Shown: positions 1 through 64,000, numbered from the stretch's first letter. The stretch is DNA of 64,000 bases from Hymenobacter sp. YIM 151858-1 (GCF_025979705.1 NZ_CP110136.1:496001-560000), one strand, 5' to 3'. The notes: a model not told the origin generated them from the sequence alone. Numbers and translations: made by a program.

Positions 1-555
1 ACCAGGTTGGCGGCACCGGTTGTACTGCTCCACCAAATCGGTAATAAATTTGGGGGTATACCGGTGGCCGATTACCCGCAAATCGGTCAGGTTTGGCTGT
101 GCGCAGCCTGATAAGAAACGCACAAACAGCAGGTTCCAATTACGAGACGTGAGCTCATACAGGGTATCCTGCGCCGGCGGAGCCAGCCAAAGCGTGGCGC
201 TATCAAACGAGGTCCTGTAAATGCTGGCGTGCCCCACCAGCACGGGTTGCGCAAACCGTAGCGAGTCTTGGCCGGTGCGCAAACGAGCAGGGCGGCTCAC
301 GAATGTTGTATGTTCGCCTACGCCATAAGCTTTGGCCAGCGAAGGAGTAAAATACTGCGGCTGAGCCTCTGGCCGCACCCAATACGCTATGCGCTGGTGG
401 CTGATTTCAGCAACCAGGCCCCGCAGGGTGTCGCCATTGGCCTTTACGATGTAGCCGGGCAGCCCCTGGGCATCCGCACTTGAGCGTGCGAGTAGCCAGA
501 ACGTGGCAAGCATCAGCAACCATAAAAACAAAGCATTGCCTTGGCGGGCATCCAT
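1..555 (-). CDS. Secreted hypothetical protein, 3' end missing
   Basis: An open frame on the minus strand starts at ATG 555 and runs off the left window edge without a stop (185 codons seen). The N-terminus has a hydrophobic stretch (LFLWLLMLATFWLL) ending near an Ala-Asp-Ala-Gln site, which is a credible signal peptide. The mature part begins GYIVKANGDTLRGLV, a pattern I associate with unassigned secreted proteins of Cytophagales. No catalytic motif is visible. The start was chosen because it immediately precedes the signal peptide. Function unknown; export is inferred from the signal sequence only. Confidence 0.6.
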   Translation of the reverse strand, partial: MDARQGNALFLWLLMLATFWLLARSSADAQGLPGYIVKANGDTLRGLVAEISHQRIAYWVRPEAQPQYFTPSLAKAYGVGEHTTFVSRPARLRTGQDSLRFAQPVLVGHASIYRTSFDSATLWLAPPAQDTLYELTSRNWNLLFVRFLSGCAQPNLTDLRVIGHRYTPKFITDLVEQYNRCRQPG

Positions 556-699
556 AGAGGAGTAAGGTTTGATCATAGATTAACTAGTGTATTGCTGCAG
601 TCAAAAGCCAATGTTGCACGTTGCTCAATCACGATGAATAGCAAAGCGTAAGGTGTTTTCTGCTTCGGCCCGTGAAGGTACCTAGCAAGTATTAGTAAT

Positions 700-732
700 G
701 AAAAAGCCCAACCGTTACGGTAAGGCTTTTTC
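700..732. terminator. Bidirectional terminator hairpin
   Basis: Arms GAAAAAGCC and GGCTTTTTC flank an inner ACCG/CGGT stem. The A-rich left arm and T-rich right arm would serve either strand. It lies just beyond the stop of the phospho-sugar mutase gene, so it most likely ends that minus-strand transcript. Confidence 0.75.
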
Positions 733-755
733 TTATTTAGGCAAGTCGGCTGGGG

Positions 756-2504
756 TTACTGCAGCTGCATCTCCCGAATAATCTGCTGAATGCGGCCATC
801 CAGCTGCTGCTGGGCTTGCTCGAAATCGGCGCCGTTGCCGAAGGGCTGCTTCAGGCTGAAGTAGAACTTGATTTTGGGCTCGGTGCCCGAGGGGCGGGCC
901 GATACCTTGGAGCCGTCTTCGGTGAGGAACTGCAGCACGTTGCTGCGCTCCAACTCCAGGGGGCGCTCCTGGCCGGTGCGCAGGTCGCGGGCCACTTGCT
1001 GCTGGTAGTCGAGGAGCTGCACCACGGGCGAGCCACCTAGGGAAGCGGGCGGGTTCTGGCGGAGCTGGGCCATCATTTCCTGAATTTCCTCGGCGCCGCG
1101 CTGGCCTTTTTTGGTCAGCGAAATCAAGTCTTCTTTGTAGAGGCCGTAGGTGCGGTACATCTGCACCATTTCCTCGTACAGCGTGCGGCCCTGGTCTTTG
1201 GCCACGGCGGCCATTTCGGCAATTAGGCAGCAGGCCGAAACGGCGTCTTTGTCGCGCACGAACGAGCCGATCATGAAGCCGTAGCTTTCCTCGCCGCCGC
1301 CAATGTAGTAGTGGCCTTCGTTGCGGGCCTCCAGGTCGCGGATGATGCCGGCAATGTACTTGAAGCCGGTAAGGGTTTGGTAAGAGCGGATGCCGTAGTG
1401 CCGGGCCACGTCGCCGAGCACGTCGCTCGTCACGATGGTGTACACGATGTAATCCTTCTCCTTATCGAGCTGGCCGGCTTGCTGGCGGGCCGATACAAGG
1501 TAGTGCGTGAGCAGCGCGGCGGTTTGGTTGCCGTTCACGAGCACCCACTCGCCATGGGTGTTCTTCACGCCAATGCCTACGCGGTCGGCGTCGGGGTCGG
1601 TGGCAATTACAATGTCGGCATCGAGCTGCTTGGCCTGGTCGAGGGCCATCTGCATGGCTACTTTCTCCTCGGGGTTCGGCGACTTCACCGTCGGGAAGTT
1701 GCCATCGGGCGTGGCCTGTTCCTGCACGATGTGGATGTTGTCGAAGCCGAAGCGCTGCAAGGCCTTGGGCACCATGGTAATGCCCGTGCCGTGCAGCGGC
1801 GTGTACACGATTTTGAGGTCGTGCTGGCGCTTAATGGCATCGGGGTTGATGCTCAGCTTGGCAACTTCGCCTAGGTAAGCATTGTCAAGGTCTTCGCCGA
1901 TGATGTGGATGCGCGACGGATCGGCCTGGAACTTCACCGCATCGACCGATTGAATGGCGTTTACCTCGCGGATGATGTTTTTGTCGTGCGGCGCTACTAC
2001 CTGGGCGCCGTCCTGCCAGTACACCTTGTAGCCGTTGTACTCCTTGGGGTTGTGCGAGGCCGTAACCACGCAGCCGCTGTGGCAGCCTAGGTGCCGAATG
2101 GCAAACGACAGCTCGGGGGTGGGGCGCAGCGCTTCGAACAGGTACACCGTGATGCCGTTGGCCGAGAAAATGCCGGCTGCGGTTTCGGCGAAGGTGCGCG
2201 AGTTCAGGCGCGAGTCGTGGGCAATAGCTACTTTGATTTCCTCGCCGGGGAACTGCTGCAACAGGTAGTTGCACAGGCCCTGCGTAGCCATGCCCAGGGT
2301 GTAGCGGTTCATGCGGTTCGAGCCCACGCCCATAATGCCGCGCAAGCCGCCGGTGCCGAATTCCAGGTCGCGGTAAAAGGCGTCGTTTAGGGCTTCTTCG
2401 TCGCCGCTTTCTTGCAGGCGGCGGATTTCGGCCTTGGTTTCGTCGTCGTAGTTGCCGCTAAGCCAGGTGCTGATTTTTTGCTGGATGTCGGAAGAAAGAG
2501 GCAT
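756..2504 (-). CDS. Phospho-sugar mutase (phosphoglucomutase/phosphomannomutase)
   Basis: A 582-residue alpha-D-phosphohexomutase that interconverts hexose 1- and 6-phosphates in the cytoplasm, feeding glycogen, nucleotide-sugar and envelope glycan synthesis. All four family signatures are visible: catalytic phosphoserine loop TASHNP (Ser150), metal site DPDADR (303-308), sugar-binding GGEES (403-407), and phosphate-binding RPSGTEPK (537-544). The length fits the long bacterial phospho-sugar mutase subfamily. The frame stays open 58 codons upstream, but I chose ATG 2504 (MPLSSDIQQK) because homologues begin there and the extension looks non-coding. Substrate preference (glucose or mannose) cannot be read from sequence. 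Monocistronic, with a hairpin after the stop. Confidence 0.93.
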   Translation of the reverse strand: MPLSSDIQQKISTWLSGNYDDETKAEIRRLQESGDEEALNDAFYRDLEFGTGGLRGIMGVGSNRMNRYTLGMATQGLCNYLLQQFPGEEIKVAIAHDSRLNSRTFAETAAGIFSANGITVYLFEALRPTPELSFAIRHLGCHSGCVVTASHNPKEYNGYKVYWQDGAQVVAPHDKNIIREVNAIQSVDAVKFQADPSRIHIIGEDLDNAYLGEVAKLSINPDAIKRQHDLKIVYTPLHGTGITMVPKALQRFGFDNIHIVQEQATPDGNFPTVKSPNPEEKVAMQMALDQAKQLDADIVIATDPDADRVGIGVKNTHGEWVLVNGNQTAALLTHYLVSARQQAGQLDKEKDYIVYTIVTSDVLGDVARHYGIRSYQTLTGFKYIAGIIRDLEARNEGHYYIGGGEESYGFMIGSFVRDKDAVSACCLIAEMAAVAKDQGRTLYEEMVQMYRTYGLYKEDLISLTKKGQRGAEEIQEMMAQLRQNPPASLGGSPVVQLLDYQQQVARDLRTGQERPLELERSNVLQFLTEDGSKVSARPSGTEPKIKFYFSLKQPFGNGADFEQAQQQLDGRIQQIIREMQLQ

Positions 2505-2708
2505 AGAATGCGAAAGTTCGGGTGGCGTTTGTACGTCAAAGAAAACGGAAGTTTGGATACAGAGCAGCCGGGGCAAGGTAAAGCTCACATTATCATGCGA
2601 TTGAACTGCAGCTGGTTTTTCGCGGACTTGCCGGTACAAAAGCCAGTGCTTTGTGGCAAGCTGGCTTGGTTGCTCCACCGCTGTTCCGTCCTCATTTCCT
2701 TACCCGCT

Positions 2709-2885
2709 ATGAAAACCGCTCACCGCCTCGTCAGCCTGCTCCTGTTTATGCTGCTGGCCTTGCTTGTAGCCCTGCCCTTTGCCGTTGCATTTGCGCAGGC
2801 CCCCGCCAAGGCTGGCAAGCCAGTTGCCCACGCTTCGGCCGCGCAGCTGTGGGCCCGCACCACCGGCCTGCACGGCAATCGGTAG
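2709..2885 (+). CDS. Small secreted peptide, 58 aa
   Basis: ATG 2709 opens a 58-codon frame, diverging from the phospho-sugar mutase gene. Residues about 6-29 are strongly hydrophobic and end VAFAQA, a plausible signal-peptidase site, leaving a mature peptide of roughly 28 residues (KAGKPVAHASAAQLWARTTG). The signal-like N-terminus and the strong hairpin 30 bp after the stop argue that it is a real gene. The family is not recognised, and a leader-like or spurious ORF cannot be excluded. Confidence 0.45.
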   Translation: MKTAHRLVSLLLFMLLALLVALPFAVAFAQAPAKAGKPVAHASAAQLWARTTGLHGNR

Positions 2886-2916
2886 AGCCCCTAGGTGGGC
2901 CTGGGGCCAGCAACAC

Positions 2917-2951
2917 CGAGGGCGCCGGAGCAGGTTGCTCCGGCGCCCTCG
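2917..2951. terminator. 16-bp perfect stem-loop between convergent genes
   Basis: CGAGGGCGCCGGAGCA is followed by a 3-nt loop and its exact complement. There is no T tract. It lies between the convergent small secreted peptide and the LamG gene and probably terminates or insulates both. Confidence 0.6.
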
Positions 2952-2975
2952 GGGCATAAGCAAGGGTAGCGCAAC

Positions 2976-3959
2976 CTAGGGCTGCACCAACATGGTGCGC
3001 GAAACGGTTTGCCCTTCGGTGGTGAGCTGGTAGCGGTACATGCCGCTGCGCAACGAGCCCCGGAACGGCACCGTGTGCGTGCCGGCAGCCCGCTTCTCGT
3101 CGAGGAGGGTGGCCACTACGCGCCCGGTTACGTCGAGCACCGTCAGGCGTACGGGGGCGGCGTGCTGCAGCGTAAAGGTAATGTTGGTTTCGTGGCGGAA
3201 GGGGTTGGGGTAGCTGGGTTGCAGCATGGCCTCGGCCAACTCGGCGTTTTTGCGCGAGCTGGTAATCACCGACGTAACGGCTACTGGGTCGCTGTCGTCG
3301 GCGGTGGCGCTGGTACCTAGGGTGCCGGCCGGGCCGCCCGGCACTTGGTTGGCCACGGTTTGGCCCGTCACGTTTTCAAACTTGTAATACGCCAGCAACG
3401 AGGCCGGCGGGTTGGCCACGCCGCTTTGCATGTCGGTCATGATTTGGCCGCTGCGGTCGTCCTTCCACACCATCACCTCGTCGATATAGCCCTGCCAGCC
3501 CGTATCGCCGGAGTTGTGGCCGATGCCCAGGTTGTTGACGGTGGGCAGCGTCCAGGGGGCTTTGGTGGAGGTGGCTACCTGGGTGCCGTTCACGAACAGG
3601 GCGCCGTTGGTGCCGTCCCAGGTGTAGGCCACGTGCGTCCAGGCGCGCATCGGCACGCGCCCACCCGAAGCCACGTTGTATAACTCGAGCTGGCCCTGGC
3701 TGTTCACGCCAAACCAGGGCGTGTCGTCGCCGAACTCCATAATCGTGTAGCGGCCGGTGCCGCTCGTGTACGAAGTGCCGTTGAAGTAAACCCACGCTTC
3801 CATGGTTACCGCGCCGTTGGGCGCTTGCAAAGGCACCGTTACTTTCGAGGATTTGCTGCTGGTGAAGCTCAGGCAATGGCCGCCTTGCTGAGCGTGTGCG
3901 CCGAAGCTGAGGCCGCTACCCAGTGCGAGGGTAAAGGCAGTGCGAAGAAGTGTTTTCAT
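2976..3959 (-). CDS. LamG-domain secreted protein with T9SS sorting tail
   Basis: A 327-residue exported protein. Residues 1-23 form a signal peptide (MKTLLRTAFTLALGSG then AHA). Residues about 30-215 match a LamG/concanavalin-like jelly-roll domain (GNCLSF-like start HCLSFTSSKSSKV, EAWVYF, WTHVAYTWDG, YIDEVMVWKD, LLAYYKFEN), which usually binds glycans or other proteins. The last ~80 residues are a type-A T9SS C-terminal domain (YPNPF, DVTGRVV, GMYRYQL, final MLVQP), so the protein should be moved across the outer membrane and attached to or released from the surface. I used the internal ATG at 3959; the frame is open 14 codons further. Ligand unknown. Confidence 0.85.
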   Translation of the reverse strand: MKTLLRTAFTLALGSGLSFGAHAQQGGHCLSFTSSKSSKVTVPLQAPNGAVTMEAWVYFNGTSYTSGTGRYTIMEFGDDTPWFGVNSQGQLELYNVASGGRVPMRAWTHVAYTWDGTNGALFVNGTQVATSTKAPWTLPTVNNLGIGHNSGDTGWQGYIDEVMVWKDDRSGQIMTDMQSGVANPPASLLAYYKFENVTGQTVANQVPGGPAGTLGTSATADDSDPVAVTSVITSSRKNAELAEAMLQPSYPNPFRHETNITFTLQHAAPVRLTVLDVTGRVVATLLDEKRAAGTHTVPFRGSLRSGMYRYQLTTEGQTVSRTMLVQP

Positions 3960-4362
3960 AGGGGTGGAGAGCTGTATTAAGAAATGGTTAATCTTACTCA
4001 ACTCCTCAGTATAAAGTTTAACTCCACCTTATGATAATCTAAAGCTGGGTTGCACAATAACCGGTTGGCAGCACCAAAACCACCCACTATTTTCTCAGAA
4101 GTACTATTCGGCTTGAAAAAAGATAAGCGCTAAAACGCCACAGGCTTAAGCCTGCGCTGGCTGCGCCACTGGGGCCGGTGGACCCAACCTGGCACAAGTA
4201 CACACCGGCCTACCAGCCGGGGGCCGCGGCTACTCGAAAACGGGCCGCATTCGCCGCCGGACTGAGGGCAGGCAGGTTACAACCGCTAAAAAGCACCGCC
4301 CTAGCGGCTCAGGCGGCTGCTCGTCAACAGAATACGGGTGCGGTGGGGTACCTGCCGGGCAC
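3960..4362. other. Gene-free stretch upstream of LamG gene and downstream of hppD
   Basis: The first ~180 bases (3960-4140) are AT-richer than the surroundings and probably hold the minus-strand promoter of the LamG gene. The rest is GC-rich. A 74-codon plus-strand frame here runs through the hppD terminator and has no recognisable features, so I do not call it. Confidence 0.4.
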
Positions 4363-4395
4363 AAAAAAGCCCCGGCCACCTAGGTGGCCGGGGCT
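4363..4395 (-). terminator. Rho-independent terminator of hppD with CCTAGG at its apex
   Basis: On the minus strand a perfect 28-nt palindrome centred on CCTAGG (AGCCCCGGCCAC with its complement) is followed by six T. It sits 28 bp after the hppD stop codon. Confidence 0.85.
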
Positions 4396-4422
4396 CCGAT
4401 GAGCACCCGGAGGGCTGCCGCC

Positions 4423-5556
4423 TTACAGGTTGCCGCGCAGGGCCTGCTCGCGCTCAATGGCCTCGAACAAAGCCTTGAAGTTGCCTTTGCCGAACGACTT
4501 AGCGCCTTTGCGCTGAATGATTTCGTAGAACACGGTGGGGCGGTCTTCCACCGGTTTCGTAAAGATCTGGAGCAGGTAGCCTTCGTCGTCGCGGTCCACA
4601 AGCAGGTTCAGCTCTTTAATCGACTGCAGGTCTTCGTCGATTTGGCCTACGCGCTGCAGCAGGTCGTCGTAGTACGTATCGGGCACCGACAGGAACTCCA
4701 CGCCGCGGCGGCGCAGCTCGGTTACGGTCGTGCGGATGTCGTGCGTAATCAGGGCCATGTGCTGCACGCCGGCATCGTGGTAAAAATCGAGGTACTCCTC
4801 GATCTGCGACTTTTTCTTGCCTTCGGCCGGCTCGTTGATGGGGAATTTCACGAAGCCGTTGCCGTTCGACACCACCTTCGACATCAGGGCCGAGTATTCC
4901 GTTGAGATGTCGTCGTCGTCGAAGGTGATGAGCAGTTTAAAGCCCATCACGTCTTCGTAAAACTTCACCCACTGGTTCATCTGGCCCCAGCCCACGTTGC
5001 CCACGCAGTGGTCCACGTACTGCAGGCCCACCGGGTTGCCCTGCGGAACGTTGCTTTTGCGCGCTACAAAGCCCGGCAGAAACACGCCGTTGTACTTGGA
5101 GCGCTCCACAAAAGTGTGAATGGTTTCGCCGTAGGTGTAAATGCCTGCCAGCGTCACCTCGCCGTTGGCGTCGGAAATGGTGTAAGGCTCGAAAGCCGGC
5201 TTGGCGCCGCGCTTGGTGGTTTCCTCGAAGGATTTGCGGGCATCATCCACCCACAGGGCCATTACCTTCACACCGTCGCCGTGCTTGGCTACGTGGCGCG
5301 TAATATCGGAGTCGGGCAGCAGCGAGGTGGTAAGCACCAGCCGGATTTTGTTTTGCTGCAGCACGTACGAAGCCCGGTCGCGCACACCCGTTTCGGGCCC
5401 GGCGTAGGCTACCAGCTCAAACCCGAACGCCGCCTGGTAGAAGTAGGCCGACTGCTTGGCGTTGCCAACGTAAAACTCAATGTAATCGGTGCCGTTTAGA
5501 GGTAAGAAATCAGCGGTAGCGGGAGTGGCCGCGGCGGCCGGAGTCATCGTTTCCAT
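4423..5556 (-). CDS. hppD: 4-hydroxyphenylpyruvate dioxygenase
   Basis: A 377-residue non-haem Fe(II) enzyme converting 4-hydroxyphenylpyruvate to homogentisate in tyrosine breakdown. Two vicinal-oxygen-chelate halves are seen. The N-terminal half (DYIEFYVGNAKQSAYFY) lacks metal ligands; the C-terminal half carries the His-His-Glu triad at H183 (YVDHCVGNV), H266 (GVQHMALIT) and E345 (VFYEIIQRKG). The terminal SFGKGNFKALFEAIE helix closing the active site is intact. The length is typical (360-400). ATG 5556 gives the usual short, variable N-terminus. No homogentisate dioxygenase lies nearby, so the rest of the pathway is elsewhere. It appears monocistronic, with a strong terminator. Confidence 0.96.
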   Translation of the reverse strand: METMTPAAAATPATADFLPLNGTDYIEFYVGNAKQSAYFYQAAFGFELVAYAGPETGVRDRASYVLQQNKIRLVLTTSLLPDSDITRHVAKHGDGVKVMALWVDDARKSFEETTKRGAKPAFEPYTISDANGEVTLAGIYTYGETIHTFVERSKYNGVFLPGFVARKSNVPQGNPVGLQYVDHCVGNVGWGQMNQWVKFYEDVMGFKLLITFDDDDISTEYSALMSKVVSNGNGFVKFPINEPAEGKKKSQIEEYLDFYHDAGVQHMALITHDIRTTVTELRRRGVEFLSVPDTYYDDLLQRVGQIDEDLQSIKELNLLVDRDDEGYLLQIFTKPVEDRPTVFYEIIQRKGAKSFGKGNFKALFEAIEREQALRGNL

Positions 5557-5712
5557 ACGCAGGAGCGGGGTTCGGGTGGTTTATCGGGTGTCGGGAATAC
5601 TTCCGTAAAAATACTGTTTCGGGGTAATTTGTGCCCGACGCCGCTGTTTTCTTGAATCTTTCACAAATTTGCCAATGCAGCCGCGCGCCCGCGCCGCCGT
5701 CATTTTTCGCCT

Positions 5713-6090
5713 ATGGATACTAACGCCCTGAATAAAGCCCTTGCGGCTCTGCTGAAGAAAAAGCACGAATTGCACCAACTCGCCTACAGCGACGCCCGCT
5801 ACGACGATGTTGAAGAGGAACTGCACGACCTCGAAGACGACTTCAACGAGGAGTACGGCGAGTTCCTGGAAGCCGCCCTGGAGAAAGTACACGGCGAGCT
5901 GGGCTCTGATACCGACGTGCTGCTGCCCACCGCCTACCTGCCCAACGGCCCCGAGCCCACCGCCGAAGACGGCGTCTGGATCGACTCGGAGAAGTACCCC
6001 GGCAAGGTGCGCCTGGTGCTGCTGCCCAGCCCCACGCGCCTGGTGCTCAACACCAGCAAAGGCCAGCAGCACGAGCTCTGGAAAGCTTAG
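5713..6090 (+). CDS. Conserved hypothetical acidic protein, 125 aa
   Basis: Starts at ATG 5713, divergent from hppD across a 156-bp gap. Residues 1-60 are a highly charged helical or coiled-coil stretch (KKKHELHQLAYSDARYDDVE, then EELHDLEDDFNEEYGEF). The second half is a beta-rich segment (VWIDSEKYPGKVRLVLLPSP, RLVLN). There is no signal peptide or membrane segment, so it is probably cytoplasmic. I do not recognise a named family; the soft helix-plus-sheet pattern suggests a protein-binding role, which is speculation. It is followed by a heptad repeat and a terminator. Confidence 0.7.
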   Translation: MDTNALNKALAALLKKKHELHQLAYSDARYDDVEEELHDLEDDFNEEYGEFLEAALEKVHGELGSDTDVLLPTAYLPNGPEPTAEDGVWIDSEKYPGKVRLVLLPSPTRLVLNTSKGQQHELWKA

Positions 6091-6091
6091 G

Positions 6092-6120
6092 TCAATTAAA
6101 AATTGAGAATTAAAAACAAA
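6092..6120 (+). repeat. AT-rich heptad repeat, left element
   Basis: Directly after the preceding stop the sequence reads in 7-bp steps CAATTAA, AAATTGA, GAATTAA, AAACAAA. It is partly complementary to the element at 6221-6256 on the other side of the terminator. Confidence 0.55.
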
Positions 6121-6158
6121 AAACGGGGCTGACGGCGCTGGCTGTCCGCCCCGTTTTT
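6118..6158 (+). terminator. Terminator hairpin
   Basis: AAAAACGGGGC and GCCCCGTTTTT arms enclose an 18-nt loop. It ends the transcript of the 125-aa hypothetical gene. Confidence 0.75.
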
Positions 6159-6220
6159 GCGTTCCGGGTACCGCCTACTGCGTTCGGAGCTGGTTGGCCT
6201 CGGCGCCGCGAACAGCTGGG

Positions 6221-6256
6221 CAATTCATAATTATTAATTCCTAATTCAGAATTAAA
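6221..6256 (+). repeat. AT-rich heptad repeat, right element
   Basis: 7-bp steps CAATTCA, TAATTAT, TAATTCC, TAATTCA, GAATTAA end three bases before the next ATG. The unit (TAATTNN) is nearly the same as at 53243-53278. It may double as an AT-rich promoter or leader for the DUF952 gene. Confidence 0.6.
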
Positions 6257-6259
6257 GAA

Positions 6260-6610
6260 ATGCTTTACCGCGTAGCCGAGCTATCCGATTGGGAGCAGGC
6301 CCAGCAAACGGGTTATTTCGCCAGCGCCGATTTGCAGGCCGAGGGTTTCATCCATACCTCCGAGCTGCACCAGCTCCTCGAAACCGCCAACCGCTACTAC
6401 CTGGGCCGCGCCGATGTGGTGCTGCTCGAGCTCGACGAAGCGACCCTAGGTGCCGCGGGCGTGTTAGTGAAAAGGGAGTGGGCCGAGAGCCGCGGGCAGT
6501 ACTTCGCGCACGTGTTCGGGCCGATTCCGTTGCGGGCCATTGTGCGGGCCATTGATATGCAGCCCGACCCCGAAGGCCGGTTTCGAATGCCTGCTCAGCT
6601 TGAGGGGTGA
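6260..6610 (+). CDS. DUF952 domain protein
   Basis: A 116-residue cytoplasmic protein matching DUF952 along its whole length: LYRVAELSDWEQAQQTGYF, the hallmark EGFIHTS around residues 29-35, VVLLELDE, and a C-terminal GPIPLRAIVRAIDM. Members are often annotated as glutathione S-transferase-related, but the biochemical role is not established. ATG 6260 sits right after the AT-rich heptad element. No operon partner is apparent: the next gene is 270 bp away behind its own leader. Confidence 0.85.
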   Translation: MLYRVAELSDWEQAQQTGYFASADLQAEGFIHTSELHQLLETANRYYLGRADVVLLELDEATLGAAGVLVKREWAESRGQYFAHVFGPIPLRAIVRAIDMQPDPEGRFRMPAQLEG

Positions 6611-6878
6611 TTTCGTGGTAGCCAACTGAGGTACCTAGGGCCGAAGATATGCCAGCTGCCTCCCGACGGTGGCAACTCGGCTATGTTGTAGAAAACGCAG
6701 AGGTAACCCTGTTGAAACCAAGTATTTTAGGTTGTAATTTAACTATTCTGATATTATCCAAGGTTATACAACGATTGGTCGGGGGCAGATAAAAGCTGTG
6801 GCGTAATCTTGCCGCTGTGCAGCTTCGCTTGGCCGGTAGCGTGCCCGGCAGAGCCGCACACTGCTCTACCTCACGACT

Positions 6879-9323
6879 ATGATACACAACTTACTGAAGG
6901 CAAGCGTTATATCTGGCGTTTTGCTTGGGTTGCCAGGCATCGGCTACGGGCAAATCACCGGCGCGCTTTGGCAAAAGGTACCCGCTCCCGATGCGCTTCG
7001 GGCTGCAACCCCGGGCGGCCACTGGTACGCGCTCGATGCAGCCCAACTTCGCTCGCGCTTAGCACAGGCGCCAGCCGAAACAAGGCCGCAGCAGGCCGTA
7101 CCGCTCGAGCTGCCGTACCCCGATGGCACCCTGCACCGCTTTGCCATTACCCAAGTGCCCGTGATGGAGCCGGCGCTTGCTGCCCGTTACCCGCAGATAC
7201 AGGCCTACGCCGGCCGCGGCATTGATGAGCCGGCCACTACGGTGCGGCTGGAGTGGCTGCCCACCGGACTGCACGCGCAGGTTACCACTCCCCAAGGCGT
7301 GCTGGCCATCGGTACCGAAGCCCAGACGCCTGGCCGCTACCAAAGCCGCCAGCAAACCCCTGCTGAGTTCAGCTGCCAAGCCATTGAGCTGCCCGGCAAC
7401 GGTGCCCGCCCCGCGGGCGGTGCGCCCCCAACCGCGCCGGCTCCTTACGGAACGCAGCTGCGTACGCTGCGCCTGGCACTGGCCGCCACCGGCGAATACG
7501 TGCAAAGCCTGGGCGGCGGCAGCGTTGCCGGTGCCCTGGCCAGCATGGTTACGCTCGTCAATAACATCAATGCGGTGTATGAGCGCGACTTATCGATGCG
7601 CTTGCAGCTGGTAGCCGATACGGATAAGCTTATCTACCTCGATGCCAACTCCGACCCCTACGATAACGGCAGTCCATCGGCGCTGATGAACGCCAACGAT
7701 GCGGTGGTGAATAGCGCCCTAGGTGCTGGCACATACGATATCGGGCACGTGCTGGGCTACCGCTCGGGCGGGTATTCGGGCGTGGCGTACGTGGGCGTAG
7801 TGTGCTCCTCTACGCGCCCGGCCGGAGGTTCATCCACGGGCGCGTCGGCCGGGCTGATGGCTACCGTGGTAACGCACGAAATCGGGCATCAGCTGGGCTC
7901 TGGCCATACCTTCAACGGCGACAAAGGCAATTGTGGGAGCGGCAACCGCAGCGCCAGCCTGGCTTACGAGCCCGGCGCTGGCAACACCATCATGTCGTAC
8001 GATTCGCGTTGCGCCCCCGATAACGTAGGCAGCGCCGTGCGGTACTTTCATGCCGGCAGCATCAGCGCCATAATGGGGCGGCTGCGCTGCGGTACCCTCA
8101 CGGCCAACGGCAACAGCGCGCCCAGCGTAAGCGTGCCGCCCAGCGGCTACGTCATTCCAAAGGGCACCCCGTTTACCTTGGAGGGCAGCGGCTCGGACTC
8201 CGACGGTGACGCCCTGGGGTATTCGTGGGAGCAGCTGGACCTAGGCGACCCCAGCGGCCTGGACGGCGCCGCTACCGATGTTTCGGGCCCGCCGCTGTTT
8301 CGCAGCTTTGCACCGCAGCCGAGTCCTGCGCGCACTTTCCCAAGCATGGCGGCCGTGCTTTCGGGCAGCTCGTCGCTAGGCGAAATACTGCCGCTGGTGG
8401 CGCGTACGCTCAACTTCCGCCTCACTGCCCGCGACAACCGGGGCGGGGTAGCAGCCGCCAATACGGCCCTAACCGTAGCCGATGCCGGGCCATTTAGTGT
8501 AACGGCTCCGAACACGGCCCTGACGCTGGCACCGGGTAGCACCTATACCCTCAATTGGAACGTGCTCGGTACCAACCAGGTACCCGTAAACTGCACCAAC
8601 GTGCAGGTACTGTTTTCGGCCGATGGGGGCAATACTTTCCCTACGGTGCTGCTGGCCAGCACGACCAACGATGGCAGCGCCGAAATACAGCTACCTAGGC
8701 TCAACACCACGAAAGGACGCCTGAAAATTCAGGCCGTCAACAACGTCTTTTTCGCCGTCAACAACGCCAACATTACGCTGGCTGGCACGCTACCGGTGGA
8801 GCTAACGGCTTTTCGGGCCGAAGCGCGGGGTGGCGTGGCGCACTTGTCGTGGACTACCGCGCTGGAGCGGAACAACCAAGGTTTTGCGGTAGAAGCTGCC
8901 TTCGACGGCGTCAGCTTTCGGCGGGTAGGGTGGGTGCCGGGGCGGGGCAATAGCACGGTTGCCACCTCGTACCAGTACGCCGACAACGGCCTGAGCGGCT
9001 ACGGCGCTACCACCGTGTACTACCGCTTGCGCCAGATCGACCAAGACGGCACCGAAACCGTTTCGCCAGTCCAAATCGTGGTTCTAACTCCCGCTGCTAC
9101 TCCTGGTTTGCAGCTTTGGCCTAACCCCGTGCATGAGCGCGTAACGGTTTCCGGGCCCGCCCCCGGGCAGCCCCTGTACCTGCTCGATCTTACGGGGCGA
9201 GTAGTGCTGCGTACCACGCTACCCGCTTCCGGAACCTTAGAGCTGCGCTTGCCCGCCGGCTTGCCGCAGGGCGTGTACATGGTGCGGAATGGGGCAGCGT
9301 CGGGGCGACTTATCGTTCAATAA
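6879..9323 (+). CDS. Secreted zinc metalloprotease with T9SS sorting tail
   Basis: An 814-residue exported protein. The signal peptide ends near IGYGQ (residue 25), followed by a propeptide-like region (~30-190). The catalytic domain resembles reprolysin/M12B-type metzincins: HEIGHQLGSGH at 333-343 supplies three zinc histidines (333, 337, 343), and NTIMSYDSR (369-377) gives the Met-turn. Next come Ig-like/PKD-type segments, the LPVELTAF...YYRLRQIDQDG module common before T9SS tails, and a type-A sorting domain (LWPNPVHE, DLTGRVVL, GVYMV, final RLIVQ). Predicted role: an extracellular endopeptidase anchored or released by T9SS. Substrate unknown. Confidence 0.9.
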   Translation: MIHNLLKASVISGVLLGLPGIGYGQITGALWQKVPAPDALRAATPGGHWYALDAAQLRSRLAQAPAETRPQQAVPLELPYPDGTLHRFAITQVPVMEPALAARYPQIQAYAGRGIDEPATTVRLEWLPTGLHAQVTTPQGVLAIGTEAQTPGRYQSRQQTPAEFSCQAIELPGNGARPAGGAPPTAPAPYGTQLRTLRLALAATGEYVQSLGGGSVAGALASMVTLVNNINAVYERDLSMRLQLVADTDKLIYLDANSDPYDNGSPSALMNANDAVVNSALGAGTYDIGHVLGYRSGGYSGVAYVGVVCSSTRPAGGSSTGASAGLMATVVTHEIGHQLGSGHTFNGDKGNCGSGNRSASLAYEPGAGNTIMSYDSRCAPDNVGSAVRYFHAGSISAIMGRLRCGTLTANGNSAPSVSVPPSGYVIPKGTPFTLEGSGSDSDGDALGYSWEQLDLGDPSGLDGAATDVSGPPLFRSFAPQPSPARTFPSMAAVLSGSSSLGEILPLVARTLNFRLTARDNRGGVAAANTALTVADAGPFSVTAPNTALTLAPGSTYTLNWNVLGTNQVPVNCTNVQVLFSADGGNTFPTVLLASTTNDGSAEIQLPRLNTTKGRLKIQAVNNVFFAVNNANITLAGTLPVELTAFRAEARGGVAHLSWTTALERNNQGFAVEAAFDGVSFRRVGWVPGRGNSTVATSYQYADNGLSGYGATTVYYRLRQIDQDGTETVSPVQIVVLTPAATPGLQLWPNPVHERVTVSGPAPGQPLYLLDLTGRVVLRTTLPASGTLELRLPAGLPQGVYMVRNGAASGRLIVQ

Positions 9324-9359
9324 CAAGTGTTTTGCCCGGGGCTGCTGAAATTAGCATTG

Positions 9360-9405
9360 CCAATAAAAAGCCCTCCAGCGGTAGTGCTGGAGGGCTTTTT
9401 ATTGG
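9360..9405. terminator. 20-bp terminator stem between convergent genes
   Basis: CCAATAAAAAGCCCTCCAGC and its complement flank a 6-nt loop. The ends are A- and T-rich, so it can act on both the protease transcript and the convergent DUF2911 transcript. Confidence 0.85.
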
Positions 9406-9475
9406 AAAGATCGGAAGGCTGGCAACGCTAAAAGCTGGCTCAAGCGTAATTGGGCCAGAATAGGCGGCCAAACCG

Positions 9476-10045
9476 TTACTTCACCGCAATGGGCAGCTCC
9501 ATGGTTTCCCAGCGCAGCACCACGCCGGGGCTGGTAACGGTGTAGGCGAGGCGCTCCATCATGGCGGCTTTGCGCGGCGTTACGGTTACGCGCAGCGCAT
9601 CCTGGGCCTGGTCGTACTTGTAGGCGCCCCACTGGTTGGCGGTTTTGTTGAAGATAACCGTCCAGGCTTGCTCCGTAGGGATTACGAAGAACGAATACGT
9701 GCCGGCGGCCAGCGGCTTGCCCTCCACCGTAACGGGCTTGTCGAAGGTGATGGTGGTGGCCTCGTTGGCGCCGGCCCGCCACACCTGGTTGTAAGGCACC
9801 AGCTCGCCCCAGATTTTGCGGCCTTTTACCGCCGGGCTGCTGTACTTGATGGTAACGTTGGCCTTGCCGGCCTTGCCGGTGGCCGTAGCTGCCGGGCTGG
9901 GCTTGGCCTGGTCCTGGTTAGTGGCAATGGCATCCATAACCATAGGCCGGCGTGCGGGTTCGTCTTGCGCCACGGCGGGCAGAGTAGCTAGCGTGCCTAG
10001 GTTGATAAGTGCCAGCGAGAGCACCAAGTAGGGTTGAACTTTCAT
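9476..10045 (-). CDS. DUF2911 family secreted protein
   Basis: A 189-residue protein with a signal peptide (MKVQPYLVLSLALINLGTLA, cleavage near AVAQ). The mature region fits DUF2911 as found in Bacteroidota: IKYSSPAVKGRKIWGELVPY, VWRAGANEATTITFDKPV, GTYSFFVIP, WTVIFNK, WGAYKY. These proteins are probably periplasmic or surface beta-sandwiches of unknown function. ATG 10045 was preferred to the upstream in-frame TTG/ATG because it starts the signal peptide. Divergent from the lipoprotein gene at 10170, sharing a 124-bp intergenic promoter region. Confidence 0.85.
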   Translation of the reverse strand: MKVQPYLVLSLALINLGTLATLPAVAQDEPARRPMVMDAIATNQDQAKPSPAATATGKAGKANVTIKYSSPAVKGRKIWGELVPYNQVWRAGANEATTITFDKPVTVEGKPLAAGTYSFFVIPTEQAWTVIFNKTANQWGAYKYDQAQDALRVTVTPRKAAMMERLAYTVTSPGVVLRWETMELPIAVK

Positions 10046-10169
10046 AGCTTGTGGGTGAGCTGAAGTGAGCAATTGTACAGAAGCAAAAGCAAGATAGAAG
10101 TTGCCTCGGTAGTATAGAATGGCACGAATATTTCTGCGGGTTTTACTGCCATTTTATCCCCGCAAGCCT

Positions 10170-11018
10170 ATGCGTCTTTCTACTCCGCTACTTCTCCTAG
10201 GTGCCTGCTTGCAATTGGGCGGTTGTGTGCCGCAGTACCACATTGCCCTGAAGCCCGCCAGCAATGCCACACGCTGGGAAGGCGGTTTAGAAATGGTTTC
10301 CGACGAGGCTGATAGCGTGGAAGTGAGCATGGCCGCGGCTTCCACGGCCGGCAACTTTCTCGAGTTCGATGTAACGCTGCGCAACCGCAGCGCGCGCGCC
10401 GTGGTGGTGGCGCCCGAACAGTTTTACCTGCTGGCCAGCTTTCCGCCGGCTGCCACGCCCAACGCTGCCGCTGCGGTTGGCCCGGTGCGCGTACCGGCCA
10501 TCGACCCCGAAGAAACCATCCGGCAGCTGCAGCTAAGCGCGGCTTTCCACGAGAAGAAATCCACGGCCATTCCGGCGGTCGAAATCCTTTCCGGCATCAA
10601 CGAAATAGCCCAGGACCTAAGCAGCCGCAAGCGCAAAGAAACCGACGCCCAGCGCGACGCCCGCAACGCTGCTTACCACGCCGAAATGAACGGCTATCAG
10701 CAAGAGCGCACCGACCACGCCGTGCGCGCCGCCGCCCTCCGCGACGAGCTGCGCGCCACCGAAACCGACCTGCTGCGCAAAACCACCCTCGACGCGGGCT
10801 TTGCCGTGCGCGGCCGCGTGCGGTTTTTGCGCACCGCCGATGCCGCCGACCGCCTACGCGTGGTGCTGCCGGTGGGCGGCCGCGCGCTGGCTGCCGAGTT
10901 CACGCAGTTCCGCTACCGCCCCAACGGCTACCAGCCCGCCACGGCCCAGGCGGCACCTAGGGCGCTGCCGGCCGTTAGTCAACCAGCTCCGCCAGCTCCA
11001 GCCACCGCTCGCCCTTAG
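10170..11018 (+). CDS. Lipoprotein of unknown function
   Basis: ATG 10170 starts a typical lipoprotein signal (MRLSTPLLLLGACLQLGGC) with the lipobox Cys at residue 19. The 282-residue product has a beta-rich N-terminal part (FLEFDVTLRNRSARAVVV, EQFYLLAS), a charged helical middle (~150-215, rich in Arg/Glu/Ala), and a C-terminal beta part (GFAVRGRVRFLRTADAADRL). It is not a family I recognise. Its last 44 bases overlap, antiparallel, the 3' end of the ABC-F gene. Probably anchored in the periplasm or outer membrane. Confidence 0.75.
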   Translation: MRLSTPLLLLGACLQLGGCVPQYHIALKPASNATRWEGGLEMVSDEADSVEVSMAAASTAGNFLEFDVTLRNRSARAVVVAPEQFYLLASFPPAATPNAAAAVGPVRVPAIDPEETIRQLQLSAAFHEKKSTAIPAVEILSGINEIAQDLSSRKRKETDAQRDARNAAYHAEMNGYQQERTDHAVRAAALRDELRATETDLLRKTTLDAGFAVRGRVRFLRTADAADRLRVVLPVGGRALAAEFTQFRYRPNGYQPATAQAAPRALPAVSQPAPPAPATARP

Positions 11019-12867
11019 CGTCGAGGTCGGCATCGAGCTGCTGCAGGCGGGCGGCCCATTCGGCTAGTTGCTGGTGGCTGCCGCTGCCGCTGTTCATCTG
11101 CTCCACGAGTTGCTTTTTCTCGTCTTCGAGCTTGGCAATGGCGGCTTCGAGCTGCTCGTATTCCTTTTTCTCGGCGAAGGTGGCGCGGCGCGCTTTGCTG
11201 GCAGCCGGGGCCGCAACCGCCGCGGCGCTGGCCGTGGCTTTGGCGGCTTTGGCCGCAGCCGCCGCAGCTTCGGCGGCCTGCTGATCCTTAAGGAACTGGC
11301 GGTAATCAGTATAGTTGCCGGGGAAGAGGCGCACGCGCCCGCCGGGCTCCAGCACCAGCAGCTGCTCCACGAGCCGGTCCATAAAGTACCGGTCGTGCGA
11401 TACGAGCACCAGGCAGCCGGCGAAGTTCAGCAGGAAGTCTTCCAGGATGTTGAGCGTCACGATGTCGAGGTCGTTCGTGGGCTCGTCGAGGATCAGGAAG
11501 TTGGGGTTTTTGATGAGCACACGCAGCAGCTGCAGGCGGCGCTTTTCGCCCCCGCTGAGCTTGTCCACCAAGGTGTACTGCTGGGCCGGCGGAAACAGGA
11601 AGTGCTGCAACAGCTGCGAGGCCGTGAGCACCGAGCCGTCGGCCATTTCCACCACCTCGGCCACTTCCTTCACCACGTCAATCACGCGCTGGTCGTCGGT
11701 GTACTGCAGCTCTTGCTGGGTGTAGTAGCCGAACACGGTGGTTTGGCCGGCCTCTACTTCGCCGCTGTCGGGCTGCAGGCGCTGCGTAAGAATGTTGAGC
11801 AGGGTGGTTTTGCCGGCGCCGTTGGGCCCTACAATGCCCAGGCGCTCCTGCTTCCGAAACACGTGGCTGAAGTCGTTGAGCACGGTTTTCTCGCCGAAGC
11901 GCTTCATCAGGTGCTTGGCCTCCAGTACCTTGTTGCCCTGGCGCGTCGATTTCACCGATAGCTCTACCTGCTGCTGCGGGCCGCGGCCCTTGGCTTTCTC
12001 CTGCGTTTCATAAAAAGCCTCGATGCGCGCTTTTTGCTTGGTGCCGCGGGCCTGCGGCTGGCGGCGCATCCACTCCAGCTCCTTGCGCAGCAGGTTGCGG
12101 GCTTTTTCTACCTCCACAGCTTCCATCAGCTCGCGCTCGGCCTTTTTCTCCACAAAGTAGGCGTAGTTGCCCTGGTAGCGGTGCACCTGGCCGCGGTCGA
12201 GCTCCACAATTTCGTTGGCCACGCGGTCGAGGAAGTACCGGTCATGGGTTACCATCAGCAGCGTGAGGGTGGGGGAGGCCAGGCGGTTTTCGAGCCACTC
12301 AATGGTGTCGAGGTCGAGGTGGTTGGTGGGCTCGTCGAGAATGATAACCTCCGGCTCCTCAATCAGCAGGCGGGCCAGGGCCACCCGCTTTTGCTGCCCG
12401 CCCGAGAGCGAGCCTACGCGCTGCTCCAGGTCGTGAATGCCCAGCTGACCTAGGATTTGGCGCACCTGCGCTTCGTAGTCCCAGGCGTTCAGCACGTCCA
12501 TGCGCTGCAGGGCGTGCTGCAGCTCGGTGGGGTCGGCCGCATCGCCTTTCAGCATGAGGCGCTCGTAGTCGCGCACGGCCGCCAGGGTGGCGTTTTCGCC
12601 CGCGAAAATGCTTTGCTGAACGGTGAGGTTGTTATCGAAGGTGGGTTGCTGGGGCAAAAAGCCCAGGCGTACGCCGTTGCGCACGCCCACCAGGCCGGTA
12701 TCGGGTGGCTCCAGCCCGGCCAGCACGCGCAGCAGGGTAGTCTTGCCCGAACCATTTACGCCTACCAGCGCCGTGCGCTGGCCTTGTTGCAACCCAAACG
12801 ACAAGTCGCGGAACAACCAGCGGTCCGCGTAATTCTTCGATATATTCTCAGCCGACAGCAAATTCAT
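10975..12867 (-). CDS. ABC-F family ATPase (Uup-like)
   Basis: A 630-residue soluble protein with two ABC ATPase domains and no membrane part. Domain 1: Walker A GVNGSGKTT (36-44), signature LSGGQ (154-158), Walker B IILDEP (175-180). Domain 2: Walker A GPNGAGKTT (347-355), LSGGE (437-441), LILDEP (458-463). The inter-domain linker (~240-300) is the helical P-site tRNA interaction motif region. An Ala-rich stretch and C-terminal coiled coil (~560-630) resemble the ABC_tran_CTD of Uup. ABC-F proteins act on the ribosome to relieve stalls; Uup has also been linked to DNA junction processing. A TACCTTTG box ends 4 nt before the ATG, suggesting a very short or absent leader. Confidence 0.92.
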   Translation of the reverse strand: MNLLSAENISKNYADRWLFRDLSFGLQQGQRTALVGVNGSGKTTLLRVLAGLEPPDTGLVGVRNGVRLGFLPQQPTFDNNLTVQQSIFAGENATLAAVRDYERLMLKGDAADPTELQHALQRMDVLNAWDYEAQVRQILGQLGIHDLEQRVGSLSGGQQKRVALARLLIEEPEVIILDEPTNHLDLDTIEWLENRLASPTLTLLMVTHDRYFLDRVANEIVELDRGQVHRYQGNYAYFVEKKAERELMEAVEVEKARNLLRKELEWMRRQPQARGTKQKARIEAFYETQEKAKGRGPQQQVELSVKSTRQGNKVLEAKHLMKRFGEKTVLNDFSHVFRKQERLGIVGPNGAGKTTLLNILTQRLQPDSGEVEAGQTTVFGYYTQQELQYTDDQRVIDVVKEVAEVVEMADGSVLTASQLLQHFLFPPAQQYTLVDKLSGGEKRRLQLLRVLIKNPNFLILDEPTNDLDIVTLNILEDFLLNFAGCLVLVSHDRYFMDRLVEQLLVLEPGGRVRLFPGNYTDYRQFLKDQQAAEAAAAAAKAAKATASAAAVAAPAASKARRATFAEKKEYEQLEAAIAKLEDEKKQLVEQMNSGSGSHQQLAEWAARLQQLDADLDAKGERWLELAELVD

Positions 12868-12871
12868 GCTG

Positions 12872-12879
12872 CAAAGGTA
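12872..12879 (-). promoter_or_regulatory. Candidate Bacteroidota -7 box TACCTTTG for the ABC-F gene
   Basis: It matches the known TAnnTTTG -7 consensus of Bacteroidetes sigma factor. Only 4 nt separate it from the ATG, so the transcript would be leaderless or nearly so. No clear -33 TTTG is visible. Confidence 0.45.
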
Positions 12880-12888
12880 GCTGGTAGG

Positions 12889-12940
12889 GAGTATTGGGTA
12901 TTGAGTACTCGGTACTGGGTACTAGGTATGGGGTCTTGAG
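12889..12940 (+). repeat. Degenerate heptad repeat, GGTACTN type
   Basis: Seven-base steps GAGTATT, GGGTATT, GAGTACT, CGGTACT, GGGTACT, AGGTATG, GGGTCTT lie immediately upstream of the ABC-F gene. A similar unit appears at 28078-28108. Confidence 0.65.
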
Positions 12941-12984
12941 AAAAGTGCACGCCCGCACAACCCGGCCCCTAGGTCGGCCATACG

Positions 12985-13040
12985 CAGCTAACAGCTAACA
13001 GCTAACAGCTAACAGCTAACAGCTAACAGCTAACACCTAA
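12985..13040 (+). repeat. Tandem heptamer CAGCTAA, seven exact copies plus one variant
   Basis: The unit CAGCTAA repeats exactly seven times (12985-13033), followed by CACCTAA (13034-13040), which contains the stop codon of the minus-strand gene at 13037. Head-to-tail without spacers, so it is not a CRISPR. Confidence 0.9.
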
Positions 13041-13276
13041 ATCACCCTTACCCGGTCCACGTGCACGTCGTCGCGCAGGATTTCGAGGCCTTTGTAGGCG
13101 AGGGGGCGGCCGGTGTTGGTGGTCAGTTCGCCGCCATCGGCGTGCAGGCCGGCTACATCGAGCACCAGCTGCGTGTATTTCCGTTCGCCAAGCTCGATGG
13201 CGACCGGGCGGCCTTGTTCGGCGTTGTAATGAGCAAGCGCCTGGTCTATCTCCTCCAGAATGACGCTTCGGTTCAT
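13037..13276 (-). CDS. Conserved hypothetical protein, 79 aa
   Basis: ATG 13276 (MNRSVILEEIDQALAHYNAE) opens a 79-codon frame. An amphipathic helix at the N-terminus is followed by beta-like segments (RPVAIELGERKYTQLVLDV, LAYKGLEILRDD). There is no signal peptide or membrane span, so it is probably cytoplasmic. The frame is open far upstream, but that part overlaps the murI promoter and has a different, Arg-rich composition. Its stop lies inside the last unit of the CAGCTAA array. Function unknown. Confidence 0.65.
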   Translation of the reverse strand: MNRSVILEEIDQALAHYNAEQGRPVAIELGERKYTQLVLDVAGLHADGGELTTNTGRPLAYKGLEILRDDVHVDRVRVI

Positions 13277-13487
13277 AAAAGCAGCAGTAGTTTGCTGAGC
13301 AACATACACAATTGCCCGGAAATGCAACCACGCCGAAGCACGCGGCGCATTCGGGCCGGTTTGTCGCCAAACCGCATTGCCTGGGCTTGCCAGGCGGCGC
13401 ACCAACAGTTTGGCTTGCCGCTCAGGCGCTTGCCTGCACCCGGCCCGGCCCGCGGGCACCTAGGGCCTGTGCACCACGAAACCGCCG

Positions 13488-13495
13488 TACCTTCG
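13488..13495 (+). promoter_or_regulatory. Candidate -7 box TACCTTCG for murI
   Basis: A one-base variant of TAnnTTTG ending 5 nt before the murI ATG, again implying a very short leader. Confidence 0.35.
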
Positions 13496-13500
13496 GGCCC

Positions 13501-14334
13501 ATGTCAGTACCTGCATCCAGCACGCCCGATTCGCGCCCTATCGGGGTTTTCGATAGCGGCATTGGCGGCCTCACGGTGGCCCGTGCCGTAAACCAGCTGT
13601 TGCCGCACGAGCGGCTGGTGTACTTCGGCGATACGGCTCACTTGCCCTACGGCGACAAGTCGACGGCCGCTATTCAGGCCTACAGCGTGAAAATCTGCGA
13701 TTTGCTGCTGCGCCAGCATTGCAAAGTAATCCTGATTGCCTGCAACTCGGCCTCGGCGGCAGCCTACGAGCTGGTGCGCGAGTACGTGGGCTCCAAGGCG
13801 CGCGTGCTCAACGTAATCGACCCGATTGTGCAGCAAGTAGGCTTGCACTACGCCAACCGCGAAGTGGGCCTGATTGGCACCAAGCAAACCGTGGGCTCCA
13901 ACGTGTACCGCAAAAAGCTCGACCAGCTCGACCGCGACATTCGGCTGCACGCGCTGGCCACCCCGCTGCTGGCCCCCATGATCGAAGAAGGCTTCGTGCG
14001 CGGGGCCGTCAGCCAAAGCGTCATCAACACGTATTTATCCGACCCCGCGCTGGAGGGCATTGAGGCGCTGGTGCTGGCCTGCACGCACTACCCGCTTATT
14101 CGGGAGCAGATTGCCGACTACTACCAAGGCCGCGTGGATGTGCTCGACCCATCCGACACGGTTGCTTTGGCCTTGCAGCAGCTCTTGCAAGCGCACGGCT
14201 TGTCGGGGGCGCCGGCCGAGCGCCTGCCGCAGCACCACTTCTACGTTTCCGATTTTACGCCGTCGTTCGAGGAAAGCACGCGCCTGTTTTTCGGGCAGGA
14301 AGTGAACCTCGAGCACTACCCGCTTTGGGAATAG
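13501..14334 (+). CDS. murI: Glutamate racemase
   Basis: A 277-residue cytoplasmic racemase giving D-glutamate for peptidoglycan. Visible hallmarks are GVFDSGIGGLTV with the catalytic-region Asp18-Ser19, LVYFGDTAHLPYG, and the two catalytic cysteines in IACNSASA (C81) and LACTHYPL (C194). The length is normal (260-290). ATG 13501 follows a TACCTTCG box by 5 nt; the longer open frame upstream is rejected as low-complexity. Diverges from the 79-aa hypothetical gene and ends in a strong terminator. Confidence 0.96.
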   Translation: MSVPASSTPDSRPIGVFDSGIGGLTVARAVNQLLPHERLVYFGDTAHLPYGDKSTAAIQAYSVKICDLLLRQHCKVILIACNSASAAAYELVREYVGSKARVLNVIDPIVQQVGLHYANREVGLIGTKQTVGSNVYRKKLDQLDRDIRLHALATPLLAPMIEEGFVRGAVSQSVINTYLSDPALEGIEALVLACTHYPLIREQIADYYQGRVDVLDPSDTVALALQQLLQAHGLSGAPAERLPQHHFYVSDFTPSFEESTRLFFGQEVNLEHYPLWE

Positions 14335-14358
14335 GGCCGAGCCCTAGCCCGCTGTGCT

Positions 14359-14401
14359 GCCGCCCGGCCCCGCCTGCAAGGTGAGGCCGGGCGGCTTTTT
14401 T
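14359..14401 (+). terminator. Rho-independent terminator of murI
   Basis: GCCGCCCGGCC pairs with GGCCGGGCGGC across a 15-nt loop and is followed by six T. Confidence 0.9.
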
Positions 14402-14607
14402 GGCGGGCGCCCAAGCCAACCGACGAGCTTGCACTTTGCACATGCCGTTTCATCTTTCTGGGAAAATACATTCAAAATGTTGAATAATTAGAATATTCGA
14501 TTACGTTTACACAATAGCATTTATCCTATGTATTGATGGATGCTGCAATGAATGATTCTGCCTCTTTGTTGTAGCTGCCCTAGCAATGGGGCCTAACCCT
14601 AGGTGTT
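14402..14607 (+). promoter_or_regulatory. AT-rich leader/promoter region of the curli export genes
   Basis: About 140 bp (14440-14580) drop sharply in GC compared with the surroundings and contain many A/T runs (for example TTGAATAATTAGAATATTCG). This is the expected site for the csgE promoter and any regulator binding. I cannot define a single box. Confidence 0.45.
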
Positions 14608-15228
14608 ATGAAAGCGCCCGCCGCCTTGCCCACACCCCCGGTACCAAGCGTTTGCTGGTGGCGCCCGTGGCTGTTGGCAGTGGCCAGCGTAGCGCTGGGC
14701 TGGCTGGCTGCCTTGCCCGCTCACGCTCAGGCCGAGAAGAAAGTGCCCACCCGAGCCGATGCGCCCAGCCGCGCGGCCACGGTGCCCGCCCGCGAGAACA
14801 AATCGGCTCCGCTGCCGCCTAAAAAGCTGGAGGAGGCCCTGCAGCTGCTGCTCAGCGCCGACTCGGTGCGCCGGAGTGCGCCCAAGGCCCTAGGTCCGGA
14901 GTCGGCAGGCTTGGTTATCGACCAAACCATCACCAAAATCGGCCACGATTTCTACGATGCCTTTTACGCCGTGTTCGAGCCGCCGCCCGGCGTAACCGAG
15001 TACTCCGTGGTAATTGCCGAGCGCCCGGCGCGCATGGGCAATTCGGCCCTGGTGGCCGTGTCCGTCGACAACACCGAGCTGCTCGAAATGCCCATGCAGG
15101 CCCGCTACGACGTGATTGAGGCCTCGGCTGCCGATGCCGCCGCGGCCGTGTACGGCTACCTCGAATCGGCCCGCAACCTCAGCCAGCAGCTCGAGCAAGG
15201 CGAGCTGCGCGGCACGGGGCAGTATTAG
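14608..15228 (+). CDS. csgE: Curli assembly protein CsgE
   Basis: A 206-residue periplasmic curli secretion specificity factor. After a long signal region (hydrophobic residues ~20-40, cleavage near AHAQ) and a Pro/Ala/Lys linker, the CsgE domain starts about residue 95: GLVIDQTITKIGHDFYDAF, then YSVVIAERP, LVAVSVDN and YLESARNL. The family caps the CsgG pore and delivers subunits. It is longer than the E. coli protein (129 aa) because of the N-terminal linker. First gene of csgE-csgF-csgG, with gaps of 36 and 60 bp. Confidence 0.9.
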   Translation: MKAPAALPTPPVPSVCWWRPWLLAVASVALGWLAALPAHAQAEKKVPTRADAPSRAATVPARENKSAPLPPKKLEEALQLLLSADSVRRSAPKALGPESAGLVIDQTITKIGHDFYDAFYAVFEPPPGVTEYSVVIAERPARMGNSALVAVSVDNTELLEMPMQARYDVIEASAADAAAAVYGYLESARNLSQQLEQGELRGTGQY

Positions 15229-15264
15229 GCCGCCCGTTTTATTCTGCCACCTTACCCCCGCCCG

Positions 15265-15711
15265 ATGTTTATGAAAGTATGGTTTACTGCGTGTATGTGG
15301 TTGCTGCTGGGGCTGCTGGCCCGCCCCGCCGCCGCCCAGGATCTTGTGTACGAGCCGAAAAACCCCTCGTTTGGGGGCGGCAACACCTTCAACTACCAAT
15401 GGCTGCTGAGCTCGGCCTCGGCCCAGAACACCATTGAGGATACCAACGCGCGGGACGGCCGCGACGGCCGCGACAACGCCGACCCGCTCACCAGCTTCGC
15501 CGACAACCTGAACAAGCAGCTGCTGGCCCAGCTTACCAACCGCTTCATTACCTCGCAGTTTGGCAGCGGCACGGGCCCCGTAAAGCCGGGCAACTATACC
15601 GTGGGCGTGTACCAGATTGAGGTGGTGCCCGGCTCCAACGGCGTCACCATCAAAATCACCGACTCGGGTACCGGCAACCAAACCACCGTTACCATCCCCA
15701 ACGTGCCCTAG
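15265..15711 (+). CDS. csgF: Curli assembly protein CsgF
   Basis: A 148-residue secreted protein that in known systems binds the CsgG pore and couples curlin nucleation to the surface. The signal peptide ends AAAQ (about residue 25). The diagnostic mature start is DLVYEPKNPSFGGGNTFNYQ, then LLSSASAQN, followed by a Gly/Asn/Thr-rich beta part. A second ATG at 15271 (MKVWF) is an equally possible start. The stop codon TAG is itself part of a CCTAGG palindrome (15707-15712). Confidence 0.93.
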   Translation: MFMKVWFTACMWLLLGLLARPAAAQDLVYEPKNPSFGGGNTFNYQWLLSSASAQNTIEDTNARDGRDGRDNADPLTSFADNLNKQLLAQLTNRFITSQFGSGTGPVKPGNYTVGVYQIEVVPGSNGVTIKITDSGTGNQTTVTIPNVP

Positions 15712-15771
15712 GTGGTGCAGCGGTTGCGGTTTCTCCTCCACCTCCCAGCTTTCTTGCACTCCCCACCACGT

Positions 15772-17181
15772 ATGAACACTCCGCTGCTGCGCCCTGCGCA
15801 CCGGCTGGCACTGGCGGCCACGCTCGTGGCCGGCGGGTGCGCGCCGTATTTCCACCAACCCCTGGGCACCCAACCCGCACGCCTAGGTGCCGAAGTAAAC
15901 GCCAACGCCGAGCTGCGCGACCTGCCCGCCCCCCGCGAAAAAGCGGTGGTGGCCGTGTACAAGTTTCGCGACCAAACCGGGCAGTACAAGCCCACCTCGG
16001 GCGGCTCCAGCTTTTCCACAGCCGTAACGCAGGGCACCACCACCATTCTGATGCGCGCCCTGGAAGAATCGCGTTGGTTTGATGCCATTGAGCGCGAAAA
16101 CCTGAGCAACCTGCTGAACGAGCGCAAAATCATCCGCTCGACGCGCGCCGAATACTCCGAGCAAACGGGCCAGCGCCAGCCGCCGCTGCCGCCGCTGCTG
16201 TTTGCGGGCGTAATTCTCGAAGGCGGCATCATCTCGTACGATGCCAACATCCTGACGGGCGGCGCCGGGCTGCGCTACTTTGGGGCCGGGGCCTCGGGCC
16301 AGTACCGCCAAGACCGTGTTACGGTGTACCTGCGGGCCATCAGCACGGCCAACGGGCGCGTGCTCAAAACCGTGTACACCAGCAAAACCATCCTGTCGCA
16401 GCAGGTCGATGCGGGCTTGTTTCGCTTCGTCAACTTCAAGCGCCTGCTCGAAACCGAAACCGGCTTTACCTACAACGAGCCCAGCGAAATGGCCGTGAAG
16501 GAGGCCATCGAAAAATCGGTGCGGGCCATGGTGTACGAGGGCATTAGGGACGGCCTGTGGGCCCCCCGCAACCCCGAGGAAGCCAACGGCCCCGGCATGC
16601 GCGCCTACCTGCAGGAAAAAGAAGAAAACTTAACCGTTGACGTGCTCGGCCGCGATATGCGCCCGCGCCGCAGCACCTTAGGCATTGGCCTCTCGGCGGG
16701 TTTGCAGCGCTACAGCGGCGACTTTGCCAACCCGCTTATTCGGCCGCAGGGCGCGCTTACGGTGCGCTACCAGCTGGGTACGGGCCGCTGGAGCGCCTTT
16801 GCAGCCGTGGGCCGGGGCCAGCTTTCCGCCGAAAAGTACCTCGACCGTACCCTTAACTATACCGAGGGTGGCATAAGCTACCGGCTCTTTCCGCTTGATG
16901 CGTTTACGCCCGTGGTGTTTGCGGGCGGCGGCGTAACGCTGCCCTTGCGCGTGCGCGGCGGGGCGCCAACGTCCCCCGTGCCGCATACCTTATTTGGCCT
17001 AGGGGCCGAACTGCTCCTGACCAAGCGCCTGGGTTTGAATGCCAGCTTGGAAAACCGCTATTTCCTGAGCGATAAGCTCGACAATATGCCGCACGGCTCC
17101 TACAACGACTACACTTGGGGCGGCCGTTTGGGGCTCACTTACTACCTGGGCGCTGCTTCGTCGGCACGCACTGCCAAGTAG
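15772..17181 (+). CDS. csgG: Curli secretion channel CsgG with extra C-terminal domain
   Basis: A 469-residue outer-membrane lipoprotein. The signal ends at a lipobox (LVAGGC, Cys ~23). Residues ~25-290 match CsgG: VVAVYKFRDQTGQYKP, ALEESRWFDAIERENLSNLL, ERKIIRSTR, LEGGIISYDAN, RVTVYLRAI, MVYEGIRDGLW. E. coli CsgG stops near residue 277; here about 160 further residues follow (LGIGLSAGLQRYSGDFANP to YTWGGRLGLTYYLG). They alternate polar and hydrophobic residues like an OmpA/porin-type beta-barrel or a beta-sheet skirt. ATG 15772 starts the lipoprotein signal. Last gene of the csgEFG unit. Confidence 0.92.
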   Translation: MNTPLLRPAHRLALAATLVAGGCAPYFHQPLGTQPARLGAEVNANAELRDLPAPREKAVVAVYKFRDQTGQYKPTSGGSSFSTAVTQGTTTILMRALEESRWFDAIERENLSNLLNERKIIRSTRAEYSEQTGQRQPPLPPLLFAGVILEGGIISYDANILTGGAGLRYFGAGASGQYRQDRVTVYLRAISTANGRVLKTVYTSKTILSQQVDAGLFRFVNFKRLLETETGFTYNEPSEMAVKEAIEKSVRAMVYEGIRDGLWAPRNPEEANGPGMRAYLQEKEENLTVDVLGRDMRPRRSTLGIGLSAGLQRYSGDFANPLIRPQGALTVRYQLGTGRWSAFAAVGRGQLSAEKYLDRTLNYTEGGISYRLFPLDAFTPVVFAGGGVTLPLRVRGGAPTSPVPHTLFGLGAELLLTKRLGLNASLENRYFLSDKLDNMPHGSYNDYTWGGRLGLTYYLGAASSARTAK

Positions 17182-17384
17182 TTGATGTTTTATTTAGCTG
17201 ATAATTAGTGTATTGCACATTACCCAATCTATATCTAACTATCCCAAGAAAAAATTGAATAAAAAAATTACTCGTCGGTATTTGAATATTAGATATCGTT
17301 CATATATTTGAACTGTCTATCCGGAAAAGACAAGAATTACTTACCAAATTTATAGTACAACCCATTCCCAAACCTTCCTACATC
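17182..17384 (+). promoter_or_regulatory. AT-rich promoter region of the curlin subunit genes
   Basis: About 200 bp of strikingly AT-rich DNA (for example AAAAAATTGAATAAAAAAAT) separates csgG from the first curlin gene. No terminator-like hairpin is obvious. A separate, strong, regulated promoter for the curlins is expected here. Exact boxes not assigned. Confidence 0.5.
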
Positions 17385-18050
17385 ATGAAGAAAATCCAAC
17401 TTCTTGCCGCTGCTCTGTTGTTCTCGGGTGCTGCTTTCGCCCAGACTACTCCCAACGCTAAGCCCGCCGCTCAAGGCCGGACGGCTGGCATCCGCGCACT
17501 GCCAAGCAATGTGCAAATCAGTGCCACCAGCCGTAACAACGTACTGGTAGATAACGATTCGTATCTGCAGCAGGTTGGTAGCGGCAACTACGGCAGCGTA
17601 AGCCAGATCGGCTCGGACCACAGCGCCGATATGTATCAGAACGGCACGGGTAACGACGCTTACCAGACGCAGCGTGGCCTGTTCCCAGTTGGAGGCGGCA
17701 ACGTAGCTTATTCCTCGCAGTACGGCACCCGCAACTACGTTGACCAGGATCAGAATGGCTACCGCCAGGAGGCTATCGTAGAGCAGGGCGCTGCCGGTGC
17801 TAACGTGACCGAAAACTACGCAGTGCAAGATCAAGACGGTGATTTCAACTACGGCTTCATCGACCAGGACAGCGACCGTAACTTCGCGCACCAGAAGCAA
17901 ACCAACGCTGCTTTCTCGGGCGCTGGCAACTTTGCCGATACCCGCCAGGGCAACGGCCCTGCCGGCTCGGGCAACGCCGACCGTCAGTGGAGCCAAGTGG
18001 TGCAGAACGGCAACGGCAACGCTGCTATCGTTCGCCAAGACCACGACTAA
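17385..18050 (+). CDS. csgA: Curlin-repeat fibre subunit (CsgA-like)
   Basis: A 221-residue secreted amyloid subunit. The signal peptide is MKKIQLLAAALLFSGAAFAQ. From residue ~58 the chain is built of imperfect ~20-25 residue curlin units with the QxGxxN...Q rhythm: YLQQVGSGNYGSVSQIGSDH, QNGTGNDAYQTQRG, QYGTRNYVDQDQNG, QDSDRNFAHQKQ, VVQNGNGNAAIVRQ. It is rich in Gln, Asn, Gly and Asp and acidic. CsgA versus CsgB identity is uncertain from sequence; the stronger leader and following hairpin favour the major subunit. It should be exported through CsgG and polymerise outside the cell. Confidence 0.85.
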   Translation: MKKIQLLAAALLFSGAAFAQTTPNAKPAAQGRTAGIRALPSNVQISATSRNNVLVDNDSYLQQVGSGNYGSVSQIGSDHSADMYQNGTGNDAYQTQRGLFPVGGGNVAYSSQYGTRNYVDQDQNGYRQEAIVEQGAAGANVTENYAVQDQDGDFNYGFIDQDSDRNFAHQKQTNAAFSGAGNFADTRQGNGPAGSGNADRQWSQVVQNGNGNAAIVRQDHD

Positions 18051-18085
18051 TAGCTAAGCGCGGGTGCGCTATAAACACCCTTAGC

Positions 18086-18120
18086 ACCGGATCCGCTTGC
18101 TTGGCAAGCGGGTCCGGTTT
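18086..18120 (+). terminator. Intercistronic hairpin after the first curlin gene
   Basis: ACCGGATCCGCTTGC, 3-nt loop, near-complement GCAAGCGGGTCCGGT, then TT. It could partially terminate or stabilise the upstream mRNA, giving more first-subunit than second-subunit product. Confidence 0.65.
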
Positions 18121-18153
18121 GCTGGGTTACGGCGTGCCCAATTAGCCAGAGCC

Positions 18154-18735
18154 ATGAGCAAATTATTGGCACTTTTGACCGGGGGGCTCCTGCTAGTGGG
18201 TGCGGCCCCGGCCTGGGCTCAGCAACGGGAAAGCGAAACGGGCAGGGCCGAGCAGCGGCTGGCCGAGGAAATCGGATTGGACCGGCTGCCCGCATCGGCA
18301 CCGAGCCCCCTGAACGCGAACAACGTGGCTACGCTGCACCAGCAGGGGGTAGGCAACCACGCCCAATCGGTTCAGAACAACCCGGGGCTGCTCTCCAATC
18401 TGGCTTACATCCGGCAAGTAGGCGCCGGCAACGAGGCCCAGCTAAGCCAAACCGGCAGCGGCAACCGCTCCTCGGTGCATCAGCGGGGCAGTCGCAACCG
18501 CGTAGCCAGTTCGGTAGTCGGCAACGACAACGAAATTGAAGTGGTGCAACGCGGCAGCCAGAACGTTGTGAGCAGCGAAGTGGTGAACGACGGGCGGCAG
18601 TACACCATACTGCAGCAAGGCAGCAACAACCGGCTGAATCAGGTGGAAACCTCGCCTGCCTCGCCCAAAGGCTACACCGTGGAGATGCGCGGCAACGGCA
18701 TCAACATCACGATTGAGCAGGGCAAGGCCTGGTAG
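18154..18735 (+). CDS. csgB: Second curlin-repeat protein (CsgB-like nucleator candidate)
   Basis: A 193-residue secreted protein with signal MSKLLALLTGGLLLVGAAPA, a charged linker, and four to five curlin-like units from residue ~65: VATLHQQGVGNHAQSVQNN, YIRQVGAGNEAQLSQTGSGN, VHQRGSRNRVAS, VVQRGSQNVVS, ILQQGSNNRLNQ. It is more basic (several Arg in the loops) than the acidic first curlin, a difference that would suit a nucleator or cross-linking partner; assignment as CsgB is by position and charge only. ATG 18154 starts the signal peptide. 103 bp after the first curlin gene, behind a hairpin. Confidence 0.78.
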   Translation: MSKLLALLTGGLLLVGAAPAWAQQRESETGRAEQRLAEEIGLDRLPASAPSPLNANNVATLHQQGVGNHAQSVQNNPGLLSNLAYIRQVGAGNEAQLSQTGSGNRSSVHQRGSRNRVASSVVGNDNEIEVVQRGSQNVVSSEVVNDGRQYTILQQGSNNRLNQVETSPASPKGYTVEMRGNGINITIEQGKAW

Positions 18736-18745
18736 CTACCGGCCG

Positions 18746-18783
18746 CCCGGGCCAGCGCACCGCCTAGGTGGCGCTGGCCCGGG
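18746..18783 (+). terminator. Terminator-like hairpin with CCTAGG in the loop
   Basis: CCCGGGCCAGCGC pairs with GCGCTGGCCCGGG. The loop contains CCTAGG. It lies 10 bp after the second curlin stop. Confidence 0.7.
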
Positions 18784-19074
18784 TTAGGCCCGGTGGCCGC
18801 TAAAAGCAAATACATATGAATAATTGAATTTATATTTTACCTTACCTCATCCGTACCGCCCAGTCAATTGTAGTGCGCGCGCTTCGGTATTTGCTTTCGC
18901 TGCACTACCCGACGCACGCAGAACTCCACAAGGTGGTGCGCTTAGCCGGCCCAGCGCTGGCCGCTCAGGCTGCCACGCCCTAGGTGCCCGGACAACCGGC
19001 CCGTGCGGGCAGCGGCTTACCCCATGCATGCTTACCCCGCTGTATTGCTACCTCTACCACTTACTCCCTCCACC
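18784..19074 (+). other. Intergenic region upstream of the curli-linked lipoprotein
   Basis: A short AT-rich patch at 18800-18845 (AATACATATGAATAATTGAA) is the likely promoter. The remainder is GC-rich, with one CCTAGG at 18979. Frames crossing it lack coding character. Confidence 0.35.
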
Positions 19075-20592
19075 ATGCTTGTTTCTTTTACTCGCTATGC
19101 TTTGGCCTGGCGCCCGCTCCGCATGTGGGCATGGCTGTTTGCCTTGCTGCTGACAGCCTGCACCGAAGACCCCGTGGAGCCTCTGCTGGTTGGGCACGTC
19201 GAAGGCGTGGTGCGCGACAGCCGCACCAACGCGCCCATTCCCAACGTGGCCATCAGCACCAACCCGGCCTCCACGTCGCTCACCACCGATGCCGCCGGTC
19301 AATTCAGCTTCCGCGACCTAGAGATTGGTAAGTATGCCCTGAACGTGCGCCGCGCCGGCTACCGTACCGAAACCGTAAACGTGACCGTGAGCGAGGGCAA
19401 AGCCACCGCTGTAACGGTAGTGCTCGAGCAATCGACGAACAACCAGCGCCCCAACGCCCCCACCAAACCCTTCCCCGGCAATACCGCCACCAACCAGGAC
19501 GTAAACCTGAAGCTGAAGTGGAAAGCCACCGACCCCGACGCGGGCGACTCCTTGCGCTACGATGTGGTGCTGTACCAGAGCAACTCCAGCCAGCAGCAGG
19601 CACTGCTCACCAACAGCCGCGACACCACCGTGCAAGTAACCGGCCTGAAGTTTAGTACCACGTATTTCTGGCAGGTAACCGTGCGCGATAAGGCCGGCGA
19701 AACCGTGCGCGGCGACGTCTGGACGTTCACGACCAAGCCCATGCCCGAGCTGCGCTATTTGTTTGCCCGCGAAGCCAACGGTAACACCGATGTGTACGCC
19801 TCCGATGGGGCAGCCGATGGCGTAACGATTCGGCTTACCAGCGCGGCCAGCATCGAAACGGCCCCGCAACTCAGCCCCACCCGCGACCGGATTGCCTACG
19901 TTAGCAACGTTACCGGGCAGTTTCAGCTCTATACCATGAACCGCGACGGCTCCGATGGCCGGCGTATCACCTCCATTCCGCTCGACGGCTACCACAACAC
20001 CGGCAACGCCTACCGCTGGTCGCCCGATGGGGCCCATTTGATCTACGCCCACTACGACCGGCTGTACCGCATCAACCGCGACGGCACCGGTCTTACGCTT
20101 CTGGCCACGGCGCCCGTGGGGCGCCACTTCCGGGAGATGGATTGGTCGGAGCTGCAAAACGAAATTATGGTGCAAACCATCGGATCGAACGTGTTCGATG
20201 CCGAGGTGTATGCCTACCGCGCCAACGGCACCCTGCTGGGCATGGCCTTAGGTAATTTGCCCGGCCGCACCGACTCGCCCTGCTACAGCATCGATGGCAA
20301 AAACTGGCTGTACACCCGGGATGTATCGGGGGTGAATAACGTTACCGGCCGCCAGCTTGACGCCCACGTTTTCGCTGCCCGCACCGACGGCTCGGCGGTA
20401 GTTGACTTATCGGCTAAGAAAGCCGCGGGCACCAACGACTTGTACCCGCGCTACTCGCCCGACGGCTCGAAGATTATTTTCGTGAATGTTGCCAATGATA
20501 ACATCACGCCGCCTGACGTCTGGATTATGGACGCTGATGGGGGCAACCGTAAACTATTGTTCCAAAACGCTACGCTGCCGGATTGGAAGTAA
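19075..20592 (+). CDS. Lipoprotein with regulatory-like, FN3 and TolB-type beta-propeller domains
   Basis: A 505-residue envelope lipoprotein: hydrophobic MWAWLFALLLTAC with lipobox Cys ~29. Residues ~35-120 are a carboxypeptidase-regulatory-like (CarboxypepD_reg) fold (GVVRDSRTNAPIPNVAIS, DAAGQFSFRDLEIGKYAL). Residues ~130-220 are a fibronectin-III-like module (PTKPFPGNTATN, YFWQVTVRDKAGE). Residues ~225-505 carry TolB/PD40 propeller blades (QLSPTRDRIAYVS, LYTMNRDGSDGRRIT, RWSPDGAHLIYAH, RYSPDGSKIIFVN, VWIMDADGGNRKLL). Placed directly after the curlins, it may assist fibre anchoring or assembly; that is inference from position. ATG 19075 chosen; ATG 19123 is a shorter alternative. Confidence 0.85.
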   Translation: MLVSFTRYALAWRPLRMWAWLFALLLTACTEDPVEPLLVGHVEGVVRDSRTNAPIPNVAISTNPASTSLTTDAAGQFSFRDLEIGKYALNVRRAGYRTETVNVTVSEGKATAVTVVLEQSTNNQRPNAPTKPFPGNTATNQDVNLKLKWKATDPDAGDSLRYDVVLYQSNSSQQQALLTNSRDTTVQVTGLKFSTTYFWQVTVRDKAGETVRGDVWTFTTKPMPELRYLFAREANGNTDVYASDGAADGVTIRLTSAASIETAPQLSPTRDRIAYVSNVTGQFQLYTMNRDGSDGRRITSIPLDGYHNTGNAYRWSPDGAHLIYAHYDRLYRINRDGTGLTLLATAPVGRHFREMDWSELQNEIMVQTIGSNVFDAEVYAYRANGTLLGMALGNLPGRTDSPCYSIDGKNWLYTRDVSGVNNVTGRQLDAHVFAARTDGSAVVDLSAKKAAGTNDLYPRYSPDGSKIIFVNVANDNITPPDVWIMDADGGNRKLLFQNATLPDWK

Positions 20593-20610
20593 TACTAGCC
20601 ATGTCGGCAA

Positions 20611-20664
20611 TGAACTCCGCCGCGCGGGACCTAGGCATAGGGCCCGCGCGGCGGAGTTCATTTT
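20611..20664 (+). terminator. Strong terminator with CCTAGG in the loop
   Basis: An 18-19 bp stem (TGAACTCCGCCGCGCGGG with its complement) has a loop holding CCTAGG and is followed by TTTT. It ends the curli island. Confidence 0.9.
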
Positions 20665-21008
20665 GTGGGCGTGTTTATCCGAGCTATGCAAGGAGTAAAG
20701 TAGGTTTAGGTACTTAGCGTTACGTTCCCCAACTTTGCAAGTGAAAGGAATGAATAACTAGCTGAACGGTAAGAAATTCAATCCGTACATAAAATTTGGG
20801 ACAAAGGAATTTAATTTTACACTTAAAGCCTTTGCTCAGCATTGTGGCACAAGATATGAGGGGCGAGGTACTGCTTTGAACAGAATAGTTTTCTTAAAAC
20901 AGAAAAAGTAAAACTAATTATTGGAAAAGTAAATACCCTTTTTCAATGTCAAGCGTAATCACGCTCAAACCAAAAACGAAACATTTGTAACCAATTCCTT
21001 CCCTATAT
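20665..21008 (+). promoter_or_regulatory. AT-rich upstream region of the first large surface protein
   Basis: 344 bp with markedly low GC and several A/T runs (TTAAAACAGAAAAAGTAAAA). No ORF of note. A possible -7-like CAACTTTG lies near 20730. It probably contains the promoter and long leader of the gene at 21009. Confidence 0.4.
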
Positions 21009-24000
21009 ATGAAAAACGCTTACTTAAGCGCAATCAGGCGAGCTAGCAGCTGGCAGTTTTGCGCGCTTTTGTTCACGTTGCTAAGCGTGTCGTTTGCGAG
21101 CTTTGCGCAGACGATTACGCTAACGCCAACGCAGGCTGGCGACCCGCAAGACTTTGGCAGTGTGGCCGTTGGCCAAGTGTCGGGCAACAGAACTTTCACT
21201 TTATCGGCATCGGGCCTACGTAACCCCCTGCAACTGATCGCACCCGACCAGTTCGAGGTAAGCTTGAGCCCGAGTTCCGGTTTCGCAAGCACAATTTCGC
21301 TTACTCCCACTGCCGGCAGCGTGAGCAACACCACTGTGTACGCTCGTTTCCGCCCGACGCAGGTAGGTACGATTGATCCGGATCTGAATTTCCTGTACGC
21401 GCAATCGAATACGCGTCCCTCGCCGCCGCCCGCATTCGCCTATTCGGATTTTATCCGCTTAACTGGCGTGGGTACTGCAGCTCAGCCCGAAATTCAGGTA
21501 AGCCCCACGGCACTGGGTTTTGGCTCCCAAACCATCAACACTACCTCCACACCGCAGGCCATCACGGTAACGGGCTTGTCGCTGACCAATCCGATTACGG
21601 TGACGGCTCCGGCTGGCTTCCAGGTTAGCAACGGCGGTGCGTACGGTACCACCACTACGCTGCCAGCAAGCGGTGGCACCGTAAATGTAGTGTTCGCGCC
21701 CACCGTGGTGCAGAACTACGTTGACGAGGTAACTTTCAGCAGCGCGGGAGCTCCCAGCAAAACCGTTTCGGTATCCGGTGCGGGCGAAGCTCCGGCAGCT
21801 GTGCTTAACGTGTCGCCTACCAGCCTGAACTTCGGCACCATTGATCAGGGTTCGAGCAGCCCGGTACAGAGCATTCAGGTTAGCGGCAGCTTCCTTTCGA
21901 ACGACGGCACTGGTACCCTTTCGGTAGGAGCTCCGAACGGCTTCCTGATTCGTACGGGCACCAACAACTTCGGTCCCGGTCCTATTGCCTTGCCGATCGT
22001 AAACGGCAGCGTGGCGCAAACTACTATTGACGTAATTTTTGCGCCTAATACGGCTGGGTCGTTTAGCGGAAATATCTCGTTTGTAGCGCCTCGCATCACC
22101 CGCAATGTGTCGGTGCAAGGTCAGGCAAACGCCGTTACTACGCCCACCATTACGGTAAACCCCGACAACCTAAACTTCCAGACGGTTTCGAATTCGGGCT
22201 CGGGGCAAACGCTCAGCTTTACTGTTCGCGCCATCAACCTGACCGAACCGCTGGTGCTCACGGGCTCGTCGAGCAACATCGTATTCCGCGATGCTACGGC
22301 TAGCGGCGGTTTCGTGAACGGTACTTTGAGCATCAACCCCGAAGCTGATGGATCGTTGGTACGCGTGATTGAAGTTCGGTTGGCTGGTCCGTTCGCTACT
22401 GGCACTACCAGCTTCAGCGGCAACATCACGGCCAGCAGCGCCGGCGCTATCAACCGCGTTGTAACGGTTACGGCCTCGCCTGTTTTGGCCGGCAACTCGG
22501 TGATCAACGTATCTGGCGACCTTGTTCAGTTCTCAACGGTACCCGGCGAACCTTCTGCTGTGCAGACCTATACGGTTGAGGGTTCGAACCTGCTCCAGCC
22601 TCTGACGGTGCAGGCGCCGCCTTTCTTCCAGATCAGCAAATCATCTGATTTTGATTTCCTGAATGGCGCTACCGGTAACTCGCTGCAGTTTGTGGCAGAC
22701 CGTGGCAATGACCTGATTGCGAAAACAATCTATATCCGCTACCTGCCGCCGAACGCCCGCGACGATGCCGAAAGCATTTTGCACTCGAGCGACCCTGCGC
22801 AGGGTGTGGCCAAACCCGTAACGGGCACCAGCCAGCCGACGATTTTCCTGGCTAATGCCTTCAACGAAGTTCGTCAGGTAGTTATCAACACTACCTCGGC
22901 TGCGCAACAACTGAACCTGCGTGCCGAGCGCGTGCGTCGTCCGATTACCATTTCGACTACGGTTGAGCCTAACACGTTCAACCCGAGCAACACGCAGCAA
23001 TTCGAGTTTTCGCTCACCGGCGTCGAAGGGTCTTACCAGAGCTCGGTAACGATCAACCCGAACGCTACCACGTTCAGCGTGAATCAGCAGATTTATGTGC
23101 GCTACAAGCCCACTTACCTGGGCAGCGCCCTAGGTCAGCTGCGCTACCAGAGCAGCGACTTCGCGATTTCCGGTCTGCAGTTCTTCCAGAACAACGGCTT
23201 GCTTACGGGTCGCTCGATTGACACGCAGCCCACGAAAGAGGCTACCGTACAAGATGGCACCCTGCGCGTAACCCGCTCGGGCAGCACCGCTACGGTTGAG
23301 TTCCTGTTGCCGCCTAACTACGTGGCCGAGGGCTACGGCGAGGGTCGCCTGATTGTGGCCAGCGAAAGCGCAGCTCTGCCGCCTGCCAACCAACCCGTTG
23401 ACGGCACCTCGTACCAGACCGGCAACCAGCGCTACGGCGAAGGTCCGCAACTGGCTCCTGGCTACTTCTCGGTATACGCTGGCTCCAACCTGCAAGCTGT
23501 TATCGAGAACCTCGATCCGACGAAGGACTACTACTTCTACATCTTCGAGTTCAACAACGTATTCCGCCTGGGCAACACCGACTTTGCGGTGCAGACGGCT
23601 GAGAACTACAAGACCCCGACGGTACCCGACCCCATCATTGGTATCCGCGTGCCTGGCACTCCGCAGCCTCCGCTGCCGGTTGAGCTGGTGTCGTTCGATG
23701 CTAAGCTGCGCAACGGCAAGGTGTACCTGAACTGGGCTACTGCGCAGGAGAAGAACAACCGTGGCTTCGAGGTAGAGCGTAGCCAGAACGGCAGCGAATT
23801 CGCCAGCATCGGCTTCAGAGCAGGTCATGGTACTTCGGCCCAGCGCCACGAGTACAGCCTTGTTGATGAGCAGCCCCTAGGTGGCGTTTCGTACTACCGC
23901 CTGAAGCAGCTCGACAACGATGGCAAGGTGAACTACTCGCCGGTGCTCACCGTGAAGAACGGCCGCGTGGCTGACGTAGCAGTGTATCCGAACCCCGTGG

Positions 24001-24200
24001 ATGACGTGCTGAACGTGCGCCTGAGCCAGGGTGGTGCCGATGCCGACGTGGTAGTATCCGATCTGTTGGGCCGCATTGTACTGCGTGGCAAGCTGTCGGC
24101 TAACGGCACCTTCAACACCAGCAGCCTGCAACCCGGCAACTACGTGGTAACCATCACGAGCGGTGCCGAGAAAGTAACCCGCAAGGTGACGAAGCGCTAA
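21009..24200 (+). CDS. Large surface protein with repeated Ig-like modules and T9SS tail
   Basis: A 1063-residue exported protein. Signal peptide 1-34 (ends ASFAQ). At least five beta-sandwich modules follow with the recurring signature (I)xVSPTxLxFGxxxxGS...V..NL..PL.V.AP..F.IS, for example at VSPTALGFGSQTINTTST, VSPTSLNFGTIDQGSSSP and VNPDNLNFQTVSNSGS. This is the ASPM-SPD-2-Hydin/choice-of-anchor type of architecture. Then come LPVELVSFDAKLRNGKVYLN (pre-tail module) and a type-A T9SS domain (VYPNPVDDVLNV, DLLGRIVLRG, PGNYVVTI, final RKVTKR). Probably a surface adhesin or matrix protein. Lower GC and fewer rare codons than neighbours hint at high expression. Confidence 0.88.
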   Translation: MKNAYLSAIRRASSWQFCALLFTLLSVSFASFAQTITLTPTQAGDPQDFGSVAVGQVSGNRTFTLSASGLRNPLQLIAPDQFEVSLSPSSGFASTISLTPTAGSVSNTTVYARFRPTQVGTIDPDLNFLYAQSNTRPSPPPAFAYSDFIRLTGVGTAAQPEIQVSPTALGFGSQTINTTSTPQAITVTGLSLTNPITVTAPAGFQVSNGGAYGTTTTLPASGGTVNVVFAPTVVQNYVDEVTFSSAGAPSKTVSVSGAGEAPAAVLNVSPTSLNFGTIDQGSSSPVQSIQVSGSFLSNDGTGTLSVGAPNGFLIRTGTNNFGPGPIALPIVNGSVAQTTIDVIFAPNTAGSFSGNISFVAPRITRNVSVQGQANAVTTPTITVNPDNLNFQTVSNSGSGQTLSFTVRAINLTEPLVLTGSSSNIVFRDATASGGFVNGTLSINPEADGSLVRVIEVRLAGPFATGTTSFSGNITASSAGAINRVVTVTASPVLAGNSVINVSGDLVQFSTVPGEPSAVQTYTVEGSNLLQPLTVQAPPFFQISKSSDFDFLNGATGNSLQFVADRGNDLIAKTIYIRYLPPNARDDAESILHSSDPAQGVAKPVTGTSQPTIFLANAFNEVRQVVINTTSAAQQLNLRAERVRRPITISTTVEPNTFNPSNTQQFEFSLTGVEGSYQSSVTINPNATTFSVNQQIYVRYKPTYLGSALGQLRYQSSDFAISGLQFFQNNGLLTGRSIDTQPTKEATVQDGTLRVTRSGSTATVEFLLPPNYVAEGYGEGRLIVASESAALPPANQPVDGTSYQTGNQRYGEGPQLAPGYFSVYAGSNLQAVIENLDPTKDYYFYIFEFNNVFRLGNTDFAVQTAENYKTPTVPDPIIGIRVPGTPQPPLPVELVSFDAKLRNGKVYLNWATAQEKNNRGFEVERSQNGSEFASIGFRAGHGTSAQRHEYSLVDEQPLGGVSYYRLKQLDNDGKVNYSPVLTVKNGRVADVAVYPNPVDDVLNVRLSQGGADADVVVSDLLGRIVLRGKLSANGTFNTSSLQPGNYVVTITSGAEKVTRKVTKR

Positions 24201-24220
24201 CCGCTCATCACCCATACATA

Positions 24221-24252
24221 AAAAGCCCCTGCCTGCCGGCAGGGGCTTTTTG
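24221..24252 (+). terminator. Rho-independent terminator
   Basis: AAAAAGCCCCTGCC, 4-nt loop, exact complement with T tract. 20 bp after the stop of the first large surface protein. Confidence 0.9.
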
Positions 24253-24371
24253 TTTGTGTATCAATGTGAAACAGCTCGACAGTAAAAGAATAATGCAATT
24301 TGGTTGAACTCTGTAAATCAGGAAGTGTTAGGGCTGCTATCCAGAATTAGTTGTAACCAGATAGTCGTTCT

Positions 24372-27300
24372 ATGATTTCAACCTCTTCTACTTTTCGGGC
24401 GTTTGGGTTTGTGCTAAGGGTGTGCTGGCTGTTGCTCCTTATCGGAGGCAGCGGCCGGGCGTTTGGCCAGTCCGCAATTACGCCGGTACACACCGGGCGG
24501 CTTTCCGATTTCGGAGCCTGGAGCTACAGCGGCGACGTGACGACGCAAACCGTAAGTAGCAACGATTACCTGCGCCTGCAGAACAGTGCGGCTACGGTGA
24601 TTACCCCCACGCTCAACTTTGCTAACTATACTTCCAAGTCGCTCAACTTTAGGTTGCGCACTTTTAACGGGACGGACGCGACTAAGAATACCATTACCGT
24701 TACGGTTTCGGCCGACAACGGCGCTACCTGGACGGCTGGTACTTACACCCGCACGCCAAGCTCCAGCACGCTTACGGCCGTGAGTACCATCGATCTGTCG
24801 GGCATCAGCGCAACGCAGGTGAAAATCCGCTTTCAGAGCCTAGGTTCCGACGGGGTGGTGGGCCTTGGCATTGATGACATTGCCATTACCGGCAGTATCA
24901 ACACCGCCAATTTCAGCATTAGTGCTCCTACGCTTTCAGAGGCCACGGTATGTGCCGGCGCTAACCTGAGCGTGGCGTTTGCTGCCAGCGGCAACTTCGG
25001 AACCGGAAACGTATTTACGGCCCAGCTCTCCGATGCCAGCGGCAACTTTGCCAACCCAACCAGCATTGGCAGTGCTGGCGCTTCGCCTATTGCGGCTGTT
25101 GTGCCGGCAACCGTTGCGGCCGGTTCGGGCTACCTGGTGCGGGTAGTTGCCAGCAACCCTAGCATCAGCAGTGCCAGCTCGGCGGCGCTGCAAGTGGCAA
25201 AACCCAGTGTGAGCATATCACCTGTCGGCGCGCAGAGCGTGGCCCTAGGTAGCAGCGGTGCCCCCCTTACGGCCACCGAAGCGGCCGGGGTCATCAGGCG
25301 GCAATGGGCTGTGGGTACCAGCGCTGCGGGGCCGTTTACGGCTATTGCTGGCGAAGTTGGCCCTACTTACACGCCCAATATTTCGGCGGCAGGTTCGTAT
25401 TTCGTTGTAGTGCAATCGGAGTACGGAGCGCCCTGCAATACCACCGTACGAAGCAACGTGGTGCAGGTAAACGTAACCTTGCCCAAAACCTTGTTGCGTT
25501 GGGATGGCGGCGGCGACAAAATATCATTCGCCGATGCCAACAACTGGAGCCCCGACCTACAACCTGCCGACGGCTACGACCTGTTGCTGGATCATACGTT
25601 CGTGACATCGGCCTACCAAGTGGTGCTGCCAACCGGAGCGCCAGCACCGTTGAGCTTGTCGTCGATGGTGGTGAACCCCAACGGTGGCGCAGCCATCACG
25701 GTAACGCTGCCTAGCGGCAATACTACCGATGAGTACCTCCGCTTTACACGCAGCACCGATGCCTTGGTACTGCACAGCGGGGCCACGTTCGTGAACAACT
25801 CGGGCTCGGGCACAGGTACGCCCGTGGATGTGAGCACTGCCGGAAGCAATTTTGTGCTGTACAACGGTGGCGCGTACGTGCATCGGACCAACCGTTCGGT
25901 ATCCGCATTGCTTGATAATCTTTCGGCTATCGAGGGTACCGAAAATGGGTTATTTGCCTTCGAAACCGTTGGGACCAGCAGCTCCACCCTTTCGCTAAAC
26001 GGCCGTACGTTCGGGCGCTTAGCCTTTCGGGCTGTGGCGGGCAATATCATTTACTCGTCGTCGGGCACCAACGCGCTTACCATCCGGGGCAACCTGGAAA
26101 TCGACGCGGGTGCGACGTTGGTGGTCAACCTGAACGCCGATGTTACGCTGCGCGGAAACCTGATCAACAACGGCAACTTTCGTTTTTCGCCGAGCAGCGC
26201 CACCGCTCGTCCGCGCCTGATATTCGGCGGAAGTGCGCCGCAAACCATCAGCGGCACCGCCCTAGGTGCCACCACGGGGGCATCGTACCTGGGAACCAAC
26301 GTATTGTTGCAACTCAACAACAGCCATGGCCTGACCTTGGCCACGCCCGTTACGCTCAACGCAGGCGCTGCCACGGCCACTAATAATGGCGGCCTGGAGT
26401 TGCTTAGCGGCAAACTCACCACCAACGCAGGCGCTCCGCTAACGTTGGCTCCGAACGCGGTGGTCCTGAGCCCTGCTAGCGCAACCAGCAGTTACGTAAG
26501 CGGCCCCATGATCCGGGAGGTAGCCATGGTGGCATCCACGGGAACTGAGCAACCGGCCAGCAGCCCTACGTTGGATTTTCCGGTAGGCTCCGCCGACCGC
26601 CTGCGCACCGTTTCGCTTACCCTTTCTCCGGCTTCCACCGGTACCGCCACGTATCTGGTAGAGGCTTTAGAGCAGGGCGCGCCTGCCCTAGGCTTGCCGA
26701 CCACGCTCGAGCGCGTGTCGGCGGTGCGGCATTACCGGGTACAGCGCCTAGGTGGTACCGCGGCCATTGCCCAGGCCAGCATTGCGCTGCCCATCAGCAA
26801 CGACGATTTTGTGACCAACCCTGCAGGCTTGCGCGTAGCCGCTGCCAACAAAGAGCAAAGCACTTTCAGCGACCTGGAGGGCACGGTTAGCAACGGAGCT
26901 ATTTCGGCCGTTGCCCCGGCGGGGCTGAGCGCACAGCCTTACGTGTTTGCGTTGGCAAGTGCAGTGGGGGCAAACAACCCGTTGCCCGTGGAGCTTACTG
27001 CCTTTGCTGCTACCCGGCAAAAGCATCAAGTACAACTGCGCTGGCAAACTGCGCAAGAGCTAAACAGCAGCGGGTTTGAGGTGCAGCGCAGCACCGATGG
27101 CAAACGATTTGAGCTGGTTGGGCGGGTAGCCGCAGCAGGGCATAGTGCTACCCTGCGCGAGTATACTTGGCTGGATGCTTATGCGCCGGCCGGAACGCTG
27201 TATTACCGAATGCTGCAGGTTGATAAAGATGGTTCATCGAAGTTTTCGCCTGTGGTAACGGTAGCCGCGCTGCTGCCCGGAGTGGTAAGCATTTACCCCA

Positions 27301-27503
27301 ACCCGACAAGTGACGTCTTGCGCATCGATGCACCCGCTACCCCTTGGCAGTGGGAAGTGCGCAACAACCTAGGGCAGGTGCAACTGCAGGGCAATGCTGC
27401 CGGGCCTGCAGAAATCAGAATTTATAACCTCGCCGCCGGAGCGTATTTCCTGCACATATTAAGCAACGGCCAACAGGTAAAACATCGGTTTGTAAAGCGG
27501 TAA
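24372..27503 (+). CDS. Second large T9SS-exported surface protein
   Basis: A 1043-residue protein with a signal peptide (hydrophobic VCWLLLLIGGSGRAFGQ). Residues ~35-185 resemble a choice-of-anchor beta-sandwich (FSDFGAWSYSG-like start, LRTFNGTDATKNTITVTVS, GVVGLGIDDIAITG). The middle includes a PKD/Ig-like part and a filamentous, beta-helix-like stretch (LTIRGNLEIDAGATLVVNLN, VTLRGNLINNGNF). Then LPVELTAFAATRQKHQVQLR and a type-A tail (IYPNPTSDVLRI, NNLGQVQLQG, GAYFLHIL, final HRFVKR). Same cargo class as its upstream neighbour but not a duplicate in sequence. The role is probably surface attachment or matrix, inferred. Confidence 0.87.
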   Translation: MISTSSTFRAFGFVLRVCWLLLLIGGSGRAFGQSAITPVHTGRLSDFGAWSYSGDVTTQTVSSNDYLRLQNSAATVITPTLNFANYTSKSLNFRLRTFNGTDATKNTITVTVSADNGATWTAGTYTRTPSSSTLTAVSTIDLSGISATQVKIRFQSLGSDGVVGLGIDDIAITGSINTANFSISAPTLSEATVCAGANLSVAFAASGNFGTGNVFTAQLSDASGNFANPTSIGSAGASPIAAVVPATVAAGSGYLVRVVASNPSISSASSAALQVAKPSVSISPVGAQSVALGSSGAPLTATEAAGVIRRQWAVGTSAAGPFTAIAGEVGPTYTPNISAAGSYFVVVQSEYGAPCNTTVRSNVVQVNVTLPKTLLRWDGGGDKISFADANNWSPDLQPADGYDLLLDHTFVTSAYQVVLPTGAPAPLSLSSMVVNPNGGAAITVTLPSGNTTDEYLRFTRSTDALVLHSGATFVNNSGSGTGTPVDVSTAGSNFVLYNGGAYVHRTNRSVSALLDNLSAIEGTENGLFAFETVGTSSSTLSLNGRTFGRLAFRAVAGNIIYSSSGTNALTIRGNLEIDAGATLVVNLNADVTLRGNLINNGNFRFSPSSATARPRLIFGGSAPQTISGTALGATTGASYLGTNVLLQLNNSHGLTLATPVTLNAGAATATNNGGLELLSGKLTTNAGAPLTLAPNAVVLSPASATSSYVSGPMIREVAMVASTGTEQPASSPTLDFPVGSADRLRTVSLTLSPASTGTATYLVEALEQGAPALGLPTTLERVSAVRHYRVQRLGGTAAIAQASIALPISNDDFVTNPAGLRVAAANKEQSTFSDLEGTVSNGAISAVAPAGLSAQPYVFALASAVGANNPLPVELTAFAATRQKHQVQLRWQTAQELNSSGFEVQRSTDGKRFELVGRVAAAGHSATLREYTWLDAYAPAGTLYYRMLQVDKDGSSKFSPVVTVAALLPGVVSIYPNPTSDVLRIDAPATPWQWEVRNNLGQVQLQGNAAGPAEIRIYNLAAGAYFLHILSNGQQVKHRFVKR

Positions 27504-27511
27504 CCTCGATA

Positions 27512-27561
27512 CTACTTAACACAAACGCCCCGGCCATGGCCGGGGCGTTTGTGTTAAGTAG
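27512..27561. terminator. 50-bp perfect palindrome terminator
   Basis: Both 25-base halves are exact complements with no spacer (centre GGCCATGGCC, ends CTACTTAA and TTAAGTAG). It starts 9 bp after the stop and could terminate both directions. Unusually long and perfect. Confidence 0.85.
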
Positions 27562-27690
27562 CAGAAGCAATAGGGGGGCGGTGTTATTGCGTTTAGCATG
27601 GGCGCAGGCCCAGCTCGTGCAGGGCTACAACCAAGCACTCAGCCTTTTTGTACTGTAGTCAGCCAGCCGAGAGGCCCTAGGTCATTAACC

Positions 27691-27725
27691 AAAAAAGGCC
27701 TCCCAAAAGTAGGAAGGCCTTTTTT
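27691..27725 (-). terminator. Terminator of the isc operon
   Basis: On the minus strand AGGCCTTCC-type arms end in six T. It lies 20 bp after the iscA stop. Confidence 0.85.
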
Positions 27726-27744
27726 GTTAGCGTCAGCTAGAGAA

Positions 27745-28071
27745 TTACACCGAGAAACTCTCGCCGCAACCGCAGGTGCGCGAAGCGTTGGGGTTGTTGA
27801 AGAAGAAGCCTTTGCCGTTGAGCCCGTCGGAAAAATCGAGCTCGGTGCCGGCCAGGTAGAGGAAGCTTTTCATATCGACCACCACGCGCACGCCTTTATC
27901 CTCAAACTCCTGGTCCATGGGCTTCACTTCGTCGTCGAAGTCGAGCTTGTACGAAAGGCCCGAGCAGCCTCCGCCCGAAACCGAAGCCCGCAGGCGGAAA
28001 GCATCGGTAAGGCCAGCATCGCTGCGCAGGCGCTCAACTTTCTCCTTGGCTTTATCTGATACGGTAATCAT
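27745..28071 (-). CDS. iscA: Iron-sulfur assembly A-type carrier (IscA/SufA)
   Basis: A 108-residue A-type Fe-S carrier passing clusters from the scaffold to client enzymes. The three cluster-binding cysteines are visible: C36 in GGGCSGLSY, and C100 and C102 in RTCGCGESFSV. Normal length. ATG 28071. Last gene of the minus-strand isc operon, followed by a terminator. IscA and SufA cannot be separated by sequence alone; the iscS-iscU context favours IscA. Confidence 0.93.
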   Translation of the reverse strand: MITVSDKAKEKVERLRSDAGLTDAFRLRASVSGGGCSGLSYKLDFDDEVKPMDQEFEDKGVRVVVDMKSFLYLAGTELDFSDGLNGKGFFFNNPNASRTCGCGESFSV

Positions 28072-28077
28072 GTTTGG

Positions 28078-28165
28078 CAGTACTTAGTATGGAGTACTCG
28101 GTAGTAAGACATAAAGCAGCGAGAGAAGGTGTCTCGATGCCCTATACTAATTACTCACTACGCTA
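28078..28165 (-). repeat. Two-armed heptad repeat between isc genes
   Basis: Left arm in 7-bp steps (AGTACTT, AGTATGG, AGTACTC, GGTAGTA). Right arm 28139-28165 (CTATACT, AATTACT, CACTACG) is roughly complementary and ends in the stop codon of the upstream gene. Confidence 0.55.
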
Positions 28166-28570
28166 GGAAGAAGGATTCAGGACAACGCTAAAGACCGTGA
28201 TGGTGTTTAAATCGCGGCCGTAGTAAAGCTTGTCCAGCGCTTCGTACACGTTGTGGGCGCGGAAATAGGAGGTTTGCAATTCCTTTTCGCCGCGGGCCCG
28301 CCACTGCAGGGTGTAGGAGCTTTCGTTGTCGCGGAAGTTCTGGACGTAGGCCAGCATCTTGCGCAGCGCATCGAGCTTGTCGTAGCCAACCTCGTAGCGA
28401 AACAGAAAGCTTTGGTGGTGGCGCGGATTAACGGTAATCAGGTCGAGGCGCACCTGCCCGTCGAGCTGGCGGTAGTCGAACAGCAGATTACCGGGCTGCA
28501 TACCCAGCGTGTCCTCAATCAGCCGCTGAATGCGGGCGCTTTCAACGTGAACGTCGTGCGAAACCTCCAT
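28163..28570 (-). CDS. Hypothetical protein encoded inside the isc operon
   Basis: A 135-residue protein between iscU and iscA. There is no signal peptide or membrane span, and no cysteines are evident. The pattern is an N-terminal helix (SHDVHVESARIQRLIEDTLG), a beta-rich core (NLLFDYRQLDGQVRLDLITV, HHQSFLFRYEVGYD), a helix (KLDALRKMLAYVQNFRDN), and final strands (YTLQWRARGEKELQTSYFRA, ITVFSVVLNP). I do not recognise the family. Operon position suggests a link to Fe-S assembly, but nothing in the sequence proves it. ATG 28570 chosen; the open frame beyond it lies in a repeat. Confidence 0.7.
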   Translation of the reverse strand: MEVSHDVHVESARIQRLIEDTLGMQPGNLLFDYRQLDGQVRLDLITVNPRHHQSFLFRYEVGYDKLDALRKMLAYVQNFRDNESSYTLQWRARGEKELQTSYFRAHNVYEALDKLYYGRDLNTITVFSVVLNPSS

Positions 28571-28571
28571 G

Positions 28572-28660
28572 TGGTCAGTTGTCAGATAACAGTTGCGAGC
28601 TGCCAGTGCATCAGTTCGGTCTTGCCGCCCTGACAACTAACAACTCGCAACTGACAACCC
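28572..28660 (-). repeat. Two-armed heptad repeat, GTCAGTT type
   Basis: Left arm steps GTCAGTT, GTCAGAT, AACAGTT, GCGAGCT, GCCAGTG. Right arm steps CTGACAA, CTAACAA, CTCGCAA, CTGACAA. The arms are near-complements and could fold into an intercistronic hairpin between iscU and the hypothetical gene. Confidence 0.7.
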
Positions 28661-28662
28661 TA

Positions 28663-29079
28663 TTAATGGTGCGACTTGGCGGCTTCCAGTTCAGGCAGGC
28701 CGTTCTTCACGCGGAAGTCGTTGATGGCTGCCTTGATGGCGTCTTCGGCCAGCACCGAGCAGTGGATTTTAACCGGCGGCAGGGCCAGTTCTTCCACAAT
28801 CTCCATGTTGTCGATGGCCAGGGCCTCATCCACCGATTTGCCCTTCAGCCACTCGGTAGCGAGCGACGACGAGGCAATGGCCGAGCCGCAACCAAAGGTC
28901 TTGAACTTGGCATCGGTGATGATGTTGGTGGTTTCGTCAACCTCGATCTGCAGGCGCATTACGTCGCCGCACTCGGGAGCACCCACAAGGCCGGTGCCTA
29001 CGTTTTTCTTGCTTTTATCCAGCGTACCCACGTTGCGCGGGTTGCTGTAGTGGTCGATTACTTTATCGGAGTAAGCCAT
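28663..29079 (-). CDS. iscU: Fe-S cluster scaffold IscU
   Basis: A 138-residue scaffold on which IscS-derived sulfur and iron build [2Fe-2S] clusters. Conserved ligands are C37 with D39 (PECGDVM), C64 (FGCGSAIASSS) and C107 (KIHCSVLAEDA). The LPPVK chaperone-binding motif is intact at 100-104, implying an HscA-type partner elsewhere. ATG 29079. Downstream of iscS by 113 bp filled with a repeat element. Confidence 0.96.
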   Translation of the reverse strand: MAYSDKVIDHYSNPRNVGTLDKSKKNVGTGLVGAPECGDVMRLQIEVDETTNIITDAKFKTFGCGSAIASSSLATEWLKGKSVDEALAIDNMEIVEELALPPVKIHCSVLAEDAIKAAINDFRVKNGLPELEAAKSHH

Positions 29080-29087
29080 GACGGACT

Positions 29088-29190
29088 TAAAGTTTGAGAG
29101 TTATGGAGTTTAGGAGTTTAAGAGTTTGAGAGCGGAGCAGGTGAGTTGAGGACAACTCATTAACTCTCAAACTCAAAACTCGCCAACTGA
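29088..29190 (-). repeat. Two-armed period-8 repeat between iscS and iscU
   Basis: Left arm AGAGTTAT, GGAGTTTA, GGAGTTTA, AGAGTTTG. Right arm ACAACTCA, TTAACTCT, CAAACTCA, AAACTCGC. The arms are complementary around a GAGTTGAGGACAACTC core and fill the whole gap. Confidence 0.7.
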
Positions 29191-29192
29191 TC

Positions 29193-30407
29193 TTAGTGTT
29201 CTGCCCACTCGATCGAGTTCAGGTCGATGCCTTCCTTGAACATCTCCCACAGCGGCGACATTTCGCGGAGCTTGGTTACGGCTTCTTTTACGTGGCCGAT
29301 GGCGTAGTCGATCTGCTCGTCGGTGGTGAAGCGCGACAGGCCGAAGCGCAGCGAGGAGTGCGCCAGGTCGTCGCTCAGGCCCAGGGCCTTGAGCACGTAC
29401 GAAGGCTCCAGCGAAGCCGAAGTACAAGCCGAGCCCGACGAAACGGCGAGGTCTTTCACGCCCATCATCAAGCCTTCGCCTTCCACGTACTTAAACGAGA
29501 TGTTGGCCGTGTGCGGGAGGCGGTGTTCGCGCGAACCGTTCACGTAGCTTTCTTCCAGCGTCAGCAGCTCGCGCTCCAAACGGTCGCGCATGGCCGAAAT
29601 GCGCTGGGTGTCGGCGTCCATTTCCAGGCGAGCTACCTCGCAGGCCTTGCCCAGGCCCACAATGCCGGGCACGTTGAGCGTGCCCGAACGCATGCCGCGC
29701 TCGTGGCCACCGCCGTCCATCTGGGCGGTTACTTTCACGCGCGGGTTCTTACGACGCACGTACAGCGCACCGATGCCCTTGGGGCCGTACATCTTGTGGC
29801 CCGAGAACGACATCAGGTCGATGCCGTCGGCAATTACGTCGACCGGGATTTTGCCCACCGCCTGGGTGCCGTCGGTGAAGAACAGCGCGCCGTACTTTTT
29901 GGCAATGGCCGAGATTTCGCGGATGGGCTGAATTACCCCGATTTCGTTGTTGGCGTACATGATGCTCACCAGAATGGTCTGGGGCGTCATGGCGGCTTCC
30001 AGCTCGCCTAGGTCGATGAGGCCTTCGGCGTTTACGGGCAGGTAGGTAACGCGGGCACCTAGCTTTTCGAGGTGCTTGCAGGTATCGAGCACGGCTTTGT
30101 GCTCGGTGGTGGCGGTGATGATGTGGTTGCCCTTCTGAGCATACATCTCGTACACGCCTTTGATGGCAAGGTTATCCGACTCGGTTGCGCCCGAGGTGAA
30201 GATGATTTCCTTGGGGTCGCAGTTGATCAGCTGCGCAATTTGCTCGCGGGCATAATCCACGGCTTCTTCGGCTTGCCAGCCAAAGGCGTGGTTGCGCGAG
30301 GCGGCGTTGCCGAAATGCTCGGTGAAATAAGGCAACATGGCCTCCAGCACGCGCGGATCGAGCGGGGTGGTGGCGTTGTTGTCGAGGTAAATGGGCAGCT
30401 TAAGCAT
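29193..30407 (-). CDS. iscS: Cysteine desulfurase IscS
   Basis: A 404-residue PLP enzyme releasing sulfur from cysteine for Fe-S clusters and tRNA thiolation. It shows [12 protein letters not shown] at the N-terminus, TSGATESDN (71-79), the PLP-lysine K205 in [12 protein letters not shown], and the flexible-loop catalytic C328 in [14 protein letters not shown], typical of group I NifS/IscS. ATG 30407 ([11 protein letters not shown]) chosen over a 37-codon upstream extension that runs through the promoter. First gene of iscS-iscU-unknown-iscA; no IscR regulator is adjacent. Confidence 0.96.
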
Positions 30408-30427
30408 GGTGCTTACTATTGTCGGCG

Positions 30428-30435
30428 TAAAGGTA
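30428..30435 (-). promoter_or_regulatory. Candidate -7 box TACCTTTA for the isc operon
   Basis: A close match to TAnnTTTG, 20 nt upstream of the iscS ATG on the minus strand. Confidence 0.4.
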
Positions 30436-30559
30436 GCTAGCGGAGAATGATTCGCCACTAGAACAGCAAAGTTGACGCGTAGGTTTACTTTTACGCCACA
30501 AAAGTAGACACAATCCAAATAAGCTCGGCATACCGGCCGTAGCCTTTATCTGAACCCCC

Positions 30560-30985
30560 ATGTTTACCAATCTGGAACACCTAGGCCTGGCCGTTAACGA
30601 CCTGGAAGCGGCCACCGCGCTCTACACCACTTTGCTCGGAATGGAGCCTTACAAGCGCGAAACCGTGGCGAGCGAGGGCGTGGATACGGTGTTCTTTCGG
30701 GTGGGTGGCTCCAAAATTGAGCTGCTGGGCGGTACCACGCCCGAAAGCGCCATCAGCAAGTTTGTGGCGAAGAAAGGGGAGGGGATTCATCACGTGGCGT
30801 TTGAGGTGAGCGACATCCGGGCCGAGATGCAGCGCCTGCGCGAAGCGGGCTTCCAACTGCTCAACGAGCAACCCAAGCGCGGGGCCGACAACAAGCTTGT
30901 GTGCTTTGTGCACCCCAAAAGCGCGCACGGCGTATTGGTAGAGCTGTGCCAAGAAATCACCTCGGCCGACATCGAAGTCGACTAG
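30560..30985 (+). CDS. mce: Methylmalonyl-CoA epimerase
   Basis: A 141-residue vicinal-oxygen-chelate enzyme interconverting (R)- and (S)-methylmalonyl-CoA in the propionate/succinate pathway. Signature parts: LEHLGLAVNDLEAATALY (metal His8), YKRETVASEGVDTVFFRVG, KIELLGGTTPESAISKF, GIHHVAFEVSDI (second metal His), FVHPKSAHGVLVELCQ (metal Glu). Length is typical. The CCTAGG motif falls in codons 7-9. Followed 4 bp later by the Sua5/YrdC gene, so they are probably co-transcribed. Confidence 0.93.
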   Translation: MFTNLEHLGLAVNDLEAATALYTTLLGMEPYKRETVASEGVDTVFFRVGGSKIELLGGTTPESAISKFVAKKGEGIHHVAFEVSDIRAEMQRLREAGFQLLNEQPKRGADNKLVCFVHPKSAHGVLVELCQEITSADIEVD

Positions 30986-30989
30986 TGCC

Positions 30990-31568
30990 ATGAGTACAAA
31001 ACAGATGCTGAACGAGGTCGACGCCGCCGTGGATGCGCTGATCATGCAGCTCGTTATTTTGCACCCCACCGATACGGTGTGGGGCCTGGGCTGCGACGCC
31101 GAGGTGCCGCGGGCCGTCGAGAAGCTTTACAAGCTGAAGCAGCGGCCCGAAGGCAAGGGCTGCATTGTGCTGGTAGCCGACGAAACCATGTTTGGCCGCT
31201 ACGCCGAGCAGGTGCCCGCCAACCTAGGCGAGCTGCTGGCCCGGCAGGAGCGCCCCACCACCTACGTAGTAAAGGGCAGCCGCCACCTGGCACCCAACCT
31301 GCTGGCCCCCGATGGCACCGTGGGCCTGCGCGTGGTGCGCCACGACGAGTTTACCCACAAGCTGGTGCGCCGCCTGGGTCACGGGGTGGTATCTACCTCG
31401 GCCAACCGCAGCGGAGAGCCGGCGCCGGCTTCCTATAAGGACATCGACCCGGCCATTGTACGCGCCGCCGACCACGTGGTAAGCTGGCGCCAGGACGAAA
31501 CCTGCACCGTGCCCTCGCGGGTGGTGCGCGTGCTGCCCGACGGCTCGCTGGAGGTTTTGCGCGACTAA
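30990..31568 (+). CDS. Sua5/YciO/YrdC family protein (threonylcarbamoyl-AMP synthase)
   Basis: A 192-residue YrdC-fold enzyme expected to make threonylcarbamoyl-AMP for the tRNA t6A37 modification. Seen: ILHPTDTVWGLGCDA (nucleotide-binding start), KLKQRPEGKGCIVLV, RQERPTTYVVKG, TVGLRVVRHDEF, VVSTSANRSGEPAP and VPSRVVRV near the end. Single-domain TsaC/YrdC type, lacking the C-terminal Sua5 domain. A YciO-like paralogue is possible. ATG 30990, 4 bp after the epimerase stop. Confidence 0.88.
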   Translation: MSTKQMLNEVDAAVDALIMQLVILHPTDTVWGLGCDAEVPRAVEKLYKLKQRPEGKGCIVLVADETMFGRYAEQVPANLGELLARQERPTTYVVKGSRHLAPNLLAPDGTVGLRVVRHDEFTHKLVRRLGHGVVSTSANRSGEPAPASYKDIDPAIVRAADHVVSWRQDETCTVPSRVVRVLPDGSLEVLRD

Positions 31569-31698
31569 CCTGCCGTTGTCGGGGTGTGGTACGAAGCAGC
31601 AACTGGCATTGGTGGCGCTGGCTGTGCTCGGACTGCGCTACACCCGCATTTGGCCCTAGGTAGCCGACGTCAAAACCGAAGGCCTGGGCTATCTGCCG

Positions 31699-31706
31699 TA
31701 CCTTTG
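31699..31706 (+). promoter_or_regulatory. Candidate -7 box TACCTTTG for the tRNA nucleotidyltransferase gene
   Basis: An exact TAnnTTTG match located 23 nt before ATG 31730. A clear -33 element is not visible. Confidence 0.45.
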
Positions 31707-31729
31707 TGGCTTCACCTACTTACCCGCGC

Positions 31730-33184
31730 ATGAATCTGCCGCCCCAGCTGCCCGACCTGCCCTTGTTCCGAACCATTGCCGATGCGGCCCAGGAGCTGGG
31801 CTACCCGGCGTATGTAATTGGCGGGTACGTGCGCGACTTGGCCCTGCAGCGCCCCAGCAAGGACGTGGACGTGGTGTGCGTGGGCGACGGCATCGGGCTG
31901 GCGCAGGCCGTAGGCAAAAAGCTGCCCAACCGGCCCCGCGTAACCGTGTTCAAGAACTTTGGTACGGCCATGCTGCCTACGCCCGAGATTGAGCTGGAGT
32001 TTGTGGGCGCCCGCAAGGAGAGCTACCGCGCCGAGAGCCGCAAGCCGGAGGTAGAGGCTGGAACGCTTGAGGAAGACCTAGCCCGCCGCGACTTCACCAT
32101 CAACGCCCTAGGTCTGAGCCTGAACGCTGAGGACTTCGGAACCCTGATCGACCGGTACAACGGCGTGCAGGACCTGAAGGACAAGATCATCCGCACGCCG
32201 CTCGACCCCGACATTACGTTTTCCGACGACCCGCTGCGCATGATGCGCGCCATCCGGTTTGCCACGCAGCTGAATTTCGACATCGACCCCGACACCTTCG
32301 ACGCCATCGTCCGCAACAAGGAGCGTATCAAGATTGTGTCGCAGGAGCGCATTACCGTCGAGCTGAACAAGATTATCATGGCGCCCACGCCCAGCTACGG
32401 CTTTAAGCTGCTGTTTGCCAGCGGGCTGCTGCAGCTCATTTTCCCGAAGATGGCTGCCTTGCAAGGGGTGGAGCGCCGCGGACAGCACGCCCACAAAGAC
32501 AACTTTTACCACACCCTGCAGGTGCTCGACAACGTGGTGCAGGCCGGAGCCGACTTGTGGCTGCGCTGGGCCGCCATTCTGCACGACATTGCCAAGCCGC
32601 CCACCAAGCGTTTCGACCCGAAAGTAGGCTGGACGTTTCATGGCCACGAAGACAAAGGGGCCCGCTGGGTGCCCGGCATCTTCGCCGATCTGAAGCTGCC
32701 CCTAGGTGAGGAAATGCGCATGGTGCAAAAGCTCGTGAAGCTGCACCTGCGGCCCATTGCGCTGGTAAAAGAAACCGTTACCGACTCGGCCGTGCGCCGC
32801 CTGCTCTTCGAGGCCGGCGACGACATCGACCGCCTGATGACCCTCTGCCGCGCCGACATTACCAGCAAGGACCACCAGCGCGTGGCGCGCTACCTGCGCA
32901 ACTTCGAGCGGGTAGAGGAGAAGCTGAAAGAAGTAGAGGAGAAAGACCACCTGCGCAACTTTAAGCCGGTGATTACCGGCGAGGTAATTATGCAAACCTT
33001 CGGCTTGTCGCCCTCCAAAACCGTGGGCGAGCTGAAGGACGCTTTGCTGGAGGCCATTCTGGAAGGGCAGGTGCGCAACGAGTTCGACGAAGCCTACGCC
33101 TTTTTGCTGGCGCTGGGCCGCCGCAAAGGGCTCGAGCCCAAGCCCGCCGGTGCGGCGGGCGCTGCCGCGCAGCCCCAACCCTAA
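31730..33184 (+). CDS. CCA-adding tRNA nucleotidyltransferase / poly(A) polymerase family with HD domain
   Basis: A 484-residue class II nucleotidyltransferase. Residues 1-150: GYPAYVIGGYVRDLALQRPS with the catalytic metal Asp pair in KDVDVVCVGDG, then EEDLARRDFTINALGLSL (motif for base recognition). Residues ~165-230: DPLRMMRAIRFATQLNFDID head/neck. An HD phosphohydrolase domain follows (HTLQVLDNV, ILHDIAKPPTKRF). The role is probably tRNA 3'-CCA repair; poly(A) polymerase members share this layout. ATG 31730 preferred to GTG 31706, which lies inside the promoter box. C-terminal Ala/Pro tail variable. Confidence 0.92.
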   Translation: MNLPPQLPDLPLFRTIADAAQELGYPAYVIGGYVRDLALQRPSKDVDVVCVGDGIGLAQAVGKKLPNRPRVTVFKNFGTAMLPTPEIELEFVGARKESYRAESRKPEVEAGTLEEDLARRDFTINALGLSLNAEDFGTLIDRYNGVQDLKDKIIRTPLDPDITFSDDPLRMMRAIRFATQLNFDIDPDTFDAIVRNKERIKIVSQERITVELNKIIMAPTPSYGFKLLFASGLLQLIFPKMAALQGVERRGQHAHKDNFYHTLQVLDNVVQAGADLWLRWAAILHDIAKPPTKRFDPKVGWTFHGHEDKGARWVPGIFADLKLPLGEEMRMVQKLVKLHLRPIALVKETVTDSAVRRLLFEAGDDIDRLMTLCRADITSKDHQRVARYLRNFERVEEKLKEVEEKDHLRNFKPVITGEVIMQTFGLSPSKTVGELKDALLEAILEGQVRNEFDEAYAFLLALGRRKGLEPKPAGAAGAAAQPQP

Positions 33185-33205
33185 AGCCGCGCCTAACTAC
33201 CTAGG

Positions 33206-33249
33206 AAAAACAAAACGACGTGCCAGCACTGGCACGTCGTTTTGTTTTT
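33206..33249. terminator. 21-bp perfect terminator stem
   Basis: AAAAACAAAACGACGTGCCAG, 2-nt loop, exact complement ending in TTTTGTTTTT. It ends the nucleotidyltransferase transcript and may act in both directions. Confidence 0.9.
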
Positions 33250-33494
33250 CTGTCAGACAGAGCACCCGCTGCGAGTTCGAGGAAACCGTCACCTTCCAGT
33301 TGCAGCGCGAAAGGTTAAAGGTCTCCTCGGGGGCAACCATTCACTCACCAAGGAGCCCCTAAACTCGTCGAGTTGTAGCGGTAGGTGTTCAGTCTCATGC
33401 CCCTGCTTACGCAGTTGGCCGACGAAGGATACACCTGTAAGTTAAGGAGTAGCGTAGTAATTGAATACCTGGCGCGGGGCTTTGTTTTTGGAGG
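33250..33494. other. Gene-free stretch with a questionable 47-codon minus frame
   Basis: Mixed-composition DNA between convergent genes. A minus-strand frame at 33197-33340 (starting MVAPEETFNLSRCNWKVT) reads through the terminator hairpin and may be a degenerate gene fragment. I see no other coding signal. Confidence 0.25.
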
Positions 33495-36089
33495 CTACTC
33501 CTCCACGCGCGTGATTTTGGAAGCCCCCGACTTGTTGTTGCGCACGTTGGTGGGGTTGCCGCTGTAAGCCACCTGGCTGGCGCCCGATACATCGGCGCGC
33601 AGCTGGCGCACTACCTGCAAACGGGCTTTGCTCACGCCCGTCAGCTCCACCTCGGCGTTGTTCACCGGAAACTCGCTGGCCTGCACCTGGCAGGCGCCGC
33701 TGCCTTCGATGCGCAGCTGCTCGGCGCGGCCGCTCAGCGACGATTTGCAGGCACCGGCCAAATCGAGCGACAGCAGGTTGCAGTTGCCGTTGAAGCGCAG
33801 GTGGCTGGCACCGGCCTGCTCCACCTCCAGGCTGCCCAGGTCGTCGAAGCCCGAGGCTTCGGCTTTCACGGCCCCGGCCAGCTCTAGGTTGCGCAGCGTG
33901 GGCAGCGTTACCTCCACCAGTACTTCGTCGCCATCGGTGCGGCGCCAGTTGCCGAAGAGGTTGTTGCGGCGGGGGCGCACCACCAGCTCGTCGCCGTTGC
34001 GGTGCACGTCCAGCTGGTTCAGCTCGCGGTCGGTGCCGTAGGCGTGCACTTTGTACTCGCTGCCCTGGCGCAGCACCACGTGGTAGGCGCCGTTGACTTC
34101 TACTTTGCTGAAGTCGCGTTCGGTGTAGTTGCGGCGGGCGTCGCCGTAATCGGCCGGGTCGGTCGAGAACTCGTCGATGTCGCCCAGGTCCACGTCGATA
34201 TCCACCTCGTCGTTGTCCGTGTCCACGTCAATGCGCACGCCGTTGCTGTCGAACTCGCCCTCGTAGCTTTCCTCGCCGTCTTCGTCGGGTTGCGGAAAAT
34301 CGGTGGGGGTGCAGTCGATGCATTCGAGCTGGTTGCCGCGCAGGCGGTACAGGTGCTTTGATGCATCGTCGGGGCGCTGGTCGTTCAGGAAGTTGTAATC
34401 GTCGAGCAAATGCGCGAAAGCAGGCGTAATCCGGAACTGCTTGTTGCGCGGCAGACGCAGCGTTACATCAAGCTCCTGGGCCCGGAAAATAGCGCCCGGC
34501 CGGAACGAGAAGCGGTTATCGAGTACCACGCTCGAATCGCGCAGCACGGCGCGGTAGGCAATGGAGTTGCGGGCGGTGTTGGTGGCATCCTCGAAGGTGC
34601 GGCCGTGGGCCCGCACTTCCTGCGTAAAGGCAATCACGTTGCCGCTATCGGCCGCCGCAAACATGATTTCGGGCTGCATATCCCAATCGTAGTCAAGTCG
34701 GCGGGCATCCAGCGTAACGGTATTGCCCGGCAGCGCACCCAGGGTGCGGTTTACGGTGTAGCTGCCTTCTTCCTGAAACTCCTGCGAGGTACGAACCCCG
34801 CCGGCAATCGAGCCCACGATGCCCAGCATCCAGAGGCCCAGCAAAATCAGGGTAGGCGTGCGGCCCAGCAACCAGCGGCGCATCAGCAGGCCAATGCCCG
34901 ACGAGAGCAGCAGCAGCACCGGAATACCAGCCGCCAGAAAACCGCTTACCACAAACCACCACGGCACGCCGGCCAGCACGGCATAGGCAGGGCCGTTGCC
35001 CAACTGTATGTTTTGCGACTCGGGCAGCAGGCCTACGGCCACGCCGGCCACAATCAACAGGCCCATGAGCAGGGCAAAGCCCGTCAGGATAAACATCAGG
35101 CCCACGAACACGCGCACTACGGTGCCCAGCACCCGGGCTACCGGCCGAATGGCGCGGCCCAGCTCTTCAATAAAAGCACCTACCGGGCGATTACTGACGG
35201 GCGTAGTGCCCTGGTTGCGCAGGCTTTGCTCGAGGCCCGACAGGGTTACGGCTTCGCCGCGCATCTGCGCCTTCTGGGACAGGGTGCGCGCAGGCGGCAC
35301 CACCATCCACAGAATCAGGTACAGCAGCAGGCCCGTGCCACCCAGGAAGATGCTGAGCACAAACACGATGCGCAGAATGGCTACCTCGATGCCCATGTAG
35401 GCTGCCAGGCCGGCGGCCACGCCGCCAATCGAGCCGCTGTCGGTGTCGCGGAAGAGCTTGCGCGTCACGTCATCGTCGGGCATGGGGCGGTCGTCGTAGC
35501 GCTTGGGCAGCGCAATCCAGAGCACCGCGTAGGTGAGCAGGCTGATGGCCGGCAAGGCACCCACAAAGTCGCCGATGATGGGCGAAAACAGCGAGCCAAC
35601 GAAGATGAGGCGTACCCACAGCGGGTTGATGTTGAAATAGCGCGCCAACCCGGCGGCCACGCCCGCCACGCGGCGGTTGCTCATGTCGCGGTACAGGCGG
35701 CGGGGTTCCTCCACCACCGTAGGCGCGGGGGCCGTGGCGGTGCTGGTGCCGGCGTAGGCGCCGCCACCTAGGGGCTGGCCGTAGCTGGCGGTGTCGGCGG
35801 CATCGTCGTCATCGTCGAGCTGGCCATCCTGCTGAAAATCCTGCACGCGGCCCATTTTGGCGACCATGGCCTCCACGTCGTCAAACGTGATAACCTGTTT
35901 GGTGCTGGAAAGGCGGGCGGCAAAGATTTCGGCGATGCGTCCTTCGATGTCGGCCACGATTTCCTCGTGTCCGCGGTAAGTGCTGAAGTACGCCTTCACG
36001 TCCTGCAGGTAGCGCTGGAGTACTTCGTAGCCATCTTCCTCAATGTGGAAGATCAGGCCCTGCAGATTGATGCTGATATTTTTTTTCAT
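33495..36089 (-). CDS. Double PspC-domain membrane protein with C-terminal GIN (DUF2807) domain
   Basis: An 864-residue inner-membrane protein. N-terminal ~1-95: a soluble domain (MKKNISINLQGLIFHIEEDG) and an acidic linker. First PspC domain 131-197 (RRLYRDMSNRRVAGVAAGLA...YAVLWIALP); second 210-267 (RKLFRDTDSGSIGGVAAGLA...LYLILWMVVP). Several further hydrophobic helices follow (~310-430). A periplasmic part includes a very acidic segment (DVDTDNDEVDIDVDLGD) and a beta-helical GIN/DUF2807 domain at ~660-850 (KVEVNGAYHVVLRQG, LELAGAVKAEASG, IEGSGACQVQAS). Co-transcribed with a PadR regulator 29 bp upstream. Likely an envelope-stress sensor or membrane-maintenance factor; inferred from PspC. 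Confidence 0.88.
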   Translation of the reverse strand: MKKNISINLQGLIFHIEEDGYEVLQRYLQDVKAYFSTYRGHEEIVADIEGRIAEIFAARLSSTKQVITFDDVEAMVAKMGRVQDFQQDGQLDDDDDAADTASYGQPLGGGAYAGTSTATAPAPTVVEEPRRLYRDMSNRRVAGVAAGLARYFNINPLWVRLIFVGSLFSPIIGDFVGALPAISLLTYAVLWIALPKRYDDRPMPDDDVTRKLFRDTDSGSIGGVAAGLAAYMGIEVAILRIVFVLSIFLGGTGLLLYLILWMVVPPARTLSQKAQMRGEAVTLSGLEQSLRNQGTTPVSNRPVGAFIEELGRAIRPVARVLGTVVRVFVGLMFILTGFALLMGLLIVAGVAVGLLPESQNIQLGNGPAYAVLAGVPWWFVVSGFLAAGIPVLLLLSSGIGLLMRRWLLGRTPTLILLGLWMLGIVGSIAGGVRTSQEFQEEGSYTVNRTLGALPGNTVTLDARRLDYDWDMQPEIMFAAADSGNVIAFTQEVRAHGRTFEDATNTARNSIAYRAVLRDSSVVLDNRFSFRPGAIFRAQELDVTLRLPRNKQFRITPAFAHLLDDYNFLNDQRPDDASKHLYRLRGNQLECIDCTPTDFPQPDEDGEESYEGEFDSNGVRIDVDTDNDEVDIDVDLGDIDEFSTDPADYGDARRNYTERDFSKVEVNGAYHVVLRQGSEYKVHAYGTDRELNQLDVHRNGDELVVRPRRNNLFGNWRRTDGDEVLVEVTLPTLRNLELAGAVKAEASGFDDLGSLEVEQAGASHLRFNGNCNLLSLDLAGACKSSLSGRAEQLRIEGSGACQVQASEFPVNNAEVELTGVSKARLQVVRQLRADVSGASQVAYSGNPTNVRNNKSGASKITRVEE

Positions 36090-36118
36090 CGCAGTGCTGC
36101 AACTGTAGGGGTGGTGAG

Positions 36119-36493
36119 TCAGATGGAGGCGCCGGCCGGCGCGACGCTGGGGGAGGAACTGCCGTTGGGCTTGGAGCGGATGATCTGGATCGAGTCCTCA
36201 ATCTCCTCCCACGTCAGGCGCAGCTCGTGCAAGAACTGCTGCCCCACCTCGGTGAGGGTGTAGTACTTGCGGGGCGGTCCGCTGCTCGATTCCTTCCAGG
36301 TATAATCGAGCAGGCCGGCATTCTTCAGGCGGGTGAGCAGAGGGTACAGCGTCCCCTCCACCACAATCATGCGGGCTTGGGTTAGCTCCTCCAGCATGTC
36401 GGAGGCATACACCTCGCCCCGCGCAATGATTTCCAGGATGCAGAATTCCAGAATGCCCTTCCGCATCTGCACTTGGGTGTTTTCGACTTTCAT
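36119..36493 (-). CDS. PadR family transcriptional regulator
   Basis: A 124-residue winged-helix regulator: QVQMRKGILEFCILEIIARGEVYASDMLEEL (helices 1-3), ARMIVVEGTLYPLLTRLKNAGLLDY (recognition helix and wing), SSSGPPRKYYTLTEVGQQFL (wing), then a dimerisation helix (RLTWEEIEDSIQII). It precedes the PspC/GIN gene by 29 bp, a pairing common in Bacteroidota, so it probably controls its own operon in response to membrane or small-molecule signals. Effector unknown. ATG 36493. Confidence 0.93.
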   Translation of the reverse strand: MKVENTQVQMRKGILEFCILEIIARGEVYASDMLEELTQARMIVVEGTLYPLLTRLKNAGLLDYTWKESSSGPPRKYYTLTEVGQQFLHELRLTWEEIEDSIQIIRSKPNGSSSPSVAPAGASI

Positions 36494-36848
36494 AGGCTTT
36501 GCGGGCAGTAGTCGGTGAAGTATGGTACAAATATAAAAGCAGGTACTTTGTAAAGCAAGGTACTTGGTTAAAATAATTTTTGTTTCACGATGTTCCGATT
36601 AAAAAGGCCGTTGACAATCAGCTGCTTGTTTGCGGCGCGCCTGCCCTAGGTGCCGGGTAGCCTTGCAGCTCAGGGGGGCCGCGGCAGCAAAATGCACCTA
36701 GGCCTGAAACTTCTGCAGCCCAAATCGGCTTTGGCTTGCAGCTGACCTGCCATGGTGGGAAAGGAGGAGGCCCGGGCCCAGCGCTGCACTAGAAATAAGT
36801 AACTTGCGTTGTGAAAGCCCGTTGGTAAGCAGGCTTTTTCGTTATTCT
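36494..36848. other. Divergent intergenic region, PadR operon and porV-like gene
   Basis: 36530-36600 is AT-rich with repeated AGGTACTT words (36540s and 36560s), a possible PadR operator, though no clean palindrome is evident. Two CCTAGG copies lie at 36645 and 36697. No ORF supported. Confidence 0.35.
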
Positions 36849-37961
36849 ATGACACACTTCTTCCGTCGTTCTATCACCGCGCTGCTGGTTACCCCGCTGT
36901 TGGGGGTAGCGGCGGCGCAGGCACAATCCTCCCAGCCTCCCCGCGACAATACCCCCAAGTACAGCAACGACTTTCTGTCGATAGGAGTGGGCGGCCGCGC
37001 CCTGGCCATGGGCAGCACCCAGGTAAGCCTGGCCGACGACGCCACGGCCGGCTACTGGAACCCGGCCGGCCTGCTGCGCCAAAAAACCAAGTACGACGCC
37101 GTGCTGATGCACTCGGAGTTGTTTTCGGGCATCGTAAAGAACGACTACGCCGCTTTCTCGATGCCGCTCGACGCGCGCAGCGCCATCGGGGCCAGCATCA
37201 TTCGGGTAGGGGTTGATGATATTCCGGATACCCGGGCGCTGGTGAACGAGTACAACCAGGTTTCCTACGACCGCATTACGTACTTCTCGGTGGCCGATTA
37301 CGGCTTGCTGCTGTCCTACGCCCGCAAGCTGGAGGCCGTGGAGGGGTTACAGGTGGGCGCCAACGCCAAAATCATTTACCGCAACGTGGGCGACTACGCC
37401 AACGCCTGGGGCTTTGGCATTGATGCCGGCGCGCAGTACGAGCGCAACAACTGGCGCTTCGGCCTGATGGCCCGCGACATCACCACCACCTACAACACTT
37501 GGCAGATCAACGCCGATAAGTTTCAGCCCACCATCGATACGCTTGACTTCGTGCCTAGCAACAGCACCGAGATAACGCTGCCGCGGTTTGTGCTGGGCGT
37601 AAGCCGCTCGTTTAAGCTGCCCGGCGAGCTAACTGCCGTGGTGGCTACCGATCTGGAAATTACCACCGACGGCAAGCGCAACACGCCTATTTCCAGCAGC
37701 TTCGTGAGCATTGCGCCGCACGTGGGAGCCGAAATCGGCTACCGCAACCTGCTGTTTTTGCGCGGCGGGGCCACCAATGTGCAAAAGATTCAGGCCTTTA
37801 GCGGTAAGGAAGAATGGAAGGTGCAGCCAACCCTGGGTGTGGGCGTGGCCCTGAGCGGCCTGCGCCTCGATCTGGCGTTGTCGCGGCTGGCCATCGAACG
37901 GCTGGGCCAAAGCTCGCAGGCCAACTCCATTATGGTGTCGTTGGGCTACGCATTTAAGTAA
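36849..37961 (+). CDS. PorV/PorQ-family outer-membrane protein (PorV2-like)
   Basis: A 370-residue protein with signal peptide (MTHFFRRSITALLVTPLLGV, cleavage near AQAQ) and a beta-barrel of the PorV/FadL type. The family start NDFLSIGVGGRALAMGSTQVSLADDATAGYWNPAGL is clear, and the chain ends with an aromatic strand SLGYAFK. PorV shuttles T9SS cargo from the translocon to the PorU sortase; paralogues accompany PorU-like genes. The next gene, 48 bp downstream, encodes just such a protein, so I infer a dedicated PorV2-PorU2 pair. ATG 36849 starts the signal peptide. Confidence 0.85.
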   Translation: MTHFFRRSITALLVTPLLGVAAAQAQSSQPPRDNTPKYSNDFLSIGVGGRALAMGSTQVSLADDATAGYWNPAGLLRQKTKYDAVLMHSELFSGIVKNDYAAFSMPLDARSAIGASIIRVGVDDIPDTRALVNEYNQVSYDRITYFSVADYGLLLSYARKLEAVEGLQVGANAKIIYRNVGDYANAWGFGIDAGAQYERNNWRFGLMARDITTTYNTWQINADKFQPTIDTLDFVPSNSTEITLPRFVLGVSRSFKLPGELTAVVATDLEITTDGKRNTPISSSFVSIAPHVGAEIGYRNLLFLRGGATNVQKIQAFSGKEEWKVQPTLGVGVALSGLRLDLALSRLAIERLGQSSQANSIMVSLGYAFK

Positions 37962-38009
37962 AACAGGATTTGCAGGAAGCGGTGGCGCCTAGGTGCCGCC
38001 GCTGGCTTT

Positions 38010-41000
38010 ATGAATAGCAAGGCTATGAACAACCTATACGCACCCCGCTTGTGGCGGTGGAGCATGTTGCTGGTGATGTTGGTGCTGGGGGCAGCCCAGT
38101 CGACGCTGGCCCAATCGCGGCAATACGGCAACGAGTGGATCGACCACAACAAGACGTATTACAAGATCAAGATTATCAAGGACGGCCTCTACCGCCTCGA
38201 TCAGGCCTACCTCTCGCGGCTGGGCCTGAGCGGCGTGGAGCCCCGGCGCCTGCAGCTGTGGCGCCGCGGGCAGGAGGTGGCTATGTACGGCGGGGGCAAC
38301 CAGACCCAGCTCGACGCCACCACCTACCTCGAGTTTTACGGCCAGCGCAACGACGGCAAGCTCGACCGCGACATGTACAAAACGGCCGCCGAGCAGCCAC
38401 ACCAGCTCTACAGCCTGTTTACCGACACGGCCGCTTACTTCCTGACGTGGTCGGCCAATTCGGCCGGTAAGCGCATGGCCGAGCCCGCTGCCACGGCCAG
38501 CGGCAGCCACGGCAACTGGCTGCAGCCGCGCCTGCTGCTCGACAACGGCGACTACCACTACGGCCAAACCGATGCGCAAGTGGCCTTTATGCCCTGGGCT
38601 GATAGCGGCGAGGGTTTCTTAAGCGGTGCTATCGGCAGGGATAATTTCACCAGCTTCACGTATCAGCTCGACGGCATTGGCCGCCGTTCGGCCCAGGGCG
38701 CTATGCCTTGGGTAGAAGTGTTGCTGGTAGGGGCTTCGCCCTCGATCCACAACACCCTTGTATCGGCCGTGGCCGGTGGCAACGGCGCCGAACGTTTGCT
38801 TACGGCTACACCAGTTAATTACGGCCCCTATGCCGTGCGCCGGGTGCGGTACCAGCTGCAGCGCAGCGACATTGGAGCCAACGGCCGGGTAGGCATCAAA
38901 GTGGCGGTGAGCAACCCCGCCGCCCCTTTTGCCGACAAGTTTCGGGTAGGCTACATCCGGGTGGTGCACCCCCAAACGGCCACGTGGCAGGCAGGGCAGG
39001 CGGCGCTGCAGGTCTTCAACGACTCTACCCTGGCCGGGCCCGCCAGCTACCAGCTTGATAGTATTCCGGCTTCGGTAATCGGGTACGACGTAACCGATCC
39101 GGCCAACGTGCAGCGCATCGCTGGCGCAGCCGGAGCCGGTAATGCGCGCGTGTTCACGTTCCCCTCGGCCGTTGGCCGCACGCGCCAGCTGTTGCTGGCC
39201 GATGCCGCGCAGCCCGAGGTGCCCATGCCCGCCGTGCGCGTGCGGTTCCGGCCCATTTCGCCGGGTTCGCACAACTTCCTGATTGTAAGCAGCGGTGCCC
39301 TGATGCGCTCGGTGGGCAACGTGGCTAACCCCGTGCGCGAATACGCCAACTACCGCGCCTCCAACGCCGGCGGCCGCTACGATACCCTGGTGGTAACCAG
39401 CGACCTGCTCTACGACCAGTTTCACTACGGCGAACGGTCGCCGCTGGCGGTGCGGCGCTTTGCGCAGTACATGCTCACGGCGCCGGTGGCCAACCGCTAC
39501 CTGTTGCTGCTGGGCAAGGGCGTAATGATTACCGAAGGCTGGGGCGGCACCTTCTACCGCAAAGCCTCCACGGCTGCCCGCGCCACGTTCCCCGATCTGG
39601 TACCGGCCAGTACCCGCGGCGGTTCCGATATCTTCTTCACGGCCGACTGGCAGAACGACTCCTACTTCCCGAGAATACCTACCGGGCGCCTGGCCGCCCA
39701 AACGCCCACCGATGTGCTCAGCTACCTCAACAAGCTGAAGGAGCACGAGGCCCTGGGCGTTGAGCCCTGGCGCAAGAACGTGCTGCACCTAGGGGGCGGC
39801 ATCCGCCAGAACGAGTTCGATCAGTTTCACGGATACCTGCGCCGCTACCAAAGCCGCGCCGAGGCGCCGCTGTTCGGGGCCAACGTCGAAAACATCTTCC
39901 GCAGCAACCTAGGGCCTTACCCGGTTGAAGTGGACTTGTCGCCGCAACTCAACAAAGGCGTGTCGCTGATTACTTATTTCGGCCACGCCTCCAATAGCTA
40001 CCTCGACCTGAATCCCAAAGACATTACCGTAGCCAGCAACGGCTACGCCAACAAGGGCAAGTACCCCGTGTTTATGGCATTCGGTTGCGCTGTGGGCAAC
40101 AACTACACGCCCTACGGCTCCATTAGCGAATCGTGGGTGCTGGTGCCCGAAAAAGGTGCTATCGGCTTTCTGGCCGACTCCGACTTTGGTATCGATCAGG
40201 AGCTGAACGACTACGCCGACCGCCTGTACCAGCTGATGTTTAACGACCCGCAATGGTACGGCAAGCCGCTAACGGTGATTCAGACCGAGGTGAACAAGCG
40301 CCTGATGGCTATTCCGCAGTACACCAACAGCCGCTACGCGGTGAGCATGCTGATGAACACCACGTGGCAGGGCGACCCGGCCGTGTCGTTGTACGCGCCC
40401 GAAAAGCCCGACTACGCTGCCAACAGCGCGCAGGTGCTGCCGCTCGACCCCGGCCCGGTGCTGGCCTCGTCGCAGCGCTTTAAGCTGCAGATTGCTGCCA
40501 GCAACTTCGGCAAATTCACTTCCGACGAGGTAAAGGTGACGGTGGAGCGCCAGGTAGGCAGCACCATCACGCGCACCTCCAAAACGTTTGCTGGCTGGCG
40601 CAACAACCAGGTGCTCGATTTTGAGCTGACCAACACCGGCAACGTGTTTGGCCTGAACACCTTTACGGTGCGCCTCGACGACCCGAACGCTATCGACGAG
40701 CTCAACGAAAACAACAATTCCGTTACCACCACCTTCAACTTTTTGCAGGGCGGCGTAACGGCGCTCAACCCCCACAACTTCGCCATTGTGGGCAAGCAAA
40801 ACGTGCGCCTGGTGGCCCAAAGCAACCTGCCGCAAGCCCAGCCGCGCACCTTCGAGTTTCAGCTCGATACGGTGGCCACGTTCAACTCGCCCTTCGTGCG
40901 CAGCACCACGGTGCAGGCCACCGATGTGGTGGAGTGGCGCCCCAACCTGCCGGCGCCCACTGCCCCGCGCGACTCGGTGGTGTACTACTGGCGCGTGCGC

Positions 41001-43121
41001 TTCGGGGCCAACCAGGGGCTCGATGAAAGCTGGGCCACCAACTCGTTCCGCTACATCGGCAACAGCCCCGGCGGGTGGTCGCAAAGCCACTACGGGCAAA
41101 TGGCCTCGAACCAGAAAACCGGCCTGACGCAGGACGCGCCCTCGGGCCGCTGGCAGTTTGAGGAGCGTACGCGGCCGGTGCTGCTGAAAACCGCCGGTGG
41201 CGGCAGCGGCGGCAACACGTTCCGCCCCGGCTACGGCGTGCTCACCGATAATATCTCGACCCAAACCGACAACTGCGGCTCCATCCGCTCGGGCACGCCC
41301 AACATCATTGCCGCCGTGTACGATGGCCGCACGCTGCAGCAGCTCGGCAACCTAGGCTCGGGCTACCTGCTGTGCGGCCAGAATGGGGCTCCGCTGTACC
41401 ACTTCTACGCCGATGGCAGCAACAACATCAACACCGCCAGCGGGCAGGCCAAGCTGCTGCAGTTTCTGCGCGATGTGCCGGCCGGCCACTATGTGGCGTT
41501 GGTGAGCATGAACACCGTGCGCTTCGGCAGCATGGATGCCGCCCTCAAAGACGAGCTGGAGGCCCTAGGTTCGCGCCTCATCAAGCAAGCCCAGGACGGC
41601 GACCCGCTGGTGATGATGCTGCGCAAGGGCTTCCCGGCCCAGGCGCAGGAGCGCACCTTCGATGCCGGCAGCACCACGCCGCGCCAAAGCCAGGAAATCA
41701 GCCTGGGCGCTACCGTGAGTGCCCGCACAGGCACCGGCACGGTGGTGAGCACGCGCATTGGCCCGGCCCAGCAATGGCAAACGCTTCACCACACCATCAA
41801 GAAGCAGGAAGCTACCGACGCCTACACGCTGCGCCTGGTGGGCTACGATGCCCAGAACAACCGCACGGTACTGGTGCCAAGCGTTACCAACCTGGCATAT
41901 TCGCTGGCGGGCGTAAGCGCCCAGCAGTACCCGTATCTGCAGCTCGAAGCCGTGCTGACCGATAGCGTAAACCGCACGGCCCCGCAGCTCAAGCAATGGC
42001 TGGTAACCTACACGCCGCTGCCCGAAGGCGTGGTGCGCCGCGACCACCCCACGCTGCCCGCCAACGTGTACGCCCCGGCCAAGCTGAGTGCCGACGCCGC
42101 CAGCTCGGGCTTCCTCGATATTCCGGTGAAGTTTGAGAACGTATCGGCCGTGGATTTTCCGGAGCGCCTGTGGGCCAAAGCCACCGTGCGCGAAACGGCC
42201 GCCAACGGCCAGAGCAAAGAGGTGGAGCTGCAATCGGCGCGCGTGCTGAAAGCCGACTCGGTGGCTACTTACGTGTTCCGCCTCGATGTGCGCACGTTTA
42301 AAGGCGAAGGCGCCGTGCGCATTCAGGTGAACTCGCGCCAGGTGCCCGAGCAGTACTACTTCAACAACGAGCTGAACCTGAGCTTCCAGTCGCCCAACAC
42401 GTCGGTGCCGCCGGTGGTAGATGTGGCTTTCGATGGCGTGCACATCCTCAACGGCGACATCGTATCGGCGCGGCCCGAAATCCTGGTTGACGTGAAGTAC
42501 GAGGACAAGCGCCGCCCCATCGACGACCCAAGCAAGGTGCAGGTATTCCTGACGCGCCCCAACCAGGCCCCGCAGCAGGTGTCGATGACGGATGCTTCGC
42601 TGATTCGCTTTGTGCCCGATGCCGCTTCGGGCCGCACGCGCGTGTACTACACTCCCGGCCTGCTGGCCGATGGCGTGTACAAGCTGGAGGTGCAGGCCCG
42701 CGACATGGCCGATAACCAGGCCGGGGCGCAGCGCTACGCGGTGAATTTCGAGGTAATCAATACGTCGAGCATCACCAACATCTTCCCGTACCCGAACCCG
42801 GTTACCAGCCGGGCGCGCTTTGTGTTCACGCTCACGGGCAGCGAGCTGCCGCGCAACATGAAGATTCAGATCCTGACCATTTCGGGTAAGGTAGTGCGCG
42901 AAATCATGCAGGCCGAGCTGGGCCCGCTGCACATCGGCAACAACATCACGGAGTACGCCTGGGACGGCACCGACCAGTACGGCGACAAGCTGGCCAATGG
43001 CACCTACCTCTACCGCGTGGTGATGGACGACCCCCAGAACAAATTTGAGCACCGCACTACCAACTCCAAGGCCGAGCAAGCCTTCAAGAAGGGGTGGGGC
43101 AAGCTGGTGCTGTTGCGCTAA
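38010..43121 (+). CDS. PorU-like C25 (gingipain-type) sortase, PorU2-like, with an ILEI-like insert
   Basis: A 1703-residue secreted protein, much longer than classical PorU (~1150). The signal peptide ends STLAQ (~35). N-terminal prodomain (YYKIKIIKDGLYRLDQAYLS). C25 peptidase domain ~425-800 with catalytic His659 (ITYFGHASNS) and Cys693 (FMAFGCAVGNN). A CARDB-like module follows (~830-910, ending DELNENNNSVTTTF). About 1085-1210 reads like an ILEI/PANDER domain (AAVYDGRTLQQLG, GHYVALVSMNT, LKDELEALGS). FlgD-like tail ~1590-1703 (YPNPVTSRARFVF, WDGTDQYGDKLANGTYLYRV). Pairs with the upstream PorV-like gene. ATG 38025 is an alternative start. Confidence 0.85.
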   Translation: MNSKAMNNLYAPRLWRWSMLLVMLVLGAAQSTLAQSRQYGNEWIDHNKTYYKIKIIKDGLYRLDQAYLSRLGLSGVEPRRLQLWRRGQEVAMYGGGNQTQLDATTYLEFYGQRNDGKLDRDMYKTAAEQPHQLYSLFTDTAAYFLTWSANSAGKRMAEPAATASGSHGNWLQPRLLLDNGDYHYGQTDAQVAFMPWADSGEGFLSGAIGRDNFTSFTYQLDGIGRRSAQGAMPWVEVLLVGASPSIHNTLVSAVAGGNGAERLLTATPVNYGPYAVRRVRYQLQRSDIGANGRVGIKVAVSNPAAPFADKFRVGYIRVVHPQTATWQAGQAALQVFNDSTLAGPASYQLDSIPASVIGYDVTDPANVQRIAGAAGAGNARVFTFPSAVGRTRQLLLADAAQPEVPMPAVRVRFRPISPGSHNFLIVSSGALMRSVGNVANPVREYANYRASNAGGRYDTLVVTSDLLYDQFHYGERSPLAVRRFAQYMLTAPVANRYLLLLGKGVMITEGWGGTFYRKASTAARATFPDLVPASTRGGSDIFFTADWQNDSYFPRIPTGRLAAQTPTDVLSYLNKLKEHEALGVEPWRKNVLHLGGGIRQNEFDQFHGYLRRYQSRAEAPLFGANVENIFRSNLGPYPVEVDLSPQLNKGVSLITYFGHASNSYLDLNPKDITVASNGYANKGKYPVFMAFGCAVGNNYTPYGSISESWVLVPEKGAIGFLADSDFGIDQELNDYADRLYQLMFNDPQWYGKPLTVIQTEVNKRLMAIPQYTNSRYAVSMLMNTTWQGDPAVSLYAPEKPDYAANSAQVLPLDPGPVLASSQRFKLQIAASNFGKFTSDEVKVTVERQVGSTITRTSKTFAGWRNNQVLDFELTNTGNVFGLNTFTVRLDDPNAIDELNENNNSVTTTFNFLQGGVTALNPHNFAIVGKQNVRLVAQSNLPQAQPRTFEFQLDTVATFNSPFVRSTTVQATDVVEWRPNLPAPTAPRDSVVYYWRVRFGANQGLDESWATNSFRYIGNSPGGWSQSHYGQMASNQKTGLTQDAPSGRWQFEERTRPVLLKTAGGGSGGNTFRPGYGVLTDNISTQTDNCGSIRSGTPNIIAAVYDGRTLQQLGNLGSGYLLCGQNGAPLYHFYADGSNNINTASGQAKLLQFLRDVPAGHYVALVSMNTVRFGSMDAALKDELEALGSRLIKQAQDGDPLVMMLRKGFPAQAQERTFDAGSTTPRQSQEISLGATVSARTGTGTVVSTRIGPAQQWQTLHHTIKKQEATDAYTLRLVGYDAQNNRTVLVPSVTNLAYSLAGVSAQQYPYLQLEAVLTDSVNRTAPQLKQWLVTYTPLPEGVVRRDHPTLPANVYAPAKLSADAASSGFLDIPVKFENVSAVDFPERLWAKATVRETAANGQSKEVELQSARVLKADSVATYVFRLDVRTFKGEGAVRIQVNSRQVPEQYYFNNELNLSFQSPNTSVPPVVDVAFDGVHILNGDIVSARPEILVDVKYEDKRRPIDDPSKVQVFLTRPNQAPQQVSMTDASLIRFVPDAASGRTRVYYTPGLLADGVYKLEVQARDMADNQAGAQRYAVNFEVINTSSITNIFPYPNPVTSRARFVFTLTGSELPRNMKIQILTISGKVVREIMQAELGPLHIGNNITEYAWDGTDQYGDKLANGTYLYRVVMDDPQNKFEHRTTNSKAEQAFKKGWGKLVLLR

Positions 43122-43141
43122 ACGCTTCGGTAATCGGCCTA

Positions 43142-43189
43142 AAACGGAAACGGGGCCGCGACTTGTTAGTCGCGGCCCCGTTTCCGTTT
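43142..43189. terminator. 22-bp perfect terminator stem
   Basis: Arms 43142-43163 and 43168-43189 are exact complements with a 4-nt loop. The stem is GC-rich in the middle and A/T at the base. Follows the PorU-like gene. Confidence 0.9.
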
Positions 43190-43285
43190 GCGGGATAGTG
43201 CCAGCAGTGTTACGTACTGCCGCCTAGGTATTTGGCGGGTGGCGGCACCTAGGGCGTTGGCCCTACTGCCCTAGGTGCCCGGGGC

Positions 43286-43777
43286 CTAGCGCCGCCGCTG
43301 CAGCGTTACAAAGCTGAACGCGTGGGCGTGTTTTTCGTCGGGCCCGTGCCGTTCGCGGCTGGTTTCGCGCCAGCTGGTATCGGCCGTGAAGTCGGGCAGC
43401 ACGGTGTCGCCCTCGGCGGCGTAGTGCACCTCGGTGAGGTAAACAGTATCGGCCGCGGGCAGGGCCTGGCGGTAAATTTCGGCCCCGCCGATTACGTACA
43501 CGTCTTCGTCGGTTTGGCGGGCCAGCTCCAGCGCGCCCAGCACGGAGTGGGCCACCTCGGCGCCTTCGGCCTGCCAATCGGCCTGGCGCGTTACCACAAT
43601 GTTGCGGCGGTTGGGCAAGGGCTTGCCGATGCTTTCGTACGTGCGCCGCCCCATCACGATGGGGTGGCCCGAGGTGAGCTGCTTAAAGTGCTTGAGGTCG
43701 GCGGGCAGGTGCCAGGGCAGTTGGTTGTCGCGGCCGATTACGCCGTTGTCGGCCCGGGCTACTACAAGTGCAATCAT
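43286..43777 (-). CDS. folA: Dihydrofolate reductase
   Basis: A 163-residue NADPH-dependent reductase making tetrahydrofolate. Seen: MIALVVARADNGVIGRDNQLPWHLPADLKHFK (substrate and Met20 loop region with acidic D27-type residue), GHPIVMGRRTYESIGKPLPNR (NADPH binding), VYVIGGAEIYRQAL (second NADPH motif), and YLTEVHYAAEGDTVLPDF near the end. Normal length. ATG 43777 lies 3 bases from a purine-rich heptad element. Same strand as fmt upstream, so they may be co-transcribed, linking folate and formyl-Met metabolism. Confidence 0.96.
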   Translation of the reverse strand: MIALVVARADNGVIGRDNQLPWHLPADLKHFKQLTSGHPIVMGRRTYESIGKPLPNRRNIVVTRQADWQAEGAEVAHSVLGALELARQTDEDVYVIGGAEIYRQALPAADTVYLTEVHYAAEGDTVLPDFTADTSWRETSRERHGPDEKHAHAFSFVTLQRRR

Positions 43778-43779
43778 GG

Positions 43780-43921
43780 GGGAAGGATGAAGGAGGAATG
43801 AGGAAGAAAGGGAAAGCAGTAACCTCGTCTGGCGTTGTTGGCATCAGTTACGCACTGACGCACAACAACGACGTCAAGAAGCAGTAACCTCGTCCTGCCT
43901 CATTCCTCCTTCCTCATTTCC
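43780..43921 (-). repeat. Heptad repeat pair with 16-bp direct repeats between fmt and folA
   Basis: Outer arms: GAAGGAT, GAAGGAG, GAATGAG, GAAGAAA (43780-43813) and the complementary TCATTCC, TCCTTCC, TCATTTC (43899-43921), the latter inside the last codons of fmt. Between them AAGCAGTAACCTCGTC occurs twice (43814-43829, 43879-43894) around an inner CGTTGTTG/CAACAACG hairpin. Confidence 0.75.
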
Positions 43922-44841
43922 AGCTTAAAGCCGCGCAGGAAGTCGCCCACGGGCATGCGCTTTTTGCCTTCGAGCTGCACGTCGAGCAGGTCGAGTTGGC
44001 CGTCGGCGGTTTGTACGCGCAGGTGGCTGCGGCCGTCGGTAAGCCAAGCACCTAGGGGCGTTTCGGCGGTGGGGGCGCCCGGCAGGGCCTGCGCCCGAAA
44101 CACCTTCAGGCCGCGGCCATCGGGCAGGTTGGTAAACGCCGTTGGAATGGGCGAGAGGCCCCGCACCAGGTTCACCAGTGCTTCGGCCGGTTGGTTGAAA
44201 TCGAGGCGGCCGGTTTCCTTTTGCAGCTTGGGCGCCGGGCGCAGGTCGCCGCGGTCGGGTTGGGGCGTGCTGGGGGCCGTGCCGGCGGCAATGGCCTGTA
44301 CGGTGCGCAGCGCCAGGGCGGCACCGGCTTGCTTCAGCTTGCCGTACAGCGTGCCGAAATCGTCGTCGGGCGCAATGGCCACTTCGTCCTGGTAAATCAG
44401 GTCGCCGGTGTCGATTTCGTGCCGCAGGAAAAACGACGTTACGCCCGTAACCTGCTCGCCCTGAATGAGGGCCCAGTTGATGGGCGCCGCGCCGCGGTAT
44501 TGCGGCAACAACGAGGCGTGGATGTTGATAGACCCCAGCCGCGGCATGTTCCAAACCGCTTCGGGCAGCATCCGGAAGGCCACAATCACCTGCAAATCGG
44601 CTGCGTAGCTGCGCAGCTCTTCCTGAAACTCCGGCGACTTGAGGTTGGTAGGCTGCAGCACGGGCAAACCCAGCTGCACGGCCACCTGCTTCACGGCCGA
44701 TTCGTTGAGCTTCTGGCCGCGGCCGGCGGGCTTATCGGGCGCCGTAATCACGGCCACCACCTGGCAGCCCGGCCAGCCGTGCAGGGCTTCGAGCGTAGGC
44801 ACCGCAAAATCGGGCGTGCCCATGAAAACTATTCGGAGCAT
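43900..44841 (-). CDS. fmt: Methionyl-tRNA formyltransferase
   Basis: A 313-residue enzyme formylating initiator Met-tRNA. Hallmarks: MLRIVFMGTPDFAVPTLEAL, VITAPDKPAGRGQKL, the formyl-folate loop INIHASLLPQYRGAAPINWA with catalytic Asn-His-Ser region, HEIDTGDLIYQ, and a C-terminal OB-like domain (GLKVFRAQALPG). ATG 44841 chosen; the frame continues 36 codons into a repeat element. Its final codons overlap a heptad repeat, so the C-terminus (EMRKEE) is partly repeat-derived. Confidence 0.96.
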   Translation of the reverse strand: MLRIVFMGTPDFAVPTLEALHGWPGCQVVAVITAPDKPAGRGQKLNESAVKQVAVQLGLPVLQPTNLKSPEFQEELRSYAADLQVIVAFRMLPEAVWNMPRLGSINIHASLLPQYRGAAPINWALIQGEQVTGVTSFFLRHEIDTGDLIYQDEVAIAPDDDFGTLYGKLKQAGAALALRTVQAIAAGTAPSTPQPDRGDLRPAPKLQKETGRLDFNQPAEALVNLVRGLSPIPTAFTNLPDGRGLKVFRAQALPGAPTAETPLGAWLTDGRSHLRVQTADGQLDLLDVQLEGKKRMPVGDFLRGFKLEMRKEE

Positions 44842-44860
44842 GTTGGTTCGGATGGGGTTT

Positions 44861-44947
44861 AGCCCGCAGAGGGCGCGGAGGTTTGCGCAGAGGGCGCTGA
44901 GTTGTTCTGCGTCTTCTGCGCCCAACTGCTGCGCCTGCTGCGGGCTC
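44861..44947 (-). repeat. Heptad repeat, CGCAGAG type
   Basis: 7-bp steps CGCAGAG, GGCGCGG, AGGTTTG, CGCAGAG, GGCGCTG, then CTGCGTC, TTCTGCG. The outer ends AGCCCGCAG and CTGCGGGCT are inverted. The same family occurs at 47522-47586. Confidence 0.7.
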
Positions 44948-44958
44948 AATAAAAAAGC

Positions 44959-46227
44959 CTACTTAAAATCCGGGTACAGCAGGTACTTTTTGCGCAGCTG
45001 CTTGTACTGACCTAGGGCCGGCTCCCAGGCCTGCCGGATTTCCTTTTCCGACTTACCCGCCACAATCATGTCGCGCACCGAGCGGGTGCCGGTCAGCTGC
45101 TCAAAGTACTTGCCGAAGAACTTGTCCTTGGCCGAGCTCTTCTGGTAGTAGTCGATGAGGTAGCGCAGCGTAAAGCCCAGGTCGTTGCCGGTGTTGCGCA
45201 AATCCTCGCCGTAGCAGAGCTTGCCGTTTTGGGGCGGCGTGGGCGAGCCGGTGTTGGGCCTGGGCGTGAAGCTGAACGGCCGGGTGCTCGGCTGCGTGGG
45301 CGCGCCAATCACCTCGAAGGGAAAATCGGTGCCGCGGCCCACGCTCACATCGGTGCCCTCGAACAAGCACAGCGTGGCGTACATGGCCACTGCGTGCGGG
45401 TTGGGCAGGTTGGGAGAGGGGCGCACCGGCAGCGCGTAGCGCGTGGCGTGGGTGTAGCCATGCACGGGCACCACCGTAAGCTGGCACTGCTTGCCGCCGG
45501 CCAGCCACTTTTCGCCGTTTATCATTTGGGCCAGCTCGCCCACGGTAAGGCCGTGCACCACCGGAATGGGGTGCATGCCCACAAACGATTTGTGCTGCGG
45601 CTCCAAAACGGGCCCATCCACGTACCAGCCGTTCGGGTTGGGGCGGTCGAGCACAATCACGGGCTTGCCCTGCTCGGCGGCGGCCTCCATTACGTAGTGC
45701 ATCGTGCTGATGTAGGTGTAGAAGCGCGTGCCCACGTCCTGAATGTCGAACACGAGCACGTCCACGTCCTGCAGCATTTCGGCGGTGGGCTTTTTGGTGG
45801 CGCCGTAGAGGCTGCGCACCGGTTTGCCGGTGCGCTCGTCTTTGCCGTCCTTAATGGTGGCGCCGTCGGCCGCTTCGCCCCGGAAACCGTGCTCCGGCCC
45901 GAAAATGGCCGTGATGTTTACGCCCTTGGCCAGCAGCGTATCGGGCAGCAGCGCCCGGCCTACCCGCGAGGTTTGGTTTACCACTACGCCCACGCGCTTG
46001 CCTTGCAGCAGGGGCAGGTACTCGCCGAAGCGCGCAGCGCCCACTTGCAGCCCGGCCGGGGCCGGGGGCGTAGCGGCCGCCGGGCGGGTGGCCGGGGCAT
46101 CGGCACCTAGGGCGGCCTCGGTAGCCTTATTTGCCAAGGCCGGCAACGTTGTGGGCCGAGCCGGCGTACAGGCCGGACCTTGCAGCAGGAAAAGCGCACA
46201 CAGCGCCGAAAGGCTGTTGGGTATCAT
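44959..46227 (-). CDS. namZ: Exo-beta-N-acetylmuramidase NamZ (DUF1343)
   Basis: A 422-residue lipoprotein or periplasmic glycosidase releasing terminal MurNAc from peptidoglycan fragments. Lipobox-like LFLLQGPAC at ~20, an Ala/Pro linker, then the DUF1343/NamZ domain: GKRVGVVVNQTSRVG, ITAIFGPEHGFRGEA with the conserved Glu-His, VFDIQDVGTRFYTYISTM, VLDRPNPNGW, GLTVGELAQMINGE, LFEGTDVSVGRGTDFPFEVIGAP. Length is normal. ATG 46227 starts the signal. Divergent from the LolE-like gene by 63 bp. Confidence 0.92.
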   Translation of the reverse strand: MIPNSLSALCALFLLQGPACTPARPTTLPALANKATEAALGADAPATRPAAATPPAPAGLQVGAARFGEYLPLLQGKRVGVVVNQTSRVGRALLPDTLLAKGVNITAIFGPEHGFRGEAADGATIKDGKDERTGKPVRSLYGATKKPTAEMLQDVDVLVFDIQDVGTRFYTYISTMHYVMEAAAEQGKPVIVLDRPNPNGWYVDGPVLEPQHKSFVGMHPIPVVHGLTVGELAQMINGEKWLAGGKQCQLTVVPVHGYTHATRYALPVRPSPNLPNPHAVAMYATLCLFEGTDVSVGRGTDFPFEVIGAPTQPSTRPFSFTPRPNTGSPTPPQNGKLCYGEDLRNTGNDLGFTLRYLIDYYQKSSAKDKFFGKYFEQLTGTRSVRDMIVAGKSEKEIRQAWEPALGQYKQLRKKYLLYPDFK

Positions 46228-46290
46228 CGTTGGCACTCTAGCGGTGAAAAGCGTCACAAACTTAGCCGGCTTCGCGTAGCTTTACGCCCA

Positions 46291-47505
46291 GTGAACGTTT
46301 CGCGGTACATATCCCAGAAGATTGAAGGCTCCGACTCGGGGTCTTTCACCTCGTCGGTGACCAAGATAGCCATCATCAGCATTGCCCTCGGTTTGGCGGT
46401 GATGCTGGTGTCGTTTGCTATTCTGGAAGGCTTCCGCAACGAAATTCAGGCCAAGATATTTTCGTTCGGCGCCCACCTTACCGTCAGCAAGTACGACAAC
46501 AATAACTCCCTGGAGGTGGAGCCCATCAACGGGGCCGAGCTGACGCGCGACTTGCGGCGGTACCCACAGATTAAATCGTCGCAGCCGTTTGCGCGCAAAA
46601 CCGCCATCATCAAAACCCGCGACGAGGTGCTGGGCGTGGTGCTGAAGGGCATCGACGAGCAAAACGGCCCCTCGCCCATGCGGCAAAACATGCTGGCGGG
46701 CAAGTTCCTGAGCTTCCCCGATTCGGCCGCGTCCGAGCAGATTCTGCTCTCGCGCAAAATGGCCGACAAGCTGCGCCTGAAGGTGGGCGACGATGCCCTG
46801 TTTTACTTTATCCAGAATCCACCTAGGGTACGCAAGTTCGTGGTGTCGGGCATCTACCAAACCGGCCTCGACGAGTTCGACGAGGTGTACGTAATCGGCG
46901 ACATCCGGCAGGTGCGCGAGCTGAATGCCTGGGCCGACTCGCTGGTGGGCGGCTACGAGGTGGTGCTACGCGACTTCCGCCAGCTCGACCCCGTATCGGA
47001 CAACCTCTACAACTCGCTGCGCTACGACCTCAAGCTCGATAAGATTACCGATCAGTACGCCCAGCTCTTCGACTGGCTGCAGCTGCTCAACCGCAACGTT
47101 ATCATCTTCCTGGTGCTGATCATCTTCGTGGCGACCTTTAACATGGTGGCTACGATATTCATCATGATTCTGGAGCGCACCAACATGATCGGTATCCTGA
47201 AAGCCATCGGCGCTACCGACAATCAGATTCGGCGGATGTTCTTCTTCCGCGGCCTCAACCTTACCGTGAAGGGTATGCTATGGGGCAACGTGGTGGGCCT
47301 GGGCTTTTGCGCGGTGCAGTACTTTTTCCACCCCATCCCGCTCGACCCCGAGAACTACTACATGGACCGCGTGCCCATCTTCTGGGACCCGCGCATCATT
47401 CTGCTGCTCAACGCGGCCGTGTTCATCACCTCGCAGCTGGCCGTGCTCATCCCCACGTACCTCATTGCCCGCATCAAGCCGGTAGTGGCTATCAAGTTCG
47501 ATTAA
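46291..47505 (+). CDS. LolC/LolE-type FtsX-family permease
   Basis: A 404-residue inner-membrane protein of the lipoprotein-releasing type. Layout: N-terminal VNVSRYISQKI, TM1 ~20-45 (VTKIAIISIALGLAVMLVSF), a long periplasmic domain ~50-265 (GAHLTVSKYDNNNSLEVEPI), then three TM helices forming the FtsX domain (VIIFLVLIIFVATFNMVATI, MIGILKAIGATDNQIRRMFF, LLLNAAVFITSQLAVLIPTY). It would work with a LolD ATPase, not encoded here. I chose GTG 46291: ATGs upstream lie in the namZ promoter, and family members start exactly at this MNxSRYIS-like motif. A TAGCTTTA box ends 6 nt upstream. Confidence 0.9.
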   Translation: MNVSRYISQKIEGSDSGSFTSSVTKIAIISIALGLAVMLVSFAILEGFRNEIQAKIFSFGAHLTVSKYDNNNSLEVEPINGAELTRDLRRYPQIKSSQPFARKTAIIKTRDEVLGVVLKGIDEQNGPSPMRQNMLAGKFLSFPDSAASEQILLSRKMADKLRLKVGDDALFYFIQNPPRVRKFVVSGIYQTGLDEFDEVYVIGDIRQVRELNAWADSLVGGYEVVLRDFRQLDPVSDNLYNSLRYDLKLDKITDQYAQLFDWLQLLNRNVIIFLVLIIFVATFNMVATIFIMILERTNMIGILKAIGATDNQIRRMFFFRGLNLTVKGMLWGNVVGLGFCAVQYFFHPIPLDPENYYMDRVPIFWDPRIILLLNAAVFITSQLAVLIPTYLIARIKPVVAIKFD

Positions 47506-47521
47506 GTGGTGTTTCGGTTTT

Positions 47522-47586
47522 AGCCCGCAGAGGACGCAGAACAGCTCAGCGCCCTCTGCGTTAACCTTCTGCGTCCTCTGCGGGAA
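47522..47586. terminator. Heptad-type inverted repeat between convergent genes
   Basis: CCCGCAGAGGACGCAGA (47524-47540) and its exact complement (47568-47584) form a 17-bp stem. The sequence runs in 7-bp steps CGCAGAG, GACGCAG, ..., TCTGCGT. It is the same repeat family as 44861-44947 and probably acts as a terminator for both genes. Confidence 0.7.
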
Positions 47587-47589
47587 ACC

Positions 47590-48351
47590 TTACAGCCACC
47601 GGCTTTGCAGCACCAGGTTGGGGTTGGGGCAGAGCGCGGCCCAGTATTCCTGCTCCTCGGGCAAAGCCACGCCGGGGAAGTCGCCGCGGCGGCCTTGCAT
47701 ATCGGCCATCAGCTGAAAGTGCAGGTGCGGGGGCCAGTCGCCGTTTTCGGGCCAGGGGCCCACGGTGGCAAAGGCCTCGCCCTTGGCAATACGCTGGCCC
47801 TCCTGCAAATACACCAGCTCGGCGCGCCCTAGGTGGCCGTAGAGCGAGTAGAACGTGGTGCCCGCCAATTCGTGCTGCAATATCACGGTGGGGCCGTAGT
47901 CGCCGAAGTTGTCGTTGTCGGCGAGGCTGTGCACGGTGGCGGCCAGCGGCGCCAGCACGGGCGTGCCGGCGGGCAGCCACACATCCACCCCTAGGTGCAG
48001 GGAGCGGGCGGGCAAGGCAACATCGCCAAAAAGGGTAGGGCTGCGCCGGTAAATCACGCGGTTTTCCAAGTAGCCACCTACGCCGATGCGGGCATTTTCA
48101 GCGGCCAGCAACTGGTTCACGAGCTCGTCGAACGACTCGGTATTGCGCAAATCGGCGCCGTGCAGCCGTGGGTTGCCGGCCGTAAAATCGAGGCGGGTTA
48201 CGTCGGCGCCGTTCAGGTCGACGGGCAGTACGGGGCCGAATTCGGCGGCGTGGCGCTGCAGCAGCTCGGTTAGGGAAGTAGCCAAAGAGGGCAGGGAATT
48301 AGCGGGTGGAAGTTGCTGAAAGACGGGCGAGCCTTGCTCTTTCGGCTGCAA
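47590..48351 (-). CDS. M23-family (LytM-fold) peptidase-like protein
   Basis: Up to 253 residues. M23 zinc motif pieces are present: HLGVD (His119, Asp123) and PPHLHF (His209, His211), with YGHLGRAELV between, so an active endopeptidase is possible. No signal peptide is evident, unusual for a wall hydrolase and suggesting a cytoplasmic or non-classical role. The longest frame begins at TTG 48351 with a stop just before it. An internal TTG at 48285 (LATSLTELLQRH) may be the true start, as homologues begin near TELLQRHAAEF. Convergent with the LolE-like gene. Confidence 0.82.
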   Translation of the reverse strand: MQPKEQGSPVFQQLPPANSLPSLATSLTELLQRHAAEFGPVLPVDLNGADVTRLDFTAGNPRLHGADLRNTESFDELVNQLLAAENARIGVGGYLENRVIYRRSPTLFGDVALPARSLHLGVDVWLPAGTPVLAPLAATVHSLADNDNFGDYGPTVILQHELAGTTFYSLYGHLGRAELVYLQEGQRIAKGEAFATVGPWPENGDWPPHLHFQLMADMQGRRGDFPGVALPEEQEYWAALCPNPNLVLQSRWL

Positions 48352-48372
48352 CTAACAACATGCGCCGCACAA

Positions 48373-48386
48373 CTAACAAGTGTTAG
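48373..48386. promoter_or_regulatory. Candidate TetR/PaaR operator upstream of paaE
   Basis: CTAACAAGTGTTAG: 6-bp arms CTAACA/TGTTAG with a 2-bp centre, the same geometry as the site at 56699-56712. Extra CTAAC half-sites follow at 48390 and 48401. It lies in the gap between the M23 gene and paaE. Confidence 0.5.
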
Positions 48387-48512
48387 CTTCTAACTATAAA
48401 CTAACATCGGCTTTTACCGTACCTTGCACGCCCGTTGCCGCAACCTGTGGCAGCGCTGCTTGTTGTTCCACCGAACCCTGTTTTCGAACGCCTTCCACTG
48501 GCCGAGAACCGC

Positions 48513-49622
48513 ATGAGTACAAGTCCGTATCTGACCCTGAACGTTGTCGAGCTCACCCGTGAAACCGACGACGCCATCACCATCCACCTCGAGCGTGCCG
48601 ACCGCCAGGCCGTGGCTTGCCAGCCCGGGCAGTTCCTAACGCTCATTGTGCCCTGTGGCTCGGGCAGCCGCCCCGAGCGTCGCTCGTACTCGCTCAGCAG
48701 CACGCCGGGCGAGGCACCGCGCCTCTCCGTAACCGTTAAGCGCGTAGCCGGTGGCCTCGTGAGCAACTACCTGCTTGATAACGTGCAGGTAGGGCAAACC
48801 ATGGAGGCCATGGTGCCCATGGGCAACTTCACGGTGCAATGCAACCCCGCCGCGGCCCGCTCGCTGGTGCTCATTGGGGCGGGCTCGGGCATCACGCCGC
48901 TTATGTCCATCCTCAAAGCCGTGCTGCAGCAGGAGCCGCAAAGCCAGGTGCTGCTCGTGTACGGCAACCGCAACGAGGAGTCGGTGATTTTCAAGCAGCA
49001 GCTGGCCGAGCTGGAACAGCAGTACGCCGGCCGCCTGCAGGTAGAGCACGTGTTCAGCCAGCCCACCAAGCCCGTGGCGCCGCACCAGCACTCGGGCCGC
49101 CTCAACCGCACCATGCTGCTGCGCATTCTGGAGAAGCGCCAGCAGCAGCCTGCGGCCCAGGCCGAGTACTACATGTGCGGCCCCGAGGGCATGATGTCGG
49201 AAGCCAAAGCAGCGCTGGAGCTGCTGGGCGTACCGGGCAGCCAAATCTTCCGCGAGAGTTTCGTGGCTTCGGCCGATTCGGCCGAAACCGCTGCCGCCCA
49301 GCCCGGCGGCCACGGCACCGTTTCGGCCGACGATTCGGATGAAATCGTGGCCCGCAAAGTAACCGTGCAGTACGAGGGTACCGATTACGTGCTGGAAGTG
49401 CCGCCCGGCAAAACCATCCTCGAAACCGCCCTCGATCAGGACATCGACCTGCCATACAGCTGCCAGGCCGGCCTGTGCACGGCCTGCCGCGGCAAGTGCC
49501 TGTCGGGCAAGGTGCACCTCGACGAGCGCGAGGGCCTGTCCGACTCCGAGCTCAAGCAAGGCTACGTGCTGGTGTGCGTAGGGCACCCGCTCACCAACGA
49601 CGTGGTTATCGAAATCGGGTAA
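48513..49622 (+). CDS. paaE: 1,2-phenylacetyl-CoA epoxidase reductase subunit PaaE
   Basis: A 369-residue flavin and 2Fe-2S reductase passing electrons from NADPH to the PaaAC diiron oxygenase. FAD motif RRSYSLSS (56-63), NADP region GAGSGITPLMSIL (123-135), YYMCGPEGMM (219-228), and a plant-type ferredoxin domain with cysteines 317, 322, 325 and 355 (SCQAGLCTACRGKC). ATG 48513 (MSTSPYLTLN) chosen; 26 extra upstream codons look non-coding. It is separated from paaABCD by three unrelated genes and lies on the opposite strand, but carries a matching operator. Confidence 0.93.
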   Translation: MSTSPYLTLNVVELTRETDDAITIHLERADRQAVACQPGQFLTLIVPCGSGSRPERRSYSLSSTPGEAPRLSVTVKRVAGGLVSNYLLDNVQVGQTMEAMVPMGNFTVQCNPAAARSLVLIGAGSGITPLMSILKAVLQQEPQSQVLLVYGNRNEESVIFKQQLAELEQQYAGRLQVEHVFSQPTKPVAPHQHSGRLNRTMLLRILEKRQQQPAAQAEYYMCGPEGMMSEAKAALELLGVPGSQIFRESFVASADSAETAAAQPGGHGTVSADDSDEIVARKVTVQYEGTDYVLEVPPGKTILETALDQDIDLPYSCQAGLCTACRGKCLSGKVHLDEREGLSDSELKQGYVLVCVGHPLTNDVVIEIG

Positions 49623-49748
49623 TTACCTGCGCTTATTAGGCGGCCGGGCGTATACTGAAAATTGCGCCCGGCCGCTTTAGCCTTAGAGGCCCGATCTGCG
49701 TAGGTACATAATTTGTTGCTGCGAACGTTTGCTGCTGCTTTTTCGCCC

Positions 49749-51491
49749 ATGATTCACTCCCTTCCGGAAATATCCGCCGACGTTACGGCGCCCACCCGGC
49801 CGCCCCGCCGGTACTTGCCCGAGGCATTTACCGTAACCGATTGGGCCGCGCTCGAACCGTATTTTGTTGAGCTACGCGACCGGCCGGTGAACAGCGCCGA
49901 AGAGCTGGAGGCGTGGCTGCTCGACCGCTCAGAGCTGGAATCGGTGCTGAGCGAGGATTTGGCGTGGCGCTATATCCGCATGACCTGCGACACGCAGGAC
50001 CAGAACCGCTCCGAGGCTTTTCAGTACTTCGTGAGCCAGATTGAGCCGAACGCCGCGCCCTACGACCACGCCCTCAACGAAAAGCTGGTTGCCTCGCCCT
50101 ACATCGACGAGCTGAACCAGGACCGCTACCGCATTTTCTTGCGTTCGGTACGCCGCGCGCTGGAAATTTACCGGGCCGAAAACATTCCGCTCAAAACGGA
50201 AATCAGCACCAAGCAGCAGGAATACGCCGCCACCGTGGGCGCCATGACGGTAACCCTCGACGGCGAGGAAATGACGCTGCAACGGGCCGCCGACCGCCTC
50301 AAAGACCCAAACCGCGCTAAGCGCGAGGAGGCGTGGCGCGCCGTGCAAGACCGCCGCGTGCAGGACGCCCAGAAGCTCGACGGGCTGTTTACGCAGCTGA
50401 TTGGCCTGCGCCATCAGATGGCCCTGAACGCCGACTTTTCGAACTTCCGCGACTATATGTTTGCGGCCCTGGGTCGTTTCGACTACACCCCGCAGGACTG
50501 CTTCGATTTTCATGCGGCCATTCGGGAAACAGTGGTGCCCCTGATCGACGAAATCGACCAGCACCGCCGCCACGACCTAGGGCTGGCCGAGCTGCGCCCC
50601 TGGGACCTCGACGTGGACACCTCGGGCAAGGCGCCGCTGCGGCCTTTTGAAACCGGGCAGGAGCTGCTGGGCAAAACCATTACCGTATTCCAGCGCCTCG
50701 ACCCCTTTCTGGGCGACTGCCTTACCACTATGCGCGAAATGGGCCACCTCGACCTGGAGTCGCGCAAGGGCAAGGCACCCGGTGGCTACAACTACCCGCT
50801 CGACGAAACCGGCGTGCCGTTCATTTTCATGAACGCCACCTCGTCGTTGCGCGACGTGATTACCATGCTGCACGAAGGCGGCCACGCGGTGCACTCCTTC
50901 CTGACGCGCCGCCTGCCCATGGGCGCCGATAAGCACCCGCCGAGCGAGGTAGCCGAGCTGGCGTCGATGTCGATGGAGCTGATTTCGATGGACCACTGGG
51001 ACGTGTTCTTCGGCAACGACGACGAGCTGCGGCGGGCCAAGAAAACCCACCTCGAGAGCGTGCTCGAAACCTTCCCGTGGGTGGCCACCATCGATAAGTT
51101 TCAGCACTGGATTTACGAAAACCCGCAGCACAGCCCGGCCGAGCGGCAGGCCAAGTGGGTGGAGATTTTCGACACGTTCAACCAGCGCACCGTGAGCTGG
51201 GAGGGCATTGAGGCCTACAAGCCGTGGTTGTGGCAAAAGCAGCTGCACCTCTACGAAGTGCCATTTTACTACGTGGAGTACGCTATGGCGCAGCTGGGAG
51301 CCATTGCGGTATGGCGCAACTTCCGCCACGATCCGCAAGCCGGCCTCGAAGCCTACAAGCGCGCCCTGGCCCTAGGGTATACGGCTACCATCGGCGAGAT
51401 TTACGAGGCGGCCGGCATCCGGTTCGATTTCAGCACCGAGTACCTGCGCAGCCTCGCCGACTTTGTGCGGCAGGAAATGGCGCAGCTCTAG
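49749..51491 (+). CDS. M3 family oligoendopeptidase (PepF-like)
   Basis: A 580-residue cytoplasmic zinc metallopeptidase digesting short peptides. Catalytic HEGGH at 375-379 (MLHEGGHAVHSF), third ligand Glu403 in EVAELASMSMEL. N-terminal helical region with typical M3 motifs (DLAWRYIRMTCDTQ, ANKREEAW-like NRAKREEAWRAV) and C-terminal FYYVEYAMAQLGAIAVW, IGEIYEAAGIRFDFS. ATG 49749 chosen; the longer frame starts in the promoter region. Sits between the two paa units without obvious functional link. Ends in a strong terminator. Confidence 0.93.
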   Translation: MIHSLPEISADVTAPTRPPRRYLPEAFTVTDWAALEPYFVELRDRPVNSAEELEAWLLDRSELESVLSEDLAWRYIRMTCDTQDQNRSEAFQYFVSQIEPNAAPYDHALNEKLVASPYIDELNQDRYRIFLRSVRRALEIYRAENIPLKTEISTKQQEYAATVGAMTVTLDGEEMTLQRAADRLKDPNRAKREEAWRAVQDRRVQDAQKLDGLFTQLIGLRHQMALNADFSNFRDYMFAALGRFDYTPQDCFDFHAAIRETVVPLIDEIDQHRRHDLGLAELRPWDLDVDTSGKAPLRPFETGQELLGKTITVFQRLDPFLGDCLTTMREMGHLDLESRKGKAPGGYNYPLDETGVPFIFMNATSSLRDVITMLHEGGHAVHSFLTRRLPMGADKHPPSEVAELASMSMELISMDHWDVFFGNDDELRRAKKTHLESVLETFPWVATIDKFQHWIYENPQHSPAERQAKWVEIFDTFNQRTVSWEGIEAYKPWLWQKQLHLYEVPFYYVEYAMAQLGAIAVWRNFRHDPQAGLEAYKRALALGYTATIGEIYEAAGIRFDFSTEYLRSLADFVRQEMAQL

Positions 51492-51502
51492 TGCAAGCAA
51501 GC

Positions 51503-51550
51503 TAAAAAGTCGGGGCCCGAATCAAGCTTGATTCGGGCCCCGGCTTTTTA
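51503..51550 (+). terminator. Terminator hairpin with T tract
   Basis: AAAAAGTCGGGGCCCGAATCA and its near-complement share the palindromic centre AAGCTT and end in TTTTT. CCTAGG follows 4 bp later. Confidence 0.88.
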
Positions 51551-51579
51551 GTGCCTAGGGCTTTGTAAGCGTCAAGTGC

Positions 51580-51912
51580 CTAATTGCCAGCCGACTGCAT
51601 GGTGCGGAGGCACGTTATCCTGACGGACTCGCCCACCATGCAAATGCTCCCGCGCGATTCCGGCTCGTAGCTAACCATAACTTTGGCGCCGTCTTGCTTC
51701 ACAAGATCTTGCCACAATTGGCCCGCCGGCTCCAACCGTTTGCCGTCGGGTAGCTCGAGCACGTAGCCGCAACCGTCGAGCCCGGTCAGGTTGCGTACGG
51801 TGGCAATGGTGGCGCAATCCTCGCAGCTGGTTGGCTCCGGATTGTTCTTGTCGCAGGTAAAAGCCGCTTGCGTCAGCAGCAAAGCAAACAGCCAAAGAGC
51901 AGGTCGGGGCAT
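51580..51912 (-). CDS. Small cysteine-rich secreted protein
   Basis: 110 residues. Hydrophobic start MPRPALWLFALLLTQAAFTC may be a lipoprotein signal (Cys20). The mature part has paired cysteines (CEDC, GCGYVLEL, SICMVGES, ITCLR), probably disulfides, around a small beta domain (VRNLTGLDGCGYVLELPDGK, AKVMVSYEPESRGSIC). I associate the pattern with unassigned Bacteroidota envelope proteins. Function unknown. ATG 51912. Confidence 0.7.
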   Translation of the reverse strand: MPRPALWLFALLLTQAAFTCDKNNPEPTSCEDCATIATVRNLTGLDGCGYVLELPDGKRLEPAGQLWQDLVKQDGAKVMVSYEPESRGSICMVGESVRITCLRTMQSAGN

Positions 51913-52015
51913 AGGTAGGGTAGGTTAGGATGGCATAAGTGTATACCTAAGAGTAGCCAGCCAGCCAATTGGTTGCAGGGTTGTTTGCCACCACGGCGTT
52001 GCGGTGGGCACTAAC

Positions 52016-52059
52016 CCGACGCAGCCGCTCAAGCACCTGGGCTCGAGCGGCTGCGTCGG
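52016..52059. terminator. 15-bp stem-loop
   Basis: CCGACGCAGCCGCTC pairs exactly with its complement across a 14-nt loop. It lies 24 bp after the next minus-strand gene stop (52083). Confidence 0.7.
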
Positions 52060-52082
52060 TTCTTCCGGAAAGTGGCCCTAGG

Positions 52083-52685
52083 TCAATACTTCAGCTCGAA
52101 CAAGGGCAGGGGCTGCAGCTTGGCATACTTGCGGCCCGCTTTTTTGAGCGACTGTCCGTGCATCTGAATGTAGTTGTTGTAGAGCTTCACGGCCTGATCG
52201 TAGCGCACGCGGTAGCCGGCCACTTCGCTGTCGGATACCTTAATGGTTTCCGTCAGGGCCTGCACATCTTGGTTCTTGTCGTAATGCGGCTGCGCCAGGT
52301 TGTACACGGCCTGCAGCACCGAGTCCTGGGCCATGTCGTAAGCATCTATGCGCTCCGAAACCGACATGGTTTGCTGGTCGTAGCGCAAGCCGAGGAGCCG
52401 TTCGTTGGCTTTGGTAAGTTGCTTGGCCTGATCGGCGTTGGCGCCCGGCAGGCGTTGCAGCTCGGCCAGCACAGCGGTAGTGGCTACCAACTTCTGGTTG
52501 TCGCTGTTCATCATCTGCTTCCAGCGCGAGTCCACGGAGTCGCGCAGCACCTGGAGCTGGGCACGGGCAGCCGCGGGCGAGGTCGGGTCGACAACCGCAG
52601 CGGTAGTAGGAGTATCGCCAGTTTTGCGGCACGAGGCCGCCGCCAGTAGCATTACCAGCGGAATAAAAGTCAGCAGTTTACGCAT
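52083..52685 (-). CDS. Helical lipoprotein of unknown function
   Basis: 200 residues with lipoprotein signal MRKLLTFIPLVMLLAAASC (Cys19). The mature chain is almost wholly helical and charged (ARAQLQVLRDSVDSRWKQMM, ANERLLGLRYDQQTMSVSER). It ends with a segment like the LemA C-terminus (YRVRYDQAVKLYNNYIQMHG, then PLPLFELKY). Remote LemA relationship is possible but unproven. Probably periplasmic, anchored. ATG 52685; 69 bp downstream of the paaD stop on the same strand. Confidence 0.72.
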   Translation of the reverse strand: MRKLLTFIPLVMLLAAASCRKTGDTPTTAAVVDPTSPAAARAQLQVLRDSVDSRWKQMMNSDNQKLVATTAVLAELQRLPGANADQAKQLTKANERLLGLRYDQQTMSVSERIDAYDMAQDSVLQAVYNLAQPHYDKNQDVQALTETIKVSDSEVAGYRVRYDQAVKLYNNYIQMHGQSLKKAGRKYAKLQPLPLFELKY

Positions 52686-52753
52686 AGCAGCTAGAACGCA
52701 AGAATTGGCCTGAATATTCCCTGAATCTACCTGCTAACAGCTAAAATCCGGCC

Positions 52754-53245
52754 TTATACCGGCTTAAATTGCTCGAAGCCCTGGCGGCAATCGTTGCAGT
52801 AGTGCAAGGCGCGGCAAAGCGTAGGGCCGAAGGGGCTGCGCAGGGTGGTGTTGTGGCTGCCGCAGTTGGGGCACTCGGCGTACTCCAGAATGTCCAAATC
52901 GACGATGCCCTGGTGCATGGGCGGCGGCGACAACCGGTGCGCTTTGAGCGCGGCGCGCCCGCGTTCGGTTACCCAGTTGCTGCTCCAGGCTTCTTCCAGC
53001 GACATTTCCACGGCAAACCGCGCCACGCCGTGCTCGCGCAATACGCGCTCCACGTCGCGCCGCATGTAGTCCATGGCCGGGCAGCCCGAGAAGGTAGGCG
53101 TCATGCGCACGGTTACGTAGCCATCGTCGGCCACGCGCACGTCGCGAATCACCCCCAGGTCGACCAGCGACACCGTGGGAATCTCGGGGTCGGTAACCAC
53201 CTCCAGCCACGTCAGAATGGTAGCCTTGTCCACGACTGCGTTCAA
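52754..53245 (-). CDS. paaD: 1,2-phenylacetyl-CoA epoxidase maturation subunit PaaD
   Basis: A 163-residue MIP18/DUF59-type protein needed for PaaABCE activity, probably in Fe-S insertion. DPEIPTVSLVDLGVI (MIP18 core), VTVRMTPTFSGCPAM with its conserved Cys, then a C-terminal zinc-ribbon with CPNC and CNDC pairs. There is no ATG: TTG 53245 (giving MNAVVDKATI) directly follows an in-frame stop, and GTG 53233 is the alternative. The TTG codon overlaps the AT-rich heptad element. Last gene of the paa operon. Confidence 0.9.
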   Translation of the reverse strand: MNAVVDKATILTWLEVVTDPEIPTVSLVDLGVIRDVRVADDGYVTVRMTPTFSGCPAMDYMRRDVERVLREHGVARFAVEMSLEEAWSSNWVTERGRAALKAHRLSPPPMHQGIVDLDILEYAECPNCGSHNTTLRSPFGPTLCRALHYCNDCRQGFEQFKPV

Positions 53246-53278
53246 TTAATAATTATTAATTACTAATTAATAATTAAG
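53243..53278 (-). repeat. AT-rich heptad repeat in the paaC-paaD gap
   Basis: 7-bp steps CAATTAA, TAATTAT, TAATTAC, TAATTAA, TAATTAA fill the gap and touch the start of paaD. Nearly the same unit as 6221-6256. Confidence 0.75.
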
Positions 53279-53281
53279 CCC

Positions 53282-54037
53282 TTACCAGTCGGCGGTAGGG
53301 TCGAGGCGGAATACCTCGGCCATTTCGTCGAGCAGGGGCTGCAGGTGCTCGGTATGCTCGCCGTGGCGGCCGCCGTACACCGGCGCAACGGTGGCGAGGT
53401 CGGGCAGCTCGAGGTTGGTTTGCGCCAATACTTTGCTGATGCTCTCCAGCCACTGCGCCTTCAGCGCGTCTTCGCCCGCGAAAACGCCATCGGCAATAAT
53501 GGCCTCCTCGTGCTCGGTTTTCTCGAACAGACCTAGGGCGTAGGGGAGGGTTTCGTTCAGTGCCGTCTGCAGCTTCTCGATGGCCTCCTCGGTGCTGGTG
53601 CCCAGCTGCTTTACCCAGGTGTTGGCGTGCAGCACGTGGTACTTCAGCTCGCCCTTCAGCTTGCGCGCTACCTGCGCCAGGGGCTCGTACGAGCTGGTAG
53701 CCAGCAGCTGAAAGCGCAGCAGCTCGGCGTGATCGTAGAGGAAATGGCGGATGAGGCTGAAAGCGTAGTCGCCGATGGGCAGCTCCACCAGCTGCGAGCA
53801 GTGAAACTGCGGCGCGTTGCGCGTAAACGCCACCGTGTCGGGCTCGGCCTCGCCCAGGTTGTGCAGCAAGGTGTAGAGCTGCAGCGAGTGGCCCAGCTTG
53901 TCCTGCGCCATCGACGAGAAGGCAATGTCCTCTTCCAGAATCGGACCCAGGCCGTTCCACTCGGAGTTGCGGTGACCTAGGATCAACTGGTCGTCGGCGA
54001 GGCGGTAGAGCAGGTCTTTGAGCGCGGTGGTGTTCAT
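53282..54037 (-). CDS. paaC: 1,2-phenylacetyl-CoA epoxidase structural subunit PaaC
   Basis: A 251-residue ferritin-like subunit forming the PaaAC heterodimer. Helical motifs DDQLILGHRNSEWNGLGPIL, EDIAFSSMAQDKLGHSLQLY, IRHFLYDHAELLRF and LKGELKYHVLHANTW match PaaC. PaaC has the fold but not the active diiron centre. Normal length. ATG 54037; a further 7 codons are open upstream. Between paaB and paaD in the minus-strand operon. Confidence 0.93.
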   Translation of the reverse strand: MNTTALKDLLYRLADDQLILGHRNSEWNGLGPILEEDIAFSSMAQDKLGHSLQLYTLLHNLGEAEPDTVAFTRNAPQFHCSQLVELPIGDYAFSLIRHFLYDHAELLRFQLLATSSYEPLAQVARKLKGELKYHVLHANTWVKQLGTSTEEAIEKLQTALNETLPYALGLFEKTEHEEAIIADGVFAGEDALKAQWLESISKVLAQTNLELPDLATVAPVYGGRHGEHTEHLQPLLDEMAEVFRLDPTADW

Positions 54038-54042
54038 GGGGT

Positions 54043-54127
54043 GGGTTACAAGTGACATGTAACAGGTGACAAGCGGGAAGGTGCGGAGCGGAAAAACGTG
54101 TTACCTGTTACCCCTTACTTGTTACCC
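54043..54127 (-). repeat. Two-armed heptad repeat in the paaB-paaC gap
   Basis: Left arm GTTACAA, GTGACAT, GTAACAG, GTGACAA. Right arm TGTTACC, TGTTACC, CCTTACT, TGTTACC, complementary in sense. The right arm covers the paaB stop and last codons. Confidence 0.75.
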
Positions 54128-54777
54128 TCCTGCTTAAAGCGGTCGATGCGGTCCTGCACTTTGTAGGCAATGGCGTCGCGGTACTTCTTCTCGGGCGTGG
54201 TGCTCCAGATGTCGCGGTCGTCCTCGTCGGAGGTCAGCACATCGGCCCAGCGTACCACCCATACGTTTACCACGGGGCGTTGCTCGCCAAAAACGGCCTT
54301 GGCTTGCAGCAGAGCCTCTTCGGGCGAGGCGGCGCGCACCATGCCTACATGCACGTGCGCCTTGCCGCGCTTCTTCAGGTGGAAGATGGCGTAATCCTCC
54401 TCGCCGCGGGCGTAGGCCTCGGCTTGCTGCACGCTCTCATCGGGCTCGGCACCCGTTTGCGCGGGCAGATGCTCGGTAACAAAGTCGTACACCGACTCGG
54501 TGTCGCCCACGTAGCGCGTCAGGCTGATGGCCCGCGTAGGCGCCACCCACATGCCCGTGCACGGAAAGCGGCGGCTGTACTGCTCCTTGGCAAACAAGAA
54601 GGCCACATCGGCCGCGGGGGCATGCACCGGACCTACGTAGGTGTAGGCGGTGCCTTCTTTCTTCTGGTGGAACGCCTCGTACGTTTCAAACTGGTCGAAC
54701 GCTTCTTTGGGCTCGATGGATGGGGGCGCATCGGGCAGGTGCAAGCGCGTAATACGAGGATCGAGAGAGGTGAGCAT
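54115..54777 (-). CDS. paaB: 1,2-phenylacetyl-CoA epoxidase subunit PaaB, tandem-domain form
   Basis: 220 residues, over twice E. coli PaaB (95). Two PaaB-like units are visible: ~20-95 (FETYEAFHQKKEGTAYTYVG, AFLFAKEQYSRRFPCTGMWV) and ~130-205 (YAIFHLKKRGKAHVHVGMVR, ALLQAKAVFGEQRPVVNVWV, ending DDRDIWSTTPEKKYRDA). Each has the F.xKKxGxxxxxVG...A..A...F pattern. PaaB bridges PaaAC dimers in the large complex, so a fused pair may alter stoichiometry. ATG 54777. Follows paaA after a 264-bp gap containing a repeat. Confidence 0.88.
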   Translation of the reverse strand: MLTSLDPRITRLHLPDAPPSIEPKEAFDQFETYEAFHQKKEGTAYTYVGPVHAPAADVAFLFAKEQYSRRFPCTGMWVAPTRAISLTRYVGDTESVYDFVTEHLPAQTGAEPDESVQQAEAYARGEEDYAIFHLKKRGKAHVHVGMVRAASPEEALLQAKAVFGEQRPVVNVWVVRWADVLTSDEDDRDIWSTTPEKKYRDAIAYKVQDRIDRFKQEGNK

Positions 54778-54784
54778 TGAGGGG

Positions 54785-54872
54785 GATGAGTGGATGGGCA
54801 AACGAGTGGATGAGCGGAAACGAGGAGCAAAGCCAACGGCCAACTCACTCATTCACTCACTTACTCATTCGC
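54785..54872 (-). repeat. Two-armed heptad repeat, GATGAGTGG / CACTCATTC type
   Basis: Left arm GATGAGT, GGATGGG, ..., GTGGATG. Right arm AACTCAC, TCATTCA, CTCACTT, ACTCATT. Complementary units within the paaA-paaB gap. Confidence 0.7.
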
Positions 54873-55041
54873 AGTAGCGCAGAGCAGCAGCAGGGCTTCC
54901 AGGTTCGGGGAAATGCTGGGGGAATGCAGGTTTGGAAGCCCCGCCGCGCTCGTGGCAGCGAACATCTACCGTTGATCGTTTACCGGCTCGGGCGGGATGT
55001 AGGAACGGGAATGCAGCCCGTAAACGACCAACGACAGATGC

Positions 55042-56040
55042 TTAGGCCAGAGGCCGCACGTGCTTGGCGGCTTGCTGCTTGGCCTGCAGAGCCCGGCGTA
55101 CCCAGGCTCCGTTTTCTTCGGCGGCGCGGCGCACCGCCAGGCGTTCTTTGTTGCAGGGGCCGTCGCCGTTAATCACGCGGCGCAGCTCGTCCCAATCCGG
55201 CTCGGTGTATTCCCACTTGCCGGTTTCTTCGTTCTTGCGCAGTTTGGGGTCGGGGATGGTAAGGCCGATTTCCAGAATCTTCGGCACGTACATGTCGAGG
55301 AATTGCTGGCGGCAATCGTCGTTCGAGGCCATCTTCACCTTCCAGCGCATCAGGATTTCGGTGTGCTGGCTCATTTTGTCGGCCGGCCCGAAGAACGTCA
55401 TGATGGGCGGCCACCAACGGTTCAGGGCTTCCTGCATCATGCGGCGCTGCGTGGGCGTGCCGGTGGCCATGTGCACCACGGCATCGTGGCCGTACTTCAG
55501 GTGAAACGACTCCTCGGCGCAAATCCGCTCCAGGGCGCGGCAATACGGGCCGTACGAGCCTTTGGCGTTGGCCATTTGGTTTACGATGGCACCCGCGTCG
55601 ATCAGCCAGGAAATTACGTTTGAGTCGGCCCAGGTCGGCGTGGGGTAGTTGAAGACGTTGGAGTACTTCGACTTGCCGTTGATCAGGTCCGTAATCATGT
55701 CCTCGCGCGTCTTACCTAGGGTTTCGGCGGCCGAGTACAGCAGCTGGGCGTGGCCCACTTCGTCCTGCACCTTGGCCATCTGGGCCATTTTGCGGCGGAA
55801 GCCCGGCGCACGGGTAATCCAGGTGCCCTCGGGTAAGGAGCCGATGATTTCGGAGTGCGCGTGCTGCTCAATCATGCGAATGAGCTGCTTGCGGTAGAGC
55901 GCCGGCATGTAGTCGTCGGGCTCGATTTTCTCGCCGCGGGCAATGCGGGCCTCAAACTCGGCCAGCAGTTGCGGGTCTTCGTTTTCGAGGCCGGTGGTTG
56001 CCTGCGCCGGGATATCGTGGGTGCTGACGGAGCCGTACAT
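55042..56040 (-). CDS. paaA: 1,2-phenylacetyl-CoA epoxidase catalytic subunit PaaA
   Basis: A 332-residue diiron monooxygenase that epoxidises the ring of phenylacetyl-CoA in the cytoplasm. Ferritin-like metal motifs: [18 protein letters not shown] and [16 protein letters not shown], plus [18 protein letters not shown] and [13 protein letters not shown], all typical. C-terminal [20 protein letters not shown] is conserved. Length is normal (309-335). ATG 56040, 30 bp after the tetR stop, so tetR-paaA are surely co-transcribed. Confidence 0.96.
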
Positions 56041-56070
56041 GGTATCTTGATTGGGAGTTTGCGTGAGGAA

Positions 56071-56658
56071 TTACTTGGCTAAACCGCCCAGTAGCTGATC
56101 GGTTAAGCGCTCGGCAATCTGATCGGGCCCGAGCTTGCCATCTTGGCGGTACCAGTTGGGCAACCACGTGAGGCTGGCAAACAGGGTGAGGGCCGCAAAA
56201 GCCGGGTCGGGCGTTTGCAGCTCGCCGGCCGCCACGCCGCGGGCAATCAGCTCGCGGTAGGCGGCTTCGTAATCGTGGCGCAGCTTCAGAAACTCCGACA
56301 AAGCCGGTTCGCTGAGGTGGCGCCACTCGTGCAGAAACACCACCGAGGCATCGGCATCGTGGATAAGCACGCGCACGTGGCTCTCAATGGCGCGGCGCAG
56401 CCGCGTAGCCGCCGAAGCCGAGGCATCGGCCGTGGCGTGGCGCAAACCGGCCATAAACTCGTCGGCCAGCCGGAAGCAAATGCGGTGCAGGATTTCCTCC
56501 TTCGAGCGGATGTGCGAGTAAATGCTACCCGCCTCAATACCCAGGGCCGCCGCCAACTCGCGCATGCTGGTAGCAGCGTACCCGCGCCGACGAAACAGGG
56601 CCGTAGCCGTTTGGTCGATCTGGGCTTTGCGCGAAAGGTTAGGAGCCGTAGTTTCCAT
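56071..56658 (-). CDS. TetR-family regulator of the paa genes (PaaR-like)
   Basis: 195 residues. N-terminal helix-turn-helix: IDQTATALFRRRGYAATSMRELAAALGIEAGSIYSHIRSKEEILHR (~14-60), the classic TetR_N pattern; a helical ligand-binding domain follows (DADASVVFLHEWRHLSEPAL, YRELIARGVAAGELQ, FASLTWLPNWYR), resembling acyl-CoA-responsive TetR proteins such as PaaR. First gene of tetR-paaABCD. An exact CTAACG/CGTTAG palindrome lies 41 bp upstream of its ATG, so autorepression relieved by phenylacetyl-CoA is a reasonable inference. Confidence 0.88.
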   Translation of the reverse strand: METTAPNLSRKAQIDQTATALFRRRGYAATSMRELAAALGIEAGSIYSHIRSKEEILHRICFRLADEFMAGLRHATADASASAATRLRRAIESHVRVLIHDADASVVFLHEWRHLSEPALSEFLKLRHDYEAAYRELIARGVAAGELQTPDPAFAALTLFASLTWLPNWYRQDGKLGPDQIAERLTDQLLGGLAK

Positions 56659-56698
56659 ATTTGCTATATGCTAACAAATGTATGGTTCCTAACGTTCG

Positions 56699-56712
56699 TT
56701 AGCAAGGTTGGG
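56699..56712. promoter_or_regulatory. Candidate TetR/PaaR operator upstream of the paa operon
   Basis: CTAACGTTCGTTAG is a perfect 14-bp palindrome. It agrees with the CNAACGNNCGTTNG operator that I recall for Thermus PaaR. A second CTAACAAATG half-site lies at 56670-56679. Confidence 0.6.
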
Positions 56713-56964
56713 TTGCTTTTTTTGCAAACGATTGCAGAGGGCTTTGTGCGAAGGCGTTTGGGTAAGGCAACATGTAAGCTATTACAAGCTCAGCCTGACG
56801 TTCAGGAAACGTAAAATGCCTTTTCAGGCACAACCTCATTCAGCTTGAACAATGGAGGCGAGCCGCGCAGCCTCTGCGGTGGCCGACTGCCTAGGTCGAT
56901 GGGGCTGGCCGCACGCAAAACAGGCGAAGTGTTTGGGCATTGGCACAAAAACACCGCCGGGGGC
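56713..56964. other. Remaining divergent intergenic region, paa operon and thiL
   Basis: No supported ORF. The paa side is AT-richer and presumably holds the minus promoter. A TTGG at 56940-56943 is spaced 21 bp from the thiL -7 box. One CCTAGG at 56890. Confidence 0.35.
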
Positions 56965-56972
56965 TACCTTTG
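56965..56972 (+). promoter_or_regulatory. Candidate -7 box TACCTTTG for thiL
   Basis: Exact TAnnTTTG match, 27 nt before ATG 57000, with TTGG about 21 bp upstream as a possible -33 element. Confidence 0.5.
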
Positions 56973-56999
56973 CGCCCCTTGCACCGTAGTGCTACCGTT

Positions 57000-58043
57000 A
57001 TGTCAGAACAAGTCACCCCGCTTAATCAAGTCGGCGAAATCGGCCTGATTCGCCTGATCCAGGATACCATCACGCTGCACCAGCCCAGCACGGTGCTCGG
57101 CATCGGCGACGATGCCGCCATTATTGCGCCGCCCGCCGAGCACGAGGTGGTCGTCAGCACCGATTTGCTGGTGGAGGGCGTCCACTTCGACCTGATGTTC
57201 TGCCCCCTGAAGCACCTAGGCTACAAGGCCGTGGCCGTGAACGTATCGGACATTGCGGCCATGAATGCGCTGCCCACCCAGATTACCGTGAGCCTGGCCT
57301 TGCCGGCGCGCTTTTCGGTGGAAGCCGTGCAAGAGTTTTACGAAGGCGTGCGCCTGGCCTCGGAGGCGTACCGCGTCGATGTAATCGGCGGGGATACCAC
57401 GGCCTCGCGCGCGGGCTTGGTTATTTCGGTAACCGCCATGGGCACCGTAGCCCGCGGCAAAGCCGTGCGCCGCAGCGGGGCCAAGGTAAACGACCTGCTT
57501 TGCGTAACCGGCGACCTGGGCGGCGCCTACCTCGGCCTGCAAATTCTGGAGCGCGAAAAACAAGCTTACCTCGCCGACCCCGAAACTCAACCCAACCTGG
57601 CGCCCTACGACTACGTGGTGCAGCGCCAGCTGCGCCCCGAAGCCCGCATGGATGTGGTGCACATGCTGCACGAGATGGAGGTGGTGCCCACCAGCATGAT
57701 TGATATTTCCGACGGGCTGGCATCCGAAATAATGCACCTGTGCGCGGCCTCGGGCGTGGGCGCCACCATCTTCTCCGACCGCCTGCCTGCCGACCAGCAG
57801 GTGTACGACGTTGCCGACGAGTTCCGCCTCGACCCAGTGATGTGCGTACTCAACGGCGGCGAAGACTACGAGCTGCTTTTCACCGTACCGCTCGCCGATT
57901 TCGACAAGCTCAAGAACCACCCCGACATCACCATCATCGGCAAAATAACGGAGGCTTCGGAAGGCGCTATTCTGGCCACCAAGGGCGGCAACGCCGTGCC
58001 GCTGCGGGCGCAGGGCTGGTCGCACTTCGGCAAGCAGCAGTAA
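57000..58043 (+). CDS. thiL: Thiamine-monophosphate kinase
   Basis: A 347-residue ATP-dependent kinase making thiamine diphosphate. PurM/AIR-synthase fold motifs: EIGLIRLIQDT, GIGDDAAIIAPP (metal Asp pair), VVSTDLLVEGVHFDLMF, KAVAVNVSDIAAMNALP, DVIGGDTTAS, VTGDLGGAYLG, SMIDISDGLASEIMHLC, VLNGGEDYELLFTV. All conserved. ATG 57000 chosen, with a -7 box upstream; 20 further codons are open but Arg-rich. Ends in a perfect palindromic terminator. Confidence 0.96.
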   Translation: MSEQVTPLNQVGEIGLIRLIQDTITLHQPSTVLGIGDDAAIIAPPAEHEVVVSTDLLVEGVHFDLMFCPLKHLGYKAVAVNVSDIAAMNALPTQITVSLALPARFSVEAVQEFYEGVRLASEAYRVDVIGGDTTASRAGLVISVTAMGTVARGKAVRRSGAKVNDLLCVTGDLGGAYLGLQILEREKQAYLADPETQPNLAPYDYVVQRQLRPEARMDVVHMLHEMEVVPTSMIDISDGLASEIMHLCAASGVGATIFSDRLPADQQVYDVADEFRLDPVMCVLNGGEDYELLFTVPLADFDKLKNHPDITIIGKITEASEGAILATKGGNAVPLRAQGWSHFGKQQ

Positions 58044-58060
58044 CAACAAGCGCATGCAAA

Positions 58061-58094
58061 CAAAAAGCCCGCGGCAGCTGCCGCGGGCTTTTTG
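58061..58094. terminator. 34-nt perfect palindrome terminator
   Basis: CAAAAAGCCCGCGGCAG and its exact complement without spacer, A/T at the base. It serves thiL and possibly the convergent gene at 58111. Confidence 0.88.
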
Positions 58095-58110
58095 CTGGTG
58101 GGTACCTAGG

Positions 58111-58485
58111 TTAATCCTCGGGGTAGGGCACGAACACGAACTTCGTGAACTCCCCATCAACCACGAACAGACAGCAGAACTCGTCGGGGTCTTTGTAGGC
58201 GCGCTGAAAGTCCTCGACGTGCTCGGGCGAAATCACGCCTTGCTGCACGAAAATGTCGAGGTACGAGGCTAGCACGTACCACTCGGTTTCCATCTCGTCG
58301 GGCGAGATGAGCAGCGAGCCGAAAGGCACAGGTATGCGCGCGAACACGAAGATGGGGTGCTTCGAAATGTCGCGGCGCCGGATCTGGTACGAGGCTTCCT
58401 TGAGGGTGTCGGCTACTACGGCAAAGTCCTTGGTGATGGTGCCGAGGTATTTGCCGCTCAGCTCGGGGTCGTTGGCGTAATCCAT
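58111..58485 (-). CDS. Conserved hypothetical protein, 124 aa
   Basis: No signal or membrane segment. Alternating helix and strand: DYANDPELSGKYLGTITKDF, TLKEASYQIRRRDISKHPIF, VPFGSLLISPDEMETEWYVL, then acidic VEDFQRAYKDPDEFCCLFVV and FTKFVFVPYPED. It looks like a compact cytoplasmic domain seen in many Cytophagales; I do not know a role. ATG 58485, 30 bp after the acyltransferase gene on the same strand, so an operon is likely. Confidence 0.75.
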   Translation of the reverse strand: MDYANDPELSGKYLGTITKDFAVVADTLKEASYQIRRRDISKHPIFVFARIPVPFGSLLISPDEMETEWYVLASYLDIFVQQGVISPEHVEDFQRAYKDPDEFCCLFVVDGEFTKFVFVPYPED

Positions 58486-58515
58486 GGTGGTGAAGCTCAG
58501 GGCTTGAAGTTCGGG

Positions 58516-59616
58516 TTAAACAGCCTTTTGGTAGGTCGGCTTGGGGGCAAAGCGGTCGGCCACTTTTTTACCCAAGCGAATCGCCGGCCGCTCGACCAAT
58601 ATGTTAAAGATGGTGGAGGCAACGAGGGTTCCGACTACCACGAAGGCCAGCAGTATCCAGTACACGCGCCGCTCGCCGCCGATCAGGGAGGCAAGATAAT
58701 CCCAGCGGTCCATCACGAAGATGACGAACAGCCAGTGCAGCAAGTAGAGGCTATACGAAATGCGACCCAGGAACAACAGCGGGCGGATGGTGAGCAGGCG
58801 TTGCAGCTGCGGCTGGTTGATAACCAGCGCCAGAATAGCCCCTGCGGCCAGGCCCGTAAAGTGAAACAAATCGAGGCGGAACAGGCCCAGCCAATAATTC
58901 GCGACGTCGCCCAGGGGGTAAATGCGCGTAATGTGCCGAATGGAATACAGCGCGAAAATCAGCACGTAAATCCCGTAGCGGTACGGGTACCAGCGGGCTT
59001 TTTTGATGTCGTACTGCTCGATGTCGCGGAAATAGTACGTGAGCAGCATGCCCAGCCCAAAATGCAGCACGGCCCAGCTGATGGTGCCGGTGGCCAGAAT
59101 CACCGCCATCAGGCTCACGAATAGAACGCGGCTGTTGCGCAGCAGCAAGGTCAGGAATGGCACCAGCAACGACACCACCATTTCAACTTCGAGCGTCCAG
59201 GCCGGCAGGTACAAATCGTGCTTGCCCCTGATCAGCAAAGCCTCTTCAACCCAATGGGTTTCGTTGGTAACGAATTGGCGCACCAGCAGCCCTAGGTCAT
59301 CGGCGCGGTGGTTGTAGAGGTAGTACAGGGCCAGCGCCGCCAAAAAGGGCACGTACAGGCGCACGATGCGGTTGAGCACAAATTGCCGGAAGTGGGAGCC
59401 GTTAATCTTTACCGACTCGTCGGGGTGGAAGTACTTCCACGATAACACCAGGCCGCTAAGCACAAAAAACAGCGAAACCGCGTCGCTGCCGTTGAACACC
59501 ATCGAACCCAGTTTGTAACTTAGGGTTTCGGCCCAGCGCCAACCGATAAAGTGATAAATCATCACGGAGAAGGCCGCCAGGCCTCTCACACTATCCAGAT
59601 ACTCAACTCGACGCAT
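58516..59616 (-). CDS. Acyltransferase 3 family membrane protein (OafA/YrhL-like)
   Basis: A 366-residue integral membrane O-acyltransferase with about ten hydrophobic helices. Family start VEYLDSVRGLAAFSVMIYHF with the usual R/H pair, VSLFFVLSGLVLSWKYF, FVLNRIVRLYVPFLAALALY, YLPAWTLEVEMVVSLLVPFL (catalytic-region pattern), and ISYSLYLLHWLFVIF. These enzymes acylate sugars of surface polysaccharides or other envelope molecules; the substrate cannot be predicted. ATG 59616. Confidence 0.9.
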   Translation of the reverse strand: MRRVEYLDSVRGLAAFSVMIYHFIGWRWAETLSYKLGSMVFNGSDAVSLFFVLSGLVLSWKYFHPDESVKINGSHFRQFVLNRIVRLYVPFLAALALYYLYNHRADDLGLLVRQFVTNETHWVEEALLIRGKHDLYLPAWTLEVEMVVSLLVPFLTLLLRNSRVLFVSLMAVILATGTISWAVLHFGLGMLLTYYFRDIEQYDIKKARWYPYRYGIYVLIFALYSIRHITRIYPLGDVANYWLGLFRLDLFHFTGLAAGAILALVINQPQLQRLLTIRPLLFLGRISYSLYLLHWLFVIFVMDRWDYLASLIGGERRVYWILLAFVVVGTLVASTIFNILVERPAIRLGKKVADRFAPKPTYQKAV

Positions 59617-59811
59617 ACGCAGCGTGGCTCACAGATACTGCCAGCGCGCTATCTGCCCGCTGTTTATCCGCCAAAAATCCGCAGAATTTCCGGGTATAGC
59701 GTATGGGCCGCTGCACATATCTGCTGCACAGCCGAATTGGTTGCTACGGGAGCTGCCCGGTTGGTCGCCGCACCCGGCGGCACCATTCCCTAGGTTGGGC
59801 GGCAAGGCGTG

Positions 59812-60354
59812 TTAAGCGGCAGCCAGATGTTGGTTGAGGCGGGACACGAGCAGACGCATCATCTTTTCGTTCTGGCCGAAGGAGAACGGGAGTCTGCCGC
59901 GGCGGTGGCCAATGTGCAAAACGTTCAAAAGCAACCGGTTTGGCTGGATTAAAGCAATGCCCACCTGGCTAATATAGCCATCGGTAAAAGCCCGTACTAC
60001 CTGCGGGGTGTTTTGCTGGATGTTCCAGTTCAACTCTCCAAAAACTGTCTGGATCAGCTGCCAATTGGCCTCCGCGCTCAGCCCGGTTTCGAGGGTTGTC
60101 AAACGGTTTTCGCGAAGCTGGCAGTACACGGCGTAGAAAAACAGCCAGCCCAAAAACGGAAACAGCAAAAGCGCAATCGTCCGGTAGAAAGCCGTAGGGC
60201 CATTACCCACAAAATACCCACACAGGCCCCAGTACACCAGGAAAAGCAACGCGGCAAATACCTTGGTTGACCAATTGGGCGGAATAGCCAGCCGGTTTTC
60301 GCGGACTGACGTGGCTACTTGCTCTTCGCTGAGGTTGGGGTACCAGAAGCTCAT
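59812..60354 (-). CDS. Small membrane protein of unknown function
   Basis: 180 residues. Two close TM helices at ~30-75 (VFAALLFLVYWGLCGYFVGN and IALLLFPFLGWLFFYAVYCQ) are followed by a soluble domain (NWQLIQTVFGELNWNIQQNT, SQVGIALIQPNRLLLNVLHI, ending in LLVSRLNQHL). I recognise no family; the layout recalls small Bacteroidota membrane proteins with an uncharacterised cytoplasmic tail. ATG 60354. Isolated by 195 bp from the acyltransferase gene. Confidence 0.72.
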   Translation of the reverse strand: MSFWYPNLSEEQVATSVRENRLAIPPNWSTKVFAALLFLVYWGLCGYFVGNGPTAFYRTIALLLFPFLGWLFFYAVYCQLRENRLTTLETGLSAEANWQLIQTVFGELNWNIQQNTPQVVRAFTDGYISQVGIALIQPNRLLLNVLHIGHRRGRLPFSFGQNEKMMRLLVSRLNQHLAAA

Positions 60355-60415
60355 AGCTGCCAGAGGTCGGGAGTGGGTTGAGCTTTAGTGCCTGAATTAT
60401 TTCGGAAGCATCAAA

Positions 60416-60907
60416 TTATGCCGGCTTAAGTTTCAAACGCACCAAAGTAAGTACTGGGTGAGCAACGTTTTGAGGGTCATATTCTAACGAGCGGAAAACT
60501 TCAAACCAGTATACCCGGTACTTATGATCCATAAGTTTGAGGTATGTCTTGCCAGAAACTTCCTTAATCTTGAACCAATATAATCCACTGCCATTTATTG
60601 CTGAAGTAAAATAGCCATGACCTACACAAGGAAAGTAAGATGACTGGCTGATGGTTGATCTTGAAGTGAAAGACCAATCCAGAAACTTACAAACCCCTTG
60701 TGCTGCCAAGTAGTAATTCCAATTGTGGAAAGAGACAGTGTCCCTGGTGCTGATATTAGAAGTATCCTCGGCAATCCAGTTTGGGTGCAGTGAATAAGGC
60801 TTCTTTCTGCTTTCTGCGAAATCTTGTCGTAATGTTTTCTTCAACGAGCCTTGGGCGAAGCTGGAGTTAACACTTAAAGACAGGCAGATTAGCAACAGCA
60901 GCCGCAT
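60416..60907 (-). CDS. Secreted hypothetical protein with unusual base composition
   Basis: 163 residues with signal MRLLLLICLSLSVNSSFAQ. The mature part (SLKKTLRQDFAESRKKPYSL, DTVSFHNWNYYLAAQGVCKF, YWFKIKEVSGKTYLKLMDHK, VYWFEVFRSLEYDP) is aromatic-rich and beta-like. Its GC content and codon use are clearly lower and more A/T-ending than all neighbours, and it lacks CCTAGG, suggesting recent acquisition. Function unknown. ATG 60907; only 15 bp after the rlmD stop, so it may ride on rlmD transcription. Confidence 0.72.
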   Translation of the reverse strand: MRLLLLICLSLSVNSSFAQGSLKKTLRQDFAESRKKPYSLHPNWIAEDTSNISTRDTVSFHNWNYYLAAQGVCKFLDWSFTSRSTISQSSYFPCVGHGYFTSAINGSGLYWFKIKEVSGKTYLKLMDHKYRVYWFEVFRSLEYDPQNVAHPVLTLVRLKLKPA

Positions 60908-60922
60908 AGATAAAGTCAAATA

Positions 60923-62335
60923 CTACTTCAGCTCCAGCAGCACCACATTCTCCACGTGGTGGGTGTGCGGGAACATATCTACCGGCTGCACGCGCGTTAC
61001 GCGGTAGGTGTCGGCCAGCAACTCTAGGTCGCGGGCTTGGGTAGCGGGGTTGCAGCTCACGTACACTACGCGCGGGGCGCGCAGCTCGATGAGGCGGTTT
61101 ACCACATCTGCGTGCATGCCGGCGCGGGGCGGGTCGGTGATGATGACGTCGGGGCGACCGTGCTCGTCGGTAAATTCCTTGGTGAGCACGTCCTTCATGT
61201 CGCCGGCGTAGAACTTGGTGTTCTGCACGCCGTTGATTTCCGAGTTCAGCTTCGCGTCTTCAATGGCCTGCGCCACGTACTCCACGCCGATTACCTTGCG
61301 GGCCTGCTTGGCCACGAAGTTGGCAATGGTGCCGGCGCCGGTGTAGAGGTCGTACACCAGCTCCGTGCCGGTGAGGCCGGCAAAGTCGCGGGCAATTTTG
61401 TACAGCTCGTACGCTTGCTCCGAGTTGGTTTGGTAGAACGATTTCGGCCCCACGCGGAAGCGCAGACCCTCCATCTCCTCGTGGATGTAGGGCAGACCCT
61501 TGTAGCACACCACTTCCAGGCCGTCGAGCGAGTCGTTGCCCTTGTCGTTGAGCACGTAGTTCATCGACGTGATTTCCGGGAACAGCTCCAGCAGGTGGTC
61601 CAGAATAACCGGAATCATCTGGTGCTGGCGGTAGAACGCGGCCACCACCATGATTTCGCCGGTGCTCTTGGCCGTGCGGATGGTGAGCGTGCGCAGCAAC
61701 CCGGTGTGCTTCATCAGGTTGCCGAAGCGCAGGTTGTTGGTGCGCGCGTAATCGCGGAAGGCCAGGCGAATCTGGTTGCTCGGGTCGGGCTGCAGCCAGC
61801 AGTGCTGGATGTCGATGATCTTATCGAAGCGCGAGGGCAGGTGGTAGCCCAGCACGCGGCGGTCGTACTGCTGCGACTCGTCGGCAATCTGCTCCGAGGT
61901 CAGCCAGCCGTTGTAGCTGAAGGTGTACTCCAGCTTGTTGCGGTAGTAGGTGGTTTCCTTCGAACCCAGAATGGGCATAATCTCGGGCAACTCAACCTTG
62001 CCGATCCGCTGCAGCGTGTCCTCCACCTGTTGCTGCTTGTACTGAAGCTGGGTTTCGTAGCCTAGGTGCTGCCACTTGCAGCCGCCGCAGGTGCCAAAGT
62101 GCATGCAGAAGGGCTGCACGCGCAGCTCCGAGTACTTGTGAAAGTGCACGGGTACAGCCTCCAGAAAGCTCTTTTTCGACTTGGTGATGCGCAGGTCGAC
62201 CACGTCGCCGGGCGCTACGCCCGACACGAAAATGACGAGGTTGTTGTGGCGCACGAGGCACTTGCCCTCGGCTACCATGTCTTGTATTACCACTTCGCGG
62301 AGGTCCTCCGCGGGGATCTTCTTCGGATTGGGCAT
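60923..62335 (-). CDS. rlmD: 23S rRNA (uracil-5)-methyltransferase RlmD/RumA family
   Basis: A 470-residue SAM-dependent methyltransferase. N-terminal TRAM-like RNA-binding part (VIQDMVAEGKCLVRHNNLVI, VAPGDVVDLRI), 4Fe-4S ligands C77, C83, C86 (FCMHFGTCGGCKW) and C179, SAM motif VYDLYTGAGTIANFVA (~328-342), TDPPRAGMHADV (400-411), catalytic Cys428 in VVYVSCNPAT, and C-terminal QPVDMFPHTHHVENV. The exact uridine (U1939 or U747) is not decidable by eye. ATG 62335 chosen; the frame extends 45 codons upstream without family similarity. Confidence 0.94.
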   Translation of the reverse strand: MPNPKKIPAEDLREVVIQDMVAEGKCLVRHNNLVIFVSGVAPGDVVDLRITKSKKSFLEAVPVHFHKYSELRVQPFCMHFGTCGGCKWQHLGYETQLQYKQQQVEDTLQRIGKVELPEIMPILGSKETTYYRNKLEYTFSYNGWLTSEQIADESQQYDRRVLGYHLPSRFDKIIDIQHCWLQPDPSNQIRLAFRDYARTNNLRFGNLMKHTGLLRTLTIRTAKSTGEIMVVAAFYRQHQMIPVILDHLLELFPEITSMNYVLNDKGNDSLDGLEVVCYKGLPYIHEEMEGLRFRVGPKSFYQTNSEQAYELYKIARDFAGLTGTELVYDLYTGAGTIANFVAKQARKVIGVEYVAQAIEDAKLNSEINGVQNTKFYAGDMKDVLTKEFTDEHGRPDVIITDPPRAGMHADVVNRLIELRAPRVVYVSCNPATQARDLELLADTYRVTRVQPVDMFPHTHHVENVVLLELK

Positions 62336-62601
62336 TACTTGATTCACAAGCGCAAAGATAACCCACGGATTTTTGCGGATTTGCCGGAATGCATGGATTT
62401 TAGGCTGCGCCTGCATCCTCGTACCAACCCTTGCCTTAACCCTTGAAGCCCAAGCGATATGCCGGGCCAATGAACCTAGGGCCGTTGTCCCACAGGGCGA
62501 CTAACTGTTCTGCTCAAGCCAACGCTATTTGCTTGGCTCGAAACGAGCAGACGCGGCGACAGAACATGACCACTGCTAAGCCAATGACGACGCTACGCGA
62601 C
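62336..62601. other. Short gap between rlmD and the esterase-like gene
   Basis: No supported ORF or clear hairpin. Two CCTAGG motifs, one (62601-62606) supplying the stop codon of the gene at 62602. Confidence 0.3.
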
Positions 62602-64000
62602 CTAGGGCGCCGCCAGGGCGGGCGAGGAACGCGGCATGAAAATCAGGGCATCGAACTCGCGGCGCAGATTGTGGCGGTTGAAAGGCGCTTTCGATTCGAA
62701 AATGCCTACGTCGCGCAGCAGCAGGTTTTGATAGAGCCATTGCGTGCCGGGCGCCAGGGCGGGGCTGCGCACATCGAGCAACGACAACGGCAGCTTGGCC
62801 GCATGAAAGTAGTACTCGTAGGTGCCCACCGGCGCGGCCGTGGCCTCGGCCCGCACAAAGGTGCTCGTGCTTTGGTCCTCGGCCCGAAACGAGCCTTCGT
62901 GGAAAGCCATGCCCACGGCGAAATACGCCGGGCCGTAGGCGCGGCGCAGCCATTCGCCTAGGTTGCGCTCGGCGCCTTCGCCCTCGGCAGCTACGTGGGC
63001 GTTGTGCGCCCACACCGCCACCTTGGCGCCGGCCAGCTGCCCGCGCAGCCAGTGCACGTTTTCGGCCATGCAAGCATCGCGGTACGCACTGCCGAACACT
63101 TTTTTCAGGCTGATAAATGTGCTGTATTGCTCAATCAGGTGCAGCATCTGGCGCTGCCAGGCCACATCGGGCAGGTCGGTATCGTCGCGCAGTTTGCTTT
63201 GCATCTCGAAACCGCCGCGCAGCTCGGCCAGCTGGCTGCGCAGGGCTTGCAGCGCAGCACCTGGCCGGCTGTCGGCGGCAAACGGGTTCAGGGGCGATTC
63301 GCTTCGGCGCAGCTCTTTCACCTGGTTTTCGATGCGGGTGAGCAGGGCGTGCAGGTCGGTGCGCTTGGCGGGTACTTGCGCGCGCAAGTAGGCAATGGCG
63401 TCGTACGGGTGCTGCATATCCATGCCCAGCAGCTGAATTTTGGTGCTGGCGCGCTCGTTGTGGGTGCGCATCCATTGCACCAGCTCCAGCACCTCGGCGG
63501 TGTTCCACACACCTAGGCTCCGTACCAATTGGCGCACGTCGCCTTCGCCGGTGAGCACGTAGCGGTTGAGGGCCAGGCACGTGCCCATGTTGGCCTCCAG
63601 CACCAGCGCCCGCACGCCTTTTTGCTCTACCAGGTAGCGAAACAAACGGTGCTTTACCTGAAAAATCTCGCGCGAGCCGTGCGTTACCTCGCCCAGGCCG
63701 ATTACCTCGGCCGCGCCTACCAGCTGCCCAAAGGCCGCCAAATAGCGCACGTCGCCGCCATCGGGCTGCACGGTGCGCAGGGGCCGAGCGGCCTGGCGCA
63801 GCCACGCCAGCTCGGCCGCCGTGGGTAGGCCGGCCGCCCTAGGTGGCCGCGGGGTGTAGGGGCGCCCGTTAATAAGCAGCTGCACGTTGTCGATCCAAAT
63901 TGGCTCGCCGCCGTCGAGGCGCACGCCCAGGGCCAGTTGCTTCGCAAACGAGTTGTGCGAAATGGGCACCGAAAGCTCAAAGGCTTGCCAACCGTTGGCC
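62602..64000 (-). CDS. Erythromycin-esterase-family protein, N-terminus beyond window
   Basis: The open frame continues past the right edge (residues ANGWQAFELS precede the GTG at 63969), so the gene is 5'-truncated by the window. The first part (GVRLDGGEPIWIDNVQLLING) resembles a carbohydrate-binding beta-sandwich. Then the EreA/ChaN-like domain: VIGLGEVTHGSREIFQVKHRLF with the conserved Glu-His pair, ALVLEANMGTCLALNRYV, MRTHNE, VAVWAHNAHVA, and YFAVGMAFHEGSF. EreA-type proteins hydrolyse macrolide lactones, but most relatives have unknown substrates, so resistance should not be assumed. The stop TAG lies inside CCTAGG. Confidence 0.85.
   Translation of the reverse strand, partial: ANGWQAFELSVPISHNSFAKQLALGVRLDGGEPIWIDNVQLLINGRPYTPRPPRAAGLPTAAELAWLRQAARPLRTVQPDGGDVRYLAAFGQLVGAAEVIGLGEVTHGSREIFQVKHRLFRYLVEQKGVRALVLEANMGTCLALNRYVLTGEGDVRQLVRSLGVWNTAEVLELVQWMRTHNERASTKIQLLGMDMQHPYDAIAYLRAQVPAKRTDLHALLTRIENQVKELRRSESPLNPFAADSRPGAALQALRSQLAELRGGFEMQSKLRDDTDLPDVAWQRQMLHLIEQYSTFISLKKVFGSAYRDACMAENVHWLRGQLAGAKVAVWAHNAHVAAEGEGAERNLGEWLRRAYGPAYFAVGMAFHEGSFRAEDQSTSTFVRAEATAAPVGTYEYYFHAAKLPLSLLDVRSPALAPGTQWLYQNLLLRDVGIFESKAPFNRHNLRREFDALIFMPRSSPALAAP

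Follow-up and report, generated by a model that had tools for sequence, protein, structure and literature searches.

A directed octamer around CCTAGG, iterated on a Hymenobacteraceae chromosome and possibly one dialect of a TpA-centred self-label

The stretch of DNA analysed here (the window, 64 kb) raises the question of why one six-letter word, CCTAGG, recurs through it so often. The initial annotation had put the number at about 77 where chance would give about 20. The exact count is 77, spanning 1036 to 63843, and the excess is bigger than was stated. Base composition gives 20.9. Markov expectations are 13.5 at order 1, 10.5 at order 2 and 13.6 at order 3, and 100 dinucleotide shuffles of the window give 14.0 with a maximum of 26. 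A count at the third-order expectation would have spoken against an iterated word; this is not observed, neither in the window nor in the whole source genome (4.62 Mb), which contains 5325 copies or about 1150 per Mb. The order-4 model gives 65, a figure unusable as a test since the pentamer CCTAG is inflated too. Of the 111 CTAG in the window, 77 lie within CCTAGG.

The word had been described as a palindrome. This holds for the hexamer itself, while the unit iterated in the source genome is a directed octamer, ACCTAGGS, in genes and between them alike. The flanks, which the initial annotation left out, carry an A on exactly one side in 71 of the 77 window copies, and 67 copies are ACCTAGGG or ACCTAGGC in either orientation. 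ACCTAGGG is found on the (+) strand at 1035-1042, 2974-2981, 3315-3322, 6633-6640, 10955-10962, 13458-13465, 27367-27374, 35766-35773, 39787-39794, 39907-39914, 43247-43254, 44050-44057, 45010-45017, 46105-46112, 46821-46828, 50575-50582, 53531-53538, 55714-55721, 62474-62481 and 62600-62607, and on the (-) strand at 2889-2896, 6444-6451, 12967-12974, 14597-14604, 15706-15713, 18978-18985, 23128-23135, 23875-23882, 25243-25250, 26260-26267, 27675-27682, 31654-31661, 32700-32707, 36644-36651, 41563-41570, 43269-43276, 47827-47834, 47989-47996, 52076-52083, 59290-59297, 59788-59795 and 63837-63844, besides three copies within ORFs given below. ACCTAGGC occupies 8239-8246, 8693-8700, 20629-20636, 30579-30586, 31222-31229, 36696-36703, 41350-41357 and 63511-63518 on the (+) strand, with one further copy given below, and 1869-1876, 2085-2092, 9995-10002, 15881-15888, 18762-18769 (within a hairpin, 13 paired bases outside the core), 24838-24845, 26746-26753, 30006-30013, 37987-37994, 43222-43229, 56889-56896, 62060-62067 and 62956-62963 on the (-) strand. 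ACCTAGGA is read at 10195-10202 (-), 12448-12455 (+), 33199-33206 (+) and 53975-53982 (+). The other copies have no assigned strand. Palindromic forms are limited to two copies of ACCTAGGT, at 4378-4385 (the tip of a hairpin that pairs 11 bases outside the core) and 58104-58111, and one of CCCTAGGG at 51370-51377. The latter is without A flank, as are GCCTAGGG at 16997-17004 and 51553-51560 and CCCTAGGC at 26686-26693.

Copies from the source genome also have the one-sided A, 300 out of 331 between genes and 804 out of 875 within them. An A on both flanks is observed 9 times between genes and 16 times within them, compared with 76 and 200 expected from independent flanks. Pooled, 25 such copies are observed against 276 expected; the octamer of the source genome is therefore not palindromic in the way of highly iterated palindromes (HIPs), and both ACCTAGGT and CCCTAGGG are strongly avoided. 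Two CCTAGG-rich relatives, G079 and G058, do carry palindromic octamers as expected of HIPs; in G137, like and unlike halves are mixed and the flanks are nearly independent. Genome-wide, ACCTAGGS counts 2272 forward and 2286 reverse, in keeping with an uptake sequence as a directed word on both strands without strand bias. The reversed control pattern counts 8 and 11; the shuffles are the fairer yardstick, because this control includes GGATCC, which is itself scarce in the source genome (75 copies). There is no gene-strand bias (270 sense, 275 antisense), and no replication-strand bias was found for any assumed origin, with 475:396 at best in 0.86 Mb sampled of the 4.36-Mb contig.

Across related species the motif is present, absent or swapped for another word. 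CCTAGG counts are bimodal among 150 genomes of the family, with 6 genomes at 5325-8806 and 144 at 54-876, and in a sample of 296 genomes of the phylum only the source genome exceeds 734. Some relatives iterate other octamers with TA at or beside the centre, among them the palindromic ACCTAGGT or CCCTAGGG. In the 50 genomes of genus g3, which we take as Pontibacter, AGGTATAG reaches 2823-5222 copies in 12 genomes and AAGTATAA 2125-7030 copies in 23, with no genome rich in both. Like halves are not enriched in this putative Pontibacter set (AGGT+AGGT 1, CTAT+CTAT 0, AAGT+AAGT 1, TTAT+TTAT 1), and mutual in-place replacement of its two words was seen in 0 of 43 overlapping cross-comparisons with about 3 kb aligned per pair. 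The top octamer is centred exactly on TA in six of seven dialect sets, which were picked for having a strong word and in which the TA rule was noticed post hoc. In the seventh set (G052 and G113) the TA-centred CCCTACCC, an iterated octamer known from local samples only, ranks second, 29 to 30. In G058 and in G052/G113 the words start with a base other than A. CCTAGG looks like one of several words of the family that resemble dialects of one recognition system.

The closest analogue proposed by the initial annotation was cyanobacterial HIP1 (GCGATCGC). For such a site, an orphan methyltransferase would modify the motif, and modified sites would be kept for repair, replication or recombination. 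Passages of Elhai 2015 (PMC4390886) put HIP density generally at 1000-2000 per Mb, with a range of about 500-2500, and describe other HIPs as substituting in some genomes where HIP1 is low. The abundance of CCTAGG falls within this range, and similar density per Mb, lineage-dependent presence and word replacement in some genomes are likenesses to the HIPs as those passages describe them (PMC4390886). Each of the six CCTAGG-rich genomes has one or more methyltransferases from the three families searched (PF01555, PF00145 and PF02384). However, none of the three is common to all six (PF01555 in 4, PF00145 in 2, PF02384 in 5). HIPs go with orphan methyltransferases, which are the known partners of HIP1. 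Even the close trio G000, G010 and G025 shares no family, as G010 has just PF02384 and G025 just PF01555 of the three. Unlike enzymes with one shared specificity may serve different genomes, and enzymes of other families, such as PF02086 or the Eco57I type, may act on the motif. A methyltransferase reading a palindrome also leaves the rule of one flanking A unexplained, and HIPs are palindromes, whereas the word here is directed and the two putative Pontibacter words are plainly non-palindromic. We retain from the HIP1 analogy the iteration, the density and the selection at DNA level, add the dialect-like words, and consider a methylated site of HIP type rather unlikely. Restriction sites are usually avoided rather than enriched. 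Unlike these, CCTAGG is enriched here, its hexamer being identical to the AvrII/BlnI/XmaJI site as given in a passage of PMC1939737.

Similarly doubtful is a nucleoid-organising site, at which a dimeric protein bound about once per kilobase would shape or segregate the chromosome. The two-fold half-site layout around TpA is consistent with this, and so is the distribution of copies. Two small contigs of the source genome (158 and 101 kb, presumably plasmids) have 2 and 0 copies per 20-kb sample. Spacing is even apart from islands, some island-like pieces of the chromosome having 1-4 copies per 20 kb, with a variance/mean of 0.55 in 44 10-kb bins with piece L018 dropped and of 0.63 in 38 of 40 20-kb bins; this value is 1.66 when the two motif-poor bins are kept. 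Against a nucleoid role, the motif has no orientation with replication in the 0.86 Mb sampled, helical spacing is slight (period 10.5 scored 2.3), and congeners swap the word wholesale, which is unusual for nucleoid proteins.

A directed octamer that is scarce on acquired DNA also resembles Chi, which AddAB reads in single-stranded DNA to switch to recombination. The length of the motif and its scarcity on acquired DNA fit, and all 18 genomes searched, with a dialect word or without, encode an AddB-like protein of roughly 1000 residues (PF12705, named from domain and length only). Replication-strand bias is the usual mark of Chi, but the sample shows none. No column of the AddB-like alignment tells the CCTAGG-rich genomes (6) apart from the poor ones (8), and the half-site layout about TpA suggests duplex reading. 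Chi proper thus appears improbable; in addition, the density of the motif is about five times that of E. coli Chi. The uptake sequences of Neisseriaceae (DUS) and Pasteurellaceae (USS) are likewise directed, similar in density, present on both strands and scarce on acquired DNA. DUS dialects vary around a conserved core, and the words of this family are also dialect-like around a shared core. In contrast to DUS and USS, the motif has a two-fold half-site layout. Uptake of Neisseria type would call for the type IV pilus/T2SS platform, but PF00482 was found in 0 of 21 genomes, compared with 13 of 14 control genomes.

Comparison of aligned sites bears on whether mutation or repair bias, for example CCWGG deamination or very-short-patch repair, could create the word. 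Within a dialect, the best pair, L134 to L137, keeps 24 of 27 sites but 29% of 7-mers. Sites of the source genome are retained at 77 of 105 positions in G010 and 63 of 94 in G025, where 44-46% of hexamers are kept; in these comparisons the palindromes CCATGG, AGTACT, CACGTG and GTGCAC are retained just as well as CCTAGG. Local compensation for lost sites was not found (36% vs 35 ± 9% and 48% vs 35 ± 9%). When 31 sites are aligned to the CCTAGG-poor congener G004, 0 read CCTAGG there. Each of the six positions is affected by differences, and 19 of the 31 hexamers in G004 diverge by at least two bases; therefore no single mutation creates the sites. In CTWG context the lineage of the source genome does show a bias from T to C, but this bias removes CCTAGG, as 21 of 27 losses led to CCTGGG or CCCAGG. 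The fifteen other NCTAGN words make up 34 of the 111 CTAG in the window. A mutational origin is very improbable.

Codon use was analysed in 444 kb of the source genome, with the motif-poor piece L018 left out. The initial annotation had read nearly every genic copy as xxC-CTA-GGx, and this frame accounts for 308 of 349, with CCT-AGG in 41. It is also the frame of the four sites cited there: 7718 (SALGAG; ACCTAGGG, 7717-7724 (-), ORF 6879-9323), 14889 (KALGPE; ACCTAGGG, 14888-14895 (-), ORF 14608-15228), 32107 (NALGLS; ACCTAGGG, 32106-32113 (-), ORF 31706-33184) and 57215 (HLGYK; ACCTAGGC, 57214-57221 (+), ORF 56940-58043). CTA makes up 462 of 12254 Leu codons not followed by Gly (3.8%) and 331 of 1232 preceding Gly (26.9%), so that equal use, which would have told against the motif, did not occur. 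Its share of Leu-Gly rises to 308 of 643 (47.9%) after a codon ending in C, and is 23 of 589 after the three other bases pooled. Fifty within-gene synonymous shuffles give 35.1 ± 5.0 genic copies, a 10-fold excess for the 349 observed, which bears out the claim that the motif displaces synonymous codons on both strands. A codon or dipeptide preference is refuted by these analyses: most genic copies do encode Leu-Gly, yet they exceed the shuffles 10-fold, CTA before Gly drops to 4% if the preceding codon ends in G, and the motif is denser between ORFs (2.2 per kb) than within them (0.95). The motif is far over chance, selected at DNA level through synonymous codons, and directed in this genome.

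The variation of the words between species suggests a putative DNA-reading protein with shifting preference. Our tentative reading takes CCTAGG here as one dialect of a site that part of the family iterates, laid out NNN-TA-NNN and often with A first, for a putative reader of duplex DNA. In its favour are the codon-level selection, the one-sided A, the bimodal spread, the alternative words and their TA centres, the retention of sites within a dialect, the G004 comparison, the lack of gene-strand bias and the scarcity of copies on the two small contigs and the island-like pieces. Against it stand the absence of PF00482, the uninformative AddB-like alignment, the lack of compensation for lost sites, the four equally retained palindromes, the words without initial A, the mixed halves of G137 and the lack of in-place replacement between the two putative Pontibacter words. 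One such reader, a dimer or two-lobed protein, would bind two half-sites around the central TpA: ACCT+SCCT here, and ACCT+ACCT, SCCT+SCCT, AGGT+CTAT, AAGT+TTAT or CCCT+GGGT elsewhere. Less firmly, the sites could label their own chromosome as self for recombination or DNA exchange, acting like uptake or Chi sequences without belonging to either family. With a shift in specificity, old sites would decay and new ones would build up by selection or biased gene conversion, and this decay and gain would yield the dialects. Among the candidates examined (the three methyltransferase families, PF00482 and the AddB-like protein), no reader was found, and our literature search returned no paper describing such a TpA-centred half-site signal on chromosomes. 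It is possible, and we propose it with reserve, that some Hymenobacteraceae mark their chromosomes with half-site pairs centred on TpA, of the form NNNTANNN and mostly ANNTANNN. A fast-evolving putative dimeric or two-lobed protein would read them, and congeners would accordingly have mutually exclusive words in thousands of copies. If so, the change from like to unlike halves, from ACCT+ACCT and SCCT+SCCT to ACCT+SCCT, would record the change of a reader from homodimer to heterodimer.

The iterated octamer around CCTAGG in the genome of Hymenobacter sp. YIM 151858-1 (G000) is real, strong, selected and directed. The initial annotation had put the number of CCTAGG copies in the window at about 77; exactly 77 are found, where 13.6 are expected under an order-3 Markov model and 14.0 from dinucleotide shuffles of the window. 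CCTAGG is the top-ranked hexamer of the window by maximal-order score, and the entire genome (4.62 Mb, 3 contigs, with the window at C1:496001-560000) holds 5325 copies. TGCGCA is likewise enriched in the window and several relatives (45 vs 20.9 in the sample of this genome) and is kept at 0.62-0.68 among YIM 151858-1 and two relatives of its genus g1, G025 and G010. GATC occurs in the window at half its expectation (89 vs 183), and GGATCC, the reversed control pattern, has 0 or 1 copies in genus g5 genomes of 5.5-6 Mb (e.g. G111, G071, G093, G101, G109); this scarcity suggests strong avoidance. An Rfam search of the window returned 0 matches, and the window protein at 60923-62470 is a Pfam tRNA_U5-meth_tr with a 92% match to Hymenobacter sp. 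15J16-1T3B.

Selection acts on the DNA word. In 444 kb of the chromosome (20 pieces, L018 left out; ORFs of at least 150 codons as gene proxies), 349 genic copies compare with 35.1 ± 5.0 after within-gene shuffling of synonymous codons, which bears out the proposal that CCTAGG replaces synonymous codons. The proposed main frame, xxC-CTA-GGx, accounts for 308 of these copies and CCT-AGG for 41. CTA makes up 26.9% of Leu codons before Gly vs 3.8% of those not before Gly, as anticipated, and its share before Gly is 47.9% after a codon ending in C and 4.0% after one ending in G. Synonymous shuffling and codon context together rule out a Leu-Gly dipeptide or codon bias as the cause. Density in the same 444 kb is 2.2 per kb outside ORFs and 0.95 inside. 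Among intergenic stretches, convergent ones rank first (61 sites in 15.7 kb), followed by ++ (42 in 15.4 kb), divergent (29 in 13.1 kb) and -- stretches (23 in 12.4 kb).

The description of CCTAGG as a palindrome did not hold for this genome: flank statistics show the directed octamer ACCTAGGS (S = C or G) and rule out a palindromic HIP. Counting either orientation, 45 of the 77 window copies are ACCTAGGG and 22 are ACCTAGGC, while the palindromic forms ACCTAGGT and CCCTAGGG occur two times and once. In 1.1 Mb of the chromosome, 300 of 331 intergenic copies carry A on exactly one flank, and 9 carry it on both flanks where independence of the flanks predicts 76; among genic copies the figures are 804 of 875, and 16 vs 200. 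G010 and G025 show the same pattern. Since intergenic copies are free of codon constraint yet directed, the direction belongs to the signal. ACCTAGGS does not follow the gene strand (270 sense vs 275 antisense), nor, in 0.86 Mb of sampled chromosome, the replication strand: the strongest skew under any assumed origin is 475:396.

Two small contigs of this genome, plasmids by inference, hold 2 and 0 sites in 20-kb samples, and some island-like chromosome pieces are poor as well per 20 kb (L018 4, L233 1, L268 1, L270 4, L271 1, L272 4). Genes for C5 methyltransferases (PF00145) lie in such motif-poor stretches at L268:26-2205 (within G000:C1:3020001-3040000) and L271:9341-10063, one of them adjoining a PF12705 nuclease; judged from the ORFs alone, these stretches look phage-like. 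Spacing is more even than random without the site-poor pieces (variance/mean 0.55 and 0.63; 1.66 with them). The sites show no convincing helical periodicity (period 10.5, score 2.3), and period 3 (score 6.0) is expected from the reading frame. No compensatory gain is seen near lost sites. Intergenic copies at window 4379 and 18763, L017:6444, L011:7075 and L123:8569 sit at hairpin tips with 11-24 paired bases outside the core. Stems of at least 7 bp outside the motif core occur at 11 of 175 sites between genes and 2 of 437 within them, against 20 of 1320 intergenic control positions; hairpin placement is thus real for a small share of sites and is rejected as a general rule.

CCTAGG is rich in 6 of the 150 genomes sampled from the Hymenobacteraceae, with 5325 to 8806 copies, and the remaining 144 have 54 to 876. 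The six are G000, G010 and G025 of genus g1, and G058, G079 and G137 of g5; five further g1 genomes have 123 to 249 each, and among 296 genomes of the phylum YIM 151858-1 alone exceeds 734. In 40 kb from each rich genome the octamer differs: the g1 trio uses ACCTAGGS, G079 the palindromic ACCTAGGT, and G058 CCCTAGGG with CCCTAGGC, while G137 mixes forms whose two flanks vary almost independently. ACCTAGGS occurs 4558, 4682 and 4831 times in the trio; G137 has 4541 copies, G079 1824 and G058 581. Intermediate CCTAGG counts occur in G149 (876), G052 (661), G123 (609) and G067 (574), which may be decaying or rising dialects, a dialect being one of the family's alternative iterated words.

Other family members carry other words. 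In 20-80 kb from each of 30 genomes and in 21 named loci, CCTACCC is strong in G052 and G113 (20 kb each), AGGTATAG in local samples of G038 and G122 and at three loci named as Pontibacter, and AAGTATAA in two Pontibacter-labelled loci. Many further sampled genomes, e.g. G004, G015, G020, G030 and G035, show no word of comparable strength. Weaker TA-containing words, GGTAGA in G012, G017 and L180 and TATATA/GGTATATA in G002, may be further dialects. Genus g3, which we take to be Pontibacter from the words that it shares with the named loci of that genus, accounts for 50 of the 150 genomes, and in these both words were counted genome-wide. AGGTATAG reaches 2823 to 5222 copies in 12 of them and AAGTATAA 2125 to 7030 in 23; none is rich in both, 15 have neither word at 2000 copies or more, and the 12 AGGTATAG-rich genomes hold just 276-453 AAGTATAA. 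This dialect pattern is the element that specialists would not expect.

TA stands at the exact centre of the most enriched octamer in 6 of 7 dialect sets, and in the seventh the TA-centred octamer ranks second, one count behind; the sets were chosen for a strong word and the rule was spotted post hoc. The half-site pairs around TpA are ACCT+SCCT, ACCT+ACCT, SCCT+SCCT, AGGT+CTAT, AAGT+TTAT and CCCT+GGGT. G137 carries unlike and like pairs (ACCT+CCCT 22, CCCT+CCCT 10), and like halves are not enriched in the two Pontibacter words (AGGT+AGGT 1, CTAT+CTAT 0, AAGT+AAGT 1, TTAT+TTAT 1). In the trio and Pontibacter the strict half starts with A and the other is looser; this first A is missing from the words of G058 and of G052/G113. 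From these half-sites we infer a dimeric or two-lobed protein that would read duplex DNA.

Sites are largely kept between relatives that use the same word. At 82-83% identity, AGG-word Pontibacter loci (those with AGGTATAG) keep AGGTATA in 24/27, 17/25, 24/34, 24/37, 17/30 and 24/30 cases, against 28-30% of all 7-mers, and AAG-word loci at 81% identity keep AAGTATA in 12/20 and 12/24, vs 25%. No dialect exchange in place is seen at orthologous Pontibacter sites (0/16 AAG to AGG, 0/27 AGG to AAG), in overlapping comparisons of about 3 kb aligned per pair that are too small to conclude from. On the sister-species check called for in the initial annotation, YIM 151858-1 sites are kept in 77/105 cases in G010 and 63/94 in G025, above the 44-46% of hexamers, but this figure is not strong on its own because some other palindromic hexamers are kept equally well. 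In the CCTAGG-poor G004, 0 of 31 aligned sites are CCTAGG; its counterparts differ across all six positions, 19 of 31 by at least two differences, and from these alignments a single mutational route making the sites is unlikely.

Sites also erode, as seen in the window and flanks aligned to G025 and G010. YIM 151858-1 lost 27 of 109 sites common to both, 21 now being CCTGGG/CCCAGG; G025 lost 17/99 (0 of this kind) and G010 13/95 (3). T to C in nC[T]WG is raised, at 31/218 for CTAG vs 2/187 (G025) and 6/193 (G010), and 80/373 for CTTG vs 22/311 and 22/312, and is not raised in CTCG or CTGG. Caution on this context effect comes from the general T to C rate, also elevated (5.6% vs 3.3% and 4.4%), and from n[AGT]TTG, somewhat raised (103/1229 vs 62/1179 and 39/1154). 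Very-short-patch repair converts CTWGG to CCWGG, and the bias resembles it. Since it removes CCTAGG, the word persists against a mutational headwind.

By type the octamer stands close to HIPs, Chi and uptake sequences, yet in this genome it fails a tested feature of each. We tentatively read it as a self-recognition signal on duplex DNA linked to recombination or DNA exchange, a possibility we hold at somewhat below even confidence; the words of G058 and G052/G113 without the first A and the mixed halves of G137 weigh slightly against it. A methylation role is less probable; of the methyltransferase families PF01555 (4/6), PF00145 (2/6) and PF02384 (5/6), none is common to all six rich genomes, nor to the trio, PF00145 being present in G000 and absent from G010 and G025. 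A nucleoid role is about as probable as methylation. Chi is rejected, as there is no replication-strand bias in the 0.86 Mb sampled and, although the AddB-like PF12705 protein occurs in 18/18 genomes, none of its alignment columns tracks the motif, in the last ~800 residues or the whole open frame. Type IV pilus uptake is dismissed by a platform (PF00482, type IV pilus/T2SS) found in 0/21 genomes.

The role of highly iterated words has been a standing question since HIP1, reportedly first described in 1995. HIP1 is over-represented in most cyanobacteria except one group, according to PMC4390886, and its partner is therefore hard to single out. Among the matches listed from open-licence literature, none gives an earlier account of the present words in these bacteria. 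Since g3 congeners differ in their word (12 rich in AGGTATAG, 23 in AAGTATAA, 15 in neither) and CCTAGG is rich in only 6 of 150 family genomes, gene-content or allele association across existing genomes could name the reader, the proposed recognising protein. Should the words mark self DNA, they would also have a bearing on barriers to recombination between species and on the way one dialect of such a signal gives way to another.
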